From NCBI RefSeq assembly GCF_009192745.1, contig NZ_VTFV01000001.1, positions 1-64,000 on the forward strand: DNA of 64,000 nucleotides, given 5' to 3'. The notes under the pieces are model-generated. The model saw only the letters and a list, made by a program, of their open reading frames with translations, was not told where the DNA came from and ran no database searches. This DNA is from Arthrobacter citreus. Its GTDB lineage: Bacteria; Actinomycetota; Actinomycetes; Actinomycetales; Micrococcaceae. Shown here in pieces: positions 1 to 64,000 of this stretch (its first letter is position 1; the number at the start of each line of letters is the position of its first letter). Both the position numbers and the translations under genes were made by a program.

Positions 1-452
1 AACAACAGGCACATCCGGCCTACTCGGAAAAACCATTCCCAACCGGGAACTTTCTTTTCTTTTCGCACCGCTGTGTGTTTTACCAGCATATTCCATCCGA
101 ACCGTTTTAGCAATTCGGTGAATTCCGAAGAATTCCAACCAAACCGGCTATTCCAGCCCTTCCGGACCCAGCATCCAGTCCCAGGTTTCCCGCCGGCGCA
201 CAAGGCACACAGCAGATCAACCATCGAAAGAAAGTTGGGGTTTGGCCGCCATGCTTCAGGCGCTCCGTGAGCGTCCCGGCTGCGGCGACTCAGAAAACAT
301 TACAGGCCTGCGGACGGCTGCGCAAATCGGAATGACGTGTCCTGCGACACCCTGAGAATCATCACCAAACTGACAAAATTACGACTCTTGATTCAGGCCC
401 TCCGCCCTGCCGTCCCGCGCAGTCAAGACGAGGCACTGGCTATTGTCAGGAG

Positions 453-466
453 CCCTATACATAGGG
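453..466. repeat. short perfect palindrome with TAT core
   Basis: The arms CCCTAT and ATAGGG are separated by AC. This resembles the core of the larger palindrome about 190 bases downstream (CCTATATACAG/CTGTATATAGG) and may be a weaker half-site of the same DNA-binding protein. That link is inferred from similarity only. Confidence 0.4.
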
Positions 467-652
467 GCACTTCTGCGGGCGGCCATCTATTGGTGCGGCA
501 GAGCCGGCCAGCACCCGCAGGGCGCCTGGCGCAGACGGCGCCGTTCAGGCCCCGGCCGTCGGGTCCCTGCACAAGACGCAGCGCACCAGGCCCTGCCCGC
601 CGGGGTGTGCAGGAGTACGGCGCAGGACCAGCAGTCCTGGATACGCAGGGGC

Positions 653-692
653 GTCTGTATATAGGAGTCCTATATACAGACCTATATACAGA
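653..692. promoter_or_regulatory. 14-bp inverted repeat plus tandem half-site (operator-like)
   Basis: Bases 653-666 (GTCTGTATATAGGA) are repeated as an exact reverse complement at 668-681 around a single G. The half-site CCTATATACAGA (669-680) is then repeated directly at 681-692. AT-rich, two-fold symmetric sites with an added tandem half-site are typical operators for dimeric regulators. No adjacent regulator gene is visible, so the binding protein is unknown. A hairpin role in RNA is possible but the one-base loop argues against it. Confidence 0.5.
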
Positions 693-845
693 CCTGCGGA
701 CGTGTCATCCCCACTGCCCTGTTCCTGGCCGGACAACCCACCCGGTGACGCCGCCTCCGCCGATGTCCTGCGCCCAGAATTCCGGGCAGTCCGCCAACGC
801 AGGCCAAGGCCCACGGAGCCCGGAATAGGCACCCGAAAAATCGGG

Positions 846-851
846 TAGACT
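846..851 (+). promoter_or_regulatory. probable -10 element of the SRP RNA gene
   Basis: TAGACT fits the actinobacterial -10 pattern TAnnnT and lies 6-8 bases before the inferred 5' end of the SRP RNA. No good -35 hexamer is obvious. Confidence 0.4.
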
Positions 852-856
852 TGTTC

Positions 857-948
857 CCGGCCCCTCATGTGGTGTCATCCTGTGAACTCCCCCAGGACCG
901 GAAGGTAGCAAGGGTAAGCGGGCTCTGGCAGGTGCATGGGGGGTCTTT
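857..948 (+). ncRNA. ffs: signal recognition particle RNA, bacterial small type (4.5S-like)
   Basis: The sequence folds as a single rod. The closing stem pairs 859-870 with 934-945 over 12 consecutive pairs including GU. The apical hairpin has CC/GG closing a GGAA tetraloop at 900-903. The flanking internal-loop bases (AGCAAGGG and AAGCGGGCTCTGG) match the conserved Ffh-binding domain of helix 8. A short T run follows at 946-948. Its position immediately upstream of dnaX is the usual actinobacterial arrangement. The RNA binds Ffh to target ribosomes making membrane proteins. Confidence 0.93.
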
Positions 949-1029
949 AATTTATCCGGAAACAGCGGTGCTGCACCCCGCCCCGGGTCCGGATGCGAAC
1001 CGTCAGTGCCAACCGATAAGGTTCTATCT

Positions 1030-4000
1030 GTGAGTACAGCCCTTTACCGCCGTTACCGTCCCGAGAGCTTCGCGGACGTGATCGGCCAGGAGCATGTCAC
1101 CGAGCCGCTGATGGCGGCCCTCTCAAAGAACCGCGTCAACCACGCCTACCTCTTCTCAGGTCCGCGCGGATGCGGCAAGACCACCTCAGCCCGAATCCTG
1201 GCCAGGTGCCTAAACTGCGCGCAGGGTCCGACGCCGATCCCCTGCGGCACATGCGACAGCTGTGTTGAACTGGCCCGCAACGGCGCCGGCAGCCTTGATG
1301 TCATTGAAATCGACGCGGCCAGCCACGGCGGCGTGGACGACGCCCGCGACCTGCGCGAGCGGGCCACCTTTGCCCCCGTGCGGGACCGGTACAAGATCTT
1401 CATCATCGATGAAGCCCACATGGTCACCTCTGCCGGGTTCAATGCCCTGCTGAAGATCGTGGAAGAGCCGCCTGAACACATCAAGTTCATCTTTGCCACT
1501 ACGGAACCGGACAAGGTCATTGGCACCATCCGTTCCCGGACGCACCACTACCCGTTCCGGCTGGTTCCGCCGGAGCCGCTGCTGGCTTACCTGGAGAAAC
1601 TCTGCGTCCAGGAAGGCGTTCCGGTTGCCCCGGGCGTACTGTCCCTCGTGATCCGGGCCGGCGGCGGGTCCGTCCGCGACTCCCTCTCCGTCCTGGACCA
1701 GCTGATGGCCGGCGCCGGGGAATCCGGCCTGGACTATGAGCTCGCCGTCAACCTCCTTGGCTACACCCATGTGGCCCTGCTCGACGACGTCGTCGACGCC
1801 TTTGCTGCCGGCGACGCCGCCACGGTCTTCAGCGCTGTTGACCGCGTCATCCAGACCGGACAGGATCCCCGCCGCTTCGTGGAGGACCTCCTGGAACGCT
1901 TCCGGGACCTGATTGTGGTCAATGCGATGCCCGACGCCGCTGCCGCGGTACTGCGCGGCGTGCCGGAGGACCAGATCAACCGCATGCGCACACAGTCTGC
2001 ACAGTTTGGCGGTGCAGAGCTTTCCCGAGCAGCGGACATCACCAATACCGCACTGACGGAAATGACCGGCGCCACCTCGCCCCGCCTGCATTTGGAACTG
2101 CTCTGCGCGCGGATCCTGCTTCCCGCAGCCGATCAGTCCGAACGCGGAACCGCGGCACGGGTGGACCGGATTGAGCGCCGGCTGACCTACGCGGGCGACG
2201 CCGCTCCCCCCGCCGCGGCCATTCCGCAGCAGCGTGCCGCGCAGGTACCAGAGCAGAGCACGGCACCGGCCGCTTCGCAGCAGGGTTCACGCCAGCCGGC
2301 CGCGCCGGCAACGAGTGCGCCGGCACCCAGCACTCCGGCGGCAGCTCCGGTTGCCGTCGACACTGCGTCCGACGCCGCAGCCTCCGCCAGCGGCGCAGCC
2401 GACTGGGGCGGCACTTGGGCCACCCCGGCAGCTCCGGCAACCCCCGCCGCGTCCAGCGCCCGCCCGGCTCCTGCCGGCGGTTCGATGCCCGATGCCGCGG
2501 CGCCCGGCCGCACCTGGGACGACGTCTCCCGTGAGGCCGCGTCGCAGCAGCCGCAGGGACCGGGCGAGCAGCACGCCACCCAGCCGCAGCAGTCCGCCCA
2601 GCGGCAGGGCCCTGATCCGGAAGCCGACACAGCGCAGCGCGGTCCAGCCGGCACAGCGCAGGGCGGTCCGGCCGACGCGGTCCACGGCCGTCCGGCCGAC
2701 GCCGCGCAGGCTCGTGTTCCGTCGACCCCGGCGAACCCGCTGTCGAACACTCCATCAACAGCTCCGGCAGCCGCCGGGGTCCAGTCTGCGGCGCCCGTCC
2801 AGCAGGGTGCAGCCGGCAACACTCCGACTGCCCCCACAGGCGCGTCAGGACCCGGTCAGGTGGAAATGATCCGCCGTGCGTGGCCGGAGATCATGGACGC
2901 CCTAACCAGCATCCGCCGGGCAACCTGGCTCAATGTCAGCAAGAACGCTTCACCGCGTTCCTTCGACGGCCGGGTGCTGGAACTCGCCTTCTCCAACCCC
3001 GGCGCGGCCACGAACTTCAACCGTCCGGACCACCTGGAGAACCTGCGCAAGGCCATCCACCAGGTCCTGGGCGTTGACTGCCAGGTCAACGCCGTACACG
3101 ACAGCACCGCGTCAGCGGGTGAACCCGGCCCAAAAGCTGGTAGCCGGCTGACGCCGCCGGCACAGACTCCGGCACCGGCTTCCACTTCCGCGCAGCCCCA
3201 AGGGAATTCTTCGGTTCCTGCGGCGGCAGGAGCACTCGCGCCCGCACGTGACGGAGCGCCCACCGGCGGACCGGCAGCCGGTGCACCCGTCTGGAACATC
3301 CCGCCCGCTGCCCCCGCACGCGCGAAACAGGCTCCCGCAGGATCCGCTCCGGCAGCCCGGCAGGCTCCCGCAAATCCGCAGGCACCCGCAACTCCGCAGG
3401 CACCCGCATCCGAACAGAGGGCGCAGGTCCCTCCGGCGGCAGATCCGGCGGCAGGTCAGGCCAAGGGCCAGGCAGCCCCAGCACAGAAACCCATGCAGCC
3501 GGCACCGCGAACGCAGCCGCCTGCATCCGGTTCAGGGCCGCGCGGCGGCGCACCTCTGCCCGAGGACTGGCCACAGGAACCCTCAGAGCCGGCTGACGCA
3601 CCGGAAAGCAACGCCTGGGAAACGGCTGCCGTCCCCGAGGACATCCATGTCAGCAGCGCCGTCAGCGACGACGAATGGGCCAGCACCAATTGGGCGGGCA
3701 CCACGGCGACGCGCCCGGGCACCGCTTCCAGCGCCGGTCCCGGCACGGGATCCAGCATGCCCGGCCCAGGCTCCACCGCTCCCGGCGGCACTGACACGGC
3801 AGGGTCGGGGCGTGGAACGGCTCCGCAGCCGTCAGCCCATGGCGCTTCGGCCCAGCAGTCCGCGGCCCATCCCGCAGCAGGCGCGAACACACCCGGCGCG
3901 ACCTCCCCCAGCCCGAACAGCAACGGCGCCTCGCCCGCAGCTGCAGGCTCCGCGCCGTCGGGCGTCACAGCGTATGCGGGGGCACCTGGAAGCAGCGGCA

Positions 4001-4305
4001 GCGCCGCACCCGGCACCCCGCAGGGCGCCCCGGATCAAGCCGGCCAGGTGCAGCGCCAGCCGGCCCCCGGCCAGAAACTCAGCCGCTACCAGCAGCTGCT
4101 CAACGAGGCTGCCCAGCGGGGCGGCACTGCGCCGTCCGCAGCGGTCCGCGGCAACGTAGACTTGGCGTACGTCGAAGATGTCCCCAGCGCCGACGATGTA
4201 ACGCTTGAAGATTCCGGGCTGGTTGGCCGCAAGGCAATCGAACGGATCCTGGGCGGCCGGCTCATTGAGGAACGAAGCCTCGACGGCCACGGCGCCCACC
4301 GGTAG
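1030..4305 (+). CDS. dnaX: DNA polymerase III subunits gamma/tau
   Basis: Clamp-loader ATPase of the replicative polymerase, 1091 aa from the GTG at 1030. I prefer this start because the protein then begins STALYRRYRPESF as in other DnaX, with AAGG eight bases upstream; an ATG at 1006 would add eight residues. Visible motifs are Walker A GPRGCGKT (44-51), a zinc-binding cysteine cluster (C60, C63, C72, C75, C78), Walker B DEAH (127-130), sensor I ATTEP (156-160) and the SRT arginine-finger segment (about 169). Residues from about 390 to 1010 are mostly Ala/Pro/Gln/Gly low-complexity sequence. This is interrupted by a conserved-looking block around residues 615-690 (RAWPEIMDALTSIRRATW) that resembles the tau tail domain. 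The protein is longer than most DnaX because of this linker. Confidence 0.96.
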   Translation: MSTALYRRYRPESFADVIGQEHVTEPLMAALSKNRVNHAYLFSGPRGCGKTTSARILARCLNCAQGPTPIPCGTCDSCVELARNGAGSLDVIEIDAASHGGVDDARDLRERATFAPVRDRYKIFIIDEAHMVTSAGFNALLKIVEEPPEHIKFIFATTEPDKVIGTIRSRTHHYPFRLVPPEPLLAYLEKLCVQEGVPVAPGVLSLVIRAGGGSVRDSLSVLDQLMAGAGESGLDYELAVNLLGYTHVALLDDVVDAFAAGDAATVFSAVDRVIQTGQDPRRFVEDLLERFRDLIVVNAMPDAAAAVLRGVPEDQINRMRTQSAQFGGAELSRAADITNTALTEMTGATSPRLHLELLCARILLPAADQSERGTAARVDRIERRLTYAGDAAPPAAAIPQQRAAQVPEQSTAPAASQQGSRQPAAPATSAPAPSTPAAAPVAVDTASDAAASASGAADWGGTWATPAAPATPAASSARPAPAGGSMPDAAAPGRTWDDVSREAASQQPQGPGEQHATQPQQSAQRQGPDPEADTAQRGPAGTAQGGPADAVHGRPADAAQARVPSTPANPLSNTPSTAPAAAGVQSAAPVQQGAAGNTPTAPTGASGPGQVEMIRRAWPEIMDALTSIRRATWLNVSKNASPRSFDGRVLELAFSNPGAATNFNRPDHLENLRKAIHQVLGVDCQVNAVHDSTASAGEPGPKAGSRLTPPAQTPAPASTSAQPQGNSSVPAAAGALAPARDGAPTGGPAAGAPVWNIPPAAPARAKQAPAGSAPAARQAPANPQAPATPQAPASEQRAQVPPAADPAAGQAKGQAAPAQKPMQPAPRTQPPASGSGPRGGAPLPEDWPQEPSEPADAPESNAWETAAVPEDIHVSSAVSDDEWASTNWAGTTATRPGTASSAGPGTGSSMPGPGSTAPGGTDTAGSGRGTAPQPSAHGASAQQSAAHPAAGANTPGATSPSPNSNGASPAAAGSAPSGVTAYAGAPGSSGSAAPGTPQGAPDQAGQVQRQPAPGQKLSRYQQLLNEAAQRGGTAPSAAVRGNVDLAYVEDVPSADDVTLEDSGLVGRKAIERILGGRLIEERSLDGHGAHR

Positions 4306-4352
4306 CCGGCGGCAATCAGCCGGAACAACAACTATCTCCCTAAGAAGGCCAC

Positions 4353-4949
4353 GTGTACGAAGGTGCGGTTCAGGAACTGATCGACGAGTTGGGCCGCCTT
4401 CCCGGCGTGGGCCCCAAGTCGGCCCAGCGGATCGCGTTTCACATCCTCGAGTCCAATGCCGAGGACATGTCCCGGCTGGCTGCGGCCATCGTGACGGTGA
4501 AGGAAAAAGTGAAGTTCTGCCAGGCGTGCGGCAACGTCACCGAGCAGGAAACCTGCAATATCTGCCGCGACCCGCGCCGGGACCCCACCATGATCTGCGT
4601 GGTGGAAGAGTCCAAGGACGTGATCGCCGTCGAGCGCACCCGCTCCTTCCGCGGCCGCTACCACGTCCTGGGCGGGGCGATTAACCCCATCGCCGGCATC
4701 GGCCCCGATCAGCTGCGCATCCGCGAACTGCTCAGCCGGCTCTCCGATGAGCAGATCAGCGAGATCATCATTGCCACCGACCCGAACCTGGAAGGCGAGG
4801 CCACGGCCACCTACCTGGTCCGCATGCTCAAGACCCTGGGCATCACCGTCACCCGGCTGGCCTCCGGCCTTCCCGTTGGCGGCGACCTTGAATACGCCGA
4901 CGAGATCACGCTGGGCCGCGCCTTCGAAGGACGCCGCAGCCTCAGCTAG
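4353..4949 (+). CDS. recR: recombination mediator protein RecR
   Basis: 198 aa, the usual length for RecR. It helps load RecA at gaps and on stalled forks in the RecFOR pathway. An N-terminal helix-hairpin-helix ([14 protein letters not shown], 13-26) is followed by a C4 zinc finger (C56, C59, C68, C71). The Toprim domain starts near residue 80 (ICVVEESKD) and continues through [12 protein letters not shown]. The GTG start is preceded by AAGAAGG with good spacing. It follows dnaX by 47 bases on the same strand, the classic dnaX-recR pairing. Confidence 0.96.
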
Positions 4950-4967
4950 GCCCCGCCACCCCGGCCC

Positions 4968-6026
4968 CTACGCGATCCGGGTCCCGGCTGACAGCCTGCG
5001 GGCGGGCGTGCGCAGCCGGCGCCAGGCGAGCACCAGTGCCAGCGCCGCACCCGCAAACTGCACGGCCAGCCCCAGCGGCCAGATGGGGGAAGACGACGGC
5101 GGCGCCGTGGGGTTCCGTGCCTCGCCGTCCACGCACAGCGGGCCCGTGTATTCGGATCCTGCCTGCACGTACCGCACTGCTTGGCTAATGCCTTCCAGCG
5201 GACCTCCGCTGGTGCCTTCGGCCGCGTACGGCAGGGCATCGGCGAGGACTACGAAAGGATTCGCGGCCAGCATCCAGGCGACCCGGTCCGTGTGGATGAC
5301 ATCCACCTCCAAAAGCGGTCCAACGCAGGTAAACCCGGGGTCGCCGTCCACCGGCGGGTAATAGGTTTGTTGCCACTGCGGGCTGTTGGCTTCGGCAGTT
5401 CCCCTCACCAGCGGCGTGCTCAGGCCAAAGGCGATGACGGTGCCGATGGAAAGCAGTGCCACCAGCATGTAGGTGACCACGATCGAGAAGAGCGGCCGGT
5501 TGGCCAGGGTGGAAACTGCAACACCGAGTGCGCAGACCACTCCCAGTTCGACGCCGAGCAGCAGCAGGGATACCACGGCAATACCCGGGTTCACCCCGCC
5601 CAGCGCCAGCGCCCACAACAGGAACGGGACACTGGCTGCCAGGAAACCCAGCGAAGCTGCCCAGGACGCCAGCCACTTCCCGGCCAGGAGCTGCCCCGGA
5701 CGCAGCAGGGTCACCTGCAGGACCGCCAAGGTTCCGGCCGCCCGGTCACCGTTCACGGCATTCGCGGACAGGGCAGGAGCCACGAGGAGCCCGAAGAACA
5801 GCACAAAGGCAACCATCAGCTCGAAGAGCACCTGGCCGGCTTCGGCCTGCTGGTCAGTCACCCAGGCCGTGAAGGCGGCCACAAGACCGATCACCACAAA
5901 CCAGACTCCCAGCAGGATGTACCAGCCGCGGGAGCGCAGCCGCTGCTTCATCTCCAGCCCAAAGACTGTTCCCACGCCGGTGAAGTAACCGAGTCCCGCC
6001 TGCTGCGGGCTGAGTGCTGTGCTCAT
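4968..6026 (-). CDS. ABC-2 type transporter permease
   Basis: 352 aa with about six hydrophobic segments; the first follows an N-terminal EMKQRLRSRGWY motif typical of ABC-2 exporters (WYILLGVWFVVIGLVAAF). A large extracytoplasmic loop (SPQWQQTYYPPVDGDPGF) lies near residues 215-240. It overlaps the upstream ATPase gene by four bases (ATGA), so the two are translationally coupled and form one exporter. The substrate cannot be deduced. The 3' end converges on recR with only 18 bases between. Confidence 0.8.
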   Translation of the reverse strand: MSTALSPQQAGLGYFTGVGTVFGLEMKQRLRSRGWYILLGVWFVVIGLVAAFTAWVTDQQAEAGQVLFELMVAFVLFFGLLVAPALSANAVNGDRAAGTLAVLQVTLLRPGQLLAGKWLASWAASLGFLAASVPFLLWALALGGVNPGIAVVSLLLLGVELGVVCALGVAVSTLANRPLFSIVVTYMLVALLSIGTVIAFGLSTPLVRGTAEANSPQWQQTYYPPVDGDPGFTCVGPLLEVDVIHTDRVAWMLAANPFVVLADALPYAAEGTSGGPLEGISQAVRYVQAGSEYTGPLCVDGEARNPTAPPSSSPIWPLGLAVQFAGAALALVLAWRRLRTPARRLSAGTRIA

Positions 6027-6958
6027 TCTTTCTCGGCCTCCAGGCTCATGTAGGTTTCCTCCAGTGCTCCGGTGGCGGGCGCGAAGGCGTAAACCTCGAC
6101 GCCGGAGGCCACCAGGTGCCGCAGCACTTCCGCGGCCTGCTCCTCGCCGCCAAGCTGCACCCGCACGTGGCTGCGCCGGGTCCCTTCCCCCACGGCCGCG
6201 GCCAGGCCCCGGGATTCAAGGGCCCGCAGCAGCGCCCCGGTGTTGCGGGCGCTGACGGCGTACCAGCGAAGCTGCGTTCCGGCGTCGTCCAGGCTTTGTG
6301 TCTTGACCGTCTCACCGCCGGAGACGAACACGGCGCGGTCCGCCATCTCGTCCAGTTCGGAGAGCACATGGGAAGAGACCAGGATGGTCTTGCCGGCAGA
6401 AGCCAGGCGCCGCAGCAGCAGCCGAAGCTCCACCCGGGAGCCCGGGTCCAGGCCGGAGGCCGGTTCATCGAGCAGGAGCACTGCCGGATCGTGGATAAGC
6501 GCGCGGGCCAGGCTTAGCCGCTGCTGCTGCCCACGGGAAAAGACCCTGGCCGGTTTGTCCGCGAAGTCCAATAGGCGCACTTCGGCGAGGAGCTCCCCGG
6601 CCCGCTGTGCGGCGGCGGCAGGTGCCATCCCATACAGCTTGCCCATTGTGACCAGGATTTCGGCAGCGGTCAGGGAGTCCCAGACCCCAAGGGTGTCCGG
6701 CATCCAGCCCACGGAGCGGCGCACGGCCAGCGGATCCTGCACCGGATCGGCACCGGCAATCCGGATTGCCCCCGAATCCGGGGCCAGCAGGGACGCCAGC
6801 ATCAGCAGCAGCGTCGTCTTGCCGGACCCGTTGGGGCCGATCAGTGCAGTGACGGCGCCCTGAGGTGCCTCAAACGTCATGCCCCGCACGGCCTGCACGG
6901 TTCCGAAGCTGCGCGTAACGCCCTGGGCGGAGATGCCGCCGTGTTCACTAGTCCCCAT
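6023..6958 (-). CDS. ABC transporter ATP-binding protein (export type)
   Basis: 311 aa ATPase partner of the downstream permease. Walker A is GPNGSGKTT (near residue 42), the signature is FSRGQQQR instead of LSGGQ, and Walker B is VLLLDEP followed by ASGLDPGSR; the H-loop is VSSHVLSE. About 90 residues follow the ATPase core, as in CcmA/NatA-type exporters. An ATG at 6958 is taken as the start; a GTG two codons upstream is also possible. Confidence 0.85.
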   Translation of the reverse strand: MGTSEHGGISAQGVTRSFGTVQAVRGMTFEAPQGAVTALIGPNGSGKTTLLLMLASLLAPDSGAIRIAGADPVQDPLAVRRSVGWMPDTLGVWDSLTAAEILVTMGKLYGMAPAAAAQRAGELLAEVRLLDFADKPARVFSRGQQQRLSLARALIHDPAVLLLDEPASGLDPGSRVELRLLLRRLASAGKTILVSSHVLSELDEMADRAVFVSGGETVKTQSLDDAGTQLRWYAVSARNTGALLRALESRGLAAAVGEGTRRSHVRVQLGGEEQAAEVLRHLVASGVEVYAFAPATGALEETYMSLEAEKE

Positions 6959-7226
6959 GCGCACACCCTATAGCCCCGGATTGCTTCCACGACCTGTCTG
7001 CGGGCACTCGCCGCAGCATGTCCCGGCGGGTAAAGCGCAACTTTCAGTGCGCTGGATTCGTTAAGGACAGGTTGAGCGGCATGTCGGCATCATTTCGGTG
7101 CCGCAGGACGGCCGCTATAGACTTTGGAGGTTGGCCGCCGTCGCGCGGCCCCACGGACATTCAGTGCCGCAGCGGCTTACACGCCGCCGGGCAACAAGTT
7201 GGAAGAGTTCCAGAGAGCGTGTACGC
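6959..7226. other. intergenic region between ABC exporter and lysC
   Basis: Divergent promoter region of about 270 bases. I see no recognised riboswitch; no lysine L-box or attenuator-like peptide is apparent. A weak Shine-Dalgarno (GAGAG) precedes lysC. Confidence 0.4.
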
Positions 7227-8513
7227 ATGAGCCTGATAGTGCAGAAATTCGGCGGATCCTCCGTATCGGACGCCGAGGGCATCAAGCGCGTTGCCAAGCG
7301 CGTGGTGGACACACAGAACGCCGGGAACGACGTCATCGTGGTGGTTTCAGCGATGGGCGACAGCACCGACGAGCTGCTGGACCTGGCCGGACAGATCACT
7401 ACCGGCGCCTACCCCCGTGAGATGGACATGCTGCTGAGCTCCGGGGAGCGCATCTCCATGGCCCTGCTGGCGATGGCCATCAACGAACTCGGCGCCTCAG
7501 CCCAGTCCTTCACCGGCAGCCAGGCCGGCATGATCACCGACGCGATCCACGGCAAGGCCCGGATCATCGACGTCTCCCCGCACCGGATCAAGACGGCCAT
7601 CGAAAAGGGCGACGTTGCGATCGTCGCAGGGTTCCAGGGCATGAGCCGGGACAGCCACGACATCACCACCCTGGGCCGGGGCGGTTCGGACACCACCGCC
7701 GTCGCCCTTGCAGCAGCGCTCGACGCCGATGTCTGCGAGATCTACACGGACGTGGACGGCGTCTACACCGCCGACCCGCGCGTGGCCCCCACAGCCCAGA
7801 AGATCGAAAAGATCTCCAGCGAGGAAATGCTGGAGATGGCGGCGTCCGGTGCGAAGATCCTGCACCTGCGCTGTGTCGAGTACGCCCGCCGCTTCGGAGT
7901 GCCGCTGCACGTGCGGTCCTCCTTCAGCCAGCACGAGGGGACCTGGGTACTGCCCAGCCCGGATGACAAGATCAAGATTCAAGAGGGAGAACCCTTGGAA
8001 CAGCCCATCATTTCCGGCGTCGCGCATGACCGCTCCGAAGCCAAGCTCACCGTCGTCGGTGTTCCGGATATCCCCGGCAAGGCCGCGGAGATCTTCGGCA
8101 TCGTCGCCGGCGCCAACACGAACATCGACATGATCGTGCAGAACGTCTCCACCAAGGGCTCGGGCAAGACGGATATTTCCTTCACCCTGCCGATCGTCGA
8201 CGGCCAGGCCGCGATGGCCGCACTGAACGCCGCCAAGGCCGAGGTCGGCTTCGACAGCATCGACTACGACGAGCAGATCGGCAAGCTCTCCCTGATCGGC
8301 GCCGGCATGCGCTCCAACCCGGGCGTCTCGCACAAGTTCTTCGAAGCGCTCCACCTGGCCGGCGTGAACATCGACATGATCTCGACATCGGAGATCCGCA
8401 TCTCCGTGGTCACCAGCGCTTCCAAGCTCGACGACGCAGTCCGTGCGGTTCACGCCGCGTTCGGGCTCGACGGCGAAGCAGAAGCCACCGTATACGGCGG
8501 CACCGGCCGCTAG
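7227..8513 (+). CDS. lysC: aspartate kinase (alpha subunit; beta subunit from internal start)
   Basis: Phosphorylates aspartate, the first step to lysine, threonine, methionine and diaminopimelate. 428 aa from the ATG at 7227. The kinase motif KFGGSS lies at residues 7-12 and TLGRGGSDTTA near 152-162. Two C-terminal ACT domains for feedback control occupy roughly residues 270-420. Upstream in-frame codons exist but the protein conventionally begins SLIVQKFGG. It is the monofunctional alpha2beta2 type of Corynebacterium and Bacillus. The downstream neighbour is not asd, which usually follows lysC in actinobacteria. Confidence 0.96.
   Translation: MSLIVQKFGGSSVSDAEGIKRVAKRVVDTQNAGNDVIVVVSAMGDSTDELLDLAGQITTGAYPREMDMLLSSGERISMALLAMAINELGASAQSFTGSQAGMITDAIHGKARIIDVSPHRIKTAIEKGDVAIVAGFQGMSRDSHDITTLGRGGSDTTAVALAAALDADVCEIYTDVDGVYTADPRVAPTAQKIEKISSEEMLEMAASGAKILHLRCVEYARRFGVPLHVRSSFSQHEGTWVLPSPDDKIKIQEGEPLEQPIISGVAHDRSEAKLTVVGVPDIPGKAAEIFGIVAGANTNIDMIVQNVSTKGSGKTDISFTLPIVDGQAAMAALNAAKAEVGFDSIDYDEQIGKLSLIGAGMRSNPGVSHKFFEALHLAGVNIDMISTSEIRISVVTSASKLDDAVRAVHAAFGLDGEAEATVYGGTGR
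7982..7997 (+). promoter_or_regulatory. internal ribosome-binding site and TTG start for the aspartokinase beta subunit
   Basis: Inside lysC, AGAGGGAGA (7982-7990) precedes an in-frame TTG at 7995 (codon 257). The following residues LEQPIISGVAHDRSEAKL align with the known N-terminus of the separately translated beta subunit of corynebacterial aspartokinase (MEEAVLTGVATDKSEAKV, from memory of the family). The predicted beta subunit is about 172 aa and contains both ACT domains. Confidence 0.65.
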
Positions 8514-8531
8514 CCGCAGCTTGCAGCCAGG

Positions 8532-8559
8532 GGCGTCCGGGAGACCGGGCGCTCCTTTT
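8532..8559 (+). terminator. intrinsic terminator of lysC
   Basis: A nine-pair stem (8532-8540 with 8545-8553, two GU pairs) closes a GAGA loop and is followed by TTTT at 8556-8559, nineteen bases after the lysC stop. Confidence 0.75.
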
Positions 8560-8579
8560 GTCTGGGCCCAGCAGGCCTG

Positions 8580-8804
8580 TCAGTACAGGTGCTCGCGGAA
8601 CAGCGGCGAGTGCATGTAGTCCTGGTACACCACCGGTTCGGCCGGTTCACGGTGCGGTTTGCCGTCCATGTACTCCCGGTCCACTCCGTAGTGGTGCCCT
8701 TCGCTGTCTATTTCAACGACGTAGTCGGGCAGTTCGGATTGCGGAAACTCATCTTCGGGCAGCCTCGGCTCTCCGCCGCTGCCCGGATCCGGCATGGTTG
8801 CCAT
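8580..8804 (-). CDS. small acidic hypothetical protein
   Basis: 74 aa. The ATG at 8804 is chosen because GGAGGGGA lies directly upstream; a TTG six codons earlier overlaps that ribosome-binding site. The sequence is acidic with many Pro, Glu and Tyr residues (YVVEIDSEGHHYGVDREY) and has no signal peptide or membrane segment. I recognise no family. It converges on the lysC terminator. Confidence 0.6.
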   Translation of the reverse strand: MATMPDPGSGGEPRLPEDEFPQSELPDYVVEIDSEGHHYGVDREYMDGKPHREPAEPVVYQDYMHSPLFREHLY

Positions 8805-8886
8805 GTGGATCCCCTCCTTCAAGGACCAACGCAGGTTCCTTCAGGATAGGGTTCCGGGGCGGAAAAGGACCCCGCCCGCGAAAAAG

Positions 8887-9102
8887 TCAGTCCTTCTTGC
8901 GGGGCAGGATGTAGCTGCTGCCGTCGGCCCTCTTCACGGTCTCCCACATGGCCTTCTCTTCGGCCTGCTGGGCTTCGAGGAGGCGCTTGTTCTCCTCCGT
9001 CATGTCATGGGTAAGGGAGGAACTTTGGGCGGGGCCAAAGATGAGCCGGGCCTTGCCGGTTGCACGCATAAATCTTGCCGTGAAGCTTTCCCGAGCTGCC
9101 AT
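8887..9102 (-). CDS. small basic hypothetical protein
   Basis: 71 aa with a good ribosome-binding site (GGAAGGG) before the ATG. It is charged, with a predicted helix rich in Glu and Lys (TEENKRLLEAQQAEEKAMWE, residues 35-54), a short coiled-coil candidate, and ends ILPRKKD. No family recognised. It is transcribed divergently from the MarR/OhrR-like gene across a 75-base region with overlapping palindromes, so it may be regulated by it. Confidence 0.6.
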   Translation of the reverse strand: MAARESFTARFMRATGKARLIFGPAQSSSLTHDMTEENKRLLEAQQAEEKAMWETVKRADGSSYILPRKKD

Positions 9103-9142
9103 GAGATGTCCCTTCCGAGGTGTACCTGTGATCTATAGTACG

Positions 9143-9161
9143 CTAATTGTTAGTGCACTAA
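9143..9161. promoter_or_regulatory. overlapping palindromes, probable MarR-family operator
   Basis: CTAATTGTTAG (9143-9153, arms CTAA/TTAG) overlaps the perfect 12-bp palindrome TTAGTGCACTAA (9150-9161). They lie in the divergent promoter region, 16 bases before the regulator's ATG, the usual place for MarR autoregulation. Confidence 0.6.
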
Positions 9162-9177
9162 ACATGAGGAGGCGGCC

Positions 9178-9639
9178 ATGGATCCGGTCGACGATGATCT
9201 GCTGCTGGAACACCAGCTGTGCTTCGCCCTGTCCGTCGCATCCCGGTCAGTGGTCGGCGCCTACCGTCCGGTCCTGGAAGACCTGGGGGTTACCCATCCC
9301 CAGTACCTGGTGCTGCTGGCGCTCTGGGAACAGAGCCCCCGCACCGTGCGCAACCTGAGCGAAGCCCTCCTGATGGAACCTGCCACGCTCTCCCCCATGC
9401 TCAAGCGGATGGAATCCGCTGGCCTGGTATCACGCAACCGCGCACCGGACAATGACCGGTCCCTGGCCGTGGACCTGACCGAACACGGCCGCGCCTTGCG
9501 CCAAAAGGCCCTTGCTGTCCCCGGGGCCATGTTGGAGCGCCTGCAGCTCAGCCGGAAGGAAGTCCTGGAGCTCAACGCCTCCATGCGGCGCCTGATCGAG
9601 GCCACCCAGGACTCCGGTGCACTTAACGACGCCCATTAG
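9178..9639 (+). CDS. MarR-family regulator, OhrR-like peroxide sensor
   Basis: 153 aa winged-helix regulator. The N-terminus LLEHQLCFALSVASR matches the OhrR subgroup, including the reactive cysteine here at C15 that senses organic hydroperoxides. The conserved tyrosines of OhrR are only partly kept (AYRPVLEDLGVTHPQYLVLLALWE). The helix-turn-helix spans about 55-80 (NLSEALLMEPATLSPMLKRM) and the wing about 85-100 (RNRAPDNDRS). GAGGAGG precedes the ATG. No ohr peroxidase gene lies next to it, which is unusual. It may control itself, the divergent small gene or a distant ohr. Confidence 0.8.
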   Translation: MDPVDDDLLLEHQLCFALSVASRSVVGAYRPVLEDLGVTHPQYLVLLALWEQSPRTVRNLSEALLMEPATLSPMLKRMESAGLVSRNRAPDNDRSLAVDLTEHGRALRQKALAVPGAMLERLQLSRKEVLELNASMRRLIEATQDSGALNDAH

Positions 9640-9800
9640 ACAAATTCGCACGTAAAGGGCAACAACAAGATAACAATTGAAGTGTGGTATATAAGTCACC
9701 TTATTGCCGCAATCAATAGGACATATAAGGCGTATTCTTCTTCGCGTCCCAAAACGCACCCCATGGGCGGCAGCGCGTCCGCCCCAAGGAGAAGAAACCT

Positions 9801-11837
9801 GTGGATACACCGCCCTCATCAAGGCAGACACCGCCCTCCGGGCCGTCCGAAGACGGCTCGCCCGGCAGCCCCGGCCGCCGCAAGGGAAGTGAACGGCCGG
9901 CCAAGGCCTCCCTGGGCCAGCGGGCCGCCCGCGTGCTCCGCAGGGAGAAGAAAGAGTACCCGCATAACACCCATCCCGGCCTGGTGCCCGGGATCGCCGT
10001 CGATGACCAGCGTGTCCGCTACGGGACGGATCCCCTGGTCTTTGGGGTCGCTGCCGTGCTGGTGCTTGGGTTCGTGGCCTGGGGAATCTTCTCCACCGAG
10101 ACGCTGAAGTCGGTATCCGACCTCGCACTGGGCTGGGTTGTGAAGAATACCGGCTGGCTGTTCAGCTCTCTGCTGGTAGTGATCCTGGTGTTCATGCTGT
10201 TCATCGGGTTCAGCCGCTATGGGAAAATTCCGCTTGGCGTGGACGGGGAGAAACCCGAGTATTCAAAATTCTCCTGGGTGGCCATGATGTTCTCCGCCGG
10301 CGTCGGAATCGGCCTGTTCTTCTTCGGACCGTACGAGCCGCTGACCTACTTCATGACGCCGGCCCCCGGCGAGGCCGCGCCCGAATCAGCGGAAGCCCTG
10401 CACAAGGCCATGGCCCAGACCTACTTCCACTGGGGTTTCAACGCCTGGGCCATCTATGCCCTGGTGGGCGCGGCCGTGGCGTACGGTTCCTACCGCCGCG
10501 GCAGGGTTCCCCTGATGAGCGCTATCTTCACGCCGCTGCTCGGACGCAGGCAGGCAGACGGCCCCGCGGGACGGCTGATCGACATGTTCGCCATCGTCGC
10601 CACCCTCTTTGGCACCGCCGCTTCCCTGGGCATCGGCGCACTGCAGATCGGCCGCGGCGTGGAAATCGTCAGCGGTATCGGAGCGCTCCCCAATGCCGCG
10701 CTGATCGGCATCATCGCCGTCCTCACAGCGGCGTTCATTGCTTCCGCCGTTTCCGGAATAGGCCGCGGCATTCGAATGCTCTCCAACATCAACATGTCCC
10801 TGGCGATAGTGCTGGTGGTCTTCATCTTCCTGACCGGCCCCACACTGTTCCTTCTGAACCTGATTCCCGCTTCCATTACTGAATACCTCTCCGACCTTCT
10901 GCACCTGATGAGCAAGGGACCGTCCTGGGGTGCGGAGGCGGCGGATTTCTCCGCTAACTGGACTGTCTTCTACTGGGCCTGGTGGATTTCCTGGTCCCCG
11001 TTCGTTGGCATCTTCCTGGCCCGTATCTCACGTGGACGGACACTGCGTGAATACGTGCAGTACGTCCTGGTGGTGCCCACGCTGGTGTGCGTGATCGCGT
11101 TCGGCATTTTCGGCGGCACTGCGATCTGGATGCGGATGCAGGGGTCGGAGATCTCCGCGGACGGCGCTCCGGAAGCGCTGTTCTTCCAGATCCTGGACGG
11201 ACTTCCCCTGGGCTCCATCACGCCGTTCCTCGCGATGTTCTGCATCGCAATTTTCTTCATCACCTCAGCCGACTCCGCCTCGCTGGTCATGGGAAGCCTG
11301 TCACAGCGCGGCAAACCGGCACCGGACCGCAAGGTCACCGTCTTCTGGGGCCTGGCCATGATGGGCATTGCCGTGGTCATGCTGCTGGTGGGAGGAAACG
11401 AGGCATTGTCCGGCCTGCAGAACCTGATTATCGTTTCTGCGCTGCCCTTCGCCGTTATCCTGGCGCTGATGATGGTCGCCTTCACCAGGGACCTCCAGAC
11501 CGACCCGCTGATTATCCGCCGCGAGTACGCGACGGCCGCCCTGGAACAGGCCGTGCGGACCGGCATCGATGAACACGGAGACGACTTCGCCATTGCGGTC
11601 AAGAAGGCTCCGCAAGGGCAGGGCGCCGGAGCCGATTTCGACTCCCACGACAAGACCGTCACCGACTGGTACCAGCGCAGGGACGAGGACGGTAAGCCCG
11701 TGGACTACGACTACGACTCCGGAGAATACGCCGACGGCTGGACCCCGGAGGGCGTAGACGCGGAGGAGGGCGCCGGAACGGCTGGCGACCGGGACAGCGG
11801 CCTGTCCCCCGACTCGCAGCCTTCACCGGTCCGCTAG
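9801..11837 (+). CDS. BCCT-family betaine/choline/carnitine-type transporter
   Basis: 678 aa secondary transporter for quaternary ammonium osmolytes. About twelve membrane segments start near residue 80. The conserved BCCT tryptophan box is visible (YWAWWISWSPFVGIFLARIS), followed by RGRTLREYVQYVLVVPT. Long polar N-terminal (about 75 aa) and acidic C-terminal (about 110 aa, rich in Asp, Glu and Gly) cytoplasmic tails resemble osmosensing BetP-type carriers. The GTG start at 9801 is preceded by AAGGAG. Sodium coupling and substrate are family knowledge; glycine betaine or choline is a guess. Confidence 0.9.
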   Translation: MDTPPSSRQTPPSGPSEDGSPGSPGRRKGSERPAKASLGQRAARVLRREKKEYPHNTHPGLVPGIAVDDQRVRYGTDPLVFGVAAVLVLGFVAWGIFSTETLKSVSDLALGWVVKNTGWLFSSLLVVILVFMLFIGFSRYGKIPLGVDGEKPEYSKFSWVAMMFSAGVGIGLFFFGPYEPLTYFMTPAPGEAAPESAEALHKAMAQTYFHWGFNAWAIYALVGAAVAYGSYRRGRVPLMSAIFTPLLGRRQADGPAGRLIDMFAIVATLFGTAASLGIGALQIGRGVEIVSGIGALPNAALIGIIAVLTAAFIASAVSGIGRGIRMLSNINMSLAIVLVVFIFLTGPTLFLLNLIPASITEYLSDLLHLMSKGPSWGAEAADFSANWTVFYWAWWISWSPFVGIFLARISRGRTLREYVQYVLVVPTLVCVIAFGIFGGTAIWMRMQGSEISADGAPEALFFQILDGLPLGSITPFLAMFCIAIFFITSADSASLVMGSLSQRGKPAPDRKVTVFWGLAMMGIAVVMLLVGGNEALSGLQNLIIVSALPFAVILALMMVAFTRDLQTDPLIIRREYATAALEQAVRTGIDEHGDDFAIAVKKAPQGQGAGADFDSHDKTVTDWYQRRDEDGKPVDYDYDSGEYADGWTPEGVDAEEGAGTAGDRDSGLSPDSQPSPVR

Positions 11838-11861
11838 GAGGCCCGGCAGCATGGCGGGATA

Positions 11862-12854
11862 ATGGGGGCCGTGAGCCATTCTTATTCCGCCGTGCTGCCT
11901 GAGCAGGCTTGGCTTCCCCGCCAGGCCGCCTACCAGGAGCGGGTCCGCCCGTTCACGGACGGTTTCCTGCGCCGCCGTTCTGCCGGGCAGAAGCACCCGG
12001 TGGAGGATTTCCTCTTCACCTACTACTCCCTGAAACCGGGCCAGCTGATGCGCTGGCACCCGGGCGCCGGCGTCGTACTGACCGGCGCCGCCGCGGCGGA
12101 GCGAACGGATTGGAAGTTCTACCGCGAGCTGACGCCGGAGGAGCTGGCTGCCTCCGGACTGGACCCGGAATCGCCGGCAGTCACGGTGGACCTGGCGGCA
12201 TTCGCCGCAGCCCGGGGCACGGCCGCCGGATTCACCCGAATGCTGCTCTCCCGCACGGCCGCGAGGAAACCGTCACTGGGCTGCTTCGGCATGCACGAGT
12301 GGGCTATGGCCTACAAGTCCGAGGTGAACGGAATCCGGCATGAATACCTCGGGCTGCGGCTGGGCGCCCAGGGCACGAATAACCTGGTGGAGCAAAGCCG
12401 AATCCGCTGCACCCACTTCGACGCGTTCCGGTTCTACGCACCCGAGGCCATTGAACTCAATGAGCTGACGCCCACGCGGGAAAACCAGCGCGACCTGGAA
12501 CAGCCCGGCTGCCTCCACGCGAACATGGACCTCTACAAGTGGGCCTACAAACTGACCCCGCTGCTGCCGGGGGACCTGGTGATGGACTGTTTCGAACTGG
12601 CCTGGCGGATCCGCGAGATGGACATGCGCGCTTCGCCGTACGATCTGCAGGACTGGGGATATGAACCTATCCAGGTAGAGACTCCGGCGGGGCGCGCGGC
12701 GTACGCTTCCTACCAACGCGGTTTCACCGAAGAATCGCAGCAGCTGCGGGCCCGGATTCTGGACCTGCTTGATCCGCTCCAGGAGCAGCTATGCAGCGCG
12801 AACCCACAGGCCGGGTCCACCGCACCGGAGAACACTCCTACAACCTGGTCCTAA
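11862..12854 (+). CDS. conserved actinobacterial protein, annotated in relatives as 3-methyladenine DNA glycosylase
   Basis: 330 aa soluble protein. Homologous actinobacterial proteins of this length, with similar motifs (HPVEDFLFTYYSLKPGQL, MHEWAMAYK, RCTHFDAFRFY), are often labelled 3-methyladenine DNA glycosylase. I see no helix-hairpin-helix with a catalytic Asp of the AlkA type, so that label should be treated with caution. A GTG at 11871 is an alternative start. The 3' end overlaps the next gene by 64 bases, implying coupled translation. Confidence 0.6.
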   Translation: MGAVSHSYSAVLPEQAWLPRQAAYQERVRPFTDGFLRRRSAGQKHPVEDFLFTYYSLKPGQLMRWHPGAGVVLTGAAAAERTDWKFYRELTPEELAASGLDPESPAVTVDLAAFAAARGTAAGFTRMLLSRTAARKPSLGCFGMHEWAMAYKSEVNGIRHEYLGLRLGAQGTNNLVEQSRIRCTHFDAFRFYAPEAIELNELTPTRENQRDLEQPGCLHANMDLYKWAYKLTPLLPGDLVMDCFELAWRIREMDMRASPYDLQDWGYEPIQVETPAGRAAYASYQRGFTEESQQLRARILDLLDPLQEQLCSANPQAGSTAPENTPTTWS

Positions 12855-13315
12855 CCCGCCGGCTTGCCGGCACTCCGTCAGAAGTCTGGACCAGCTTTAC
12901 GGATGCACGCCAGGCTGCCGCCTGGATCGGACGCTGGGACGGCGCCCCCGGGCCGGGAGCAGAGTTCGACTTCCAGCTGCTCTACGAAGAAGGGCAGCCA
13001 ACCAGCCCGGCCCGGCTCTCCCAGTGCATTCCCCGGGAGCGCCTGCGCGTGCTCATGGAGGACGACGGCGGCAGCTGGGACGTGGAGGTGCGGCTCCGGG
13101 ACGACGACGGCGGAACCCGGCTGGAGTTCATCCAGCACCTTGCCGTTCCGGCCCCGGCGGAAGACACCGGTCCGGGCTGGGAGTACTACCTTGACCGGCT
13201 TGAGGCCGCCCGCGCCGGCGCCGCCCCGCCGGAGTTCGACCAGCATTACCTTGACCAGGGCCCCTACTATGCCGCCCAGGCCCGGGACGCGGCCGCCGCA
13301 CCACCCCCCGCCTGA
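12791..13315 (+). CDS. SRPBCC/AHSA1-domain protein
   Basis: 174 aa. The fold family is suggested by RRLAGTPSEVWTSFTDARQAAAWIG near the N-terminus (residues 25-48) and the repeated beta-strand pattern through RLEFIQHLAV, typical of the Bet v1-like, Aha1-type ligand-binding domain. CAGGAG lies just upstream of the ATG inside the preceding gene. The Ala-rich tail after residue 140 is atypical. No specific ligand can be assigned. Confidence 0.75.
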   Translation: MQREPTGRVHRTGEHSYNLVLTRRLAGTPSEVWTSFTDARQAAAWIGRWDGAPGPGAEFDFQLLYEEGQPTSPARLSQCIPRERLRVLMEDDGGSWDVEVRLRDDDGGTRLEFIQHLAVPAPAEDTGPGWEYYLDRLEAARAGAAPPEFDQHYLDQGPYYAAQARDAAAAPPPA

Positions 13316-13380
13316 CCTTCCCCTCACCACACCCCGGGCCGCTAGGCTGTATGCCAATCGACTCCGGAAGGTCCTGCCAC

Positions 13381-13875
13381 ATGCCGAACCGCCTGCCCCG
13401 CACCGCCCTGGCCCTGACCGCTGCTGCCCTTCTGCTCGCCGGGTGCGCCGACTCGAATCCCGGCACCTCGCCGTCGTCGTCGGAGCCCGCGCCGCCGGCG
13501 TCCAGTTCCGCGGCGTCAACGCCTGCGTCACCTGCCGCGGCAACGTCGCTGAGCGTGGAGCTGATGGCCGACGGCGAGGCCGTTACGGACACATGGACCC
13601 TGGAGTGCGACGGCGCCAATCCGGTGGGGGAATCGGGTGCCCCTGATCCCGCAGCGGCGTGCGCTGCCCTCGCCGAGGGCGGAACCGGGCTGTTCGCGGA
13701 ACCGGGCACCGACGTCGCCTGCACCATGCAGTACGGGGGACCGCAGCGGGCATCCGTAAGCGGCACCGTGGACGGTGAAGAGGTTGACGCGGAGTTCGCG
13801 GCGTCGGACGGCTGTCAGATCAGCCGCTGGGAAGCGCTTAGCGGACTGCTTGGTCCGGCAACGGCGGCAATGTAG
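13381..13875 (+). CDS. lipoprotein with subtilisin-inhibitor-like (SSI) domain
   Basis: 164 aa. The signal peptide with lipobox LLLAGC puts the lipidated cysteine near residue 22; a Ser/Pro/Ala linker follows to about residue 55. The rest resembles Streptomyces subtilisin inhibitor-like proteins: TWTLECDG, DPAAACAAL, DVACTMQYGGPQRASVSGT and DGCQISRWEAL. The four cysteines would give the two SSI disulfides. The region around CTMQYGGP corresponds to the reactive-site loop, with Met as candidate P1. The ATG at 13381 fits the signal peptide; an upstream ATG at 13351 would spoil it. The last 38 bases overlap the convergent thioesterase-like gene. Confidence 0.75.
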   Translation: MPNRLPRTALALTAAALLLAGCADSNPGTSPSSSEPAPPASSSAASTPASPAAATSLSVELMADGEAVTDTWTLECDGANPVGESGAPDPAAACAALAEGGTGLFAEPGTDVACTMQYGGPQRASVSGTVDGEEVDAEFAASDGCQISRWEALSGLLGPATAAM

Positions 13876-14365
13876 CGCTGCCGGCGGGGCCTCCGGCGGC
13901 GGGCAGGTCCCGCTTGCGGCGCAGGTAGACCTGCTTGCGGACCCGTGCCACGACGTCACCGCTTGAATCACGGACTTCGACGGTGAACCACTCCAGCACT
14001 TTCGCGCCGCCGGCCGCCGCCTTCCGCAGCCGCTCAATGTCCGCCTCTGTGATGGCGAAGTGCGCCGCCACGTCTCCCTTGCCCGGCTTGATGAAGTCGA
14101 TTTCGGCCGCGCGGTCCCAGATGACGTTCTCCTTGCCCAGGTGGCGCAGCAGCAGCATCATCCAGAACGGGTCCGTCATGGCGAAGAGGCTCCCGCCGAA
14201 CAGCACCCCCGCAACGTTGCGGTTCCACCAGCGCAGACGCAGGCGGACCGTGGCGGACAGGAAGTCTTCCGGCAGGTCCGTGATCTTGATGCCTGAAAAG
14301 AGGAAAGGCGGCCAGAGGTTCATGGACATCCGGACAAGGCCCGGGCGCGCAGCAACGAGTTTCAC
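13838..14365 (-). CDS. DUF4442/PaaI-like hotdog-fold protein
   Basis: 175 aa. Hotdog-type features are the NVAGVLFGGSLFAMTDPFWMMLLL helix region (residues 50-73) and the DFIKPGKGDVAAHF strand, matching the DUF4442 group of putative acyl thioesterases. No specific substrate can be named. The tail overlaps the end of the SSI lipoprotein gene in convergent orientation. Confidence 0.75.
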   Translation of the reverse strand: MKLVAARPGLVRMSMNLWPPFLFSGIKITDLPEDFLSATVRLRLRWWNRNVAGVLFGGSLFAMTDPFWMMLLLRHLGKENVIWDRAAEIDFIKPGKGDVAAHFAITEADIERLRKAAAGGAKVLEWFTVEVRDSSGDVVARVRKQVYLRRKRDLPAAGGPAGSATLPPLPDQAVR

Positions 14366-14507
14366 CAGGCCACTCTATCGAGTGTGATCCAGGCCATTCC
14401 AACTTCCATAGTAAGTACCCTTAGGGCTATTATTGGATCAGCTTGCTTACTATCCACGTACGGACCGCGCCCCGACAGGCGCACCGGGCTTTACCGGAGG
14501 AACCAGA

Positions 14508-14933
14508 TTGTCGATCGAAGCAACACCTGAAGACCCGCAGTGCCCAGCAGCACCGAACGCAGAGGCGCCCGCAGAGTACGTGCCGTGGTGCTCCTACTGC
14601 GGCACCGATGAGTACCTGATCATCGAATCCGTTGAACCGTCCAGGACCGCCGATGCGGCCGAGTTCCTGGAAATCAGCTACACCTGCGGCGAATGTGACC
14701 GTTTCTACGGGCACCCGGTACGCCATTCCCCGCTGTGGGCCCGCGTGGCCACGGCCGAACCGGCGGATACTGAGTACCTGCACTGCGGCGAGCCGATGAA
14801 GCCGAAGGACACCCGCACTGTTTCACTCTTCGAGCCGCTGAGCACCGACCCGGATGCGGATACCGGAGATGTGCGCCTGGAAATCAACATCCTGCGCTGC
14901 ACGTGCGGATTCCAGATCGAACTTCCGGCCTAA
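14508..14933 (+). CDS. zinc-ribbon hypothetical protein
   Basis: 141 aa from TTG at 14508, chosen because GGAGGAA sits five bases upstream. Paired metal-binding knuckles are visible: CSYCG and CGEC in the first half, HCG and CTCG in the second, suggesting one or two structural zinc sites. The N-terminal 25 residues are Pro/Ala rich. No family recognised beyond the ribbon architecture. It may be a small nucleic-acid- or protein-binding factor. Confidence 0.6.
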   Translation: MSIEATPEDPQCPAAPNAEAPAEYVPWCSYCGTDEYLIIESVEPSRTADAAEFLEISYTCGECDRFYGHPVRHSPLWARVATAEPADTEYLHCGEPMKPKDTRTVSLFEPLSTDPDADTGDVRLEINILRCTCGFQIELPA

Positions 14934-14948
14934 TTATCGGGCAACAGT

Positions 14949-14979
14949 GGAGCGCTTCCGGACTCTCCGGGGGCGCTCC
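14949..14979 (+). terminator. stem-loop between zinc-ribbon gene and ABC importer
   Basis: GGAGCGC (14949-14955) pairs with GCGCTCC (14973-14979), with an inner CCGG/CCGG helix. It lies 16 bases after the stop. Only a weak T-rich stretch follows (TGCTGTTT), so termination is plausible but not certain. Confidence 0.5.
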
Positions 14980-15016
14980 TGCTGTTTCCGGCCACTGCGA
15001 TTCCTGGAGGGACCCG

Positions 15017-15802
15017 ATGCGAAAACTGAAGATCACCGCCGCTTTCGCAGCAGGTGCCGCATCGCTTTTCCTGACGGCATGCGCCGGCGGGTCACCGACC
15101 AGCCTTGACGCTATCCGGAACGAAGGGACGCTGGTTGTCGGCACGGAAGGTACATACCGGCCGTTCAGCTTCCATGCGGACGGCGTTGGAGACCTGACGG
15201 GATACGACGTCGAGATCACCGAAGCCGTCGCAGCGAAACTCGGTGTCGAAGCGCAGTTTGGGGAAGCGCCGTGGGATGCGCTTTTCGCCGGCCTGAACGC
15301 GGGACGCTTCGCCATGGTCGCCAACCAGGTCTCGATCACCCCGGAGCGCGTGGATTCCTATGAGTTCTCCGATCCCTACACGGTGAGTCCAGGGGTGATA
15401 GTGGTGCCGAAGGGAGACACAACCATTACCTCCTTTCCTGACCTGACGGGCAAGACAACGGCACAGTCCCTGTCCAGCAACTGGTACGAGCTGGCCCAGG
15501 AAAACGGTGCCAGTGTGGAAGCAGTCGAGGGCTGGGCCCAGTCCGTCTCCCTGCTGGAGCAGGGACGGGTGGACGCCACCATCAATGACCGCCTGACCTT
15601 CCTGGACTACATTCTGCAGACTCCGGACGCGCCGATTCAGGTCGCTGCCGAAACTGATGACCCGGCCCTCATGGCTTTTGCCTTCGCCAAGGGCAACACT
15701 GAACTGCGGAACGCCGTCAACGCAGCCTTGGAGGAACTGCGCGAGGACGGCACCCTGGCAGAGATCTCAATGAAGTACTTCGGCGAAGACGTTTCGCAGT
15801 AA
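15017..15802 (+). CDS. amino-acid ABC transporter substrate-binding lipoprotein, cystine type
   Basis: 261 aa, family 3 solute-binding protein. The signal peptide ends in lipobox LTAC (C near 22). The body begins GTLVVGTEGTYRPFSF and contains GYDVEITEAVAAKLGVE, MVANQVSITPERVDSYEFSDPY, AQSLSSNW and GRVDATINDRLTFLDYIL, a pattern I associate with cystine-binding FliY/TcyA proteins. TGGAGG precedes the ATG at 15017. It heads a three-gene operon with permease and ATPase. Cystine as substrate is a family-based inference. Confidence 0.85.
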   Translation: MRKLKITAAFAAGAASLFLTACAGGSPTSLDAIRNEGTLVVGTEGTYRPFSFHADGVGDLTGYDVEITEAVAAKLGVEAQFGEAPWDALFAGLNAGRFAMVANQVSITPERVDSYEFSDPYTVSPGVIVVPKGDTTITSFPDLTGKTTAQSLSSNWYELAQENGASVEAVEGWAQSVSLLEQGRVDATINDRLTFLDYILQTPDAPIQVAAETDDPALMAFAFAKGNTELRNAVNAALEELREDGTLAEISMKYFGEDVSQ

Positions 15803-15811
15803 GGGGCCGCC

Positions 15812-16480
15812 GTGGACCAGCCGACGTGGGACCTCATAGCCGCTTCCTTCCTGCCCCTGCTCCAGGGCGCCGTCACCGGCACCATTCCCCTGGCCCTCAT
15901 CTCCTTCGCCGTCGGCCTGGTGCTGGCCCTCGGTGTTGCGCTGATGCGGCTGTCCAAAATCCGGCTGGTATCCGGAATCGCACGGGCGTACGTGTCCATC
16001 ATCCGCGGCACGCCCCTGCTGGTTCAGCTGTTCGTCATCTTCTACGGCCTGCCCTCCATCGGAGTCCTGGTCGATCCATGGCCCAGCGCCATCATCGCGT
16101 TCTCCCTGAACGTGGGCGGGTACGCCGCGGAAGTGATCCGGGCAGCGATCCTCTCGGTGCCGCGCGGACAGTGGGAAGCGGCCTACACCATCCGGATGTC
16201 TCCGGCACAGACGCTTATGCGAGTGATCCTCCCCCAGGCCGCCCGGGTGTCGGTGCCGCCGCTGTCCAACACCTTCATCAGCCTGGTCAAGGACACCTCC
16301 CTGGCATCACTGATCCTGGTCACGGAGCTGTTCCGGCGGGCCCAGGAGATTGCGGCGTTCAGCCAGGAGTTCATGGTCATCTACATAGAGGCTGCCCTTA
16401 TCTACTGGCTTATCTGCGTTGTGCTCTCAACCGGGCAGTCGGCGCTGGAGAGGAGGCTCGACCGCCATGTCGCAAACTGA
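15812..16480 (+). CDS. amino-acid ABC transporter permease, cystine type
   Basis: 222 aa from GTG at 15812, nine bases after the binding-protein stop. Five membrane segments and the His/Glu/Gln/Asn-type permease signature are present (SIIRGTPLLVQLFVIFYGLPSIG; the EAA-loop region is QWEAAYTIRMSPAQTLMRVILPQA). Its 3' end overlaps the ATPase gene by 14 bases, so the three products are probably made together. Confidence 0.9.
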   Translation: MDQPTWDLIAASFLPLLQGAVTGTIPLALISFAVGLVLALGVALMRLSKIRLVSGIARAYVSIIRGTPLLVQLFVIFYGLPSIGVLVDPWPSAIIAFSLNVGGYAAEVIRAAILSVPRGQWEAAYTIRMSPAQTLMRVILPQAARVSVPPLSNTFISLVKDTSLASLILVTELFRRAQEIAAFSQEFMVIYIEAALIYWLICVVLSTGQSALERRLDRHVAN

Positions 16481-17240
16481 AGACGGCAGCGCTCCGGTCC
16501 TGAGTGCCCGGGACCTGCACAAGCGGTTCGGGAGCGTTGAGGTGCTTAAGGGCATCGACCTGGAAATCCCCGGCGGCCAGGTTGTGGCTCTGATAGGTCC
16601 CAGCGGATCAGGGAAGACCACCGTGCTCCGCTGCCTCAACGGGCTGGAGGTTCCGGACTCCGGAACCGTCCGGTTCGACGGCGGTGAGACCGTGGATTTC
16701 GGCGCCAAGCCTCCCCGCTCAGCAGTCTCCGGACTGCGCGAGTACAGCGCCATGGTGTTCCAGCACTACAACCTGTTTCCGCACCGCACGGTCCTGGAGA
16801 ACATCATCGAAGGACCGGTCCGGGTGCAGCGCCGCCCCAAAGCGGAGGCTACGGCGGATGCGATGGCCCTGCTTTCCCGGGTGGGACTCGAAGACAAGGC
16901 CGGAGCCTACCCCAACGAGCTCTCCGGCGGACAGCAGCAGCGGGTGGGCATTGTCCGCGCGCTGGCGCTGAAACCCCGCCTGCTGCTTTTCGACGAGCCG
17001 ACCTCCGCGCTTGACCCGGAACTGGTGGGCGACGTCCTGGAAGCTATCCGCGAACTCGCTTCCGAGGGCTGGACCATGCTCCTTGTCACCCACGAACTGC
17101 GCTTCGCCCGGGACGTCGCGGACCAGGTGGTCTTTATGGACGGCGGGGTGGTGGTTGAGTCCGGTCCGCCGTCCGAGGTGCTTGGCGCCCCGCGCCAGGA
17201 GCGCACCCTGCAGTTCGTCCAGCGGCTGCTCAACCATTAG
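16467..17240 (+). CDS. amino-acid ABC transporter ATP-binding protein, cystine type
   Basis: 257 aa. Walker A is GPSGSGKTT (near residue 42), the Q-loop lies in MVFQHYNLFPH, the signature is LSGGQQQR, Walker B is LLLFDEPTSALDPE and the H-loop is VTHE. The start ATG at 16467 has GAGAGGAGG upstream, inside the permease gene. It energises the importer encoded by the two preceding genes. Confidence 0.93.
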   Translation: MSQTEDGSAPVLSARDLHKRFGSVEVLKGIDLEIPGGQVVALIGPSGSGKTTVLRCLNGLEVPDSGTVRFDGGETVDFGAKPPRSAVSGLREYSAMVFQHYNLFPHRTVLENIIEGPVRVQRRPKAEATADAMALLSRVGLEDKAGAYPNELSGGQQQRVGIVRALALKPRLLLFDEPTSALDPELVGDVLEAIRELASEGWTMLLVTHELRFARDVADQVVFMDGGVVVESGPPSEVLGAPRQERTLQFVQRLLNH

Positions 17241-17265
17241 CCCCTCCCCTGCCCCCGCTCCAAAT

Positions 17266-17321
17266 CGAGATAGCAGAAAGTGCTCCTTTGAGCCCTGTAA
17301 CGGGCACTTTCTGCTATCTCG
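17266..17321. repeat. dispersed palindromic repeat, copy A
   Basis: 18-bp perfect arms (CGAGATAGCAGAAAGTGC and its complement at 17304-17321) enclose a 20-base loop. It lies 25 bases after the importer operon and belongs to the four-copy family in this window. It could act as a transcription terminator or mRNA 3'-end stabiliser. Confidence 0.85.
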
Positions 17322-17421
17322 CGGTGCGGCCGTAGAATGAAGGAGCAAGCTCGCGGAGCGCTGAATCAGCGTGAGACGGCACGGTCCGCGGCCACCCTTT
17401 TCACTCACAGGAGTTACCCCG

Positions 17422-17676
17422 ATGCCCCGGATCGTTGTTGACGTCATGCCCAAGCCCGAGATCCTCGATCCGCAGGGCAAGGCCATTGCCGGCGCCCTTC
17501 CCCGACTGGGCCTGAACGGCTTCACCGGGGTCCGCCAGGGCAAGCGCTTCGAACTCACCGTTGACGGCGACGTCACCCCTGAAATCCTGGAGCAGGCCCG
17601 CACCGCAGCCGCCACCCTGCTCTCCAACCCCGTGATCGAAGACGTCACCCGCGTCGAAGTTATTTCGGAGGCTTAG
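17422..17676 (+). CDS. purS: phosphoribosylformylglycinamidine synthase subunit PurS
   Basis: 84 aa, the typical size. PurS bridges PurL and PurQ in FGAM synthetase, the fourth step of purine synthesis. Conserved features are [17 protein letters not shown] at the N-terminus and VRQGKRFEL in the middle. The ATG at 17422 follows CAGGAG. It is the first gene of purSQL. The 5' region holds a CGCTG/CAGCG inverted repeat at 17359-17371 of unknown role. Confidence 0.95.
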
Positions 17677-17678
17677 TC

Positions 17679-18452
17679 TTGAGTACCCCGCTGATCGGCG
17701 ACTACTCCGCCGCTCCCGAGGACGCTGCCCTGCGCGCCGTCCGCGTTGGCGTCATCACCTTCCCCGGCACGCTTGACGACCGCGACGCCGCCCGCGCCGT
17801 GCGCCTGGCCGGCGGCACCGCCGTCGAACTCTGGCACGGAGACGCGAACCTGCGCGACGTCGACGCCGTCATCATCCCCGGCGGCTTCTCCTACGGCGAC
17901 TACCTGCGCGCCGGAGCGATTTCCCGGTTTGCCCCGCTGATGGAAAAGGTCGTGGACGCCTCCAAGGGCGGCATGCCCGTGCTGGGCATCTGCAACGGCT
18001 TCCAGATCCTCACCGAAGCGCACCTGCTGCCCGGTTCGATGATCAAGAACGACCACCTGAAGTTCATGTGCCGGGACCAGCTGCTCCGCGTGGAGAACAA
18101 CGCCACCGCCTGGACGTCCGGCTACACGCAGGGCGAAGGCATGGTCATTCCGCTGAAGAACCAGGACGGCCAGTACGTCGCCGACGAAAAGACCCTGGAT
18201 GAGCTGGAAGGCGAAGGCCGTGTGGTCTTCCGCTACGACGGCTTCAACCCCAACGGTTCTCGCCGCGACATCGCCGGCATCACCAACGCCGCCGGCAACG
18301 TCGTCGGCCTGATGCCGCACCCCGAACACGCTGTGGAAGCCGGCTTCGGCCCGGATTCCTCCGCCCGAGGCAACGTCGCACTGCGCGGCGGCACCGACGG
18401 AATCGGCGTCTTCACCTCTGTACTCACCTCGCTCGTTGCCGGAGGCAAATAA
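17679..18452 (+). CDS. purQ: phosphoribosylformylglycinamidine synthase, glutaminase subunit PurQ
   Basis: 257 aa. Provides ammonia from glutamine to PurL. Class I amidotransferase motifs are present: [10 protein letters not shown], the nucleophile Cys in [11 protein letters not shown], and the C-terminal His-x-Glu in MPHPEHAVE. The TTG start at 17679 is supported by GGAGG seven bases upstream at the end of purS and gives an N-terminal extension of about 20 residues before [10 protein letters not shown]. Confidence 0.95.
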
Positions 18453-20761
18453 TGACTGTGTCCGCGAACTCCACCGCCGAGCAGAAGAAGTTCAACATCG
18501 ATACCGTTGAGCACGCGGCGTCCACCCCGGACACCCCGCTGCCGTGGGCCGAACTGGGCCTGAAGGAAGACGAATACAACCGCGTCGTCGAGATCCTGGG
18601 CCGCCGCCCCACTGCCGCCGAATTGGCAATGTACTCGGTCATGTGGTCCGAGCACTGCTCCTACAAGTCTTCCAAGGTGCACCTAAAGCAGTTCGGTGAC
18701 AAGGTCACCGAGAAGATGAAGGAACACCTGCTGGTCGGCATCGGCGAGAACGCCGGCGTCGTGGACATCGGCGAGGGCTGGGCGGTGACCTTCAAGGTCG
18801 AGTCCCACAACCACCCGTCCTTCGTGGAGCCGTACCAGGGTGCCGCGACCGGCGTCGGCGGCATTGTCCGCGACATCATCTCCATGGGTGCCCGCCCGGT
18901 TGCCGTGATGGATCCGCTGCGCTTCGGCGCGATCGACCACCCGGACACCGCACGCCTGGTGCACGGCATCGTCTCCGGCATCGGCGGCTACGGCAACTCC
19001 CTGGGCCTGCCGAACATCGGCGGCGAAGTCGTCTTCGACTCCGTCTACCAGGGCAACCCGCTGGTCAACGCACTGGCAGTCGGCGTCATGCGCCACGAGG
19101 ACATCCGCCTGGCCAACGCTTCCGGCGCCGGCAACAAGGTGGTCCTCTTCGGTGCCCGCACCGGCGGCGACGGGATCGGCGGCGCTTCGGTGCTGGCTTC
19201 AGAATCCTTCGACGACGCCAAGCCTTCCAAGCGGCCCGCCGTACAGGTTGGCGACCCGTTCGCTGAAAAGGTGCTCATCGAGTGCTGCCTGGAACTGTTC
19301 AAGGCCTCCGTGGTCGAAGGCATCCAGGACCTCGGCGCGGCCGGCATCTCCTGCGCGACGTCGGAACTCGCTTCCAACGGCGACGGCGGCATGCACGTTG
19401 AGCTGACCAAGGTCCTGCTCCGCGACCCGTCCCTGACCCCGGGTGAAATCCTGATGTCCGAGTCGCAGGAACGCATGATGGCCGTAGTGACGCCGGAGAA
19501 CGTGGAAGCGTTCGAGGCGATCATGGACAAGTGGAACGTCGAATACTCCTGGCTGGGCGAAGTCACCGGCACCGGCCGGCTGATCATCGACTGGGACGGC
19601 GAGACGATTGTCGACGTCGATCCCCGCACCGTGGCGCACGAAGGCCCGGTCTACAACCGTCCGTTCCACCGCCCCGAGTGGCTCGACGGCGTGCAGGCCG
19701 ACTCCTTCGCCGCGGAGCGCCCCTTCGGCGGCGATGCCGTGAAGCAGGCCGTGCTGGAGCTGATGGCGTCCCCGAACATGTGCGACAAGTCCTGGGTCAC
19801 CAACCAGTACGACCGCTACGTGCAGGGCAACACGGCCCTGGCCATGCCCGACGACGCCGGCGTGATCCGCGTTGACGAGGAAACCGGCCTGGGCGTGGCA
19901 ATCTCCACCGACGCCAACGGCCGCTACACCTACCTGAACCCGTACGAGGGCGCCAAGCTGGCCCTCGCCGAGTCCTACCGCAACGTCGCCACCTCCGGCG
20001 CTCGCCCGATGGCCGTCACCGACTGCCTGAACTTCGGCTCCCCCGAGGATCCCGAGGTCATGTGGCAGTTCGCCGAAGCCGTCCGCGGCCTGGCCGACGG
20101 CTGCCAGGAACTCGGCGTGCCCGTCACCGGCGGCAACGTTTCGCTCTACAACCAGACCGGCGGCGTCGCCATCCACCCCACCCCCGTGGTGGGCGTGCTG
20201 GGCGTGTTCGACGACGTCTCCCGCCGCACGCCGTCGGGCTGGCGCGAAGACGGGCAGGCCATCTACCTGATGGGCGTCACCCGGGACGAGCTGGACGGTT
20301 CCGAGTTCGCCAACCTGCGCGGACACCTGGGCGGCCAGCCGCCGAAGGTGGACCTGCAGGCCGAGAAGCTGCTGGGCGACCTGCTGATCAACGCTTCACG
20401 CGACGGCATGATCGACGCTGCGCACGACCTCTCCGAGGGCGGCCTCGCGGCTGCGCTGTCCGAGATGGCGCTGCGCTTCGGCGTCGGTGCCCGGATTGGC
20501 TTGGACGAAGTTGCCGAGCGCGACGGCGTGGACCTGTTCACGCTGCTGTTCTCCGAGTCCCAGGCACGCGCCGTCGTCTCCGTGGCCCGCAGCGAAGAGG
20601 TCCGGTTCAAGGACATGTGCTCCGCCCGCGGCTTTGCGCACTCCCGCATCGGCGTCGTGGACACCGAGATTGGCGCACTGGATTTCCAGGGCCACTTTGT
20701 CCTGCCGCTCGCTGAGCTGAAGGAAGCCCACGAGGGGACCCTGCCGAAGCACTTCGGCTAA
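18452..20761 (+). CDS. purL: phosphoribosylformylglycinamidine synthase, synthetase subunit PurL
   Basis: 769 aa, small PurL type. It converts FGAR to FGAM using ATP and PurQ-derived ammonia. Conserved blocks are [14 protein letters not shown] (about 53-66), [10 protein letters not shown] (about 114-123), [16 protein letters not shown] and [14 protein letters not shown]. The ATG shares one base with the purQ stop (TAATG), so translation is coupled. A strong palindromic repeat follows the stop and may terminate the operon. Confidence 0.97.
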
Positions 20762-20784
20762 CCCCTCCCTCTCCGGGATCCCAT

Positions 20785-20840
20785 CGAGATTACAGAAACT
20801 GCCCGTTTGGAGCCTCAAACGGGCAGTTTCTGTAATCTCG
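20785..20840. repeat. dispersed palindromic repeat, copy B
   Basis: The most perfect copy: 25-bp exact arms (20785-20809 and 20816-20840) around a six-base loop GAGCCT. It sits between the convergent ends of purL and the AbiEi/DUF559-like gene, so it could terminate both. Confidence 0.9.
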
Positions 20841-20849
20841 TTCAAGGGA

Positions 20850-21824
20850 TCAGGCCGCCGGACGGTCAGCGCGCCAGCCCGCCGCCCACAGCGCAGCCCG
20901 GACCTTCTCCACAGCGGGCCGGGCGCCGTCGACCATGTGCCGCCGCGATAAGCGCACCTCGGTCCAGCCCAGCGCGCGGGTACGCTCTTCACGGCTGATG
21001 TCCCGTGCCACCTGTTCCGGGTCCGAATGCCCGGCGCCTTCATACTGGACTGCCACCCGGTACTTTCGGTATCCCAGGTCCGGCTCATGGTGCAGGACGC
21101 CGTCGTCATCCACTATGGGGGCATTTACCTCCGGTTCGGGCAGCCCCGCCGCGCCAAGCGCAAGCCGCAGCTGGGTTTCCGGCGGGGAATCCGCACCCAC
21201 CCGGCTCAGCTGCAAGGCCTCACGTGCCGTCCGGATGCCCCGCTGGCCCGGATGACGTCCGATGATCTCAGCCAGTTCTTCCTGTGTCGCATACGGATCC
21301 GACCGCCCTTCGAACAGCGGCCGGGGAAACCGGATCAGGTAATCCGCGATCACCGTGAGTTCCTCCACAGTGAGGTCTTTCGACAGGTCGAGCCACGTTT
21401 TTACCCGTGAGGTAAGGACCAAACCTTCCAGCGTGGTCACTTCGCCGGGCAGTATCCGGCCGGTGTGGCCAACCACACCGAACCGTCTCGGCGGCGCCAG
21501 CCCTTCCGGACGGGTGATGTGCAGTTCGGGTGCCCGCCCAGGCACAACCGGAAGTGGAAAACCCCAAGCCTCTGCCGCCGTCCGGTGCGAAGCCACGGAA
21601 AATGAGGTGACCCTTGTGAACGGGGCAATCCTCTCCGGCGGCACAGATGAGCTGCGGTCACTCAAATCCAGGTTGTCCGCGGCCCGGATAGCCCTGCTGA
21701 TACGGCGGATGCGAACGTTGCGAAGAGTCCCTCTGCTTACTCCAAGGGCATCCGAGTCATAGACGGTATACGTCGACTGGCTGAGCTCTTGGGGCAGTTC
21801 ACGAGGAGTGCGCATGGCCAGCAT
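20850..21824 (-). CDS. AbiEi-like N-terminal plus DUF559/endonuclease-fold protein
   Basis: 324 aa, function unproven. The N-terminal segment (DALGVSRGTLRNVRIRRISRAIR) looks like the winged-helix of AbiEi-type antitoxin proteins. The middle (RFGVVGHTGRILPGEVTTLEGLVLTSRVKTWLDL) fits the same group. The C-terminus (YRVAVQYEGAGHSDPEQ... RERTRALGWTEVRLSRRHM) resembles the DUF559/Vsr nuclease fold with a D/E-x-E-like core. Starts at 21824 or 21815 are equally possible. It lies alone between two copies of the palindromic repeat and has no toxin partner next to it. Confidence 0.6.
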   Translation of the reverse strand: MLAMRTPRELPQELSQSTYTVYDSDALGVSRGTLRNVRIRRISRAIRAADNLDLSDRSSSVPPERIAPFTRVTSFSVASHRTAAEAWGFPLPVVPGRAPELHITRPEGLAPPRRFGVVGHTGRILPGEVTTLEGLVLTSRVKTWLDLSKDLTVEELTVIADYLIRFPRPLFEGRSDPYATQEELAEIIGRHPGQRGIRTAREALQLSRVGADSPPETQLRLALGAAGLPEPEVNAPIVDDDGVLHHEPDLGYRKYRVAVQYEGAGHSDPEQVARDISREERTRALGWTEVRLSRRHMVDGARPAVEKVRAALWAAGWRADRPAA

Positions 21825-21871
21825 TATGGTTGTTGAAATGAGGCGGCGTTTCGTTATCCACAGCTCCGCTC

Positions 21872-21931
21872 ATCGAGATTGCAGAAAGTGCACGTTACGG
21901 GCCTCAAACGGGCAGTTTCTGTCATCTCGAT
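21872..21931. repeat. dispersed palindromic repeat, copy C (imperfect)
   Basis: The outer arms ATCGAGAT and ATCTCGAT are intact, but inner positions have drifted (TTGCAGAAAGTGC against GGGCAGTTTCTGTC), so the helix has mismatches. It lies between the divergent AbiEi-like and GNAT genes and ends at the possible ATG of the latter. Confidence 0.8.
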
Positions 21932-21947
21932 GGTGGAGAATATTGCC

Positions 21948-22484
21948 GTGACCATCCTTTCGAATGAGCCGGTACCCGCCAGCAGCCTGCTGACTGAGCG
22001 GTTGGAACTGGCGGAAATGTCGGCCGCGGACGTCGACGCACTAATAGTCGGCGCCCGCTGCGAGCTGTGGGCCGACGACTTTCCCCAGGGCGTCGACGAA
22101 GACGCCGCCCTGCAGTACTTCCAGGCAGGTTTGCTGGGGCCGCGCGCCGGAACCTTTGGGGCACGGCTGATCCGCGAGCGCGGCGGCCTGGTGATCGGCA
22201 CCATTGGCTTCCTGGGCCCGCCCGTCGACGGCGCCGTGGAAGTCACCTACAACATCGTTCCCTCGCGGCAGAACCTCGGGTTCGCCACCGAAGCGCTCAT
22301 CGCCTTGAGCAGGTTCGCGCTGAACCAGCCCGACGTCGACTGCGTCACCGCCTACACCGACGAAGCCAACGAGGCCTCCATCTCGCTGCTGCTGACGGCC
22401 GGGTTCATGCCGGTTGAACTCTCCGGACCCGCGCTGGCATTCGTGCTGCACAGCAAGGAACAGCTGCCCGACGCCGCGGACTGA
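21948..22484 (+). CDS. GNAT-family N-acetyltransferase
   Basis: 178 aa from GTG at 21948 with GGTGGAG upstream; an ATG at 21930 lies in the palindromic repeat. The RimJ/RimL-like pattern is visible: LLTERLELAEMSAADVDAL at the start, GLVIGTIGFLGPP (strand 4), VTYNIVPSRQNLGFATEALIAL (acetyl-CoA-binding region with a degenerate Q/RxxGxG/A) and ANEASISLLLTAGFMPVE near the end. Substrate unknown. Confidence 0.8.
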   Translation: MTILSNEPVPASSLLTERLELAEMSAADVDALIVGARCELWADDFPQGVDEDAALQYFQAGLLGPRAGTFGARLIRERGGLVIGTIGFLGPPVDGAVEVTYNIVPSRQNLGFATEALIALSRFALNQPDVDCVTAYTDEANEASISLLLTAGFMPVELSGPALAFVLHSKEQLPDAAD

Positions 22485-22518
22485 GCTGGTAGGGTCGGCT
22501 CAACTTTAGGGGGCCGGA

Positions 22519-22959
22519 ATGAAGAAAGCGTCGCGCAGCGACAGGGCCATGCTTGCAGCAGGCCTGGTGCTTCTGGCTATGGGAACGGTCTCGGTAGCCG
22601 TGAACCTCCCGTATCTGCCCGACGGCGGCGGTTGGGACGCCGGCGTGCCCTGGGTCGCTGCGGGATGCGGCGTCGTAGGTTTTGCCTGCGGCCTGTGGTG
22701 CCTGGCCCAGTTTTGGCGCACCTCGGAGGTCACCGGCCTGGTGCTGCGAAGCGGCGGCGGCCTTACGTTCGGCGTGATCATGCTGGGTGTTTGCATCGCC
22801 TTGCTGCTGGCGGGCCTGACCGTTTCCCAGCCATCCGTGAGTACCGGTCTGCCGTCGCTGATCGCCTTCAACTTCATCCGCAGCCTGTTCACGCCCCGCC
22901 GGGACGTTACCCCGCCCCCTCAGCCAACCGCCGGGCAGCGCGGTAACACCGGCAGGTAA
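22519..22959 (+). CDS. small membrane protein, hypothetical
   Basis: 146 aa with three predicted membrane segments (about 10-28, 45-65 and 80-102) and a Pro-rich cytoplasmic tail (DVTPPPQPTAGQRG). No family recognised. It starts 34 bases after the acetyltransferase and may be co-transcribed with it. Confidence 0.6.
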   Translation: MKKASRSDRAMLAAGLVLLAMGTVSVAVNLPYLPDGGGWDAGVPWVAAGCGVVGFACGLWCLAQFWRTSEVTGLVLRSGGGLTFGVIMLGVCIALLLAGLTVSQPSVSTGLPSLIAFNFIRSLFTPRRDVTPPPQPTAGQRGNTGR

Positions 22960-22975
22960 CCGGCTCCCGCTCCTC

Positions 22976-23314
22976 CTATGGGGCGGGCGCGAAGTGGTCC
23001 TGGGATTGTGCACTGGCCTCAGCGGTCACTGGTTTCCCGAAGAAGCCGGCAAGCACAAAGGCCATGGCAAGCGCCCCGCCCGCGAATGCCGTCCGCTCGA
23101 TTTTCGTCATACGCCGGCGGAGCAGCGCAACGCCGGCGGCGGTGTTGGCTGCGCTCCACGCGACGTTGGCTGCAGGGGAAGACGGGGCACGGCCTGGCGG
23201 GTTGGAAAACGGCGACGGGAACTCCCGGCCCTGAACGCCGCTAACACCGTGTGGAATGGCATTGACCAGAAAAACACCGGCTGCAAGGCTTGAAATCACG
23301 CGGGCGGCTGACAT
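22976..23314 (-). CDS. small membrane protein, hypothetical
   Basis: 112 aa from ATG at 23314, selected because GAGGAG lies five bases upstream and the longer frame has no ribosome-binding site. The N-terminal hydrophobic stretch SAARVISSLAAGVFLVNAIPHG, a middle segment (VAWSAANTAAGVALL) and a third (AFAGGALAMAFVLAGFFG) suggest two or three membrane helices. Function unknown. Confidence 0.6.
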   Translation of the reverse strand: MSAARVISSLAAGVFLVNAIPHGVSGVQGREFPSPFSNPPGRAPSSPAANVAWSAANTAAGVALLRRRMTKIERTAFAGGALAMAFVLAGFFGKPVTAEASAQSQDHFAPAP

Positions 23315-23384
23315 ATTGCTCCTCAAGACGTTGGTGCTCGGCACTGTACCCGATGCTCCCCGGCCGTCACCGCGGCACCTGCTT

Positions 23385-23957
23385 CTAGGCACTCCCCACG
23401 GCAAGACGCCGGGCAGCGCGGACATAGCGGCGGGTGATCAGTTCCTGGGTCCGCCGGCTCACCGGATTGCCCAGCGCCATGAACCAGTTGGCCGGCCGGC
23501 TGTAGGCAGCCACCCGGAAGAACAGCCGCCCGTCCGCTGTGAGTTCCGCGTAGAAGCCTTCTTCCCCGGCCACGGGATGGCCGTGCAGCGTGCCGTAGCC
23601 GAACCCGGCCCGCTGGCCGGGAACCGGAACGCCGCCGTCGAGCATCGGTTCAGCACTCCAGAGCACCCGGCACGGTGCCTGCCAGCGCAGCGGACCCAAC
23701 CCCACCCCGGAGGCCATCTCCACACCGGCCGCCGCCCGCGGCGTCGATGCGGCAACCCGCAGCCCGCTGCCCCGGTGCAGGTCCCAGCCGAGCACGCCGT
23801 CCGCCAGCCGCAGGAAAGCAGCGGCGGGCTCCGGCACGTCAATCAGTTCGGACCGCAGCACCAGCCGGTAACCCTCCGGCCATCCGCCCTCCAGGGGCCG
23901 GGGATACGGCCGCTCCGTGAACCCGGCGTCCGGGTAGGTCAGCGGGCGGTTGCTCAC
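23385..23957 (-). CDS. DUF1990-family protein
   Basis: 190 aa. The hallmark of this family is visible near residue 118 (FGYGTLHGHPVAGEEGFYAEL), and NWFMALGNPVSRRTQELITRRYVRA is the conserved C-terminal helix. The biochemical role of DUF1990 is not established. The GTG start overlaps the stop of the upstream YjbR-like gene by four bases (GTGA), so the two are coupled. Confidence 0.85.
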   Translation of the reverse strand: MSNRPLTYPDAGFTERPYPRPLEGGWPEGYRLVLRSELIDVPEPAAAFLRLADGVLGWDLHRGSGLRVAASTPRAAAGVEMASGVGLGPLRWQAPCRVLWSAEPMLDGGVPVPGQRAGFGYGTLHGHPVAGEEGFYAELTADGRLFFRVAAYSRPANWFMALGNPVSRRTQELITRRYVRAARRLAVGSA

Positions 23958-24346
23958 CCTTCCGCCAATCCTTTCCAGGCCAGTGACTCGCGGTCCCGGC
24001 GCGGCAGCGAGGCCACCACCAGGTCATAGGAGTCCTCCACCAGATTCCGCACCAGTTCTTCCTCGAGCTCGCCGGTGAGATCCAGCTGGTTCCAGTGCGT
24101 CTTATTCATGTGCCACGCGCCGGTGATTTCGGGGTGGGCCGCGCGCAGCTGCAACGCCAGTTCGGGTTCGCATTTGAGGCTGACCAGGAGCGGATCCGCC
24201 TCCAGCGTGCTCATGGCAAACATCTTGGCAGGCCGGGCCGGACCGCCGGCGCGCACCTTGAACACCGAGGTTTCCGGGCCAAAGGGAAAGTCTTCGTATG
24301 ATCCGGTCAGGGACAGGCAGTACTGCCTCAGCGATGCGGCGTCCAT
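23954..24346 (-). CDS. MmcQ/YjbR-family protein
   Basis: 130 aa, a small alpha/beta protein of the YjbR/CyaY-like fold. Typical features are LSLTGSYEDFPFGPETSVFKV near the N-terminus, MFAMSTLEADPLLVSLKCEPELA, and the conserved HMNKTHWNQLDL. The family is described as DNA-binding-like but a cellular role is not settled. It is the first gene of a two-gene unit with the DUF1990 gene. Confidence 0.85.
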   Translation of the reverse strand: MDAASLRQYCLSLTGSYEDFPFGPETSVFKVRAGGPARPAKMFAMSTLEADPLLVSLKCEPELALQLRAAHPEITGAWHMNKTHWNQLDLTGELEEELVRNLVEDSYDLVVASLPRRDRESLAWKGLAEG

Positions 24347-24468
24347 AAACCGACCTTAGCCCGGCGTAGGTCCGGGTGCATCACAGATGGCAGGATGGAA
24401 GGGGATCACTAAGCATACGAAGAATTTCACCGGCGGTTCACTGCCGCCTGCGACCCTTGGAGGACCGA

Positions 24469-25302
24469 TTGGCTACGGATCGTAAACACGGGAGCTCGGG
24501 CAGGGTTGCCCGGACAGCGGAACGGGCAGCGGATTCGAAGGCCTTCGAACGTGCTGCCCGCATGGGATACGTTGCCAGCGGCGTACTCCATGCCCTGATC
24601 GGCTTCATTGCCCTCCAGATTGCCGGCGGAGGCGGAGGCGACGCCGATTCCTCCGGCGCGGTGGCAGCCCTGGCGGACCAGCCGGGCGGCATCTTCCTGA
24701 TCTGGGCCTGCTTCCTCGGCTGCCTGGCCCTGTCCCTTTTCCAGGCCACGCGCGTGTTCCTGGATACGGGCGAAGACCGCAAGGAAGTCTGGAAGAAGCG
24801 GGCCACGGATGCCGGATCGGCTGTAGTCTACGGCGCCATTGGCATCAGCTTCGGGGTATTCGCCCTCGGTGGTTCCAGCGACAGTGAGCAGAGCCAGGTC
24901 ACCTGGACAGCCCGCATCCTGAGCCAGCCGGCAGGACAGGTGCTGGTTGGCCTGACGGGTGCGGTGATCGCCGGGATCGGTGTCTACTTCATCTACAAAG
25001 GCGCAACCCGCAAGTTCCGCAAGGACCTTGGTCCCATACCGGCACGGACCTGGCAGCGTACGGCAACAGCCACCGGTGTAGCCGGATTCGTGGCCAAGGG
25101 CATCTCGCTGCTGATTCTTGGCGGACTGGTAGTAGCCGCGGCCGTGACCGCGGACCCCGAGAAGTCCACCGGACTCGACGGCGCCCTGCGCACCCTGCAT
25201 GAGGCGCCTTTGGGCTGGCTGGCGCTGGGCGCCGTCGGAGTGGGACTGGTACTTTACGGGCTCTATATGGCCCTGATCCGGGCCCGGTTCGGCAAGCTCT
25301 AG
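24469..25302 (+). CDS. DUF1206 membrane protein
   Basis: 277 aa from TTG at 24469, chosen for GGAGG five bases upstream. Three repeats of a two-helix unit are visible, beginning ARMGYVASGVLHALIGFIAL (about 25-45), RATDAGSAVVYGAIGISFGV (about 108-127) and TATGVAGFVAKGISLLILGG (about 195-215), as in DUF1206. About six membrane helices. The function is not known. The 3' end overlaps the convergent metQ gene by four bases. Confidence 0.85.
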   Translation: MATDRKHGSSGRVARTAERAADSKAFERAARMGYVASGVLHALIGFIALQIAGGGGGDADSSGAVAALADQPGGIFLIWACFLGCLALSLFQATRVFLDTGEDRKEVWKKRATDAGSAVVYGAIGISFGVFALGGSSDSEQSQVTWTARILSQPAGQVLVGLTGAVIAGIGVYFIYKGATRKFRKDLGPIPARTWQRTATATGVAGFVAKGISLLILGGLVVAAAVTADPEKSTGLDGALRTLHEAPLGWLALGAVGVGLVLYGLYMALIRARFGKL

Positions 25303-26174
25303 GCCTGCCACCAGGAGTCGAGTTCCTCCAGCGGATCCGCGTCCCACGGGGTGGGCAGCACACCGCCCATGTAGCCGGCGAACCATTCCCGGACCTCCGG
25401 TGACTGGTAGGCCTCCTGCAGGACCTTCGCCTTCTCGGAGTCGGCGAATTCCGCGGTGCCGGCCACGACGCAGCGGAACGGAACCTGGTCTGCTTCAGCC
25501 TCGAAGGCCAGCGCGTCATCCGGGGACAGCCCGATTTCGGCGGCCAGCCGCACGAACAGCACACCGGCGTCCACATCCGGCAGCGTCTTGGAGAGGGACT
25601 GCTGGTCCACTTCCACGAATTCGAAGTTCTTCGGGTTGGCGGTGATGCTCTCCTGCGAGGTGTGGATGACGCCTACCCCGTCCTTGAGTTCCAGCAGGCC
25701 CGCATCGCGCAGCAGCACCAGCCCGCGGCCGTTGTTGGCGGGGTCCACCGGCAGCGCGATCCGTGCGCCGTCGGGCAGTTCCTGCAGGGACTTCCACCGC
25801 TCTGACCAGATGCCCGCCGGCGAACCGTAAACGTAGAACAGCGGCTGCACCTCAAGCTTCTGGTCCACGTTGAACTGCTGCAGGTAGGCCCCGTGCTGGA
25901 AGTAGTTGGCATCGAACTCGCCGTTGGAGACGGCGAGGTTGGGCTGGATGATGTCCGTGACGTAGGTGGCCTCCAGCGTCCAGCCCTTGGCCTTGAGCAG
26001 TTCGGCGGCAATCTTGGTGGGTTCCTGGTACGGAGCGGATTCGGTGGCAATGATCTTGATGGTCTTGTCCCCGGAGGCTGCCGCACCCCCGGTCAGGCCG
26101 CAGCCGGTAGCGGCGGTCAGCGAGGCAGCACCTGCGCCGGCGAGTGCGAGTTTGAGGAAGTTCCTGCGTTCCAT
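25299..26174 (-). CDS. metQ: MetQ/NlpA-family substrate-binding lipoprotein
   Basis: 291 aa. The N-terminus combines a twin-arginine-like motif (RRNFLKLALAGAG) with a lipobox ending ATGC near residue 25. The mature protein shows the NlpA/MetQ pattern: YVTDIIQPNLAVSNGEFDANYFQHGAYLQQF, LPDGARIALPVDPANNGRGLVLLRDAGL and DVDAGVLFVR. It is the last gene of metN-metI-monooxygenase-SfnB-like-metQ. The ligand could be methionine, its sulfoxide or another organosulfur compound; the flavoenzymes in the operon favour more than plain methionine. Confidence 0.88.
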   Translation of the reverse strand: MERRNFLKLALAGAGAASLTAATGCGLTGGAAASGDKTIKIIATESAPYQEPTKIAAELLKAKGWTLEATYVTDIIQPNLAVSNGEFDANYFQHGAYLQQFNVDQKLEVQPLFYVYGSPAGIWSERWKSLQELPDGARIALPVDPANNGRGLVLLRDAGLLELKDGVGVIHTSQESITANPKNFEFVEVDQQSLSKTLPDVDAGVLFVRLAAEIGLSPDDALAFEAEADQVPFRCVVAGTAEFADSEKAKVLQEAYQSPEVREWFAGYMGGVLPTPWDADPLEELDSWWQA

Positions 26175-26203
26175 GGTGTTTCCTTTGAAAGAGTGCGAGT
26201 GGT

Positions 26204-27418
26204 TTAGCGGTAGGCGGAGGGAACCGGTTCGGTTCCGGTGAGGAAGTACCGGCCGAGTTCGTTGTATTTCCAGGCAACGGGGTCGTGCAGGGTGTGGGTG
26301 CGGACGTCCCGCCAGTACCGGTCGAACCCGTATTTGCTGGCCGCCGCCCGCGCGCCGGTGACGTCGAAGATCCGCGCCGTGACGTCAAGCGACACCTCGT
26401 GGGCGGTGACCTTCGCGGCGGCGATCTGCTCGGCCACGCCGGCGCGGTCGGCGGCAGTCAGCGCGTCCCCGGCGTCGAAGGCCCACTGCAGTGCGGTGGT
26501 GGCCTGGTCGACGACGGCGGCCAGCGCCTGGAGCCGGGCCGCGAAGGATCCGTAGTGGTTCTGGATAAACGGATCGTCCGACGCCGATTCCACCTCGGCG
26601 TGGAACCACGGCCTTGCGCTGGAGAGCGTGTAGTCCCGGGCCGCGAGCACGGCGCCCTCCGCGGCGGCGAGGTACACGTGGGCGAAGAGCAGCTGGAAGG
26701 CGGGGGTGGTGAGCACCTGGTGCGGGCGGCGTTCGCCGTCGTGGGTTCCCAGGTTGGTGATCACCTCGGCGTCGGGCACAAACACATTCCGGAACTCGAT
26801 GGTGTTGGTGGCGGTGAGGCGGGAGCCCAGGACGTCCCAGTCATCGTGGCGCACCACGCCGTCGGAGGCGGTGTCGATGATCAGCGCCAGCCGGTCACCG
26901 CCGTCGAGCACTGCCCGGGCGTAGATCTTCTCTGCGACCCGGCTGCCGGTGGCGAACGGTTTCCTGCCGGTGACCAGGTAGCCGCCCTCGGTGCGGACGG
27001 CGGTGGCCTGGGGGCCCTGGGGAGTGCCGGTGGAGGACCAGAGCCACTGGCGGACCAGGCACTGCTCCGCCAGGTCCTGCCCGCGTTCCGGATCGAGGTC
27101 GATGTAGGGGAAGGCCTGGAAAATGTAGTGGTAGCCCAGCAGCTGTCCAATCGAGTTGTCCGCGCGGGCTACCCGCTGCACGATTTCGAAGGCGGTGCTC
27201 CAGTTGATTCCGGCGCCGCCGTAGCGGGCGGGAATGGTGAGCGGCAGCAGCCCGGACCGGCGCAGGATCTCCAGTTCCGTGAACGGCGGCTTGTTGGCGG
27301 CGTCGCGCTCGAGGGCATCCGCGCCGAGGATCGCCGCGACCTCGTCTGCGACGTCGAACCAGCGCTGCGCCTCTGCTGGCACCGTGTGTCCGTATCGGGT
27401 GAGCAGGCTGGCAGTCAT
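26204..27418 (-). CDS. DszC/SfnB-like flavin-dependent oxidoreductase (acyl-CoA dehydrogenase fold)
   Basis: 404 aa with the acyl-CoA dehydrogenase fold. Features are TELEILRRSGLLPLTIPARYGGAG near residue 47-70, DNSIGQLLGYHYIF, GYLVTGRKPFATGSR, and C-terminal DVTGARAAASKYGFDRYWRD. These match the DszC/SfnB branch, flavin-dependent oxygenases of organosulfur metabolism, rather than true acyl-CoA dehydrogenases. The start ATG overlaps the stop of the upstream DszA-like monooxygenase gene (ATGA). The pair probably oxidises and cleaves one sulfur compound and would need reduced flavin from elsewhere. Confidence 0.82.
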   Translation of the reverse strand: MTASLLTRYGHTVPAEAQRWFDVADEVAAILGADALERDAANKPPFTELEILRRSGLLPLTIPARYGGAGINWSTAFEIVQRVARADNSIGQLLGYHYIFQAFPYIDLDPERGQDLAEQCLVRQWLWSSTGTPQGPQATAVRTEGGYLVTGRKPFATGSRVAEKIYARAVLDGGDRLALIIDTASDGVVRHDDWDVLGSRLTATNTIEFRNVFVPDAEVITNLGTHDGERRPHQVLTTPAFQLLFAHVYLAAAEGAVLAARDYTLSSARPWFHAEVESASDDPFIQNHYGSFAARLQALAAVVDQATTALQWAFDAGDALTAADRAGVAEQIAAAKVTAHEVSLDVTARIFDVTGARAAASKYGFDRYWRDVRTHTLHDPVAWKYNELGRYFLTGTEPVPSAYR

Positions 27419-28839
27419 CGGGTAGCTCCTGGGGTTGCAAGGGTATTTTCGGGGGTGAAGGCGCCGCGGAACTGCGAAGCCCGGTGCCGTTCGTTCAGCA
27501 GCGGACCTGCGCCAAAGAGTTTCTCGCGCAGTGTCCCGGGGGCGTATTCGCTCTGTGCCAGGCCGCGGCGGCGCAGCTCAGGCAGCACACCGTCGATGAA
27601 GTCGGTGTAGGAGCCGGGCAGGATGGCGTTGATGATGTTGATGCCGTCCACCCCCGCGTCCTGCCAGCGTTCAAGTTCATCGGCGATCTGTTCCGGGGTG
27701 CCGGTGACCTGCTGGGCCTCGGTGCGGTAGCGGGCAACGTCGGCCAGGGTGGGATTGCCGCCCGGGGTGGAGTCGATGATCGCCTGCAGTACTCCCCGGC
27801 CCCCTTCGGTCTGTACGTCCCCCAGCGGGGTGTCCAGGTCCAGGCCGCCGAGGTCGATGCCCAGGCCGCCGCCGATGTGCGCGATCACGGCATCCAGGTC
27901 CAGGAATTCGTCCTGCTCGGCCTTTTTCCGCTGTGCTTCGGCTTCGGTGCCGCCCACCACGAAGGACAGGCCGGTGAAGACCTTGATGTCGTCGGGCCGC
28001 CGCCCGGCTTCTGCGGCGCGTGCCCGGACTCCCGCGGAGACCTTGGCCGCGTGGGCGTGGTTGGGGGCGAAGATGAACGTCGCCTCGGCGTTGGCTGCAG
28101 CGAACTGCTGCCCCCGCCCGGAACTTCCGGCCTGGAAGAGCACGGGCGTGCGCTGCGGGGAAGGTGAGCTCAGGTGCGGTCCGTCGATCGAGTACCGTTC
28201 GCCGCGGTGGTGGATCTTGTGGACTTTGTCCGGATCCGCGTGAATGCCGCTGGTTTTGTCCTGGACCAGGGCGCCGTCGTCCCAGGACCCTTCCCAGAGC
28301 TTGTACACGGCGTCGGTGTATTCGTCCGCCCAGTCGTAGCGGCGGTCGTGTTCCGTGAGGCCGTCGCCGCCGAAGTTGCGGTGCGCGTTCTCCAGCACGG
28401 AGGTGACGATGTTCCAGCCGGCACGGCCACCGGAGAGATGGTCAAGGGTGGAGAGCTGCCGCGCGAACTGGAACGGATGGCTCTGCACCACGGACGACGT
28501 CGCAGCCAGGCCGATATCCCTGGTGGCACCTGAGAGTGCGGCGAGCAGAAGCAGCGGATCGTTGGCCGGCACCTGCAGGCCGCGGCGCACGTGGGATGAC
28601 CAGCCGCCGTCGTGGTTCCCGTACAGGCCCACGACGTCGGCAAAGAACAGGGCGTCGAACTTCGCCGCTTCGAGCTGCCGGGCAAGGTCTGTCCAGAAGG
28701 ACAGCTCGTTGAAGCGGTGCTGCTCGGCATCGGGGTGGCGCCACTGGCCGCCGCGGATGTGGCTGGTGGTGTTCATCAGGAAGGCGTTCAGCAGAAGGCG
28801 CGGACGCCCGCCGGGAAAACGGGTACTGGGAATGCTCAT
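27415..28839 (-). CDS. FMN-dependent monooxygenase, NtaA/SnaA/DszA/DmoA family
   Basis: 474 aa luciferase-like TIM-barrel enzyme. Family blocks are LNAFLMNTTSHIRGGQWRHPDA, KFDALFFADVVGLYGNH, SHPFQFARQLSTLDHLSGGRAGWNIVTS, RYDWADEYTDAVYKLWEGSW, SSPSPQRTPVLFQAGSSGRGQQFAA and YAPGTLREKLFG. Members cleave C-S or C-N bonds using FMNH2 and oxygen (dibenzothiophene sulfone, dimethyl sulfide, nitrilotriacetate). Position between metI and a DszC/SfnB-like gene behind a SAM riboswitch argues for a sulfur substrate. Confidence 0.88.
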   Translation of the reverse strand: MSIPSTRFPGGRPRLLLNAFLMNTTSHIRGGQWRHPDAEQHRFNELSFWTDLARQLEAAKFDALFFADVVGLYGNHDGGWSSHVRRGLQVPANDPLLLLAALSGATRDIGLAATSSVVQSHPFQFARQLSTLDHLSGGRAGWNIVTSVLENAHRNFGGDGLTEHDRRYDWADEYTDAVYKLWEGSWDDGALVQDKTSGIHADPDKVHKIHHRGERYSIDGPHLSSPSPQRTPVLFQAGSSGRGQQFAAANAEATFIFAPNHAHAAKVSAGVRARAAEAGRRPDDIKVFTGLSFVVGGTEAEAQRKKAEQDEFLDLDAVIAHIGGGLGIDLGGLDLDTPLGDVQTEGGRGVLQAIIDSTPGGNPTLADVARYRTEAQQVTGTPEQIADELERWQDAGVDGINIINAILPGSYTDFIDGVLPELRRRGLAQSEYAPGTLREKLFGAGPLLNERHRASQFRGAFTPENTLATPGATR

Positions 28840-28868
28840 GGAAGTAACTTTCGGTAGGAGCGGGAAGG

Positions 28869-29534
28869 CTAGAGGCGCTTGTCGGCGCGGCGGGAGAGCC
28901 AGGAGCCGCCCAGCTGCACGGCCTGGACCAGCAGGACCATCAGCACAATGGCAGTGAGCATCAGCCCGGTCTCGTAGCGGTAGTAGCCGTAGCGGATGGC
29001 AAAGTCGCCGATTCCCCCGCCGCCCACCAGGCCGGCCATGGCGGAGTAGGAGATGAAGCTGACCGTCATGATGGTCACCGAGCTGATCAGGGCCGGACGG
29101 GCTTCAACCAGCAGCACGTCCCGCACAATCTGCCCGCGGGTGGCGCCCATGGAGCGGGCCGCTTCCACTACCCCGCCGCCGAGCGCGGTGATGTTCTGCT
29201 CCACGAACCGGGCAAAGTACGGGATGGCGTTGATGGTCAGCGGCACGATAACGGCTGCGGTGCCGATGGTTGTTCCCACCACGAAGCGGGTGAACGGGAT
29301 GATCGCGATCAGCAGGATCAGGAACGGAAAGGAACGCACCAGATTCACCAGTGAGTCCAGGACGCGGTGCAGCCGCGGTTTGTGCCCCAGCCCGTCCGGC
29401 CCAAGGGAGTAGAGCAGCACACCCAGCGGGGTGCCGATCAGCACCGCCAGCGGAATCGCGACCAGCAGCATGGTGCCGGTCTGGCCCAGTGCGGCGAGCA
29501 GTTCCGGCCAGACTTCGGCAATTCGCTCAAGCAA
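28869..29534 (-). CDS. metI: MetI-type ABC transporter permease
   Basis: 221 aa permease with five predicted helices. MetI-like landmarks are NLVRSFPFLILLIAIIPFTR, the conserved AARSMGATRGQIVRDVLLVEARP EAA loop and SAMAGLVGGGGIGDFAIRYGYYRY. The TTG start at 29534 is supported by GGAAGGAG six bases upstream and overlaps the metN stop by eight bases. It works with MetN and the MetQ-like lipoprotein. Confidence 0.92.
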   Translation of the reverse strand: MLERIAEVWPELLAALGQTGTMLLVAIPLAVLIGTPLGVLLYSLGPDGLGHKPRLHRVLDSLVNLVRSFPFLILLIAIIPFTRFVVGTTIGTAAVIVPLTINAIPYFARFVEQNITALGGGVVEAARSMGATRGQIVRDVLLVEARPALISSVTIMTVSFISYSAMAGLVGGGGIGDFAIRYGYYRYETGLMLTAIVLMVLLVQAVQLGGSWLSRRADKRL

Positions 29535-30318
29535 CGCGGACTCCTTCCCGGCCGGCAGCCCGGTCCAGGGTGATTTCGTCGGAGATCAGGTACCGGCCGA
29601 TTGCGGTGGCTGGCGTGAACCCGGGCCGGGCCAGCTCCGCGAGCGCGAACTGTTCCACCACCCGGCCTTCCTCCATCACGGCCACGTTGTCCGCAATCGC
29701 CTTGATGACGTTCATTTCATGGGTCACCACCACGATCGTGATGCCGAACCGTGCGTTGACGTCGCTGAGGTACTGCAGCACGGAGGCGGTGGTCCGCGGG
29801 TCGACGGCGGAGGTCGGTTCGTCGCAGAGCAGCACCTTGGGCCGCGTGGCCAGGGCACGGGCGATTGCAACTCGCTGCTTCTGTCCGCCGGAGAGCTTGG
29901 CCGGATAGGTCCCCGCCTTCTCCGAGAGGTCGACGACGGCGAGCGCCTCCAGTGCGCGGGCGCGGCGTTCGGCGGCGTTCTTCACTCCGGCGAACTTGAG
30001 CGAGAGCTCCACGTTCTGCGCCGCGGTCCGGTTGTTCAGGAGGTTGAAGTGCTGGAAGATCATGCCGATCTCATGCCTGGCCGCCCGAAGCTCGGCATCA
30101 CCCAAGCCGGTCAGGTCCGTTCCATCCACCAGTACACGGCCGGACGTTGGGCGTTCCAGCAGGTTGATGTTGCGCAGCAGGGTGGATTTACCGGCACCGG
30201 AGAACCCGATGATGCCCTGGATGCTTCCCTTGGGGATGGACAGGGTGACGTTGTCCACTGCCGTGAAGGCCGATTCACCGCCCCCAAAGACGGTAGAGAC
30301 GTTTTCGATCCGGATCAT
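29527..30318 (-). CDS. metN: MetN-type methionine/organosulfur ABC transporter ATPase
   Basis: 263 aa. Walker A is GFSGAGKST, the Q-loop is in MIFQHFNLLNNRT, the signature is LSGGQKQR, Walker B is VLLCDEPTSAVDPRTT and the H-loop is VTHEMNVIK. The start ATG at 30318 has GCAGGAGGA upstream; a longer frame exists but lacks a site. It lacks most of the C-terminal ACT-like C2 domain of E. coli MetN (about 343 aa), so ligand-dependent transinhibition through that domain is not expected. It is the first gene after an S-box-type riboswitch. Confidence 0.92.
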   Translation of the reverse strand: MIRIENVSTVFGGGESAFTAVDNVTLSIPKGSIQGIIGFSGAGKSTLLRNINLLERPTSGRVLVDGTDLTGLGDAELRAARHEIGMIFQHFNLLNNRTAAQNVELSLKFAGVKNAAERRARALEALAVVDLSEKAGTYPAKLSGGQKQRVAIARALATRPKVLLCDEPTSAVDPRTTASVLQYLSDVNARFGITIVVVTHEMNVIKAIADNVAVMEEGRVVEQFALAELARPGFTPATAIGRYLISDEITLDRAAGREGVRVA

Positions 30319-30417
30319 GCTGTCCTCCTGCGGTCTGAGCCCGGGAAGAGGTGCACGCCTCCGCAGGCTCACGCAGCCGTGCGGAAGGCACGGGGCAGCG
30401 GACCGCAAAGAGCAGGT

Positions 30418-30530
30418 GCTTCTCCATCGGTCCTGGCGGTAGCACCCTTCTTCAGCGGAAAGCCCGCGGAAGGGGGTTGCTGCGGCGTCACGGAGCCAGG
30501 TCTCTCAGCCGCTCTGGATGGTTACGGGAC
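30418..30530 (-). promoter_or_regulatory. SAM riboswitch, S-box (SAM-I) type, upstream of the metN operon
   Basis: Read on the minus strand, the leader contains GAGCGGCTGAGAGACCTGG, then TGACGCCGCAGCAACC, then a P3-like hairpin (CTTCCGCGG/CCGCTGAAG), then GGGTGCTACCGCCAGGACC. These match the S-box core (GAGGGA-type turn, UGAAnCC, GGCAACC, GGUGCUAA). The P2 arms GCGGC (30508-30512) and GCCGC (30482-30486) pair. The leader is about 100 bases before the metN start. I cannot fully resolve P1 or the expression platform, and a SAM-I/IV variant is possible. Regulation should switch the operon off when SAM is abundant. Confidence 0.85.
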
Positions 30531-30735
30531 TATCTAAACCGCCCAGGCACCGGCGGGGCCAGAAGATTTCCCCGTGCGGCCGAATGCGTCGGTGCGTAAC
30601 GCGCCGCGGCGTCACAATCCGTTTTGTTACGTCCGTGGGGGTCCCTGCCCCAACCCACGCGCCACCCGCGCAGACGCACGGGCGTTCTGCGGCGCGGGAG
30701 CACTGATTCTCCTGGGAATCCGCGAGGATGGGAAC

Positions 30736-31299
30736 GTGAGATCTACGGAACGCCCCGCCCTTTCGCCCTCGCTTGGGCCGGCCGAATTCCGCCGCTGGTA
30801 CTGGCTAAAGGAAGAGCTGCAGGCGTTCGCGCGCACGCAGGAGATATCCGCTGCCGGTTCAAAGGAGCAGCTGGCAGAACGCATCGCCGCATTCCTGGCG
30901 GGCACACCGCTTCCTCCCCCGGCCGGCAGGCCTCACATGTCCCGGCAGCGGCTCGTACCGCCGCTGACCATCCACACCGTGATTCCGGCGGGACATCCGT
31001 GCAGCCAGGTGCTGCGGGAGTTCTTCGTCCACGCCCTCGGGCCCGGGTTCCGGTTCGATGCGCCGATGCGGGAGTTCTTTGCCGCCAATGACGGGACCGC
31101 GACCCTGGCCGCAGCCCTGGACCACTGGCACGCCACCCGGGATACTGCTGCGCGGCCGATCAGCCCGCAGTTCGAACTCAACCGCTTCTCCAGGGACTGG
31201 CATGCAGCACATCCCGGCGGCAGCCGCGATCAGATGATTCAGGCCTGGAAAGCGTACCGGGCGCTGCCCGTGGACCAGCGGATCCAGGACAGCGTCTGA
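30736..31299 (+). CDS. SAP-domain protein, hypothetical
   Basis: 187 aa from GTG at 30736 (weak GAGG upstream). Residues about 13-57 form a SAP-like helix-extension-helix (FRRWYWLKEELQAFARTQ, SAAGSKEQLAERIAAFL), usually nucleic-acid binding. The C-terminal part (LREFFVHALGPGFRFDAPMREFFA... DHWHATRD) is a conserved domain often found with SAP in actinobacteria and Firmicutes, of unknown role. It is divergent from the metN operon and probably not part of sulfur metabolism. Confidence 0.7.
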   Translation: MRSTERPALSPSLGPAEFRRWYWLKEELQAFARTQEISAAGSKEQLAERIAAFLAGTPLPPPAGRPHMSRQRLVPPLTIHTVIPAGHPCSQVLREFFVHALGPGFRFDAPMREFFAANDGTATLAAALDHWHATRDTAARPISPQFELNRFSRDWHAAHPGGSRDQMIQAWKAYRALPVDQRIQDSV

Positions 31300-31309
31300 T
31301 GTTCCGTCG

Positions 31310-31726
31310 CTAGAGTCCAAACCTTCCGGCCTCGATGACCGGGCAGGTGTTCATGACGACGTCGAGCCCTGCGTTTGCGGCGCGCTTCGCGGCGTCTTCA
31401 TCGACCACGCCCAGCTGCAGCCACACGGCCTTGGCGCCGATTGAAATGGCCTGGTCCACGATGTTTCCCACCTTGGCCGAATTCACGAAGCAATCCACAA
31501 CGTCCACCTGGCCGGGGATGTCCGCCAGCTTGCTGTAGCCCTGCTGGCCGTGGACGGCCTGCCCGGAAAGGTTCACGGGGATGATCTCCATGCCCAGGGA
31601 ATCCCGGACAAACCGTGAAACACCGACGGCGGGACGGGCCGGATTGTTCGAAAGGCCCACTACCGCCCAGCGGCCCTTGGCCGTGAGCAGCCGGGTAATG
31701 ACCTCGGGATCATTGAGGTGCACCAT
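31310..31726 (-). CDS. CoA-binding domain protein (YccU-like)
   Basis: 138 aa single Rossmann domain of the CoA_binding_2 type: KGRWAVVGLSNNPARPAVGVSRFV (nucleotide-binding loop), GMEIIPVNLSGQAVHGQQGY, and VDVVDCFVNSAKVGNIVDQAI followed by KAVWLQLGVVDEDAAKRA. The family binds CoA but its role is unproven. AAAGGAGAG precedes the ATG. A second member of the family follows metY about 10 kb away. Confidence 0.85.
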   Translation of the reverse strand: MVHLNDPEVITRLLTAKGRWAVVGLSNNPARPAVGVSRFVRDSLGMEIIPVNLSGQAVHGQQGYSKLADIPGQVDVVDCFVNSAKVGNIVDQAISIGAKAVWLQLGVVDEDAAKRAANAGLDVVMNTCPVIEAGRFGL

Positions 31727-31797
31727 GCGGTCTCTCCTTTGAGTCTCTGCAGGGCTCCCACCCTACGCTCAGGGTACAAACGCGGCAGACTGCGGAC

Positions 31798-32571
31798 CTA
31801 TTCCAGGAAAGCGTCGACGGCGGCGGCCAGGGTCTGGTCATCCAGCCCGTGCCAGCTGCCCTCCAGCAGCTGGAATGACCCCTCGGGCAGCAGCTCGGCA
31901 GTCTCACGCGCCCATTCGCGCAGCCGGTCATCACTTCCGGAACTCGCCAGCACCAGCACCGGCACGCGGATTCCGGTCAGGGACCGCACGTCGGTTTCCA
32001 GCAGCAGGGTCAGGTCATAGGAGATGGTGTGAGCCGCCGGCTCAAACGGAGCCGGGTCCGAGGCCTCGATGATCTCCGCCGGCACTCCGATGGACTCCTG
32101 GAACAGCCGAACGGCTCCTGCCCGGTCACCTGCCGCAACCAGCTCATCCAGCTCAGGGCGGATGTCCGGATCTTCGTCAGTGTCCCCGGTGAGCGGAGGT
32201 TCCACGGCGATGACGCTGGAGATGACCGCGGACTCCGAGGCAGCCCGGAGCGCGAGGACGGCGCCGGAGGAGGTTCCCAGCAGATCGGCCGTGCCGCCGG
32301 CGGTTTCCACCACGGCCAGCAGGTCGTCCACCTCGGATTCCGGGGTGTACTCCTCCCCGTCCCCGCTCTCGCCCTTGCCTCGGCGGTCATACGTGTAGAC
32401 GGTGTGGCCTGCGGCCAGCAGTTCGGCAACACCTGCCATCCCCGAGGTGGTCCGGTCCATCATGACGGGATCCACCACCACCAGCGGAGGCCCTTCCCCC
32501 CGGCGCTGCCACGCAATAGGCGTTCCGTCGGCGGAAAGCACACGTCCTGAAGCTTCGGCTGATGGATCCAT
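31798..32571 (-). CDS. alpha/beta-hydrolase
   Basis: 257 aa from ATG at 32571 (GGAGAACCCC upstream). The fold is shown by GPPLVVVDPVMMDR, TVYTYDRRGKGESGDG, the nucleophile elbow GTSSGA near residue 103, and a late VLVLASSGSDDRLREWA followed by the catalytic His in GSWHGL. The substrate is unknown. It stands alone on the minus strand between a CoA-binding gene and the second DszA-like monooxygenase. Confidence 0.85.
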   Translation of the reverse strand: MDPSAEASGRVLSADGTPIAWQRRGEGPPLVVVDPVMMDRTTSGMAGVAELLAAGHTVYTYDRRGKGESGDGEEYTPESEVDDLLAVVETAGGTADLLGTSSGAVLALRAASESAVISSVIAVEPPLTGDTDEDPDIRPELDELVAAGDRAGAVRLFQESIGVPAEIIEASDPAPFEPAAHTISYDLTLLLETDVRSLTGIRVPVLVLASSGSDDRLREWARETAELLPEGSFQLLEGSWHGLDDQTLAAAVDAFLE

Positions 32572-32893
32572 GGGGTTCTCCTTACCTGGAGGCTGGGGGT
32601 CCCTCAACGGTAGGAGCGCCAGGGGAGGCGGTCAATGGCCCGCCACGGCTCACAGCTCGGCCGCCCCCCGCCGTCAGGACCTCCGTGACGTCCGCCGTCC
32701 CCTGCCCGTAGTCGAAGATGGCGGTGGCAGCGTGCGGCTTGCACACGGCCCTTTCCGCACTGGAGGCAGGTGGGATACCGGCACCTGCACCGTCATCTCG
32801 CCTCGGGCACGCGCCCGCTTGGAGGTGACGTTCAGGCTGACCAGACGGGCGTCCCCTTGTTCATCGTGATGACGAGGGAAATACGTCAAGCTC
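32572..32893. other. intergenic region without a supported gene
   Basis: About 320 bases between the monooxygenase stop and the hydrolase start, both on the minus strand. Short frames in all directions have no ribosome-binding site or family resemblance. A minus-strand stretch around 32700-32800 reads as a Cys-rich fragment in one frame but has no start. It could be gene remnant, promoter or terminator sequence. Confidence 0.4.
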
Positions 32894-34288
32894 CTAGCCG
32901 GTGACGGCGGGGGCCAGGCGGAACTTCGCCCCGCGGTGGTCTGCGGGGAGCTTATCCCCTGCTCCGAAGAGCTTCTGCCGCAGCGTTCCCGGCGCGTATT
33001 CCGTGGGGTACGCGCCACGCTTCTGCAGTTCCGGCACCACAAACTCAACCACGTCCTCAAAGGTGCCGGGAGTGACGGCATAGGCCAGGTTGAAACCGTC
33101 GACGTCGGTTTCCTCCACCCAGCGGATCAGCTCCTCTGCGACCTCCGCGCCGGAGCCCACCAGACGGGGACCAAGTCCGCCGATTCCGGCACTCGCGGCA
33201 ATGTCGCGCACCGTCCACGGCTCGCCGTCGTCGTTCACCTTCTGGAAGTTCGCCGCAGCTGACTGGATGGCGTTGGACTTCACGGCGCCCAGCGGCTCGT
33301 CGAGGTTGTAGGTGGAGAGGTCAACGCCCATCCAGCCGGACAGCAGTGCAAGGGCGCCTTCGTCGCTGGTGTAGCGCTGGTAGTCCTGGTGCTTGGCTTC
33401 GGCTTCCTCGGCGGTGGCGGCAGTGATGATGGTCAGCAGGGTATAAATCCGAACTGAGTGCCGGTCCCGGCCGGCGGCCTCAGCGGCGTCGCGGATCCTG
33501 GTGACGGTTGCTTTCAGCTTTTCCGGCGTGGGAGCACCCACAAACACGGCTTCGGCGTTTTCGGCTGCGAAGGCGATGCCCCGCGGCGAGGCACCGGCCT
33601 GGTAGATCACCGGGGTGCGCTGCGGGGAGGGCTCGGAGATGTGGATGCCGGGGACCTTGAAGTACTTGCCCTCGTGGTTGATGTCGTGGACCTTGGCCGG
33701 GTCGGTGAACACGCCGGTTTCCTTGTCGCGGACGACGGCATCGTCTTCCCAGGAGCCTTCGAGCAGCTTGTAGACCACTTCGAGGTATTCGTCGGCGTGG
33801 TTGTAGCGCTCGTCGTGCTCCAGCTGGTCTTCGGCGCCCATGTTCCGCGCCGCGGAGGGAAGGTAGCCGGTCACAACGTTCCAGCCCACCCGTCCCTCGG
33901 TGAGGTGGTCCAGGGTAGAGAGCCGGCGCGCGAACGGGTACGGGTGCTCGTAGGCCGTGCCTGCAGTGACGCCGAAGCCGAGATGTTCGGTTACCAGGGC
34001 CATGGCGGAGACCAGCAGCAGCGGATCGTTGACCGGCACCTGGGTGCCCTGGCGCAGGGTTGCCTCGTTGGACGAACCGTAGACGTCGTAGGTGCCGAGT
34101 ACATCCGCGATGAAGATGCCGTCGAACAGGCCGCGTTCGCAGGTCTGCGCCAGGTGCGTCCAGTAACTGAGCTTGGTGTAGTCGGCGGAGCGGTCTTCCG
34201 GGTGGCGCCAGAGTCCGGGTGACTGGTGGCCCACGCAGTTCATGTCGAAGGCGTTGAAGCGAATGTGGCGGGCGGGCGTGGTGGCCAT
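32894..34288 (-). CDS. second FMN-dependent monooxygenase, DszA/DmoA-like
   Basis: 464 aa from ATG at 34288 (AAGGA upstream). Family blocks are NAFDMNCVGHQSPGLWRHPED, TLDHLTEGRVGWNVVTGYL, RYNHADEYLEVVYKLLEGSW, ISEPSPQRTPVIYQAGASPRG and TEYAPGTLRQKLFGAGDK. It is clearly paralogous to the 474-aa enzyme in the metN operon but not a close duplicate. It is a single-gene unit controlled by its own SAM-IV-type riboswitch, which supports a role in organosulfur cleavage. The exact substrate is unknown. Confidence 0.88.
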   Translation of the reverse strand: MATTPARHIRFNAFDMNCVGHQSPGLWRHPEDRSADYTKLSYWTHLAQTCERGLFDGIFIADVLGTYDVYGSSNEATLRQGTQVPVNDPLLLVSAMALVTEHLGFGVTAGTAYEHPYPFARRLSTLDHLTEGRVGWNVVTGYLPSAARNMGAEDQLEHDERYNHADEYLEVVYKLLEGSWEDDAVVRDKETGVFTDPAKVHDINHEGKYFKVPGIHISEPSPQRTPVIYQAGASPRGIAFAAENAEAVFVGAPTPEKLKATVTRIRDAAEAAGRDRHSVRIYTLLTIITAATAEEAEAKHQDYQRYTSDEGALALLSGWMGVDLSTYNLDEPLGAVKSNAIQSAAANFQKVNDDGEPWTVRDIAASAGIGGLGPRLVGSGAEVAEELIRWVEETDVDGFNLAYAVTPGTFEDVVEFVVPELQKRGAYPTEYAPGTLRQKLFGAGDKLPADHRGAKFRLAPAVTG

Positions 34289-34358
34289 GAGGGTCCTTTG
34301 CATGCGGGACGCCGCGCAGGGGCGCCGTACTTGCCGCCGGCGGTCTTGCCGGTCGACC

Positions 34359-34438
34359 GGATCGTCATCTGGGGCACCCCGCTACGGGAGAGGGTTGCCG
34401 CCCAACCAGCCAGAGCTTCGCGTTGGGACTCATGATCC
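34359..34438 (-). promoter_or_regulatory. SAM-IV-type riboswitch upstream of the second monooxygenase
   Basis: On the minus strand the element begins GGATCATGAGTCCCAACG, continues through GCGAAGCTCTGGCTGGTTGG and GGCGGCAACCCTC, has CGTAGCGGGGTGCCCC, and closes with ATGACGATCC. This follows the actinobacterial SAM-IV consensus from end to end, with the closing stem GGATC/GATCC and the GGCAACC and GGGGTGCCCC boxes. It ends about 70 bases before the ATG. It is expected to repress when SAM is high. Confidence 0.85.
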
Positions 34439-34553
34439 TGCGGGTTCAGTATGCGCCGGGCCCCGGGGGTGCACGCAAGCCCCGCCTGTCACGGGGCGTA
34501 ACGGCCGCCGTCGTGCTCCCCCGCCCAGGCACCCAGCCACCCCTCCCCGAACC

Positions 34554-34613
34554 ATCGAGATGACAGAAACTGCCCGTTTCAGCGCTGTAACGTGCAGTTT
34601 CTGCTATCTCGAT
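34554..34613. repeat. dispersed palindromic repeat, copy D (imperfect)
   Basis: Outer arms ATCGAGAT/ATCTCGAT and inner AACTGCCCGTT/AACGTGCAGTT form a long hairpin with a few mismatches. It lies between the divergent SAM-IV and S-box leaders, so it separates two sulfur transcription units. Confidence 0.85.
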
Positions 34614-34681
34614 GGAAAGGGAGCGGGATTCGAAATGTTACGCCGGGACTTGCCGGAAACGGACTCTTGGGCGTTTAGTTG

Positions 34682-34850
34682 GGTCTTGACCATCCCGAGC
34701 GGCTGAGAGACCTGGATCAGTGAAGCCGCAGCAACCCTGGTCGGAGTGCTTCCTCCTTGAGGCACTGCGATAGCGAGGTGGACGTCGCAGGAGGCCGCTA
34801 ACCCGGCCCAGGACGTTTTCCGTAGGGTGCTACTGCCAGGACCGATGGAG
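34682..34850 (+). promoter_or_regulatory. SAM riboswitch, S-box (SAM-I) type with enlarged P3, upstream of ssuBAC
   Basis: The core CGAGCGGCTGAGAGACCTGG, TGAAGCCGCAGCAACC is nearly identical to the metN leader, with P2 arms at 34699-34703 and 34725-34729. The matching 3' box GGGTGCTACTGCCAGGACC starts at 34825. Between them the metN copy has about 27 bases, but this copy has about 90, with extra helices (AGTGC/GCACT; CTGCGA/TCGCAG). The ssuB ATG follows only 15 bases after GATGGAG, so control may act at translation initiation. Confidence 0.83.
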
Positions 34851-34857
34851 TGTTCAC

Positions 34858-35685
34858 ATGACTGCAGTACTTTCCTCCGGCTCCCATGCCGTCTCCGCTG
34901 CCCCGCGCACCGCGCCTGACACTGCCCTGTCCGTGACGTTCGACGGCGTTGGCCGCAGCTTCGGCTCCGGTGCAGATGCCCACGTGGTGCTTCGGGACAT
35001 CAACTTCGAAGTGCGCCCCGGGGAAGTCCTGGCGATCCTCGGGTCCAGCGGCTGCGGCAAGTCCACCCTGCTGCGCGCCACCGCAGGGCTCGACGCCGCT
35101 TCCACCGGTCAGGTGCTGATCGACGGGACCGCAGTGCGCGGCATCGACGACCGCTGCGCCGTCGCCTTCCAGGAACCCCGGCTGCTGCCCTGGCAGACCC
35201 TGCAGGCCAACGTTGCCATCGGCTTGCCCAAGGGTGTCAGCGCCAGCGAAGGCAAGGCCAAGGTTTCCGAGCTGCTCAAGCTGGTGGAGCTGGACAGCTT
35301 CGCCAAGCACCAGCCCCGCGCAGTGTCCGGCGGCATGGCCCAGCGTGCTTCGCTGGCCCGTGCGCTGGCCCGCAAACCCGGCGTCCTGCTGCTGGATGAG
35401 CCTTTCGGCGCCCTCGATGCCCTGACCCGTTTGAAGATGCAGGACCTGCTGCTGGACGTGCACCGCGCGGCTCCGGCAACCGTCCTGCTTGTCACGCACG
35501 ACGTCGATGAAGCCCTGCAGCTCGCCGACCGGATCATCGTGCTGGGCCGCGAACCGGGCAAACCCGGCGCCACCATCACCCAAACCATCACCGTGCCCGG
35601 CGCCCGGCCGCGGGACCGTGCCTCGGCCGAGCTTGCCCGAATGCGCGGCGAGCTCCTGGCGAGCCTCGGCGTCGACCGCCACTAA
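34858..35685 (+). CDS. ssuB: aliphatic sulfonate ABC transporter ATPase
   Basis: 275 aa of the SsuB/TauB/NrtD family. Walker A is GSSGCGKST, the Q-loop is in VAFQEPRLLPWQTL, the signature is SGGMAQR, Walker B is VLLLDEPFGALDALTR and the H-loop is VTHDVDEA. The N-terminal 25 residues are a Ser/Ala-rich extension. It is the first gene after the S-box-type riboswitch. Sulfonate specificity is inferred from family and from the sulfur context. Confidence 0.88.
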   Translation: MTAVLSSGSHAVSAAPRTAPDTALSVTFDGVGRSFGSGADAHVVLRDINFEVRPGEVLAILGSSGCGKSTLLRATAGLDAASTGQVLIDGTAVRGIDDRCAVAFQEPRLLPWQTLQANVAIGLPKGVSASEGKAKVSELLKLVELDSFAKHQPRAVSGGMAQRASLARALARKPGVLLLDEPFGALDALTRLKMQDLLLDVHRAAPATVLLVTHDVDEALQLADRIIVLGREPGKPGATITQTITVPGARPRDRASAELARMRGELLASLGVDRH

Positions 35686-35797
35686 GGCCCGTTTTCCCCT
35701 GCCCCCGGTGTCCTGCGGGGCGAATCCGCAGTCCCTCTGTGCCTGCACCCGTGCTTTCCCTGAATTTTTCCGCACCACCCGTCTCGAAGGAATCCCC

Positions 35798-36865
35798 ATG
35801 AACAGCCGTTCCAGCTTCTCCCGCCGCCCGCCCCGCTTCTCCCGCCGCCCGCTCACCGCACTGGCAGCCACCGCCGCCGCCCTCACGCTGGCCCTGACCG
35901 GCTGCGTGGCCGGAGAGGATTCCTCCGGTGCGGCCGCCAATGACGCAGCCGACGGCGGCACCCTGAACATCGACTTCGCCACGTACAACCCGCTCAGCCT
36001 GGTCATCAAGGACCAGGGCTGGCTCGAAGCAACCCTTGAAGAGCAGGGTGTGGAGGTCAACTGGGTGCAGTCCGCCGGGTCGAACAAAGCCAATGAGGCG
36101 CTGCGTGCCGGTGCGATCGACGTCGGCTCCACCGCCGGTTCGGCAGCCCTGCTGGCCCGCTCCAACGGTTCGCCGATCAAGACCATCAGCATCTACTCGC
36201 AGCCGGAATGGGCGGGACTGCTGGTCTCCCCCGATTCGGATATCACCTCGGTAGCTGATCTGGCCGGCAAGTCCGTAGCCGCCACCAAGGGCACCGATCC
36301 GTACTTCTTCCTGGTTCAGGCACTGGAAGAGGCCGGCCTGAGCACCTCAGACGTCACGGTCGAGAACCTGCAGCACGCCGACGGCCGCACCGCCCTCGAG
36401 AACGGTTCGGTGGACGCCTGGTCCGGACTGGATCCGATCATGGCCGGAGCCGAGCACGCCGGCGCCGAGTTCCTCTACCGGAACCTGGACTTCAACACCT
36501 ACGGTTTCCTGAACGCCACTGAGTCCTTCCTCGAGGAAAAGCCGGAACTGGCCCAGACCGTGGTGGACGCCTACGAAAAGGCCCGCGCCTGGGCCGCGGA
36601 GAACCCCGAGGAAACTGCGCAGATCCTCGCCGACGTCGCAGGCCTGGACCTTGAGGTGGCCCGCACCGTGATCCTGGAACGCAGCAACCTCGACGTCGAC
36701 GCCGCCCCGGGCGACGCGCAGCGCAAGGTCCTGGAAAAGGTTGGTCCAGTCTTCGTCGAAACCGGCGACGTCGCCAACCAGAAGGCGATCGACGACGCCG
36801 TGGCCTCCCTGCTCGATGACACCTTCGTGCAGAAGGCCAACGCGGAAACCATCAAGGACTCCTAA
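35798..36865 (+). CDS. ssuA: aliphatic sulfonate ABC transporter substrate-binding lipoprotein
   Basis: 355 aa. An Arg-rich N-terminus (SRRPPRFSRRPL), hydrophobic core and lipobox LTGC place the lipidated Cys near residue 36. The body shows the SsuA/TauA/NrtA pattern: FATYNPLSLVIKDQGWLE, VNWVQSAGSNKANEALRAGAIDVGSTAGSAALLARSNG, DLAGKSVAATKGTDPYFFL and DAWSGLDPIMAGAE. CGAAGGA precedes the ATG. About 110 bases separate it from ssuB. Confidence 0.88.
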   Translation: MNSRSSFSRRPPRFSRRPLTALAATAAALTLALTGCVAGEDSSGAAANDAADGGTLNIDFATYNPLSLVIKDQGWLEATLEEQGVEVNWVQSAGSNKANEALRAGAIDVGSTAGSAALLARSNGSPIKTISIYSQPEWAGLLVSPDSDITSVADLAGKSVAATKGTDPYFFLVQALEEAGLSTSDVTVENLQHADGRTALENGSVDAWSGLDPIMAGAEHAGAEFLYRNLDFNTYGFLNATESFLEEKPELAQTVVDAYEKARAWAAENPEETAQILADVAGLDLEVARTVILERSNLDVDAAPGDAQRKVLEKVGPVFVETGDVANQKAIDDAVASLLDDTFVQKANAETIKDS

Positions 36866-37722
36866 TGAGCACCAATCCTTCTCCTGCCGCTGCACCCGCA
36901 GCGGCAGGCCCGTTCGGACCTTCCGCAGCGCCGGCACCTGTCCGGAAGACCAGCTCCGGCGGCTTCCTGTCCCGGACCTGGGCGCGCGTGGCCCTGGGCC
37001 TGGTGGTTCCCGTCCTGCTGCTGGGCCTCTGGCAGCTGGTCTCCGTGCTCGGCGTCTTCAGCGCCGTGCAGCTGCCCTCTCCGGGCGCGGTGCTGACCTC
37101 GGCTGCGGACCTGATTGAGCGCGGCGAGCTGGGCACGCACATTGCCATCTCCACTCAGCGGGTGCTGACCGGCTTCGCGCTCGGCGCGGCCCTGGGCCTG
37201 GTCCTGGGCGCCCTGCTGGGCCTGTCCAAGCTGGCGGACGTACTGCTGGGCCCGCTGTTCGGTGCGGTACGCGCCGTTCCCTCCCTGGCCCTGGTTCCGC
37301 TGCTGATCCTCTGGATGGGTATCGGTGAGGATTCAAAGGTCACGCTGATCACCATCGGCGCGTTTTTCCCGGTCTTCACCACCGTGTCCCTCGCCCTGCG
37401 CCATGTGGACAAGAACCTCGTCGAAGCGGCCCGTGCCTTCGGCCTGAACGGGATCAGGCTGCTCACCACGGTGCAGCTGCCTGCCGTCGTACCCGCCGTG
37501 TTCTCCGGCCTGCGGCTCGCCCTGGCACAGTCTTGGCTGTTCCTGGTGGCTGCGGAACTGATCGCGTCCTCCATGGGGCTGGGCTTCCTGCTCACGGACT
37601 CCCAGAACAACGGCCGCACCGACCGGATGTTCCTGGCGATCGTGCTGCTGGCAGTTATCGGCAAAACAACGGATGCCCTGCTGGGTGTCGCAGAGAAGTG
37701 GGCAGTGAAGAAGTGGGCGTAA
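36865..37722 (+). CDS. ssuC: aliphatic sulfonate ABC transporter permease
   Basis: 285 aa with six predicted helices and the family EAA loop (EAARAFGLNGIRLLTTVQLPA). RAVPSLALVPLLILWMGIGEDSKVTLITIGAFFPVF and AAELIASSMGLGFLLTDSQN are typical of SsuC/TauC. The ATG shares one base with the ssuA stop. Its own 3' end overlaps the start of the acyl-CoA synthetase gene by ten bases, so the four genes are one operon. Confidence 0.9.
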   Translation: MSTNPSPAAAPAAAGPFGPSAAPAPVRKTSSGGFLSRTWARVALGLVVPVLLLGLWQLVSVLGVFSAVQLPSPGAVLTSAADLIERGELGTHIAISTQRVLTGFALGAALGLVLGALLGLSKLADVLLGPLFGAVRAVPSLALVPLLILWMGIGEDSKVTLITIGAFFPVFTTVSLALRHVDKNLVEAARAFGLNGIRLLTTVQLPAVVPAVFSGLRLALAQSWLFLVAAELIASSMGLGFLLTDSQNNGRTDRMFLAIVLLAVIGKTTDALLGVAEKWAVKKWA

Positions 37723-39692
37723 GCACAGCACTCCAACCAGCAGCCGAACCGGAGTTCGCCACCGAGGCTGAGCGCATCGCGTTCTGGGAGGACGCCGCCC
37801 GGCGCCTGCAGTGGGAACAGCCGTGGCACGCCGCCCACACCTTCCGCCCTCCGCAGCGGCTCAGCGGCCCGGAGGTTCCGGAAGCCGACGCCGAATACTC
37901 CGTCCCGGAAATCGAGTGGTTCGCCGGCGGAAAGCTCAACGTCGCCGTGAACTGCGTGGACCGCCATGTGGCGGCCGGCCGCGGGGACAAAGTGGCGCTG
38001 CACGCCGAGGGCGAGCCCGGCGACCGGCGCAGCATCACCTACGCGCAGCTGCAGAAGGAAGTCTCCAAGGCAGCCAACGCCCTGCTGGCACTGGGCATCG
38101 AAAAAGGCGACCGGGTGGTCATCTACCTGCCCGTCATCGCCGAAACCATCATCATCACCCTGGCCTGCGCCCGGATCGGCGCCATCCACTCACTGGTCTT
38201 CGGCGGCTTCTCCGCCGAGGCCCTGAAGTTCCGGGTGGAAAACACCCGCGCCAAGCTGCTGGTCACCACCGACGGCCAGTTCCGCCGCGGCGCAGCCGTT
38301 CCGGTCAAGGACAACGCGGACGAGGCGGTTTCCGGGGACAACGCGATCGAACATGTGCTGGTCATCCGGCGCACCGGCTGCGACATTGCTTGGACCGAAG
38401 GCCGGGACATCTGGTGGCATGACACCGTGGACACCGCCTCCGACATCCACGAACCCGAGGCCTTCGACGCCGAGACGCCGCTGTTCATCATGTACACCTC
38501 CGGCACCACCGGAAAGCCCAAGGGCCTGGTGCACACCATGGGCGGTTACCTCACCCAGGCGTCCTGGAGCTACGAGTTCCTCTTCGCCAACCCGGACGAA
38601 TCCGCCCGGGATGCGGACGTCCACTGGTGCACCGCGGACCTGGCGTGGGTCACCGCGCACACCTATGAGATGTACGGGCCGCTCTCCAACGGCGTCACCC
38701 AGGTGATCTTTGAAGGCACCCCGAACACCCCGCATCCGGGCCGGCACTTCGAAATCATCGAACGCTACAAGGTGACCAGCTACTACACAGCCCCCACCCT
38801 GGTCCGGTCCCTGATGGGCTGGTTCCCCGACGGCGTCCCGGACACCTGGGACCTGTCCTCCATCCGGCTGCTGGGCACCGTGGGCGAAGCCGTGAACCCG
38901 GAAGTCTGGCGCTGGATGCGGGAGAACATCGGCCGAGGCGAAGTTCCCGTAATCGACACCTGGTGGCAGTCCGAAACCGGCGCCACCATCCTCTCCCCGC
39001 GCCAGACGGACACCGTCTTCAAGCCCGGCTGCGCCTCCCGCGCCCTGCCCGGCGTTTCCACCCGGATCGTCGACGAGCACGGCGCCGATGTGCCCCCGAA
39101 CGTCCAGGGCTTTATTGTGGTGGATAAGACCGGGCCGTCCATGGCGCGCACCTGCTGGGGCGACCCGCAGCGCTACCTCTCCTCCTACTGGCGGCAGTAC
39201 GCGCAGCAGGGCTGGTTCCTGGCCGGGGACGGAGCCCGCTATGACGACGACGGCGACACCTGGATCCTGGGGCGGGTGGACGACGTCCTGAATGTCTCCG
39301 GACACCGGCTCTCCACAATCGAGATCGAGTCCGCGCTGGTCTCCCATCCTTGGGTGGTCGAAGCCGGGGTCTGCCCGGTGGCCGATCCGAAGACCGGGCA
39401 CGCCATCGCCGCGTTCGTGGTCCTCACCGAGACCGCGTCGCAGGACGCAGAAACCGTTACCGCGCAGCTGCGGGCCCATGTGGCGAAGGAGATCGGACCG
39501 ATTGCCAAGCCCGCCGCCGTCGTCGCGGTTCCGGACGTGCCCAAGACCCGCTCCGGCAAGATCATGCGGCGCCTGCTCACCCAGCTGTTCGAGGGCACCA
39601 CGCTCGGGGACACCACCAGCCTGCAGAACGAACCCTGCATTCCCGCGATCCATGCCGTGTGCGAAGCGCGCCGGACCGGGGCCGGGAACTAA
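37713..39692 (+). CDS. acetyl-CoA synthetase-like acyl-CoA ligase
   Basis: 659 aa, full Acs length. It activates acetate (or a similarly small acid) to the CoA thioester through an acyl-AMP. The AMP-binding P-loop is YTSGTTGKPKG, the acetate-pocket motif is DTWWQSETGA (the second Trp limits acyl size in Acs), the hinge motif is GRVDDVLNVSGHRLST, and the C-terminal catalytic lysine, a known acetylation target, lies in TRSGKIMRR. The GTG start at 37713 overlaps ssuC. Presence in a riboswitch-controlled sulfonate operon is unusual and suggests it handles a carboxylate linked to the transported compound. Confidence 0.88.
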   Translation: MGVSTALQPAAEPEFATEAERIAFWEDAARRLQWEQPWHAAHTFRPPQRLSGPEVPEADAEYSVPEIEWFAGGKLNVAVNCVDRHVAAGRGDKVALHAEGEPGDRRSITYAQLQKEVSKAANALLALGIEKGDRVVIYLPVIAETIIITLACARIGAIHSLVFGGFSAEALKFRVENTRAKLLVTTDGQFRRGAAVPVKDNADEAVSGDNAIEHVLVIRRTGCDIAWTEGRDIWWHDTVDTASDIHEPEAFDAETPLFIMYTSGTTGKPKGLVHTMGGYLTQASWSYEFLFANPDESARDADVHWCTADLAWVTAHTYEMYGPLSNGVTQVIFEGTPNTPHPGRHFEIIERYKVTSYYTAPTLVRSLMGWFPDGVPDTWDLSSIRLLGTVGEAVNPEVWRWMRENIGRGEVPVIDTWWQSETGATILSPRQTDTVFKPGCASRALPGVSTRIVDEHGADVPPNVQGFIVVDKTGPSMARTCWGDPQRYLSSYWRQYAQQGWFLAGDGARYDDDGDTWILGRVDDVLNVSGHRLSTIEIESALVSHPWVVEAGVCPVADPKTGHAIAAFVVLTETASQDAETVTAQLRAHVAKEIGPIAKPAAVVAVPDVPKTRSGKIMRRLLTQLFEGTTLGDTTSLQNEPCIPAIHAVCEARRTGAGN

Positions 39693-39961
39693 TGCGCAGT
39701 GCTGTGAACCCTGGCCAGGGTCACCCGGTCCAGTTCCACCGCTCCGCCCATGGCACGGTGCAGGCGCAGGAACTCCACGGGGGAGACCTCCAGGAACGAG
39801 GTGTCGTTCTTCTCCGGCAGCAGTTCGGGATGCCCGCCGTCCATCATCTCGGTGAACATCTGCTCCGCGGCGACGCGGGTCATCGGCTCGGTGGGAGTGA
39901 TCTTGTGGTTCGCGGACGCCAGTTTGTAGCCGGTTTCAACCACGATCACGTACTCGTCCAT
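39689..39961 (-). CDS. small hypothetical protein on the opposite strand within the sulfur cluster
   Basis: 90 aa from ATG at 39961 (GGGAG upstream); an in-frame TTG at 40030 would give 113 aa. The composition is protein-like (VIVVETGYKLASANHKITPTEP; LEVSPVEFLRLHRAMGG), while the other frames here read as typical His/Gly-rich shadows. No family recognised. It converges on the acyl-CoA synthetase gene with a four-base overlap and is back-to-back with metY. Confidence 0.55.
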   Translation of the reverse strand: MDEYVIVVETGYKLASANHKITPTEPMTRVAAEQMFTEMMDGGHPELLPEKNDTSFLEVSPVEFLRLHRAMGGAVELDRVTLARVHSTAH

Positions 39962-40082
39962 GCCCGCTCCCAGGATTGCCCCGCTGCAACTGTCCTCAAC
40001 ATTGTTGGTATCCAGCACCCAATAAAGCAACCATTGGCGAACCGCCTACCCGCGGTTCCCCCAAGGAAGGAGCACTCAGTCC

Positions 40083-41444
40083 ATGAGTGACCGCCAGTTC
40101 GGATTCCGTACCCGCGCTCTGCACGCCGGTGGAACACCCGACGCCATCCACGGCGCACGTGCCGTTCCCATCTACCAGTCGACGTCGTTCGTCTTCAAGG
40201 ACACCGCCGACGCCGCCAACCTCTTCTCGCTGCAGAAGTACGGCAACATCTACTCCCGGATCGGCAACCCCACGGTCGCCGCGTTCGAGGAGCGCATCGC
40301 CTCCCTTGAGGGTGGAATCGGTGCGGTGGCGACGGCGTCGGGCATGTCAGCGGAATTCGTCACCTTCGCGGCGATCTGCTCCGCCGGGGACCACATCGTC
40401 GCCGCTTCCCAGCTCTACGGCGGCACGGTCACGCAGCTGGACGTGACGCTGCGCCGCTTCGGCATCGAAACCACCTTCGTTCCCGGCACCGACCCGGCGG
40501 ACTACGCCGCGGCCATCCAGGAAAACACCAAGGCCGTGTACGCGGAAGTGGTAGCCAACCCCAGCGGCGAGGTCACCGACATTGAGGGCCTGGCCAAGGT
40601 GGCGCACGACGCCGGTGTGCCGCTGATCCTCGATGCCACCCTGAGCACGCCCTACCTGGTGCAGCCGTTCAAGCACGGCGCGGACATTGTGATCCACTCC
40701 GCCACCAAGTTCATCGGCGGGCACGGCACCACCCTGGGCGGCGTCGTCGTGGAAGCCGGCACCTTCAACTGGGGCAACGGCAAGTTCCCGGCCATGACCG
40801 AGCCGGTGCCGTCCTACGGCAACATCTCCTGGTGGGGGAACTTCGGCGAGTACGGCTTCCTGACCAAGCTGCGCTCCGAACAGCTGCGCGACATTGGGCC
40901 CACGCTCTCCGCGCAGTCCGCGTTCCAGCTGCTGCAGGGGGTTGAAACCCTGGCCCAGCGCGTGGACGAGCACCTGCGCAACGCCCAGGCCGTGGCCGAA
41001 TGGCTTCAGGCCGATGAGCGGGTGGCCTGGGTGTCCTACGCCGGCCTTGAATCCCACCCGCACCACGAACGGGCCCAAAAGTACCTGCCCAAGGGCCCGG
41101 GTTCCGTCTTCAGCTTCGGCGTCAAGGGCGGCCGTTCTGCCGGACAGACGTTCATCGAATCCCTGCAGCTTGCCTCGCACCTGGCCAACGTGGGCGACTC
41201 CCGCACCCTGGTGATCCATCCGGCGTCGACCACCCACCAGCAGCTCTCCCCCGAGCAGCTTGCAGCCGGCGGCGTGCCGGAGGACCTTGTGCGCATCTCC
41301 GTTGGCCTGGAGGACCTGGAGGATATTCTCTGGGACCTTGACCAGGCGCTTACCGCAGCCGCCGCGGATACGGCGCCCGCCGCCGTCGAACCCGCCGCGT
41401 CCTGCAGCCTTCCGCTTGAAACCGAGGAGTCAGCCAATGTCTGA
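40083..41444 (+). CDS. metY: O-acetylhomoserine sulfhydrylase (bifunctional OAH/OAS type)
   Basis: 453 aa PLP enzyme of the Cys/Met metabolism family. It makes homocysteine from O-acetylhomoserine and sulfide. It begins FRTRALHAGGTPDAIHGARAVPIYQSTSFVFKD; PLP-contacting YSRIGNPTVAAFE and ASGMSAEF follow, and the Schiff-base lysine is in HSATKFIGGHG. HPASTTHQQLSPE and VRISVGLEDLEDI complete the family pattern. The 430-aa class with a long NWGNGKFPAMTEP insert is MetY rather than MetB. AAGGAAGGAG precedes the ATG. It is the assimilation step for sulfur released by the monooxygenases. Confidence 0.95.
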   Translation: MSDRQFGFRTRALHAGGTPDAIHGARAVPIYQSTSFVFKDTADAANLFSLQKYGNIYSRIGNPTVAAFEERIASLEGGIGAVATASGMSAEFVTFAAICSAGDHIVAASQLYGGTVTQLDVTLRRFGIETTFVPGTDPADYAAAIQENTKAVYAEVVANPSGEVTDIEGLAKVAHDAGVPLILDATLSTPYLVQPFKHGADIVIHSATKFIGGHGTTLGGVVVEAGTFNWGNGKFPAMTEPVPSYGNISWWGNFGEYGFLTKLRSEQLRDIGPTLSAQSAFQLLQGVETLAQRVDEHLRNAQAVAEWLQADERVAWVSYAGLESHPHHERAQKYLPKGPGSVFSFGVKGGRSAGQTFIESLQLASHLANVGDSRTLVIHPASTTHQQLSPEQLAAGGVPEDLVRISVGLEDLEDILWDLDQALTAAAADTAPAAVEPAASCSLPLETEESANV

Positions 41445-41928
41445 GAACCGCACCTGGGTGGGGCCCAGCGCCCCGGAACGCCTGTCGCTGCTGCGTTCGG
41501 CCACATCGATCGCCATTGTGGGTGCCTCGGACAAACCGTCCCGTGCCTCCTACTTTGTGGCCACGTACCTGCTCTCCTCCTCGCCGTACAAGGTGTACTT
41601 CGTGAACCCGGTGGCCAAGGAAATCCTGGGCCAGCCGGTGTACGCCTCGCTGGCGGACCTGCCGGAGACCCCGGACATCGTGGACGTGTTCCGCCGGCAC
41701 GACGACCTGCCTACAGTCCTGGAGGAAGCCAAGGCCGTGGGCGCCAAGACGCTGTGGCTGCAGCTGGGGTCCTGGCATGAAGAGGTTGCCCGAGACGCGG
41801 AAGCCGCCGGAATGAACGTGGTGATGGACCGCTGCGTGAAGATCGAGCACGCCCGGTTCCACGGTGGCCTGAACCTCGCGGGCTTCAACACCGGGGTGAT
41901 CTCCTCCAAGCGGCAGCTCACCGCCTAG
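41437..41928 (+). CDS. CoA-binding domain protein next to metY
   Basis: 163 aa, CoA_binding_2 Rossmann domain: ATSIAIVGASDKPSRASYFVATYLL, YKVYFVNPVAKEILGQPVYASLADLPETPDIVDVFRRHDDLP, and KTLWLQLGSWHEEVARDAEAAGMNVVMDRCVKIEHARF. The ATG lies inside the end of metY (eight-base overlap), so the two are translationally coupled. Linkage of this family to metY suggests a role in methionine synthesis or its control, but none is proven. Confidence 0.88.
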   Translation: MSENRTWVGPSAPERLSLLRSATSIAIVGASDKPSRASYFVATYLLSSSPYKVYFVNPVAKEILGQPVYASLADLPETPDIVDVFRRHDDLPTVLEEAKAVGAKTLWLQLGSWHEEVARDAEAAGMNVVMDRCVKIEHARFHGGLNLAGFNTGVISSKRQLTA

Positions 41929-41963
41929 CCTTCCCTCACCGGAGCGGGCAGTGCGCGGGATAC

Positions 41964-42692
41964 TCAGTCGCGGCCGGAGCCGTGCCCGCGGTTGCCGTCC
42001 TTGCCCGCATCGCCGCGGCCCGGGCCGTCCTGGCCTTTGTCCCGGCCGGGTCCCTGGCCGTTGTTTCCGCCCGGGCGTCCCGGACGGTCCTGGCCTTTCT
42101 GCCCCTGGGAGAAGCCATCACGGTCTGCTTCCGATCCATGCCCCGGGTTGTCGCGGCGGCCGCTGCCGCTGTTCCACCCGGATTCCGCAGGCTTGCCGGC
42201 GTACTGCCCGGGCTCTTCGGGAGCCTGCCCGCCGGGCACCGGGGCTTCCTCCGCGGGCACCGGGACGGGCTCAACCGGTGTGGCGGGAGCGACCGGCGGC
42301 AGTGTGGCCGGGTCCGGTTCAATGGGTGTGGCGGCCGGAACGGGGGCGGGAACCTGCTCGTACTCCACGGGCGCAGGCACATCGTGGGTGTCTTCGGCCG
42401 TGATCCACAGGCCGCCGTTGGTGGCTGCCACTCCGGTGGTACCGGCTGCCATGGCCGCGATGATCGCGCCGCCAAGCATGTAGCCGCGCCTGCGTGAAAT
42501 CTTCTTCAAGGGGGTCACCCCGGGTGTAAAGAAGGCTTCCAGCTCAGGGGACGGTTCCGGGGCAGGCATGCGTGCTTCAGCCCGCAGGTCCAGGAGGGCG
42601 TCGCTCAACTCCCGGGTTTCCCCTACCCCTGATTCCATCAGGAGGCGCCGGATCACATCTGCGTCACTGGGGTTGCTGGACGTGCTGTTCAT
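41964..42692 (-). CDS. putative membrane partner (anti-sigma-like) of the adjacent ECF sigma factor
   Basis: 242 aa. The N-terminal 65 residues are cytoplasmic and charged. One membrane segment lies at about 70-90 (GYMLGGAIIAAMAAGTTGVAA), then a Pro/Val/Ala-rich stretch and a highly polar C-terminus rich in Gly, Arg, Asp, Gln and Lys (about residues 165-242). It overlaps the sigma gene by 29 bases, the usual arrangement for an anti-sigma factor, but the HxxxCxxC zinc motif is absent. The call rests on position and topology. Confidence 0.6.
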   Translation of the reverse strand: MNSTSSNPSDADVIRRLLMESGVGETRELSDALLDLRAEARMPAPEPSPELEAFFTPGVTPLKKISRRRGYMLGGAIIAAMAAGTTGVAATNGGLWITAEDTHDVPAPVEYEQVPAPVPAATPIEPDPATLPPVAPATPVEPVPVPAEEAPVPGGQAPEEPGQYAGKPAESGWNSGSGRRDNPGHGSEADRDGFSQGQKGQDRPGRPGGNNGQGPGRDKGQDGPGRGDAGKDGNRGHGSGRD

Positions 42693-43236
42693 CTTCCGCG
42701 GCCTCCTTTCCTGCGATTTGCTCCCTGAGCGCCAGGAGCGCCCGTCTCTGAAGTTGTTTGACGGTGTTGACCGTCTTCCCCATGATCTGCGCGGATTCCT
42801 CCAGCGACAGGTCCGCCACTACCCTCAGCAGCAGGACTTCGCGTTGCGGGCCGGTGAGCCCGTCCAGCATCTGCGCCGCCACCAGCCCGGATTCAAGCAC
42901 GGTGTCTTCTGCCGAGTCGGTGGATCTGGTGTCGAGCTGCGGATCATACGGAGCAGGGGCCGGCTGGCGCTCACGACGGCGGTGCTCATCCACCACCCGG
43001 GCATGGGCTACCGAAAAAGCGAAGGTGCGCAGCCCTGAAGGACCTCCTGTGACCGTGGAGATCTTGGAAAAAACCGTCAGGAAAACGTCCTGCGTCAGCG
43101 CTTCCGGATCCTCGCATCCCTTGGACCTGAGATAGCCAAGGACCGCGGGTGCCAGCGACTCGTAAACCGCCCGCAATGCCGCCGGATTGTTTTCACGCGC
43201 CGCAGAGACCATGGGCTCTGTCAGCGGGTCAGCCAA
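42664..43236 (-). CDS. ECF-type RNA polymerase sigma factor
   Basis: 190 aa from TTG at 43236, supported by GAAGGA seven bases upstream; an ATG eight codons later is the alternative. Region 2 covers about 15-90 (ALRAVYESLAPAVLGYLRSKG; DPEALTQDVFLTVF; FAFSVAHARVVDEHRRR). Region 4 covers about 120-175 (LTGPQREVLLLRVVADLSLEESAQIMGKTVNTVKQLQRRALLAL). It heads a two-gene unit with the membrane protein gene. The stimulus and regulon are unknown. Confidence 0.85.
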   Translation of the reverse strand: MADPLTEPMVSAARENNPAALRAVYESLAPAVLGYLRSKGCEDPEALTQDVFLTVFSKISTVTGGPSGLRTFAFSVAHARVVDEHRRRERQPAPAPYDPQLDTRSTDSAEDTVLESGLVAAQMLDGLTGPQREVLLLRVVADLSLEESAQIMGKTVNTVKQLQRRALLALREQIAGKEAAEDEQHVQQPQ

Positions 43237-43569
43237 GGCGGGGTCCTTCGGTCTGGGACGTTGGGGCGAACCAAATCGTACCCCGCCCAGGCTGATCCTG
43301 CTCAGGAGATGGCCGCGCCGTTGCTCGTTGGGGGGATGAGCCACGGCGCGGCCATTACACATACGTAATCGCCCGGGGAATCGAAAAGGTTATGCGGATT
43401 CGGGAAAAGTTTTTTGCCGGTCCCCGCTCCCAGAGCGTTCGGAGGAGAATGTGGAAGACTTGACGGCGGTCCGCCCTTCCTCGGCGGATCCGTAACGGCG
43501 GCCCAAAGCAACCCACCTGCCCGCTCCAATCCAGCAATACCGGACCCCGCGGGTCCGGCCAGGAAGATC
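43237..43569. other. divergent regulatory region between sigma gene and amino-acid permease
   Basis: About 330 bases with AT-richer segments near 43380-43420 that may hold promoters for both sides. Open frames here overlap one another and lack ribosome-binding sites. A strong inverted repeat at 43309-43355 is listed separately. Confidence 0.45.
43309..43355. repeat. 13-bp perfect inverted repeat upstream of the ECF sigma gene
   Basis: ATGGCCGCGCCGT (43309-43321) and its exact complement (43343-43355) enclose a 21-base loop, 73 bases before the sigma gene start. No U-run follows on either strand. It could be a leader hairpin of the sigma mRNA or an operator. Confidence 0.6.
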
Positions 43570-44982
43570 ATGCCCAGCACCACGCCTCACCACACAGATC
43601 TAAAGCGCGGCCTTTCGCTGCGGCACATCCGCTTCATCGCCCTTGGATCCGCAATCGGAACAGGGCTGTTCTACGGTTCATCCGAAACCATCCAGGCCGC
43701 AGGCCCCGCTGTCCTGATTGCCTACATCATCGCCGGGTGCGCCGTGTTCCTGGTCATGCGGGCACTGGGAGAGATGGCCGTCCGCCACCCGGTGGCGGGT
43801 TCCTTTTCCCAGTACGCCGGCCGCTACCTCGGTCCGCGCCTTGGTTTCCTTACCGGCTGGACGTTTGCCTTCGAGATGATCATCGTGGCCATCGCGGACA
43901 TGACGGCGGTGAGCATGTATATGGGCCTCTGGTTCCCGGACACACCGGGATGGGTGTGGATGATCGCGGCGATGCTCCTGATCGGCGGGCTGAACCTCAT
44001 GCGGGTCAGTGTCTTTGGCGAGATGGAGTTCTGGTTCACCCTGATCAAGGTTTCCACCATCATCGCCATGATCGCCGGAGGGCTGTACCTGATTGTCTTC
44101 GGTGTCAGCACCGGCGGCTACGAGCCTGGCGTCAACCACCTGGTGGACCATGGCGGGTTCGCACCCTTTGGCGTGTGGGGCATCGTCATGAGCCTGGGAA
44201 TCGTGGTGTTCTCCTTCGGCGGGATCGAGACCCTCGGCGTCACTGCCGGTGAGACCGGAGACCCGCAGCGGGCCATCCCCAAGGCCGTGAACACCGTCCC
44301 GGTGCGCATCCTGCTCTTCTACGTCCTGTCCCTCGGCGTGATGCTCTGCCTGCTTCCGTGGGACCGGATCGGGTCCGAAGGCAGTCCCTTTGTCCAGGTC
44401 TTTGCCGGGATAGGCATCCCGTTCGCTGAGCACGTGATCAACGCCGTGGTGCTCACTGCTGCCCTGTCCGCGATGAACTCGATCTTCTATGCGGCCTCGC
44501 GGACCATGTACGGCCTGGCCGAGCAGGGACATGCGCCGAAGAGCTTCACCAGCGTCTCCCGCTACGGGGTGCCGGTGTGGCCCGTGGTCATCATCATGGC
44601 GAGCCTCATCGCGGGCCTGGGCCTCTATCTGTGGATTCCGGAGCAGCTGTTCCTGGTGGTCGCTTCCACCGCCACCTTCGCCACGATCTTCACCTGGTCT
44701 TCGATCCTGCTCAGCCACCACCGGATGCGCCGGCAGATGCGGCGGGACGGTACGCCGTCGGCCGGTTTCGCCTTCCCGGGGTGGCCGGTGCTGAACTACA
44801 TCGTCCTGGGCTTCATGGCCCTGGTGACGGTAATCCTCGCGTTCACAGCCCCGGGACGCACGGCCCTGGCGGTCGGCGTGGTGTGGCTGCTCCTGATGCT
44901 CGCTGCGTACCGCTTCCTGGTTAAGGACGAAGGCCGCAGGCCGATCGAGCTGCCCGAACCGGCAAGCAACGCCCAGCGCTAA
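43570..44982 (+). CDS. amino-acid permease (APC superfamily, AAT family)
   Basis: 470 aa with about twelve membrane segments. The N-terminal signature is LKRGLSLRHIRFIALGSAIGTGLFYGSSETIQAAGPA; GEMAVRHPVAGSFSQYAGRYLGPRLGFLTGW and IETLGVTAGETGDPQRAIPKAVNTV follow, as in the ProY/GabP/AnsP group. AGGAAG precedes the ATG at 43570. The substrate cannot be set from sequence; proline, GABA, histidine and aromatic acids are candidates. Confidence 0.9.
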   Translation: MPSTTPHHTDLKRGLSLRHIRFIALGSAIGTGLFYGSSETIQAAGPAVLIAYIIAGCAVFLVMRALGEMAVRHPVAGSFSQYAGRYLGPRLGFLTGWTFAFEMIIVAIADMTAVSMYMGLWFPDTPGWVWMIAAMLLIGGLNLMRVSVFGEMEFWFTLIKVSTIIAMIAGGLYLIVFGVSTGGYEPGVNHLVDHGGFAPFGVWGIVMSLGIVVFSFGGIETLGVTAGETGDPQRAIPKAVNTVPVRILLFYVLSLGVMLCLLPWDRIGSEGSPFVQVFAGIGIPFAEHVINAVVLTAALSAMNSIFYAASRTMYGLAEQGHAPKSFTSVSRYGVPVWPVVIIMASLIAGLGLYLWIPEQLFLVVASTATFATIFTWSSILLSHHRMRRQMRRDGTPSAGFAFPGWPVLNYIVLGFMALVTVILAFTAPGRTALAVGVVWLLLMLAAYRFLVKDEGRRPIELPEPASNAQR

Positions 44983-45000
44983 CCCGCCCCTCAAGGCAGG

Positions 45001-45801
45001 CTAGGGCGCTATCTCCTCGGCGGCAGCGAACCGCCGGTTGGCCAGCACCGGAAGGTACTCACGGACTTCCTCGATCCGGGTCCGCACCACGTCCGCCGTT
45101 GCTACGGCTTCGCTTTCCTCGCCGAGGAAGACCTCCGGTACTCCCATGGGGTCCAGGATCGCCGAGTGGCCGATGGTGTGGCCGCTGGCTGTTCCGGCCG
45201 CGGCCACCCAGACAGTGTTCTCAATGGCCCGTGCCTTCAGCAGCGTTTCCCAGTGGTCGATCTTGTGCTCACCTTTGAACCAGGCTGCCGGAACGGCGAT
45301 CAGGTCCGCGTCCTGCACTGCCAGCGCCCGGGCCAGTTCCGGGAAGCGCAGGTCATAGCAGGTCATCAGGCCCACCCGGAGGTCGCCCAGCTCCACCACC
45401 TGGACGCCCCGGTCTCCGGGCTTTATGCGGGTGGACTCGGAATAGCTGAACGCATCGTAGAGGTGCAGTTTGCGGTACGTGGCCGCAATACGGCCGTCGG
45501 CTTCAATAGCCACCAGCGTGTTGTAGGGACGCTCCTCACCGGAGGATTCGTAACCGCCGGCAACGACGGCGATGCCCAGTTGTGCAGCGGCCAGGGACAG
45601 CCGCTGCACGAAGGTGCTCCACCCGGCGTCCACGGCAGCTGCCAGCGGACCGTCCACCTTGCCGATGCTGAACATCGACTCTTCCGGGAACACGATCAGT
45701 TCCGATCCTTCGGCCCTGGCCTTCTCGGCCAGCGAGCGCATCACCGCCAGGTTGGCTTCGACGTCGCCGCCTGGACTGAACTGACCTACGCTGACCAACA
45801 T
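45001..45801 (-). CDS. carbon-nitrogen hydrolase (nitrilase superfamily)
   Basis: 266 aa. The catalytic triad is visible: Glu in IVFPEESMF (near 40), Lys in TYRKLHLYDAFSYSE (near 111) and Cys in MTCYDLRFPELAR (near 147), with AAWFKGEHKIDHWETLLKARAIEN following. The LRFPE context resembles omega-amidase/deaminated-glutathione amidase (Nit1) relatives. It acts on an amide of small size; the substrate is unknown. It converges closely on the permease gene. Confidence 0.88.
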   Translation of the reverse strand: MLVSVGQFSPGGDVEANLAVMRSLAEKARAEGSELIVFPEESMFSIGKVDGPLAAAVDAGWSTFVQRLSLAAAQLGIAVVAGGYESSGEERPYNTLVAIEADGRIAATYRKLHLYDAFSYSESTRIKPGDRGVQVVELGDLRVGLMTCYDLRFPELARALAVQDADLIAVPAAWFKGEHKIDHWETLLKARAIENTVWVAAAGTASGHTIGHSAILDPMGVPEVFLGEESEAVATADVVRTRIEEVREYLPVLANRRFAAAEEIAP

Positions 45802-45841
45802 GGGGAACCGCCTTGCCTTCGGGACCGGATGTGACCCCAGC

Positions 45842-46960
45842 CTAGTGCAGGTCCTCGAAGTGCAGCACAGGTTTCAGGACCCGCCCGGACTTTGCGTCGG
45901 CGGCCGCCGTATTGATGTCCCCGAACGCGTAGCGGGTGATCATTTTCTGCAGCGGGAACCGGCCCTGCTGAACCAGGTCCACCAGGGCGGGGAGGAAGAG
46001 CTGCGGCGTCGAGTCCCCTTCCGTGATCCCTAGCACCTGCCTGCCGTTGAGCATGAAGTTCACATCCAGTTCCACCGTTGACCCCGGAGCGGGGGCGCCG
46101 ATCAGGCCCAGCTTGCCCAGCGGTGCCAGGGCGTCTGCTGCCGTGGCCGCAACCCGGGTGCTGCCCGTGGTTTCCAGGGCGTGGGTGACCCCAGCGCCGT
46201 CGGTCAGTTCAAACAGGGCCTGCAGTGCGTCGGTGCTGCCGGAATTCACGACGTCGGTGGCCCCCAGCTCGCGGGCAAGCTCCAGCCTCGAGTCCACCAG
46301 GTCCATCACCACAATGCGGGTTGACCCTCCAAGGGCTGCAGCCATCACCGCGGAGAGGCCCACGGGGCCGGCACCGAACACGGCAAGGGTGGAGCCCGGT
46401 TCGGGACGCAGTACGTTCATGACTGCCCCGGCTCCGGTCTGGATGCCGCAACCAAGCGGGGCGAGGAGCGAAAGGTCGGCGTCGGGATCCACCTTGGTGA
46501 CGCCGCGTTCATCCGCCAGCACCAGGTTCGAGAAGGAGGACTGCGCGAAGAAATGCCCGTGGACACCTTTCCCGTCCTTGCTGATGGTGGCGCTGCCGTC
46601 CAGCCGCTGCCCGCCCACCAGGTTCAGTTCCAGGAAGTACGTGCAGTAGGCAGGGTGGCCGCTGCGGCAGTTCCGGCACACGCCACAGCTGGTGAAGCTG
46701 AGCAGTACATGGTCACCCGGAACCACGGAGGTCACGGCGGAGCCGACGGCTTCCACGATTCCGGCTCCCTCGTGCCCCAGGACTCCGGGCAGTGGAAAGG
46801 GAATGTGCCCTGCCTGGACGCCAAGGTCCGTACCGCACACGCCGGCTGCCTCTACACGGACCAGGACCTCGTCGGGTCGGGGGTCGTCCAGGACCACGTC
46901 GGTTATTTCGAAGGGTTCGTTGATGCCGCGCAGGATCGCGGCACGCGCCTGGGTAGTCAT
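45842..46960 (-). CDS. zinc-dependent alcohol dehydrogenase, aryl-alcohol type
   Basis: 372 aa medium-chain dehydrogenase. Catalytic zinc ligands lie in GVCGTD, GHEGAG and GCGIQTGAGA; the structural zinc is bound by the four Cys of SCGVCRNCRSGHPAYC. The NAD site is VFGAGPVGLSAVMAA. The size and GCGIQTG motif match benzyl-alcohol/mycothiol-type AdhC-like enzymes. The ATG at 46960 follows a GTG three codons upstream that could also serve. No neighbouring pathway genes point to a substrate. Confidence 0.85.
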   Translation of the reverse strand: MTTQARAAILRGINEPFEITDVVLDDPRPDEVLVRVEAAGVCGTDLGVQAGHIPFPLPGVLGHEGAGIVEAVGSAVTSVVPGDHVLLSFTSCGVCRNCRSGHPAYCTYFLELNLVGGQRLDGSATISKDGKGVHGHFFAQSSFSNLVLADERGVTKVDPDADLSLLAPLGCGIQTGAGAVMNVLRPEPGSTLAVFGAGPVGLSAVMAAALGGSTRIVVMDLVDSRLELARELGATDVVNSGSTDALQALFELTDGAGVTHALETTGSTRVAATAADALAPLGKLGLIGAPAPGSTVELDVNFMLNGRQVLGITEGDSTPQLFLPALVDLVQQGRFPLQKMITRYAFGDINTAAADAKSGRVLKPVLHFEDLH

Positions 46961-47008
46961 AAGCCCCACGCTACGCGGGCAGGTGCCTGCGCGTCAGGAG
47001 TCCGGACA

Positions 47009-47053
47009 CGGATCGGGGCGGCAGGCTGAAAGTCCGCCTGCCGCCCCGATCCG
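47009..47053. terminator. 18-bp perfect hairpin between hsp20 and the dehydrogenase gene
   Basis: CGGATCGGGGCGGCAGGC (47009-47026) pairs exactly with 47036-47053 around a nine-base loop, 13 bases past the hsp20 stop. There is no U-run, so it would be an actinobacterial-style hairpin-only terminator or an mRNA 3'-end stabiliser. Confidence 0.65.
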
Positions 47054-47065
47054 GACGCAGCCCCG

Positions 47066-47515
47066 TTAGGCGTTGACCGCCTCGGCGTCCTGGCGGTCTT
47101 CCGCAGCACTGAGGGAGGCACTGGAGCCGGACTGCACCTCGATGCGGCGCGGCTTGGCCTTTTCGCTGACCGGAATGATCACGTTGAGCACGCCATTCTC
47201 ATAGTGGGCGGTAATGCCGTCGGTATCGATGCCCTGGCCCAGGCTGAGCTGGCGCAGGAAGGACCCGCCTTCGCGTTCCCGGGTGAGCCACTGGACGCCG
47301 TCCGTACCGCGCAGTGTGCGCTCGGCACGGATGGTCAGCAGCTGTCCGTCGACGTCGATGTCCACGGACCCCGGATCGATGCCGGGAAGGTCAACGCTCA
47401 GGACGTACCGGTCATCCTGCCGGTACAGGTCCATGGGCATGCCGCGCAGGGATTCACTGCGGACGGCCTGGGCAAAACGGTCAAGTTCACGGAACGGATC
47501 AAAGCGTGTTGCCAT
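47066..47515 (-). CDS. small heat-shock protein, Hsp20/alpha-crystallin family
   Basis: 149 aa ATP-independent holdase. The alpha-crystallin domain spans about 38-130: YVLSVDLPGIDPGSVDIDVDGQLLTIRAER and SFLRQLSLGQGIDTDGITAHYENGVLNVIIPVSEKAKPRRIEV, ending in the typical A-x-x-x-G-V-L pattern. The short N-terminus (DPFRELDRFAQAV) is usual for bacterial members. GGAG precedes the ATG. Upstream it carries both HspR and HrcA type operators, so it should be strongly heat induced. Confidence 0.93.
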   Translation of the reverse strand: MATRFDPFRELDRFAQAVRSESLRGMPMDLYRQDDRYVLSVDLPGIDPGSVDIDVDGQLLTIRAERTLRGTDGVQWLTREREGGSFLRQLSLGQGIDTDGITAHYENGVLNVIIPVSEKAKPRRIEVQSGSSASLSAAEDRQDAEAVNA

Positions 47516-47572
47516 CACAAATCAACTCCTTCACTCCGCTGTACGCAGCGGGCTGATCTGCCATTTCGATTC

Positions 47573-47599
47573 AAAGTTGAGTTGGCTTCACTCAACTTT
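47573..47599. promoter_or_regulatory. HAIR element (HspR operator)
   Basis: Ten-bp perfect arms AAAGTTGAGT and ACTCAACTTT with a seven-base spacer. The consensus HAIR site is CTTGAGT-N7-ACTCAAG, matched at TTGAGT-N7-ACTCAA. It lies 58 bases before the hsp20 ATG. Confidence 0.85.
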
Positions 47600-47609
47600 C
47601 GGCAGTAGA

Positions 47610-47636
47610 TTAGCACTTGCAACGCGAGAGTGCTAA
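47610..47636. promoter_or_regulatory. CIRCE element (HrcA operator)
   Basis: TTAGCACTT-N9-GAGTGCTAA, one mismatch from the consensus TTAGCACTC-N9-GAGTGCTAA. It lies eleven bases from the HAIR site, between hsp20 and the divergent membrane-protein gene. Confidence 0.9.
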
Positions 47637-47709
47637 CCCGGGTTGCTGGAGCGGAAATACCCGGTTCCGCCCGCTTTCATTCGAACCTCGTCTGGAAGGA
47701 AAGGAAGCA

Positions 47710-48339
47710 GTGTCCCATCCTGCGTTGTTCCGGTTTGGAACAGCCAACCGCACCGAACACCTGGAGAAACTCCGCACACTCCCCAGCCGGCTGGCCGGCT
47801 CGGCCCCGTCCCCTGCACTTGATGCGGCCGGCTGGATCAGCGGACTGTGGCTGGCCGCCGCGCTGCTGGGCATTGGTGTTTTCTCAGGCGGAACAACTTC
47901 CCTGGTGCTGGCGGTGGTGCTGCTCTACGGCACCGGCGCCGCGCTGGCCGTACTGGGGTGGCTGGCCTGGCGGGCCCTCAGCCTGCGAATGCGCCGGCGT
48001 GCTGCCTCCGAGCCAGGGGCATCGGCGGCCCGGGACTTCCTGGCCGCAACAGCTTCGGCCCGTGAAGAGATCATCCAGGCACTCTTCCCCGCTGGAGCCA
48101 CCGGAACGCCCGAAGTACTGCGGGCAACGGCGCCGGCACGGGCGGCTGCAGCGGCCGCTCCCAACAGCCCCCTCCCGGCGAAGGCACCCGGCGGCGGCCC
48201 CGGTGCTGCTCCCCGGACCTCGCCGCGTTCGGGCAAATCTCCGATCCGCAAGAAGGCCAACTGCAAGTCCGCCCACCGGCGCCGCGGCGCAAAACCGCCC
48301 GCCCCGCCGGTGCAGGATGATTTCGCCCGCGCCGCCTAG
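47710..48339 (+). CDS. membrane protein with basic, Pro/Ala-rich tail, hypothetical
   Basis: 209 aa from GTG at 47710 (AAGGAAAGGAAG upstream). Two membrane helices are predicted at about 41-60 and 68-88, followed by a cytoplasmic Ala/Pro-rich region and a very basic end (SPIRKKANCKSAHRRRGAK). No family recognised. It is divergent from hsp20 across the HAIR and CIRCE sites and may share the heat control. Confidence 0.65.
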   Translation: MSHPALFRFGTANRTEHLEKLRTLPSRLAGSAPSPALDAAGWISGLWLAAALLGIGVFSGGTTSLVLAVVLLYGTGAALAVLGWLAWRALSLRMRRRAASEPGASAARDFLAATASAREEIIQALFPAGATGTPEVLRATAPARAAAAAAPNSPLPAKAPGGGPGAAPRTSPRSGKSPIRKKANCKSAHRRRGAKPPAPPVQDDFARAA

Positions 48340-48350
48340 ACTGGGGCGCC

Positions 48351-49343
48351 ATGGAGGAAATCAAGGAACCCGTCCAGCTGTCGCTGGAAAACGGGAAGCT
48401 AAACCCGGCTGCGGCAGGCTTCACCCGCTCACCGCTGCACGCGTTTGCGGACCTTCCCCAGGGGCTGCTGCACGGCTGGCGGACCAAGCGCTGGGAGTAC
48501 TGGGGCGTGCTGACTCCGGACCTGGTGCTCGGCATGACCATTGCGCACCTGGACTATGCCGCCACGCTCCAGCTGTACGTCTTCGAGCGTGCCACCGGCA
48601 AGGAAATCGCCAGCGATCCCCTCTCGCTTCCCCCGGGATCCACCGCGCTCCTGCCCGAAACCCTCCCGCCCATCACCGCAGTGGGCACGATGGGCGGGCT
48701 GCACCTTCGCTTCCATGACGACGACGGCGGCACGCATCTGCGGGCGGAGTCGCCGCGCGTCGGCGTCGAGCTTTACGCCCCCGCGGAAGGCGACGTGCTT
48801 GGAGTCGTTGTTCCATGGTCGGACACGCGCTACCAGTACACACTCAAGGACGTGGCCCGGCGGGTCAGCGGCACCGTCACGGTTGACGGGCGGGAGTATC
48901 CGGTGGGCAAGGGCGCCTTCGCCGTGCTGGACCGCGGACGCGGACGCTGGCCATATTCGAGGCGCTGGAACTGGGCCGCCGGCTATGGCGCCTCGGGCGG
49001 GACCCGGCTTGGCCTGCAGCTTGGCGGGATGTGGACGGAGGGGACTCCCGCAACGGAAAACGCGTTGATCGTGGACGGCGTGCTGCATCATTACGACGGC
49101 GAGCTGGAGTTCAGCTACGACCTCACCGATCCGCACGCGCCCTGGCAGGTGCGCGGGCACTGGATCGACGCCACGCTGACCCCGTTCCACCGGCGCTTCG
49201 CCGCAACCAACGTTTTGGCCGTCGCCTCAAAGACCTGGCAGGCCTTCGGCGCCTGGTCCGGCTGGGCCGCTGCTCCGGACGGCACGCGCTATGGGTTGGA
49301 AGGCGTGCACGGCTGGATCGAGGAGGCACGCAACCGCTGGTAA
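48351..49343 (+). CDS. DUF2804-family protein
   Basis: 330 aa. Family features are KRWEYWGVLTPDLVLGMTIAHLDY, a long beta-rich middle part, DRGRGRWPYSRRWNWAAGYG, and C-terminal HGWIEEARNRW. DUF2804 resembles lipocalin/AttH-like beta proteins; no activity is known. It starts eleven bases after the preceding gene and is probably co-transcribed. Confidence 0.85.
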   Translation: MEEIKEPVQLSLENGKLNPAAAGFTRSPLHAFADLPQGLLHGWRTKRWEYWGVLTPDLVLGMTIAHLDYAATLQLYVFERATGKEIASDPLSLPPGSTALLPETLPPITAVGTMGGLHLRFHDDDGGTHLRAESPRVGVELYAPAEGDVLGVVVPWSDTRYQYTLKDVARRVSGTVTVDGREYPVGKGAFAVLDRGRGRWPYSRRWNWAAGYGASGGTRLGLQLGGMWTEGTPATENALIVDGVLHHYDGELEFSYDLTDPHAPWQVRGHWIDATLTPFHRRFAATNVLAVASKTWQAFGAWSGWAAAPDGTRYGLEGVHGWIEEARNRW

Positions 49344-49531
49344 GTCGCCCGCGCGCAGATTCCCACCCTCTGTGGCTGCTGTGCCCTGGTGGTTTCCCGC
49401 TGGTCCCACCCGTACCGGCGGCTGGGAAACCGCACACCCGGCACGTCCCACCCACACGTTTACCGGCTCTTTCGCCAATGGCACCCGGCTGCTAGGTTCT
49501 TACCGACCTCACCGATCCGAAGGAGCTCCAC

Positions 49532-49894
49532 GTGGCCAACAGGTTTTCCTCCCTCGCCCTTGATGCCGTCAACGTGGAGAGCCAGGCCAGTTTCTGGACC
49601 GCTGCCCTGGGTTACCGGGTCGCCGAACTGTTCGACGGCGGCATCTCCCTGGCACCGGCGGAGGGAGTGGCAGGGCCTCCGATCGACATCGTCCCCGTCC
49701 CGGACGCCAAGACCGCGAAACTCCGCCTGCACATGGACCTGGTTCCCGACGGCTGCACCCAGGAAGAGGAAGTCGAGCGGCTGCTGGCTCTCGGAGCGGT
49801 GCGCGCCGACGTAGGGCAGGCACCGGATGTCCCCTGGGTTGTGCTGGCAGATCCTGAGGGCAACGAATTCTGCGTCCTTTCGGCGCGGGACTAG
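49532..49894 (+). CDS. VOC-family (glyoxalase-like) protein
   Basis: 120 aa single-domain protein of the vicinal oxygen chelate fold. Features are FSSLALDAVNVESQASFWTAALGY (beta-alpha module one), LRLHMDLVPDG with a candidate metal His, and VVLADPEGNEFCVLS, the conserved C-terminal strand with Glu ligand. The GTG start has GAAGGAG upstream. It could be a resistance-type or detoxification enzyme; the substrate is unknown. Confidence 0.85.
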   Translation: MANRFSSLALDAVNVESQASFWTAALGYRVAELFDGGISLAPAEGVAGPPIDIVPVPDAKTAKLRLHMDLVPDGCTQEEEVERLLALGAVRADVGQAPDVPWVVLADPEGNEFCVLSARD

Positions 49895-49908
49895 GCGCGC
49901 CGCAACGA

Positions 49909-49942
49909 AAAAGCCCCGCAGCCGTGAAGCTGCGGGGCTTTT
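49909..49942. terminator. bidirectional intrinsic terminator
   Basis: AAAAGCCCCGCAGC (49909-49922) pairs with GCTGCGGGGCTTTT (49929-49942) around CGTGAA. It has A-runs and T-runs on both sides and serves the convergent VOC and purA genes. Confidence 0.93.
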
Positions 49943-49951
49943 ACGTACGGA

Positions 49952-51241
49952 TTACTCGCCGATCAGGTCGCGGATCACGATCGTCTGGTCGCGGTCCGGG
50001 CCAACGCCGATCGCGGAGAACCGGGTGCCGGACATCTTCTCCAGTGCCAGCACGTAGTTGCGGGCGTTCTCCGGCAGGTCCTCGAGGGTCTTGGCGCCGG
50101 TGATGTCCTCGGTCCAGCCGTCGAAGTACTCGAAAATCGGCTTGGCGTGGTGGAAGTCGGTCTGCGTCATCGGCATCTCATCGAAACGCACGCCGTCGAC
50201 GTCGTAGGCCACACATACCGGGATCTTCTCGATGCCGGTAAGCACGTCCAGCTTGGTCACGAAGTAGTCCGTGAAACCGTTGACGCGGGAAGCGTGGCGC
50301 GCCAGCACGGCGTCGTACCAGCCGCAGCGGCGCGGGCGGCCGGTGTTTACGCCGAACTCGCCGCCGGTCTTCTGCAGGTACAGGCCCATGTCATCGAAGA
50401 GTTCCGTGGGGAACGGGCCGGCGCCAACGCGGGTGGTGTAGGCCTTGATGATGCCCACGGCGCGGTTGATGCGGGTGGGGCCAATGCCGGAGCCTACGGA
50501 TGCGCCGCCGGCCGTCGGGTTGGAGGACGTGACGAACGGGTAGGTGCCGTGGTCCACGTCCAGGAACGTGGCCTGGCCGCCTTCCATCAGGATTACCTTG
50601 CCCTCATCCAATGCGCGGTTCAGTTCATAGGTGGAGTCAATGACCATCGGGCGCAGGCGGTCCGCGTAGGAGAGGAAGTACTGCACCATCTCTTCCACGT
50701 CGACGTCGCGGCGGTTGTAGACCTTCAGCAGCAGCTGGTTCTTCTGCCGCAGCGAACCTTCCACCTTCTGGCGCAGGATCGACTCGTCGAAGATGTCCTG
50801 GACGCGGATGCCAAGCCGGGCAACCTTGTCCATGTAGGCCGGGCCAATACCGCGGCCGGTGGTGCCGATGGCACGCTTGCCCAGGAAGCGCTCGGTGACC
50901 TTGTCCATGACCTGGTGGAACGGTGCCACAAGGTGGGCGTTGGCGGAGATCCGCAGCTTGGAGGTGTCTGCGCCGCGCGCTTCAAGCCCGTCAATTTCGG
51001 TAAAGAGTGCCTCCAGGTTCACCACGCAGCCGTTGCCGATCACGGGAATGGCGTTGGGGCTCAGGATGCCGGCGGGCAGCAGCTTCAGTTCGTACTTTTC
51101 ACCGCCGACGACGACGGTGTGGCCGGCGTTGTTTCCCCCGTTGGGCTTGACGACGTAGTCGACGCGGCCGCCAAGCAGGTCGGTGGCCTTACCTTTACCT
51201 TCGTCGCCCCACTGGGCGCCGACGATGACAATTGCGGGCAT
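49952..51241 (-). CDS. purA: adenylosuccinate synthetase
   Basis: 429 aa. It joins aspartate to IMP with GTP, the first committed step to AMP. It begins [19 protein letters not shown] with the GDEGKGK phosphate loop. [48 protein letters not shown] and [13 protein letters not shown] are all canonical. GGGGGAGGA lies before the ATG at 51241. It is a single-gene unit ending in the bidirectional terminator. Confidence 0.97.
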
Positions 51242-51438
51242 GGGATCCTCCCCCATTAGTTACGCTAGGGAGCCGCGCCAGGCGCTGAACCGCTACCGTG
51301 CATGAGAATGCCCCTGCACCGTGAGACTGAAGGACACAGGGGTCCATGATCCAGGTTGCGGGGCTCTTACCTGTCAAGTTTAGCCGATCTGCGGGTTTGC
51401 CCGTTTGGAAGCCGCGGACGGAGGCGTACGGTTTAGCC

Positions 51439-52167
51439 ATGGAGCGCTTCCGCGGCTATATCGCCGGGCTGGGCACTGCCTCGGGGACCCGCCTGGTTGT
51501 TGGGCACTGGCCGGACTCACCGTTCGGCCCGTTCACCGATGTCATGGTGGAGAACCGGTTCGGTTCCCGGCTGCTGCTCGCGCCCAGCGAAGCGGTTGCC
51601 CGCTATGTTTCCTCCACCTACACCTTCGACGCAATCGATGTGGTTCCGGTCAGCGCCTTCCTGGCCGAGGACAGGCTGAAGGTCGACGGCGGTCCGCTGC
51701 AGCTCAGCGCGCAGCTTGGCCGGGTGACCCTGCTGGGACGCGTCCTTGAAGCCGTTCCCGCCCCGCTGGCCGTCCATCCGCTCTGGCTGCAGGCGATCAA
51801 CCCGCTGGCCAGCCTGATTGTCCGCGGGGTACGGACTGCAGGAACTACCGGGGACCGCCTGGAGTTCTACGGAGTACGCTCCATCCGCCGCCTCGCCTCC
51901 GCGCAGTGTTCCTGGAACGGCGAGGATCTGGGCTCCCTGACGCCTGTCAGCCCGCCTGTCCGGTTCGGGTTTTCCTCCGTGCCGGCCAAGCCGCAGATCC
52001 TGGCAGTGACCACCACCATCACCGCCAGGAACCCGGCGCAGAGGGAAGGAACCCACGCATGGAGAACCGCTTTCACCCGCATGCCGAGTCAGTCTGGTCC
52101 TATCCCCGTCCGCCCCGAGTCGAACCAAGCAATGAACGCGTCAAAGTCTGGCTTGGCGGAAACCTGA
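51439..52167 (+). CDS. hypothetical protein overlapping the DUF427 gene
   Basis: 242 aa from ATG at 51439 (weak ribosome-binding site). The first 200 residues are protein-like (GTRLVVGHWPDSPFGPFTDVMVENRFGSRLLLAPS) and could be an actinobacterial conserved protein, but I do not recognise the family. The last 36 residues are encoded over the start of the DUF427 gene, an overlap of 109 bases, and read like out-of-frame sequence. An ancestral stop may have been lost or a frameshift extended the end. Confidence 0.6.
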   Translation: MERFRGYIAGLGTASGTRLVVGHWPDSPFGPFTDVMVENRFGSRLLLAPSEAVARYVSSTYTFDAIDVVPVSAFLAEDRLKVDGGPLQLSAQLGRVTLLGRVLEAVPAPLAVHPLWLQAINPLASLIVRGVRTAGTTGDRLEFYGVRSIRRLASAQCSWNGEDLGSLTPVSPPVRFGFSSVPAKPQILAVTTTITARNPAQREGTHAWRTAFTRMPSQSGPIPVRPESNQAMNASKSGLAET

Positions 52168-52544
52168 TCGCAGACACCTCCGATGCCCTGCGCGTCCTCG
52201 AAACCAGCCATCCGCCGGTCTACTACCTGCCCCTGGACGTCTTTGCCCCCGGAGTGCTGCAGCCGGTCAGCGGAATCACGCACTGCGAGTTCAAGGGAGC
52301 AGCCGCCTATTTCGACGTCGTCTCCGGCCCGCAGCGGGCTGCCCGCGCTGCGTGGACCTACCCGCATCCGTTTCCCGGCTACGAGGAGCTCTCCCACACC
52401 GCCGCCCTGTACCCGGGGCTGATGAATTCCGTGACCGTGGACGGGGAAGAGGTGCAGCCGCAGGAAGGGGACTTCTACGGCGGCTGGATCACCAGCCGGG
52501 TGACCGGACCGTTTAAGGGCGCGCCGGGCACCTGGGGCTGGTAA
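52059..52544 (+). CDS. DUF427-family protein
   Basis: 161 aa from ATG at 52059, supported by AGGGAAGGA. The family pattern is KVWLGGNLIADTSDALRVLETSHPPVYYLPLDVF, THCEFKGAAAYFDVV, RAAWTYPHPFPGYEEL and YGGWITSRVTGPFKGAPGTWGW. DUF427 is a beta-rich fold of unknown activity common in actinobacteria. Confidence 0.88.
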   Translation: MENRFHPHAESVWSYPRPPRVEPSNERVKVWLGGNLIADTSDALRVLETSHPPVYYLPLDVFAPGVLQPVSGITHCEFKGAAAYFDVVSGPQRAARAAWTYPHPFPGYEELSHTAALYPGLMNSVTVDGEEVQPQEGDFYGGWITSRVTGPFKGAPGTWGW

Positions 52545-52560
52545 CTCCGGCCCCGGGCAC

Positions 52561-52596
52561 AGCAAAGGCGCCCCCCGCACGGGAGGCGCCTTTGCT
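52561..52596. terminator. bidirectional intrinsic terminator
   Basis: AGCAAAGGCGCC (52561-52572) pairs with GGCGCCTTTGCT (52585-52596). It lies between the convergent DUF427 and DUF3151 genes. Confidence 0.85.
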
Positions 52597-52612
52597 CAAG
52601 GCATGGGCGGTG

Positions 52613-53031
52613 CTAGCCCTCGATGGCTGCCTTGGCGGACGGGTCTGACGCGTCCAGGAACTTCTCGATCCGGTCCACTTCCTCACTCTCGCCGATCGCC
52701 GCTGCGGCACGGCCCAGGGCGTACAGCGCCCGGAGGAACCCGCGGTTGGGTTCGTGCTCCCAGGGGATGGGGCCGGTGCCGCGCCAGCCGGCGCGCCGCA
52801 GTGCGTCCAGGCCGCGGTGGTAACCCACCCGGGCGTACGCGTAGGACTCCACCGGACGTCCGTCAGCGAAGGCCTCGTCGGCCAGCGTCGCCCAGACCTG
52901 GGAGGAGGTGGGGAACTTGGCTGCCAGGTCCACTGCCTCGTCACCGGCCGCGAGGCGGGCGACGACGTCGGTCTCCTCCGGCAGGTACGTGGGCTCGGGG
53001 CCGAGCAGGTTCTTGCGGAATTCGTCTGACA

Positions 53032-53032
<1 letters not shown>
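52613..53032 (-). CDS. DUF3151-family protein
   Basis: 139 aa. Actinobacterial family with NLLGPEPTYLPEE at the N-terminus and SYAYARVGYHRGLDALRRAGWRGTGPIPWEHEPNRGFLRALYALGRAA in the middle. The structure looks all-helical. Function unknown. The ATG shares one base with the fba stop, so it is translated together with the aldolase. Confidence 0.88.
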
Positions 53033-54051
<1,019 letters not shown>

Positions 54052-54198
54052 GCTGACTCCTTAGCGAAGGTTCGAAAGTGCGGCAGGGCCGGGCCCTCTT
54101 TGGCTTCTCCCATCCTAGCCACAAGAGTCCTTTGCGCATCAGATAACACAGGTTCCGGGCTTCGCACATGCTGCTTCAGCCCGGACCAGCGCTGCGTA

Positions 54199-54864
54199 TC
54201 AGCTCACCTTCTGCCCAAATACGTGGCGGCGGACCCAGCCGTGCATGGCAATGGCAGCGGCAGCGGATGCGTTCATGGACCGCGTGGAGCCAAACTGGGC
54301 GATGGAAAGCGTGGCTTCCGCGGCCTGGTGCACCTCGGGCGTGAGGCCGGGGCCTTCCTGGCCGAAGACCAGGACGCAGCTGCGCGGCAGGTCGTAGGTT
54401 TCCAGCGGAACTGAATCCGGGAAGTTGTCGATTCCGATGATGGCCAGGCCCTCGGAGCGTGCCCATTCGGTGAACTCTTCCACGCTCGGGTGGTGCCGCA
54501 CGTGCTGGTAACGGTCGGTGACCATTGCGCCGCGGCGGTTCCAGCGGCGTCGTCCAATGATGTGGACTTCCTTGGCCAGGAAGGCGTTGGCGGTGCGCAC
54601 CACGGACCCGATGTTCAGGTCATGCTGCCAGTTTTCGATGGCCACATGGAACTCATGGCGCTTGGAGTCCAGGTCCGCGACGATCGCATCGTGCTTCCAG
54701 TACCGGTACTCGTCCACCACGTTGCGCCGGTCTCCGGCGGCCAGCAGTTCAGGATCCCACTGCTCACCCTCGGGCCACGGCCCCTCCCACGGCCCAACAC
54801 CAACCTGCGGCATTTCGGCTTCTGCCGGCTCTGTTGGGGGAATTGTTTCAGGGCTCTCTATCAC
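54199..54864 (-). CDS. TrmH/SpoU-family RNA 2'-O-methyltransferase
   Basis: 221 aa from GTG at 54864; the start is uncertain because the nearest GGAAGG is too close, and ATG at 54810 (203 aa) is possible. SPOUT-fold motifs are NIGSVVRTANAFLAKEVHIIGRRRWNRRG (motif 1 with catalytic Arg), VLVFGQEGPGLTPEV (motif 2) and IAQFGSTRSMNASAAAAIAMHGWVRRH (motif 3). The RNA target is not identifiable. Confidence 0.88.
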   Translation of the reverse strand: MIESPETIPPTEPAEAEMPQVGVGPWEGPWPEGEQWDPELLAAGDRRNVVDEYRYWKHDAIVADLDSKRHEFHVAIENWQHDLNIGSVVRTANAFLAKEVHIIGRRRWNRRGAMVTDRYQHVRHHPSVEEFTEWARSEGLAIIGIDNFPDSVPLETYDLPRSCVLVFGQEGPGLTPEVHQAAEATLSIAQFGSTRSMNASAAAAIAMHGWVRRHVFGQKVS

Positions 54865-54982
54865 CCTTCCAGCGTAAGGTGAAAGACTGGACCATCCCGC
54901 ATCCGCACCGGGAGACACAGGCCTGCGCCCGGACTCCCGATTGGCTGCGGGTACGAAGCAGAACACGCACTGGAGGCAAACT

Positions 54983-55774
54983 GTGGGCGAGAACGAGAAC
55001 ATCGAGTGCTGGCTGACGGACATGGACGGCGTGCTGGTCCATGAGAACCAGGCGATTCCCGGAGCCGCGGAGCTGATCAACCGCTGGGTGGACACTTCCA
55101 AGCGGTTCCTGGTGCTGACCAACAACTCGATCTACACCCCGCGGGACCTCGCCGCCCGGCTGCATGCCTCCGGCCTGGATGTCCCGGAGGAAAACCTCTG
55201 GACGTCCGCACTGGCGACGGCCGAATTCCTCAAGGACCAGCTCAAGGGCTCCTCCACCCCCGGGCGCGCCTTCGTGATCGGCGAGGCGGGATTGACGACG
55301 GCGCTGCATGAGGCCGGGATGATCCTCACGGACACCAACCCGGACTATGTGGTGCTGGGAGAAACCCGCACCTATTCCTTCGGCACCATCACCAAGGCGA
55401 TCCGGCTCATCCTCGACGGCGCGCGGTTCATTGCCACCAACCCGGACGTCACCGGCCCTTCAGCGGAGGGACCCATCCCGGCCACCGGCGCCATCGCAGC
55501 GCTGATCACGGCCGCCACGGACAGGGAGCCCTACATTGTGGGCAAGCCGAATCCCATGATGTTCCGCTCCGCCATGAACAAGATCGACGCGCATTCCGAG
55601 ACCACCGGCATGATCGGGGACCGGATGGACACGGACATCATCGCCGGGATCGAAGCGGGGCTGACCACGGTGCTGGTACTTACCGGCATCACCCAGCGCG
55701 AGGACATTGCCCGCTACTCCTTCCGGCCAACCCAGGTGATCGACTCCGTGGCGGACCTGATCAAGACCGTCTAG
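54983..55774 (+). CDS. HAD-IIA family phosphatase (NagD-like)
   Basis: 263 aa from GTG at 54983 (TGGAGG upstream). HAD motif I is WLTDMDGVLVHE, motif II LVLTNNS, motif III lysine in YIVGKPNPMMF, and motif IV MIGDRMDTDIIAGIEAGLTTVLVLTG. The C2a cap between motifs II and III is typical of NagD/AraL. It dephosphorylates small sugar or nucleotide phosphates; substrate unknown. Confidence 0.9.
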   Translation: MGENENIECWLTDMDGVLVHENQAIPGAAELINRWVDTSKRFLVLTNNSIYTPRDLAARLHASGLDVPEENLWTSALATAEFLKDQLKGSSTPGRAFVIGEAGLTTALHEAGMILTDTNPDYVVLGETRTYSFGTITKAIRLILDGARFIATNPDVTGPSAEGPIPATGAIAALITAATDREPYIVGKPNPMMFRSAMNKIDAHSETTGMIGDRMDTDIIAGIEAGLTTVLVLTGITQREDIARYSFRPTQVIDSVADLIKTV

Positions 55775-55784
55775 CCGGAGGGGG

Positions 55785-56792
55785 CTAGAACGGCACCTTG
55801 CCGCCGCCGCCGCCCACGGCAGGCACCGGAACGTAGGTGTCCAGGACCTCGTCCACCACACGCTGGTAGACCACCGGATTCCACTGCGGGCTGGCATGTG
55901 CCGGGCGTGCACCCTCGGTGACGAGCGAATTCGAGACCATGTTGTTCGGAAAGACCTCGGTCCAGCGGGCCCGGGCGGTGTAGTAGTTCACCGTCTCATC
56001 GCCCGGGTTTCCGATGAAGGCCAGCTCGGCGTCTCCAATGGCACCCGCGAACGCAGCGGCGTCGTAATGGTAAATGTAGGAGGACTCCGACTGGATCAGG
56101 GTGCTCGACGGCGCCAGCGGGGAAAGCTGTTCCAGCGTCTGGTCCACCACCGTGCTCCAGCTGCGCTCGTCCTTGTGCAGGATCCGCTCCCCCAGCTCGT
56201 AGCCTCCGCGCAGCGCGCTGGGGATCCGGTAGCCCGCTTCGTAGAGCAGCACTACGCCGCGGATCATGTTCTGGTCCAGGACATCGAAACGCCCGGCCGG
56301 GCTTGAGTCCAGGATGACCAGCTCCACCTGCACTCCACGGGCCAGCAGCCGTGCCGCCAGTTCCACGGCCACCATCCCGCCAAAGCTGTGCCCGTAGAAA
56401 TACACGCGGTTGAGGCGCCGGGTACGGATGTGCCGGAAAACCTCGGCCTCGACCGTGTCCAGGTCAAGGCCCTTGTTGGAATACCCCACTGCCGCCATCT
56501 GCCCGCGCCTGGCCAGCGCCGGGCGCAGCGAGTTCACAATCCAGACCGCCTCTTCCCAGCTGGTCTTGTAGCCCGGGAAGAGGAACCACATGGCGCGGGG
56601 GAACTCGGAGGCAGCGGCGTCGTCGCGGACCGTGAGGATTTGCAGCTCTTCGCGCTGTTCCTGGATCAGGCGTGTGACAAAAAGGTCGGCGGCCAGCGTC
56701 AGGCCGGCGGCGGCCCCAACCAGGAACCGTCGCCGGGAAAAGCGGCCCAGGCTCTCCGCATAGCGGAGGACCTTTGCTGGGTCATCGCTCAT
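55785..56792 (-). CDS. exported alpha/beta-hydrolase
   Basis: 335 aa from ATG at 56792. The N-terminus has a twin-arginine-like signal (GRFSRRRFLVGAAAGLTLAADLFV, residues 15-38). The fold continues with MWFLFPGYKTSWEE, YFYGHSFGGMVAVELAARLL (nucleophile Ser in GHSFGG) and LVILDSSPAG. Long GDAELAFIGNPGDETVNYYTARARW and HASPQWNPVVYQRVV near the end may carry the acid and His. It may be a thioesterase- or lipase-like secreted enzyme. Confidence 0.75.
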   Translation of the reverse strand: MSDDPAKVLRYAESLGRFSRRRFLVGAAAGLTLAADLFVTRLIQEQREELQILTVRDDAAASEFPRAMWFLFPGYKTSWEEAVWIVNSLRPALARRGQMAAVGYSNKGLDLDTVEAEVFRHIRTRRLNRVYFYGHSFGGMVAVELAARLLARGVQVELVILDSSPAGRFDVLDQNMIRGVVLLYEAGYRIPSALRGGYELGERILHKDERSWSTVVDQTLEQLSPLAPSSTLIQSESSYIYHYDAAAFAGAIGDAELAFIGNPGDETVNYYTARARWTEVFPNNMVSNSLVTEGARPAHASPQWNPVVYQRVVDEVLDTYVPVPAVGGGGGKVPF

Positions 56793-56817
56793 GGGCTCGG
56801 CGCAACCGGTGTGGGTG

Positions 56818-57387
56818 TTAGTCGAGGCCGAGCTCGTCCTTGCCGAACGCGAACAGGTACGGCACGCCCGCTTCGGCTTCGATGCGTTCCTTGGCACCGG
56901 TGTCCCGGTCCACGATCACTGCGACGGCGACGACGTTGCCACCCGCGTTCCGCACACCCTCCACCGCGGTCAGCGCCGATCCGCCGGTGGTGGATGTGTC
57001 CTCCAGGACAACGACGTCGCGGCCCGCCACGTCGGGACCTTCCACCTGGCGGCCCATGCCGTAGGACTTCTGCGCCTTGCGGACCACGAACGCATCAACG
57101 GTGCCTCCGCTGCGGGCGGAGGCGTTCATGACGGCGGTTGCGACCGGGTCCGCACCCATGGTCAGGCCCCCGGCACTGGCGAACTGGATACCGGCGGATT
57201 CGATCATGTCCAGCATGACTTCACCCACCAGCTGTGAAGCCTCGTGGTGCAGGGTGATGCGGCGCAGGTCGATGTAGTAATCGGCTTCCTTTCCGGAAGA
57301 AAGGATCACCTTTCCGCGCACCACGGCCAGTTCCTTGATTAGTTCCAGGAGGCGGGCACGGGACGCGGCGATCTGCGGGGAAGTCAT
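56818..57387 (-). CDS. pyrE: orotate phosphoribosyltransferase
   Basis: 189 aa. It makes OMP from orotate and PRPP in pyrimidine synthesis. The PRPP-binding motif [21 protein letters not shown] is clear near residue 125, preceded by the [15 protein letters not shown] strand and [18 protein letters not shown] catalytic loop. It stands 25 bases upstream of the exported hydrolase gene on the same strand. Confidence 0.95.
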
Positions 57388-57499
57388 GCCCCAATCCTAT
57401 CCGAGCACCTCCCTGCGGCCCTTCCGGAGGCCGGGCACGGGCGTCACAGAACGTCCGGCCCCTGCCCCGGCAAACAGTGCGTTGTATAGGCTGAACGCC

Positions 57500-58321
57500 A
57501 TGCGCGAACTTCAAGCCGAAATCATTGCCGAAATGGGTGTGCACCCCGCCATTGATCCGGAAGCGGAGATCCGGCGCCGGGTGGACTTCCTCAAGGACTA
57601 CCTGCACGCATCCCACACCAAGGGGTTTGTGCTGGGCATCAGCGGCGGCGTGGACTCCACGCTGGCCGGCCGCCTGGCCCAGCTGGCCGTCGAGGAACTG
57701 AACGCGGAGGGTACGGAGGCGAACTTCATTGCCCTGCGGCTGCCGTACCGGGTACAGCACGACGAAGACGACGCCCAGGCAGCGCTGGAGTTCATCCAGC
57801 CCAAGACCTCCTGGACCTACAACATCGGGGACGCGGTGGACGGTTTCGAGAAGGCCTACGCGGCCATGGAAACCGGAAGCCTCAGCGACTTCAACAAGGG
57901 CAACATCAAGGCCCGGGTGCGGATGACGGCCCAGTACGCCGTTGGCGGGGAACACAACCTCCTGGTCATCGGCACGGACCACGGAGCCGAATCCGTAACC
58001 GGCTTCTTCACCAAGTATGGAGACGGCGGCGCCGACGTCCTGCCCCTGTTCGGGCTCGACAAACGGCAGGTCCGTTCCCTGCTCAGCGCCCTGGGCGCCT
58101 CGGACAAGCTTGTTGGCAAGGCACCGACCGCCGACCTGCTCGACGGCGTACCCGGCCAGACGGACGAGACGGAACTGGGCATTACGTACAACCAGATCGA
58201 CGACTACCTCGAGGGCCGCGAAGTCTCCGACGACGCAGCCGAGAAGATCGAGAAGCGTTACCTGATGACGCGGCACAAGCGGACGACGCCGGTTTCGATT
58301 CTTGACGGCTGGTGGAAATAA
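57500..58321 (+). CDS. nadE: ammonia-dependent NAD+ synthetase
   Basis: 273 aa, the length of the NH3-dependent E. coli type, without an amidase domain. The PP-loop is [20 protein letters not shown] (near 42-61). Other motifs are [58 protein letters not shown] and [30 protein letters not shown]. The ATG at 57500 fits the family N-terminus [14 protein letters not shown]. Confidence 0.95.
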
Positions 58322-58450
58322 TCCTGTAGGTGGGGCCGATGGCCCCGGGACGGCGGCAACGAAACTCCTTCGCTCGCAGAGCTCGCTTGGAGTATTAAAG
58401 CCGCCTAACCCGGGACCACCTGCCCGCTCAGGAAGGCAGTGGCGAGCCGC

Positions 58451-59107
58451 CTATGAAACCACGGCGTCGGCCGTTTCCAGCTGAATGGTGAAGGTCGCTG
58501 CAGTGTCTGACCGCAGTGAGTCGATGTCCTGGCCGGGAGCCATGCGGCGGAGAACCAGGGCGTTGTCGACGACGTCGAAGACGGCACGGTCGGTGATGAT
58601 GCGGTCCACGACGCCAACGCCGGTGAGCGGAAGATCGCACTGCTGCACAATCTTCGGAGTTCCGTCCTTCGCCGTGTGGTCCGTGATCACAATCACCCGC
58701 GGGGTACCGGCCACCAGGTCCATGGCGCCGCCCATCCCTTTGACCAGCTTGCCCGGAATGGTCCAGTTCGCCAGGTCACCGGAGGCGGAGACCTGCAGCG
58801 CGCCGAGGATCGCCGTCTGCACGTGGCCTCCGCGGATCATGCCGAAAGACGTTGCCGAGTCGAAGAAGCTGCCGCCTGGAAGCACCGTCACTGTCTGCTT
58901 GCCCGCGTTGATCAGGTCGGCATCCTCCTCACCCTCATACGGAAACGGTCCCATGCCCAGCAACCCGTTCTCACTCTGCAGGAAAACGCTCACGCCCGGG
59001 GGCAGGTGATTCGCCACCAGCGTGGGAATGCCGATTCCGAGGTTGACGTATTGGCCGTCCTGGAGCTCTGCAGCGGCAAGCGCCGCCATTTCATCACGTG
59101 TCCACAT
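58451..59107 (-). CDS. 3-oxoacid/3-oxoadipate CoA-transferase, subunit B
   Basis: 218 aa. The catalytic glutamate lies in the conserved [12 protein letters not shown] near residue 48. [17 protein letters not shown] and [21 protein letters not shown] are typical of ScoB/PcaJ. It follows subunit A by four bases. Both succinyl-CoA:acetoacetate transferase and beta-ketoadipate CoA-transferase fit; the IclR neighbour is common with the latter. Confidence 0.9.
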
Positions 59108-59111
59108 GCTC

Positions 59112-59819
59112 TTATGCCTCCGCCCGGACCCGAACGGTCCGCTGCTCGATGTGCTTTTCAGTGTTTTCCGCGGGCACCACTGCCTGGACAAAGATTCCCG
59201 GCGTGTGGATGCGGTCCGGGTCCAGGAAGTCCGGGGTGATCTGCTCGGCCTCGGCAATCGTCATCCGCCCTGCGGCCGCCACCAGCGGATTGAAGTTCTG
59301 CGCCGTCATCCGGTACCGGAGATTACCTTCGGCGTCGGCCAGGTGCGCCCGCACCAGGGCAATATCCGCCACGATTCCGCGTTCCAGGATGGCACGCCGT
59401 CCGTCGAAGACCGCTTCGGGCTTACCTTCGGCGACGGGGGTTCCCACACCGGTGGGCGTGTAGAAGGCAGGGATGCCGGCGCCGCCGGCACGCAGCCGCT
59501 CCGCGAGGGTTCCCTGCGGAACAAACTCCACTTCAAGGTCCCCGGACAGATACTGTTCGGCGAACAGTTTGTTCTCCCCCACGTAGGAACCCAGCACCTT
59601 GGAAACCTGCCTGTTCTCCAGCAGCACTCCCAGCCCCTTGCCGTCCACGCCCATGTTGTTGGAGACGATCGTCAGCCCGCTGGCTCCGCTCTCCCGCAGC
59701 GCGGTGATTAGGTTGACCGGAATACCGCTGAGGCCAAACCCGCCGACGGCGATGGTCATGCCGTCCCGGACGGTCCCCGCCAGCGCCTCGCCTGCACTGC
59801 CTAGGATCTTTCGAGCCAT
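59112..59819 (-). CDS. 3-oxoacid/3-oxoadipate CoA-transferase, subunit A
   Basis: 235 aa from ATG at 59819 (GAGGAG upstream). [43 protein letters not shown] is the CoA-transferase glycine-rich start; [36 protein letters not shown] is the other family block. It is divergent from the IclR regulator gene and first in the two-gene unit. Confidence 0.9.
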
Positions 59820-59835
59820 TGACGCGCTCCTCTGC

Positions 59836-59848
59836 TCATAATGTGGAC
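59836..59848. promoter_or_regulatory. 13-bp direct-repeat operator site, CoA-transferase side
   Basis: TCATAATGTGGAC occurs here, 17 bases before the subunit A start, and again at 59946-59958. The distance between the two copies is 110 bases. Duplicated sites flanking a divergent promoter fit binding by the IclR-family protein encoded next door. Confidence 0.6.
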
Positions 59849-59945
59849 TGTGCCCCTTCTGGCTCCCGAGGCTAAATAGCAGGGTGTAAGCCGTCAACGA
59901 ATGCGACAGAAGTGTTCGAATGATGGCCGGAATGCCGCTAAACGT

Positions 59946-59958
59946 TCATAATGTGGAC
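59946..59958. promoter_or_regulatory. 13-bp direct-repeat operator site, iclR side
   Basis: Second exact copy of TCATAATGTGGAC, ending directly before the ATG at 59959. If the longer iclR frame from 59920 were used the site would be inside the coding sequence, which favours the start at 59959. Confidence 0.6.
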
Positions 59959-60738
59959 ATGGTTGAGGGAGTCCAAGGTGCGCAGGTTGTCCATCGGCTC
60001 GCCGGAGTGCTCCGAACCGTTAGCGCCGCGATGCCTCACGGAATAGCCACCAGCGACGTCGCCCGGACCGCGGCGCTCCCTCGCCCCACCGCGCACCGCC
60101 TGCTTGCCTCGCTGGCCGCCGAAGGGTTCCTGGACCATGACCGGCGTTCCGGCCGCTGGCTGCTGGGCCCGGAGCTGTACCTCATGGGATCCGTAGCCGC
60201 TGAACGCTACGACATTTCCCCGCTGGCCCGTGAACACGTCCGGGCCCTCGCCGAAGCCACCGGTGAAAGCGCCTTCTTCTCGGTTCGCCGCGGGAATGAG
60301 ACGGTCTGCCTGCTGCGTGAGGACGGCGCGTTCCCTATCCGCTCCTTCGTCCTTCACGAAGGCAAGAGGTTTCCCCTCGGGGTAGCCTCCGCAGGGCTGG
60401 CCATCCTGGCGTTCCTGCCGGAGAAGGCGGTAGAGCAATACCTTGCGACCACTGACCTCGCTGCCGACCACAGTGACAGCCACGGCCCGGACGCGATCCG
60501 GTCCAGGGTTCGCGACACCCGCGCCCTTGGTTACGCGGTCAACCCGGGACTGATCGTCAGCGGCAGCTGGGGCATGGGTGCCGCGGTGTTCGATCCTTCC
60601 GGGCAGCCGGCCTGGGCGCTGAGTCTCACCGGCATAGCTCCCCGCTTCGCTGACGAGCGCCGCCCGGAACTTGGCCGCCTGCTGCTCCACCATGCCCACG
60701 AACTCTCAAGGAAGCTCCGCCCTACCCCGGCCCGGTAG
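59959..60738 (+). CDS. IclR-family transcriptional regulator
   Basis: 259 aa from ATG at 59959; an upstream ATG at 59920 is possible. The winged-helix lies at about 10-70 (VVHRLAGVLRTVSAAMPHGIATSDVARTAALPRPTAHRLLASLAAEGFL) and the effector domain at about 80-250 (SPLAREHVRALAEATGESAFFSVRRGNETVCLLRE; RFPLGVASAGLAILAFLP; GYAVNPGLIVSGSWGMGAAVFD). It likely controls the divergent CoA-transferase genes in response to an aromatic or keto-acid intermediate. Confidence 0.9.
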   Translation: MVEGVQGAQVVHRLAGVLRTVSAAMPHGIATSDVARTAALPRPTAHRLLASLAAEGFLDHDRRSGRWLLGPELYLMGSVAAERYDISPLAREHVRALAEATGESAFFSVRRGNETVCLLREDGAFPIRSFVLHEGKRFPLGVASAGLAILAFLPEKAVEQYLATTDLAADHSDSHGPDAIRSRVRDTRALGYAVNPGLIVSGSWGMGAAVFDPSGQPAWALSLTGIAPRFADERRPELGRLLLHHAHELSRKLRPTPAR

Positions 60739-60823
60739 CGCGTTCGAGCTACCCAGGCCGGACGAGAAAGGCGGCACCCAGGAACGTAGGCCCTCCTTGC
60801 GCGGATTGGGTAACGTAGCAAGG

Positions 60824-61627
60824 GTGAAGATTGCTACCTGGAATGTGAACTCCATCCGCGCCCGTGCCGACCGCGTTGAAGCCTGGCTGCAGCGCTCCGA
60901 CGTCGACGTCCTGGCTATCCAGGAGACCAAGGCCAAGGACGAGAACTTCCCCTGGGAGATGTTCGAAAACAACGGCTACGAGGTGGCGCACTTCGGGCTG
61001 AGCCAGTGGAACGGCGTCGCCATCGCCTCGCGCGTGGGGCTCGACGACGTCGAGCGCACTTTCCCGGGCCAGCCGCACTTCGGCAAGACCGAGGAAACCA
61101 CTGCCGCCGAAGCCCGAGCCATCGGTGCAACCTGCGGCGGTGTGCGGATCTGGAGCCTCTACGTTCCCAACGGCCGCGCCGTGGATGATCCCCACATGCC
61201 GTACAAGCTCGAGTGGCTGAAGGTCCTGAAGGAACAGGCCGTGTCCTGGGTTGAGGAAGACCCCAAGCTGAACCTGGCGCTCATGGGCGACTGGAACATC
61301 GCCCCGCGGGACGAGGACGTCTGGGACATCGACTGGTTCCGCGCCCAGAACGCCACCCACATCACCGAACCGGAGCGGGCCGCCTTCCAGGCATTCCTGG
61401 ATTCAGGTTTCCAGGACCTGACCCGCCAGTACACCGAAGGCCCCGGGGTTTACACGTACTGGGATTACACCCAGCTGCGCTTCCCGAAGAAGCAGGGAAT
61501 GCGGATCGACTTCGCGCTGGGCTCCCCCGCCCTGGCCGCCCGGGTAACCGGTGCCACCATCGACCGGGAGGAACGCAAGGGCAAGGGCGCCTCCGACCAC
61601 GCGCCCGTGATCGTGGAACTGGACTAG
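60824..61627 (+). CDS. exodeoxyribonuclease III / AP endonuclease
   Basis: 267 aa of the ExoIII/xthA family. It cleaves at abasic sites and removes 3'-blocked ends in base-excision repair. Motifs are KIATWNVNSIRARADRVEAWL, DVLAIQETKAKDENFP (catalytic Glu), LALMGDWNIAPRDEDVWD (Asp and Asn) and KGKGASDHAPVIVEL (catalytic Asp-His). The GTG at 60824 begins VKIATW as in relatives; AAGG is close upstream. Confidence 0.95.
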   Translation: MKIATWNVNSIRARADRVEAWLQRSDVDVLAIQETKAKDENFPWEMFENNGYEVAHFGLSQWNGVAIASRVGLDDVERTFPGQPHFGKTEETTAAEARAIGATCGGVRIWSLYVPNGRAVDDPHMPYKLEWLKVLKEQAVSWVEEDPKLNLALMGDWNIAPRDEDVWDIDWFRAQNATHITEPERAAFQAFLDSGFQDLTRQYTEGPGVYTYWDYTQLRFPKKQGMRIDFALGSPALAARVTGATIDREERKGKGASDHAPVIVELD

Positions 61628-61629
61628 GC

Positions 61630-62484
61630 ATGGCCGGGACACCGGAGGCTACCGTGTGGCGGACGTTCCCGTACGTGTCCTACCTTCGTGCCTACGAACC
61701 GCTGGACGCATTCGATGACGCCCAGCAGCTGCGCATCCTGAGCCAGCGCTCCCGTGCCCGCCACGAGACGGAGGTGCTGGAACGCAGCGACGCCGTCCGG
61801 CGGCTGGTGCGCGCCGTTTCGGACCCTTTCCCGCACAATTCAACCGACCTGGTCCGGGTGCTGCACCACCCCGGTCCGGACGGGATCACCACGCGGCTTT
61901 ACTGCCCCAACCAGCTTGCTGTCCGGACATCCCTGGCAGCAGAGTCCCTGGGCGAAACGGTCCACGGGCCGCTGGTGGATGTGCTGCTGCCCGAGGTTGC
62001 CAGGGAGGCCCACGCAGCCCGGATCGACCCGGACTCCTTCGCGGATTCACTGGCCAAACTGCATACCCGGTCGGCCACCTGGGGTGTGCCGTTTGGCTGG
62101 TTCGTGCTGATGCATGAGGATGACCAGACCGAGGTCATCGAGGAGGACGGCCGGGTACTTACTGTCCGGCTCTCAGCTCCCGTACAGCAGTGCATTGAAC
62201 GTGCGCGGCACGCCGCGGCAGCCCTGGCACTGGCTGCTCCGGAGCTGGACCTGCTGGACGAACTCACCGACCTCGTCGCGTGGATGGAGGTCTTCTCCCC
62301 CGCCGCGGTGCTGGAACTGGACTACGGCCCCGTCGCAGACCTGGTCTACCCGGATGATTCCCCCTCCGACGTGCGGCTGGGCATCGAGTCGCTGGCCGAC
62401 GGCGATATGACGGGCGCGGCCGCGGCGTACCGGCGGCTCGCCGGACGCTGGATCCCTATCCGGCAGCTGGCCCGCGCCTCCTGA
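61630..62484 (+). CDS. conserved hypothetical protein
   Basis: 284 aa, soluble, beginning two bases after the exonuclease stop and probably co-transcribed. The N-terminal FPYVSYLRAYEPLDAF and RRLVRAVSDPFPHN, the RLYCPNQLAVRTSLAAE block and the YRRLAGRWIPIRQLARAS end suggest a single conserved actinobacterial domain. I recognise no catalytic motif. Linkage to the xthA-type gene may hint at nucleic-acid work but is not evidence of function. Confidence 0.7.
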   Translation: MAGTPEATVWRTFPYVSYLRAYEPLDAFDDAQQLRILSQRSRARHETEVLERSDAVRRLVRAVSDPFPHNSTDLVRVLHHPGPDGITTRLYCPNQLAVRTSLAAESLGETVHGPLVDVLLPEVAREAHAARIDPDSFADSLAKLHTRSATWGVPFGWFVLMHEDDQTEVIEEDGRVLTVRLSAPVQQCIERARHAAAALALAAPELDLLDELTDLVAWMEVFSPAAVLELDYGPVADLVYPDDSPSDVRLGIESLADGDMTGAAAAYRRLAGRWIPIRQLARAS

Positions 62485-62515
62485 CCCGGGGGCAGCGGCA
62501 GCCCCCGGCGACCGG

Positions 62516-63127
62516 TCAGCGGACCCGCTCTTCGCGGCCCAGCCGGTAGCGCCGGCCGGCTTCCAAGCTGATCAGCACGGTTGAGCTGCGGCCCAGCGCG
62601 GCATCGAGGGCATCAACGAGGTTGGTGGCGTCTGCCGCCACCAGGTGCGGAGCGGCTCCCTGCCGCGGCACGATCCGCACCCTCAGGCCGTTGCCGTCGG
62701 CCATGGTCCAGGTGCTGACTGCCACCGAGCTTACGTCCGGGTCCTTGAGCAGGGCTTCCCGCAGTGCCTGCTCAGGCACTGACCCGCTGATGGCGATCCG
62801 GCCGGGGGCGCCGTCTTCGCTGTACTCGGCAACCAGGGTGTCTGCCCGCCCGCGGCCCTGCGCGGCAATCCACAGCACCAGCAATACGGCACAGACAATC
62901 ATGGCCAGCGCCAGGGCAGGCCAGAGCCAGCTTTGGCGCTGGCCCGGAATGGCCGTGTCATTGAGCAGGCGTCCGCCTTCAGCCATGAAGGCCGGGGCGG
63001 TGTCCTGCCACCAGCGTGCGGCAGCGGGGTCGACGCTGAGCAGCACGAGCCCGGCGCCCACGGCAAGCAGCAGCAGGCCGCCGAGTCCCAGGAGAAGACG
63101 GTTTAGGGAGCGTGGGGTACGGTTCAC
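62516..63127 (-). CDS. AmaP-like membrane protein of an envelope-stress operon
   Basis: 203 aa. Two N-terminal membrane helices (about 9-30 and 68-87), then a cytoplasmic domain with a pattern of short strands (GRIAISGSVPEQALREALLKDPDVSSVAVSTWTMADGNGLRVRIV). This is the general topology of AmaP, the membrane anchor of Asp23. The overlap of four bases with the upstream gene shows coupling. The assignment depends on topology and neighbours. Confidence 0.6.
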   Translation of the reverse strand: MNRTPRSLNRLLLGLGGLLLLAVGAGLVLLSVDPAAARWWQDTAPAFMAEGGRLLNDTAIPGQRQSWLWPALALAMIVCAVLLVLWIAAQGRGRADTLVAEYSEDGAPGRIAISGSVPEQALREALLKDPDVSSVAVSTWTMADGNGLRVRIVPRQGAAPHLVAADATNLVDALDAALGRSSTVLISLEAGRRYRLGREERVR

Positions 63128-63726
63128 TGTCCGATCGCCCCCACGGTGGAGACCAGGACGGTTACGGTCGGCTGCGGCTGGAGTCCGGTCAGTGCCAGTT
63201 CGTCCTCCACGGCAGCACGCACGGCGTCCGAATCAACCGGAATCCCGGAGGTGGGCCGCACCCTTACCTCCACCCGCGTCCGGCCTACGGTCACCAGGAC
63301 CTGGTCCGGGGTAACCCCCGCGGTAAGCCGGGCGCGGCGGGCCAGCGAAGAGGCGAGGACTTCTGCGTCCACGACGACGGCGGCACGCGGGTTGGGGATG
63401 GCATAGCGGGCACGGCGTCCCGGCAGGACTGCCATCAGGAAGAACCAGAGTCCGGCGACGAAAATCAGGGCTCCGGCGAGGCCCAGCAACAGGGGGTCGG
63501 CGTCGCGCGGCAGGCCCGCCACCCAGTGGGCGAAGGTGGGCGGATCAATCAGCCATTCATCCTGTCCGAGGGACTGCAGCACTGATTCGAGCAGGACATA
63601 CAAGCAGAAAAGGATGCCGGCGACGGCGGCGATCACGGCTGGCACGGTTCGGGCGGCATGGGTTTCCCGCCGGACTATCCGGCCGGTGGAACCCTCGGTG
63701 GGCGGGGCGGCAGTGGTATCGCTCAT
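63124..63726 (-). CDS. DUF6286-type membrane protein
   Basis: 200 aa. Two membrane helices (about 27-50 and 75-100) and a C-terminal cytoplasmic domain (AAVVVDAEVLASSLARRARLTAGVTPDQVLVTVGRTRVEVRVRPTSG) that fits the DUF6286 description. Such proteins are found with Asp23/Gls24 genes in actinobacteria. The start overlaps the previous gene by four bases (ATGA). Confidence 0.65.
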   Translation of the reverse strand: MSDTTAAPPTEGSTGRIVRRETHAARTVPAVIAAVAGILFCLYVLLESVLQSLGQDEWLIDPPTFAHWVAGLPRDADPLLLGLAGALIFVAGLWFFLMAVLPGRRARYAIPNPRAAVVVDAEVLASSLARRARLTAGVTPDQVLVTVGRTRVEVRVRPTSGIPVDSDAVRAAVEDELALTGLQPQPTVTVLVSTVGAIGQ

Positions 63727-64000
63727 TTCACCCTGCTCCCTTCCTGCACCCGGATGCCGGTGACCCGGATATCCACGAGGGAGAGGATGGACCCGGTGAG
63801 GTAGGTAATGCGCTTAAGCAGTGCGGGCTTGGCCGCGTGGGCCCTGTCCCAGACTGATCCACCGGTGCGAGCCACCAGCCCCGGGTCCTTCACCACTGCC
63901 CCCAGCGGCGGCATGGTGACCGGAAGTGCCAGCGAGAGTGCCAGCAGGCCCTGGTCATCGCTCCACGTGACGCGGACTGCCGACGCGGGAACGCCAAAGT
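63723..64000 (-). CDS. Asp23/Gls24-like protein, 3' part (gene runs out of the window)
   Basis: At least 91 aa. The frame stays open to the window edge, upstream of the Met at 63914, so the start is outside. The C-terminal piece (VRVTWSDDQGLLALSLALPV; ALLKRITYLTGSILSLVDIRVTGI) resembles the end of Asp23/Gls24 alkaline-shock proteins. Neighbouring AmaP-like and DUF6286-like genes support this. Confidence 0.55.
   Translation of the reverse strand, partial: FGVPASAVRVTWSDDQGLLALSLALPVTMPPLGAVVKDPGLVARTGGSVWDRAHAAKPALLKRITYLTGSILSLVDIRVTGIRVQEGSRVK

Follow-up and report, generated by a model that had tools for sequence, protein, structure and literature searches.

The organosulfur locus described here lies in the first 64,000 nucleotides of an Arthrobacter citreus contig (assembly GCF_009192745.1, contig NZ_VTFV01000001.1, positions 1 to 64,000; this whole stretch is called the window). 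It comprises a metNI-like operon and a DmoA-like monooxygenase gene on the reverse strand, and ssuBAC, an acetyl-CoA synthetase gene and metY on the forward strand. A sequence-only reading of the same DNA had proposed metNI with a monooxygenase, SfnB and metQ, ssuBAC with an acyl-CoA synthetase, a second monooxygenase and metY, together with three SAM riboswitch leaders. The gene content is borne out by HMM matches, with the qualifiers given below, and covariance models match all three leaders close to the positions proposed. In the Rfam search the SAM-IV leader and one SAM-I leader scored above cut-off, while the SAM-I leader of ssuB fell below it.

The metNI-like operon is preceded by a SAM-I (S-box) aptamer at 30421..30524 on the reverse strand, which matches RF00162 along its whole length with 54.5 bits (E 8.5e-10) against a gathering score of 44.4. 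The lineage model R2, whose training set includes this leader, gives it 97.2 bits. Downstream on the same strand lie a short-form MetN-like ABC ATPase (29527..30318, the start at 30318 being taken from the sequence) and a MetI-like permease (28869..29534; NF008049 192.5 bits, cut-off 212), followed by LLM1, an FMN-dependent monooxygenase of the NtaA/DmoA family (27415..28839; TIGR03860 514.4 bits, cut-off 279.7), whose nearest solved structure is 6lr1, a hexachlorobenzene oxidative dehalogenase (503.4 bits). The ATPase matches positions 1-230 of 343 of the MetN profile TIGR02314 with 300.9 bits (cut-off 499.7), and the Pfam search gave ABC_tran and generic P-loop matches but no NIL domain. The next gene (26204..27418) encodes a monooxygenase of the acyl-CoA dehydrogenase fold. 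The DszC profile scores higher on it than that of SfnB (NF043015 286.7 bits, as compared with 256.7 bits for TIGR04022, cut-off 430.9), neither cut-off is reached, and the nearest solved structures are 8cda, 6u76 (methanesulfinate monooxygenase) and DszC. We call it DszC/MsuC/SfnB-like. It is followed by a MetQ/NlpA-like substrate-binding lipoprotein (25299..26174), in which the NlpA domain is present (PF03180, 189.2 bits) and the MetQ profile TIGR00363 reaches 123.9 bits against a cut-off of 228.85.

The DmoA-like gene, LLM2 (32894..34288, reverse strand), passes the cut-off of the NtaA/DmoA subfamily (TIGR03860 569 bits in a longer frame from 34303, cut-off 279.7), and its nearest solved structure is the dimethyl-sulfide monooxygenase 6ak1 (578 bits over 451 residues). 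An alpha/beta hydrolase (31798..32607; PF12697 59.8 bits) and a second CoA_binding_2 protein (31310..31726; PF13380 120.4 bits) are encoded behind it on the same strand. Its leader is a SAM-IV aptamer (34322..34437, reverse strand; RF00634 92.2 bits, gathering 38; E 2.3e-15 for 64 kb x 4227 families) that matches the model completely (1-116 of 116). The SAM-IV leader proposed earlier at 34359-34438 is thus confirmed in class, and its extent has to be lengthened through P5 to 34322. Hallmarks of SAM-IV are a pseudoknot of the P2 loop and another between the P3 loop and the 3' tail. Both are formed in the window with 5 bp each; among 20 aligned SAM-IVs the former has 5 bp in all 20, and the latter 5 bp or more in 19 when G-U pairs are counted. 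A possible competing helix was also seen by eye in this leader, and no claim is based on it. A second, weak match of the SAM-IV model R3 inside metY (40726-40834, reverse strand; 18.2 bits, E 0.027) was judged to be chance.

On the forward strand the genes encode an SsuB-like ABC ATPase (34858..35685; best match NF008420, 201 bits, under the cut-off of 395), an SsuA-family substrate-binding protein (35798..36865; TIGR01728 222.2 bits in a longer frame from 35489, cut-off 163.5), an SsuC-like permease (36865..37722; best match NF008470, 180.5 bits, under the cut-off of 347) and the acetyl-CoA synthetase AcsA (37725..39692; TIGR02188 775 bits in a longer frame from 37533, cut-off 724.95; Pfam domains ACAS_N and AMP-binding). 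These are followed by MetY, an O-acetylhomoserine sulfhydrylase (40083..41444; TIGR01326 597.9 bits, cut-off 495.1), and an adjoining CoA_binding_2 protein (41437..41928; PF13380 144.3 bits). The Rfam scan of the window returned no riboswitch between acs and metY. Since several proteins of the locus score under the curated cut-offs for the named enzymes, their substrates are guesses.

The ssuB leader holds a SAM-I aptamer with an enlarged P3 (34687..34851, forward strand), which matches RF00162 end to end (1-108) and misses the gathering score of 44.4 with 39.0 bits (E 2.6e-6 in a 6.1-kb scan), a shortfall in keeping with the long insertion in P3. R2 was trained on 30 leaders of shorter length that do not include the window's ssuB leader, and scores it at 82.7 bits (E 1.5e-20). 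The 3' strand of P1 (GAUGG) overlaps the Shine-Dalgarno motif GGAG, and the ssuB start codon follows at a short distance (34844..34860, forward strand). This overlap recurs in all 22 ssuB leaders with an enlarged P3 among the 86 SAM-I matches examined; SAM-I platforms with the ribosome binding site inside the 3' P1 strand have already been described (PMC2258182).

Taken together, these data support a programme of predicted organosulfur use that is fronted by two Rfam classes of SAM aptamer. We consider it about 80% probable that the locus is an organosulfur-scavenging locus, largely conserved in Arthrobacter, whose genes are held off by three predicted SAM-sensing leaders until SAM falls. All three leaders most likely work at the level of translation, as OFF switches. 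When SAM falls, they would open and the genes behind them, possibly including metY, would be expressed; SsuBAC would import sulfonate-like compounds and the NIL-less MetNIQ some sulfur compound. Their C-S bonds would be cleaved by the flavin-dependent monooxygenases (DmoA-like, NtaA/DmoA-type and DszC/MsuC/SfnB-like), and the released sulfur would enter homocysteine via MetY. In the ssuB leader SAM would stabilise P1, and because P1 overlaps the Shine-Dalgarno motif just before the start codon, SAM binding itself would block ssuB translation. For the metN leaders, pairing of the segment after P1 with the ribosome binding site was rejected: of 25 leaders given, 20 were scorable (no start was found in the other five), and one of the 20 reached p < 0.05 against shuffles. 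When the tails of eight metN leaders were folded, the structures varied from leader to leader, apart from one fold common to the window and L075, which are nearly identical; hence no single expression platform is claimed for them.

The ssu, sfn and msu systems of sulfate starvation take up and degrade sulfonates and sulfones by means of the SsuBAC importer and FMNH2-dependent monooxygenases, under the control of transcription factors. The window shares with them SsuBAC, FMNH2-dependent monooxygenases and a DszC/MsuC/SfnB-like enzyme, but its genes are predicted to stand under SAM aptamers instead of transcription factors. If the leaders work as predicted, the gene set points to SAM as the signal for organic-sulfur scavenging in these Micrococcaceae. 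The window's SAM-IV agrees with RF00634 in the whole model and both pseudoknots and differs in its setting, before a DmoA-like monooxygenase gene and next to a SAM-I leader of opposite orientation. Two SAM classes also serve one function in the tandem SAM-II/SAM-V and SAM-II/SAM-I-IV riboswitches, in which, according to PMC9481103, both aptamers lie in one mRNA, whereas the classes of the window lie on two divergent mRNAs. Literature searches for SAM-I and SAM-IV over one organosulfur programme turned up no description of this combination. The two sensors, proposed as structurally distinct, do belong to two Rfam classes; they are not independent, both being members of clan CL00012, and R2 matches the SAM-IV leader weakly (15.2 bits, E 0.077). 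Possession of both classes by one genome is common (41 of 59 genomes searched, including this one). The search of the A. citreus genome found two SAM-I aptamers, both at this locus, and six SAM-IVs. Of the five other SAM-IVs, one precedes metY-metX (identified by eye), one a flavin reductase (PF01613) that could supply FMNH2, and one a metNI with NIL.

Conservation is seen for the ssu/DmoA part of the locus. From ssu to metY the locus is syntenic across the genus, and the G+C of this part equals that of the window, which does not agree with the term "island" used by the sequence-only reading; the metNI part is rarer. Its metNI-LLM1-sfnB portion is visible in 5 of the 20 genus stretches fetched, whose ends may cut off others. 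A SAM-IV and a SAM-I in divergent orientation, separated by under 1.2 kb (249 nt in the window, from coordinates), occur in 15 of 21 genus loci, i.e. the window and the 20 fetched, eight further genus genomes of the set not being fetched. G030 and G033, each from another genus, also have such a pair; in G033 the SAM-I fronts acs. An acs gene with a SAM-I of its own was seen in G033 (58.4 bits) and, under the cut-off, in G030 (43.8 bits) and G032 (37.7 bits), and metY has its own SAM-I in G032, G033 and G035.

The ssuB aptamer differs from the described SAM-I in that its P3 contains a covarying three-way junction of about 80 nt with strongly conserved junction letters (model R1; 34729..34835, forward strand; folding z -2.5). 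According to PMC2258182, variable insertions in riboswitches are nonconserved and typically stem-loops. A family-wide search found the domain in 5 of 32 sampled genera; order-wide it occurs in 7 of 297 genomes, all of the same family. Compensatory changes were observed in 20 of its 34 pairs, with the short matches L139, L140 and L156 included, and against 500 shuffles four of five covariation measures were reached by none and further pair types by 51. This conserved, folded domain extends the structure of a riboswitch that has been studied well.

Most likely, the three-way junction stiffens or tunes the aptamer of the ssuB leader. A purely architectural role, as stiffener or folding nucleus of SAM-I, is somewhat favoured: helices A and B/C fold in 6 of 6 single sequences (the junction G-G/C-C pairs in five, by eye), the domain was found solely inside SAM-I, and shorter P3 forms with the same ends occur (L139, L140, L156). 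Against that role, the domain is absent from the ssuB leader in G029, G030 and G031 and is thus dispensable; such a role also may not by itself account for so strong a conservation of the junction. Mean identity is 0.93 and 0.98 in two junction segments versus 0.64-0.67 in the helices, and a loop-junction pseudoknot is suggested by a mean of 3.93 bp against a permuted mean of 3.54 (0 of 2000 permutations as high, kinship ignored; just 2 bp in 2 of 44 sequences); L139, L140 and L156 were dropped from both analyses and identical rows counted once. These values, the compensatory changes, the spread over five genera and a second, non-ssuB SAM-I leader with the domain at four loci of genus g8 (L144-L147) would also suit a second aptamer nested in SAM-I, through which the ssu operon integrates SAM and another sulfur-status signal, i.e. 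one compact RNA would read both before translation of the sulfonate operon. We regard this as improbable, as every domain found lies within a SAM-I P3, tertiary stabilisation accounts equally well for the conserved junction, no ligand is indicated, and a looser pattern for free-standing domains gave 27 matches in 22 of 245 genomes, of which 22 were known SAM-I domains and five (G151:C221, G149, G235, G104, G243) were judged by eye to resemble chance matches. The latter search is weak, since its pattern, which covers the junction, still includes the initial letters of the 3' P3 strand and missed 23 of 45 known domains.

The leader of the DmoA-like gene is SAM-IV or SAM-I depending on the relative. 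In G010 the gene order and the ssuB leader are kept, and the monooxygenase-side leader alone differs, giving a divergent SAM-I/SAM-I pair; SAM-I also precedes the DmoA-like gene in other genera (G029, G031 and Sinomonas). Leader classes were set against a tree of the DmoA-like gene with 100 rows (the window, 21 loci and 78 of 80 further loci), made by the 'quick' method without an inferred root and with SH-aLRT as the sole measure of support. L159, L160 and L088 were dropped, since they come from the genomes of L067, L080 and L173, respectively, and the 68 rows with neither class directly upstream were left out of the count. Since either aptamer class can stand before this gene in different relatives, SAM-I and SAM-IV would act as interchangeable modules there. 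Related genes with differing aptamer class between bacteria make the interchangeability of riboswitch classes testable, and the locus is a natural comparison of two related classes fronting genes of one programme.

Insertion of different DmoA-like paralogues behind existing SAM-I or SAM-IV leaders, with no leader changed in place, is a possible but doubtful alternative. Several forks of the tree, that of G010 among them, are open, and G030 and G033 (54-56% identity) carry SAM-IVs that resemble the window's by eye, which suggests an old SAM-IV/monooxygenase cassette; against this stands G010, where gene order and the divergent ssuB leader are retained and the monooxygenase-side leader alone differs. 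That selection set the two classes apart for different SAM thresholds, so that the DmoA-like gene and the ssu operon would be induced in order, is unlikely: the classes adjoin at 15 of the 21 loci of the genus, yet the SAM-I/SAM-I pair of G010 and the SAM-I leaders of G029, G031 and Sinomonas indicate that two classes are not needed.

In L156 a fragment of an SfnG-like gene lies downstream of a SAM-I-like leader. A long hairpin between the divergent leaders of the window, which gives microRNA look-alikes, was rejected as a regulatory part: the hairpin is a palindromic repeat dispersed in the genome, where it has 75 matches when both strands are counted, and exact copies of its arms occur in 2 of the 7 relatives searched.

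Rfam covariance models bore out the three SAM riboswitch leaders that the sequence-only reading had placed at this locus: a SAM-IV aptamer (34437-34322, minus strand, 92.2 bits), a SAM-I aptamer on the same strand (30524-30421, 54.5 bits) and a second SAM-I aptamer on the plus strand (34687-34851, 39.0 bits, under the 44.4-bit gathering score). The last scores low, in keeping with its long P3 insertion. Against a lineage SAM-I model trained without it on 30 shorter leaders, it reaches 82.7 bits (E 1.5e-20); the SAM-IV aptamer scores 122.7 bits with a lineage model whose training set included it. A gap of 249 nt separates the divergent SAM-IV and plus-strand SAM-I aptamers. Covariance models and protein profiles together show the proposed sulfur-acquisition locus to be real in leaders and gene content. 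Its logic is ordinary; its unusual features are two, namely the P3 domain and an exchange of aptamer class.

The minus-strand SAM-I leader precedes genes for metN-like and metI-like proteins, an NtaA/DmoA-family monooxygenase (LLM1), a DszC/MsuC/SfnB-like monooxygenase and a MetQ-like lipoprotein; a domain search found no NIL domain in the metN-like protein. Behind SAM-IV lies a separate, DmoA-like monooxygenase; among solved structures the closest to it in sequence is 6ak1, a dimethyl-sulfide monooxygenase (578 bits across 451 residues). The plus-strand leader is followed by ssuB, ssuA, ssuC, an acetyl-CoA synthetase gene (acs, product above the AcsA cut-off), metY and a CoA_binding_2 gene, and an Rfam scan of the window found no riboswitch between acs and metY. 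CoA_binding_2 proteins are encoded twice in the locus (31310-31726 and 41437-41928), each present in 18 of 20 Arthrobacter stretches.

The P3 insertion of the ssuB leader has a consensus three-way junction, derived from 19 sequences, with both-sided changes at 12 of 33 pairs, a count equalled by none of 500 shuffles; of the five measures compared, only further pair types was matched by any shuffle (51/500). A covariance model of the domain had 45 matches in the family Micrococcaceae (40/245 genomes, 5/32 genera), and a search of the order found it in 7/297 genomes, all of this same family. Among 47 distinct sequences, both-sided changes occur at 20/34 pairs and 96.3% of cells pair, in an alignment fitted to the model and so biased towards its own structure; pairing falls to 33-51% when one side is slid. 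Across 44 distinct sequences the junction segments have mean identities of 0.93 (5 of 9 columns invariant) and 0.98 (3 of 4 invariant), and helices A, B and C 0.64-0.67. Each of six sequences beat 196 or more of its 200 shuffles in folding, with z between -2.5 and -4.7. Loop A is complementary to the strand that follows helix B (CCU:AGG, CCC:GGG or GCC:GGC; absent in 2/44), which is suggestive of a further pairing. In mapped loci, 24 of 28 full-length copies precede ssuB and four, all from genus g8, stand before a different gene; the loci of these four carry metN-like, sfnB-like and LLM1 homologues farther along.

In all 22 enlarged-P3 ssuB leaders among the 86 SAM-I hits analysed (a few genomes entered twice), the Shine-Dalgarno sequence shares nucleotides with the 3' strand of P1 (GAUGG), and 8-10 nt separate GAUGG from the start codon, a P1/Shine-Dalgarno layout already described in PMC2258182. 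The P1 strand is present in 85/86 hits. In 60 hits a start codon 5-21 nt past it opens a frame of 80 codons or more. Some of the 60 rely on TTG or on a far-off start codon and may be fortuitous; one such is the window's metN leader (TTG), whose likely start lies ~100 nt from the aptamer.

Conservation was assessed by tblastn in 20 Arthrobacter stretches of 20 kb, picked for carrying the ssuB-type leader. ssuB, ssuA and ssuC occur in 20/20, metY in 19, acs in 18 and the DmoA-like gene in 16; the metNI-LLM1-sfnB part was found in five (L066, L075, L079, L080, L081), a count that the 20-kb limits may lower. By search hits, 41 of 59 genomes, the window's own included, hold both aptamer classes. 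The divergent SAM-IV/SAM-I pair, with a gap below 1.2 kb, occurs in 15/21 Arthrobacter loci (the window and the 20 stretches; eight further genomes of the genus lie outside this count) and in two other genera (genomes G030 and G033). Some relatives carry a separate SAM-I for acs: G033, where it is the SAM-I of the pair, and, under cut-off, G030 and G032. metY has one in G032, G033 and G035; at locus L156 a SAM-I-like leader precedes an SfnG-like gene fragment (TIGR04021, 187 bits over 107 residues; whole-protein cut-off 383). These leaders in relatives support the view that acs, metY and sulfone oxidation belong to a single programme.

Across 80 DmoA-like loci, SAM-IV stands directly upstream in eight (L159-L166), SAM-I in five (L170, L173, L178, L179, L201) and neither in 67, eight of which have a same-strand SAM-I ~1.5 kb upstream (L183, L184, L203, L210, L214, L215, L226, L232). 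Within Arthrobacter, 16 of 17 loci with the gene have SAM-IV and one (genome G010) SAM-I, facing the same kind of ssuB leader. A quick tree of the gene (100 rows) implies at least three class changes among the 32 rows having a class, with starred branches forcing two. The divergent pair, the P3 domain and the class change were not found in the literature searched, a weak absence given thin coverage of subscription papers, nor in the accessible parts of PMC3766115, PMC2864571, PMC9481103, PMC12452182, PMC1262725 and PMC2258182; PMC1262725 reports that methionine operons of the actinobacteria it studied had no conserved RNA structure ahead of them.

A search of the window's genome lists two SAM-I leaders, both at this locus, and six SAM-IV. 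Of the other five SAM-IV, three stand before metY-metX, a flavin reductase and a NIL-containing metNI (metY, metX and metI named by eye from sequence), and two are divergent variants, each with a gene behind it; the reductase could provide the monooxygenases of the locus with FMNH2. One variant (L106:7886-8012, minus strand, 63.9 bits) lies ahead of a short ORF that overlaps a PIN-domain-like gene (PF01850, 21.1 bits, below cut-off), a toxin-antitoxin-like layout as read by eye, with an Nramp transporter next; PIN-like and Nramp homologues follow such a variant in five relatives (L244-L247, L250). A similar variant precedes a MetE-like gene at L248:4018-4143 (PF01717, 44.2 bits) and L249:3876-3999 (assigned by eye), both on the minus strand. 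The genome's other variant (L107:8255-8387, minus strand, 49.6 bits) fronts a small protein with no match in a Pfam search. A c-di-AMP riboswitch (L105:664-829, plus strand, 60 bits) is separated by ~7 kb from this genome's SAM-IV leader of metNI. The window also holds a bacterial small SRP RNA (856-951, 69.3 bits) and three copies (34555-34614, 21871-21934, 17264-17321) of a REP- or MITE-like palindromic repeat that is dispersed in the genome (75 matches, both strands counted).
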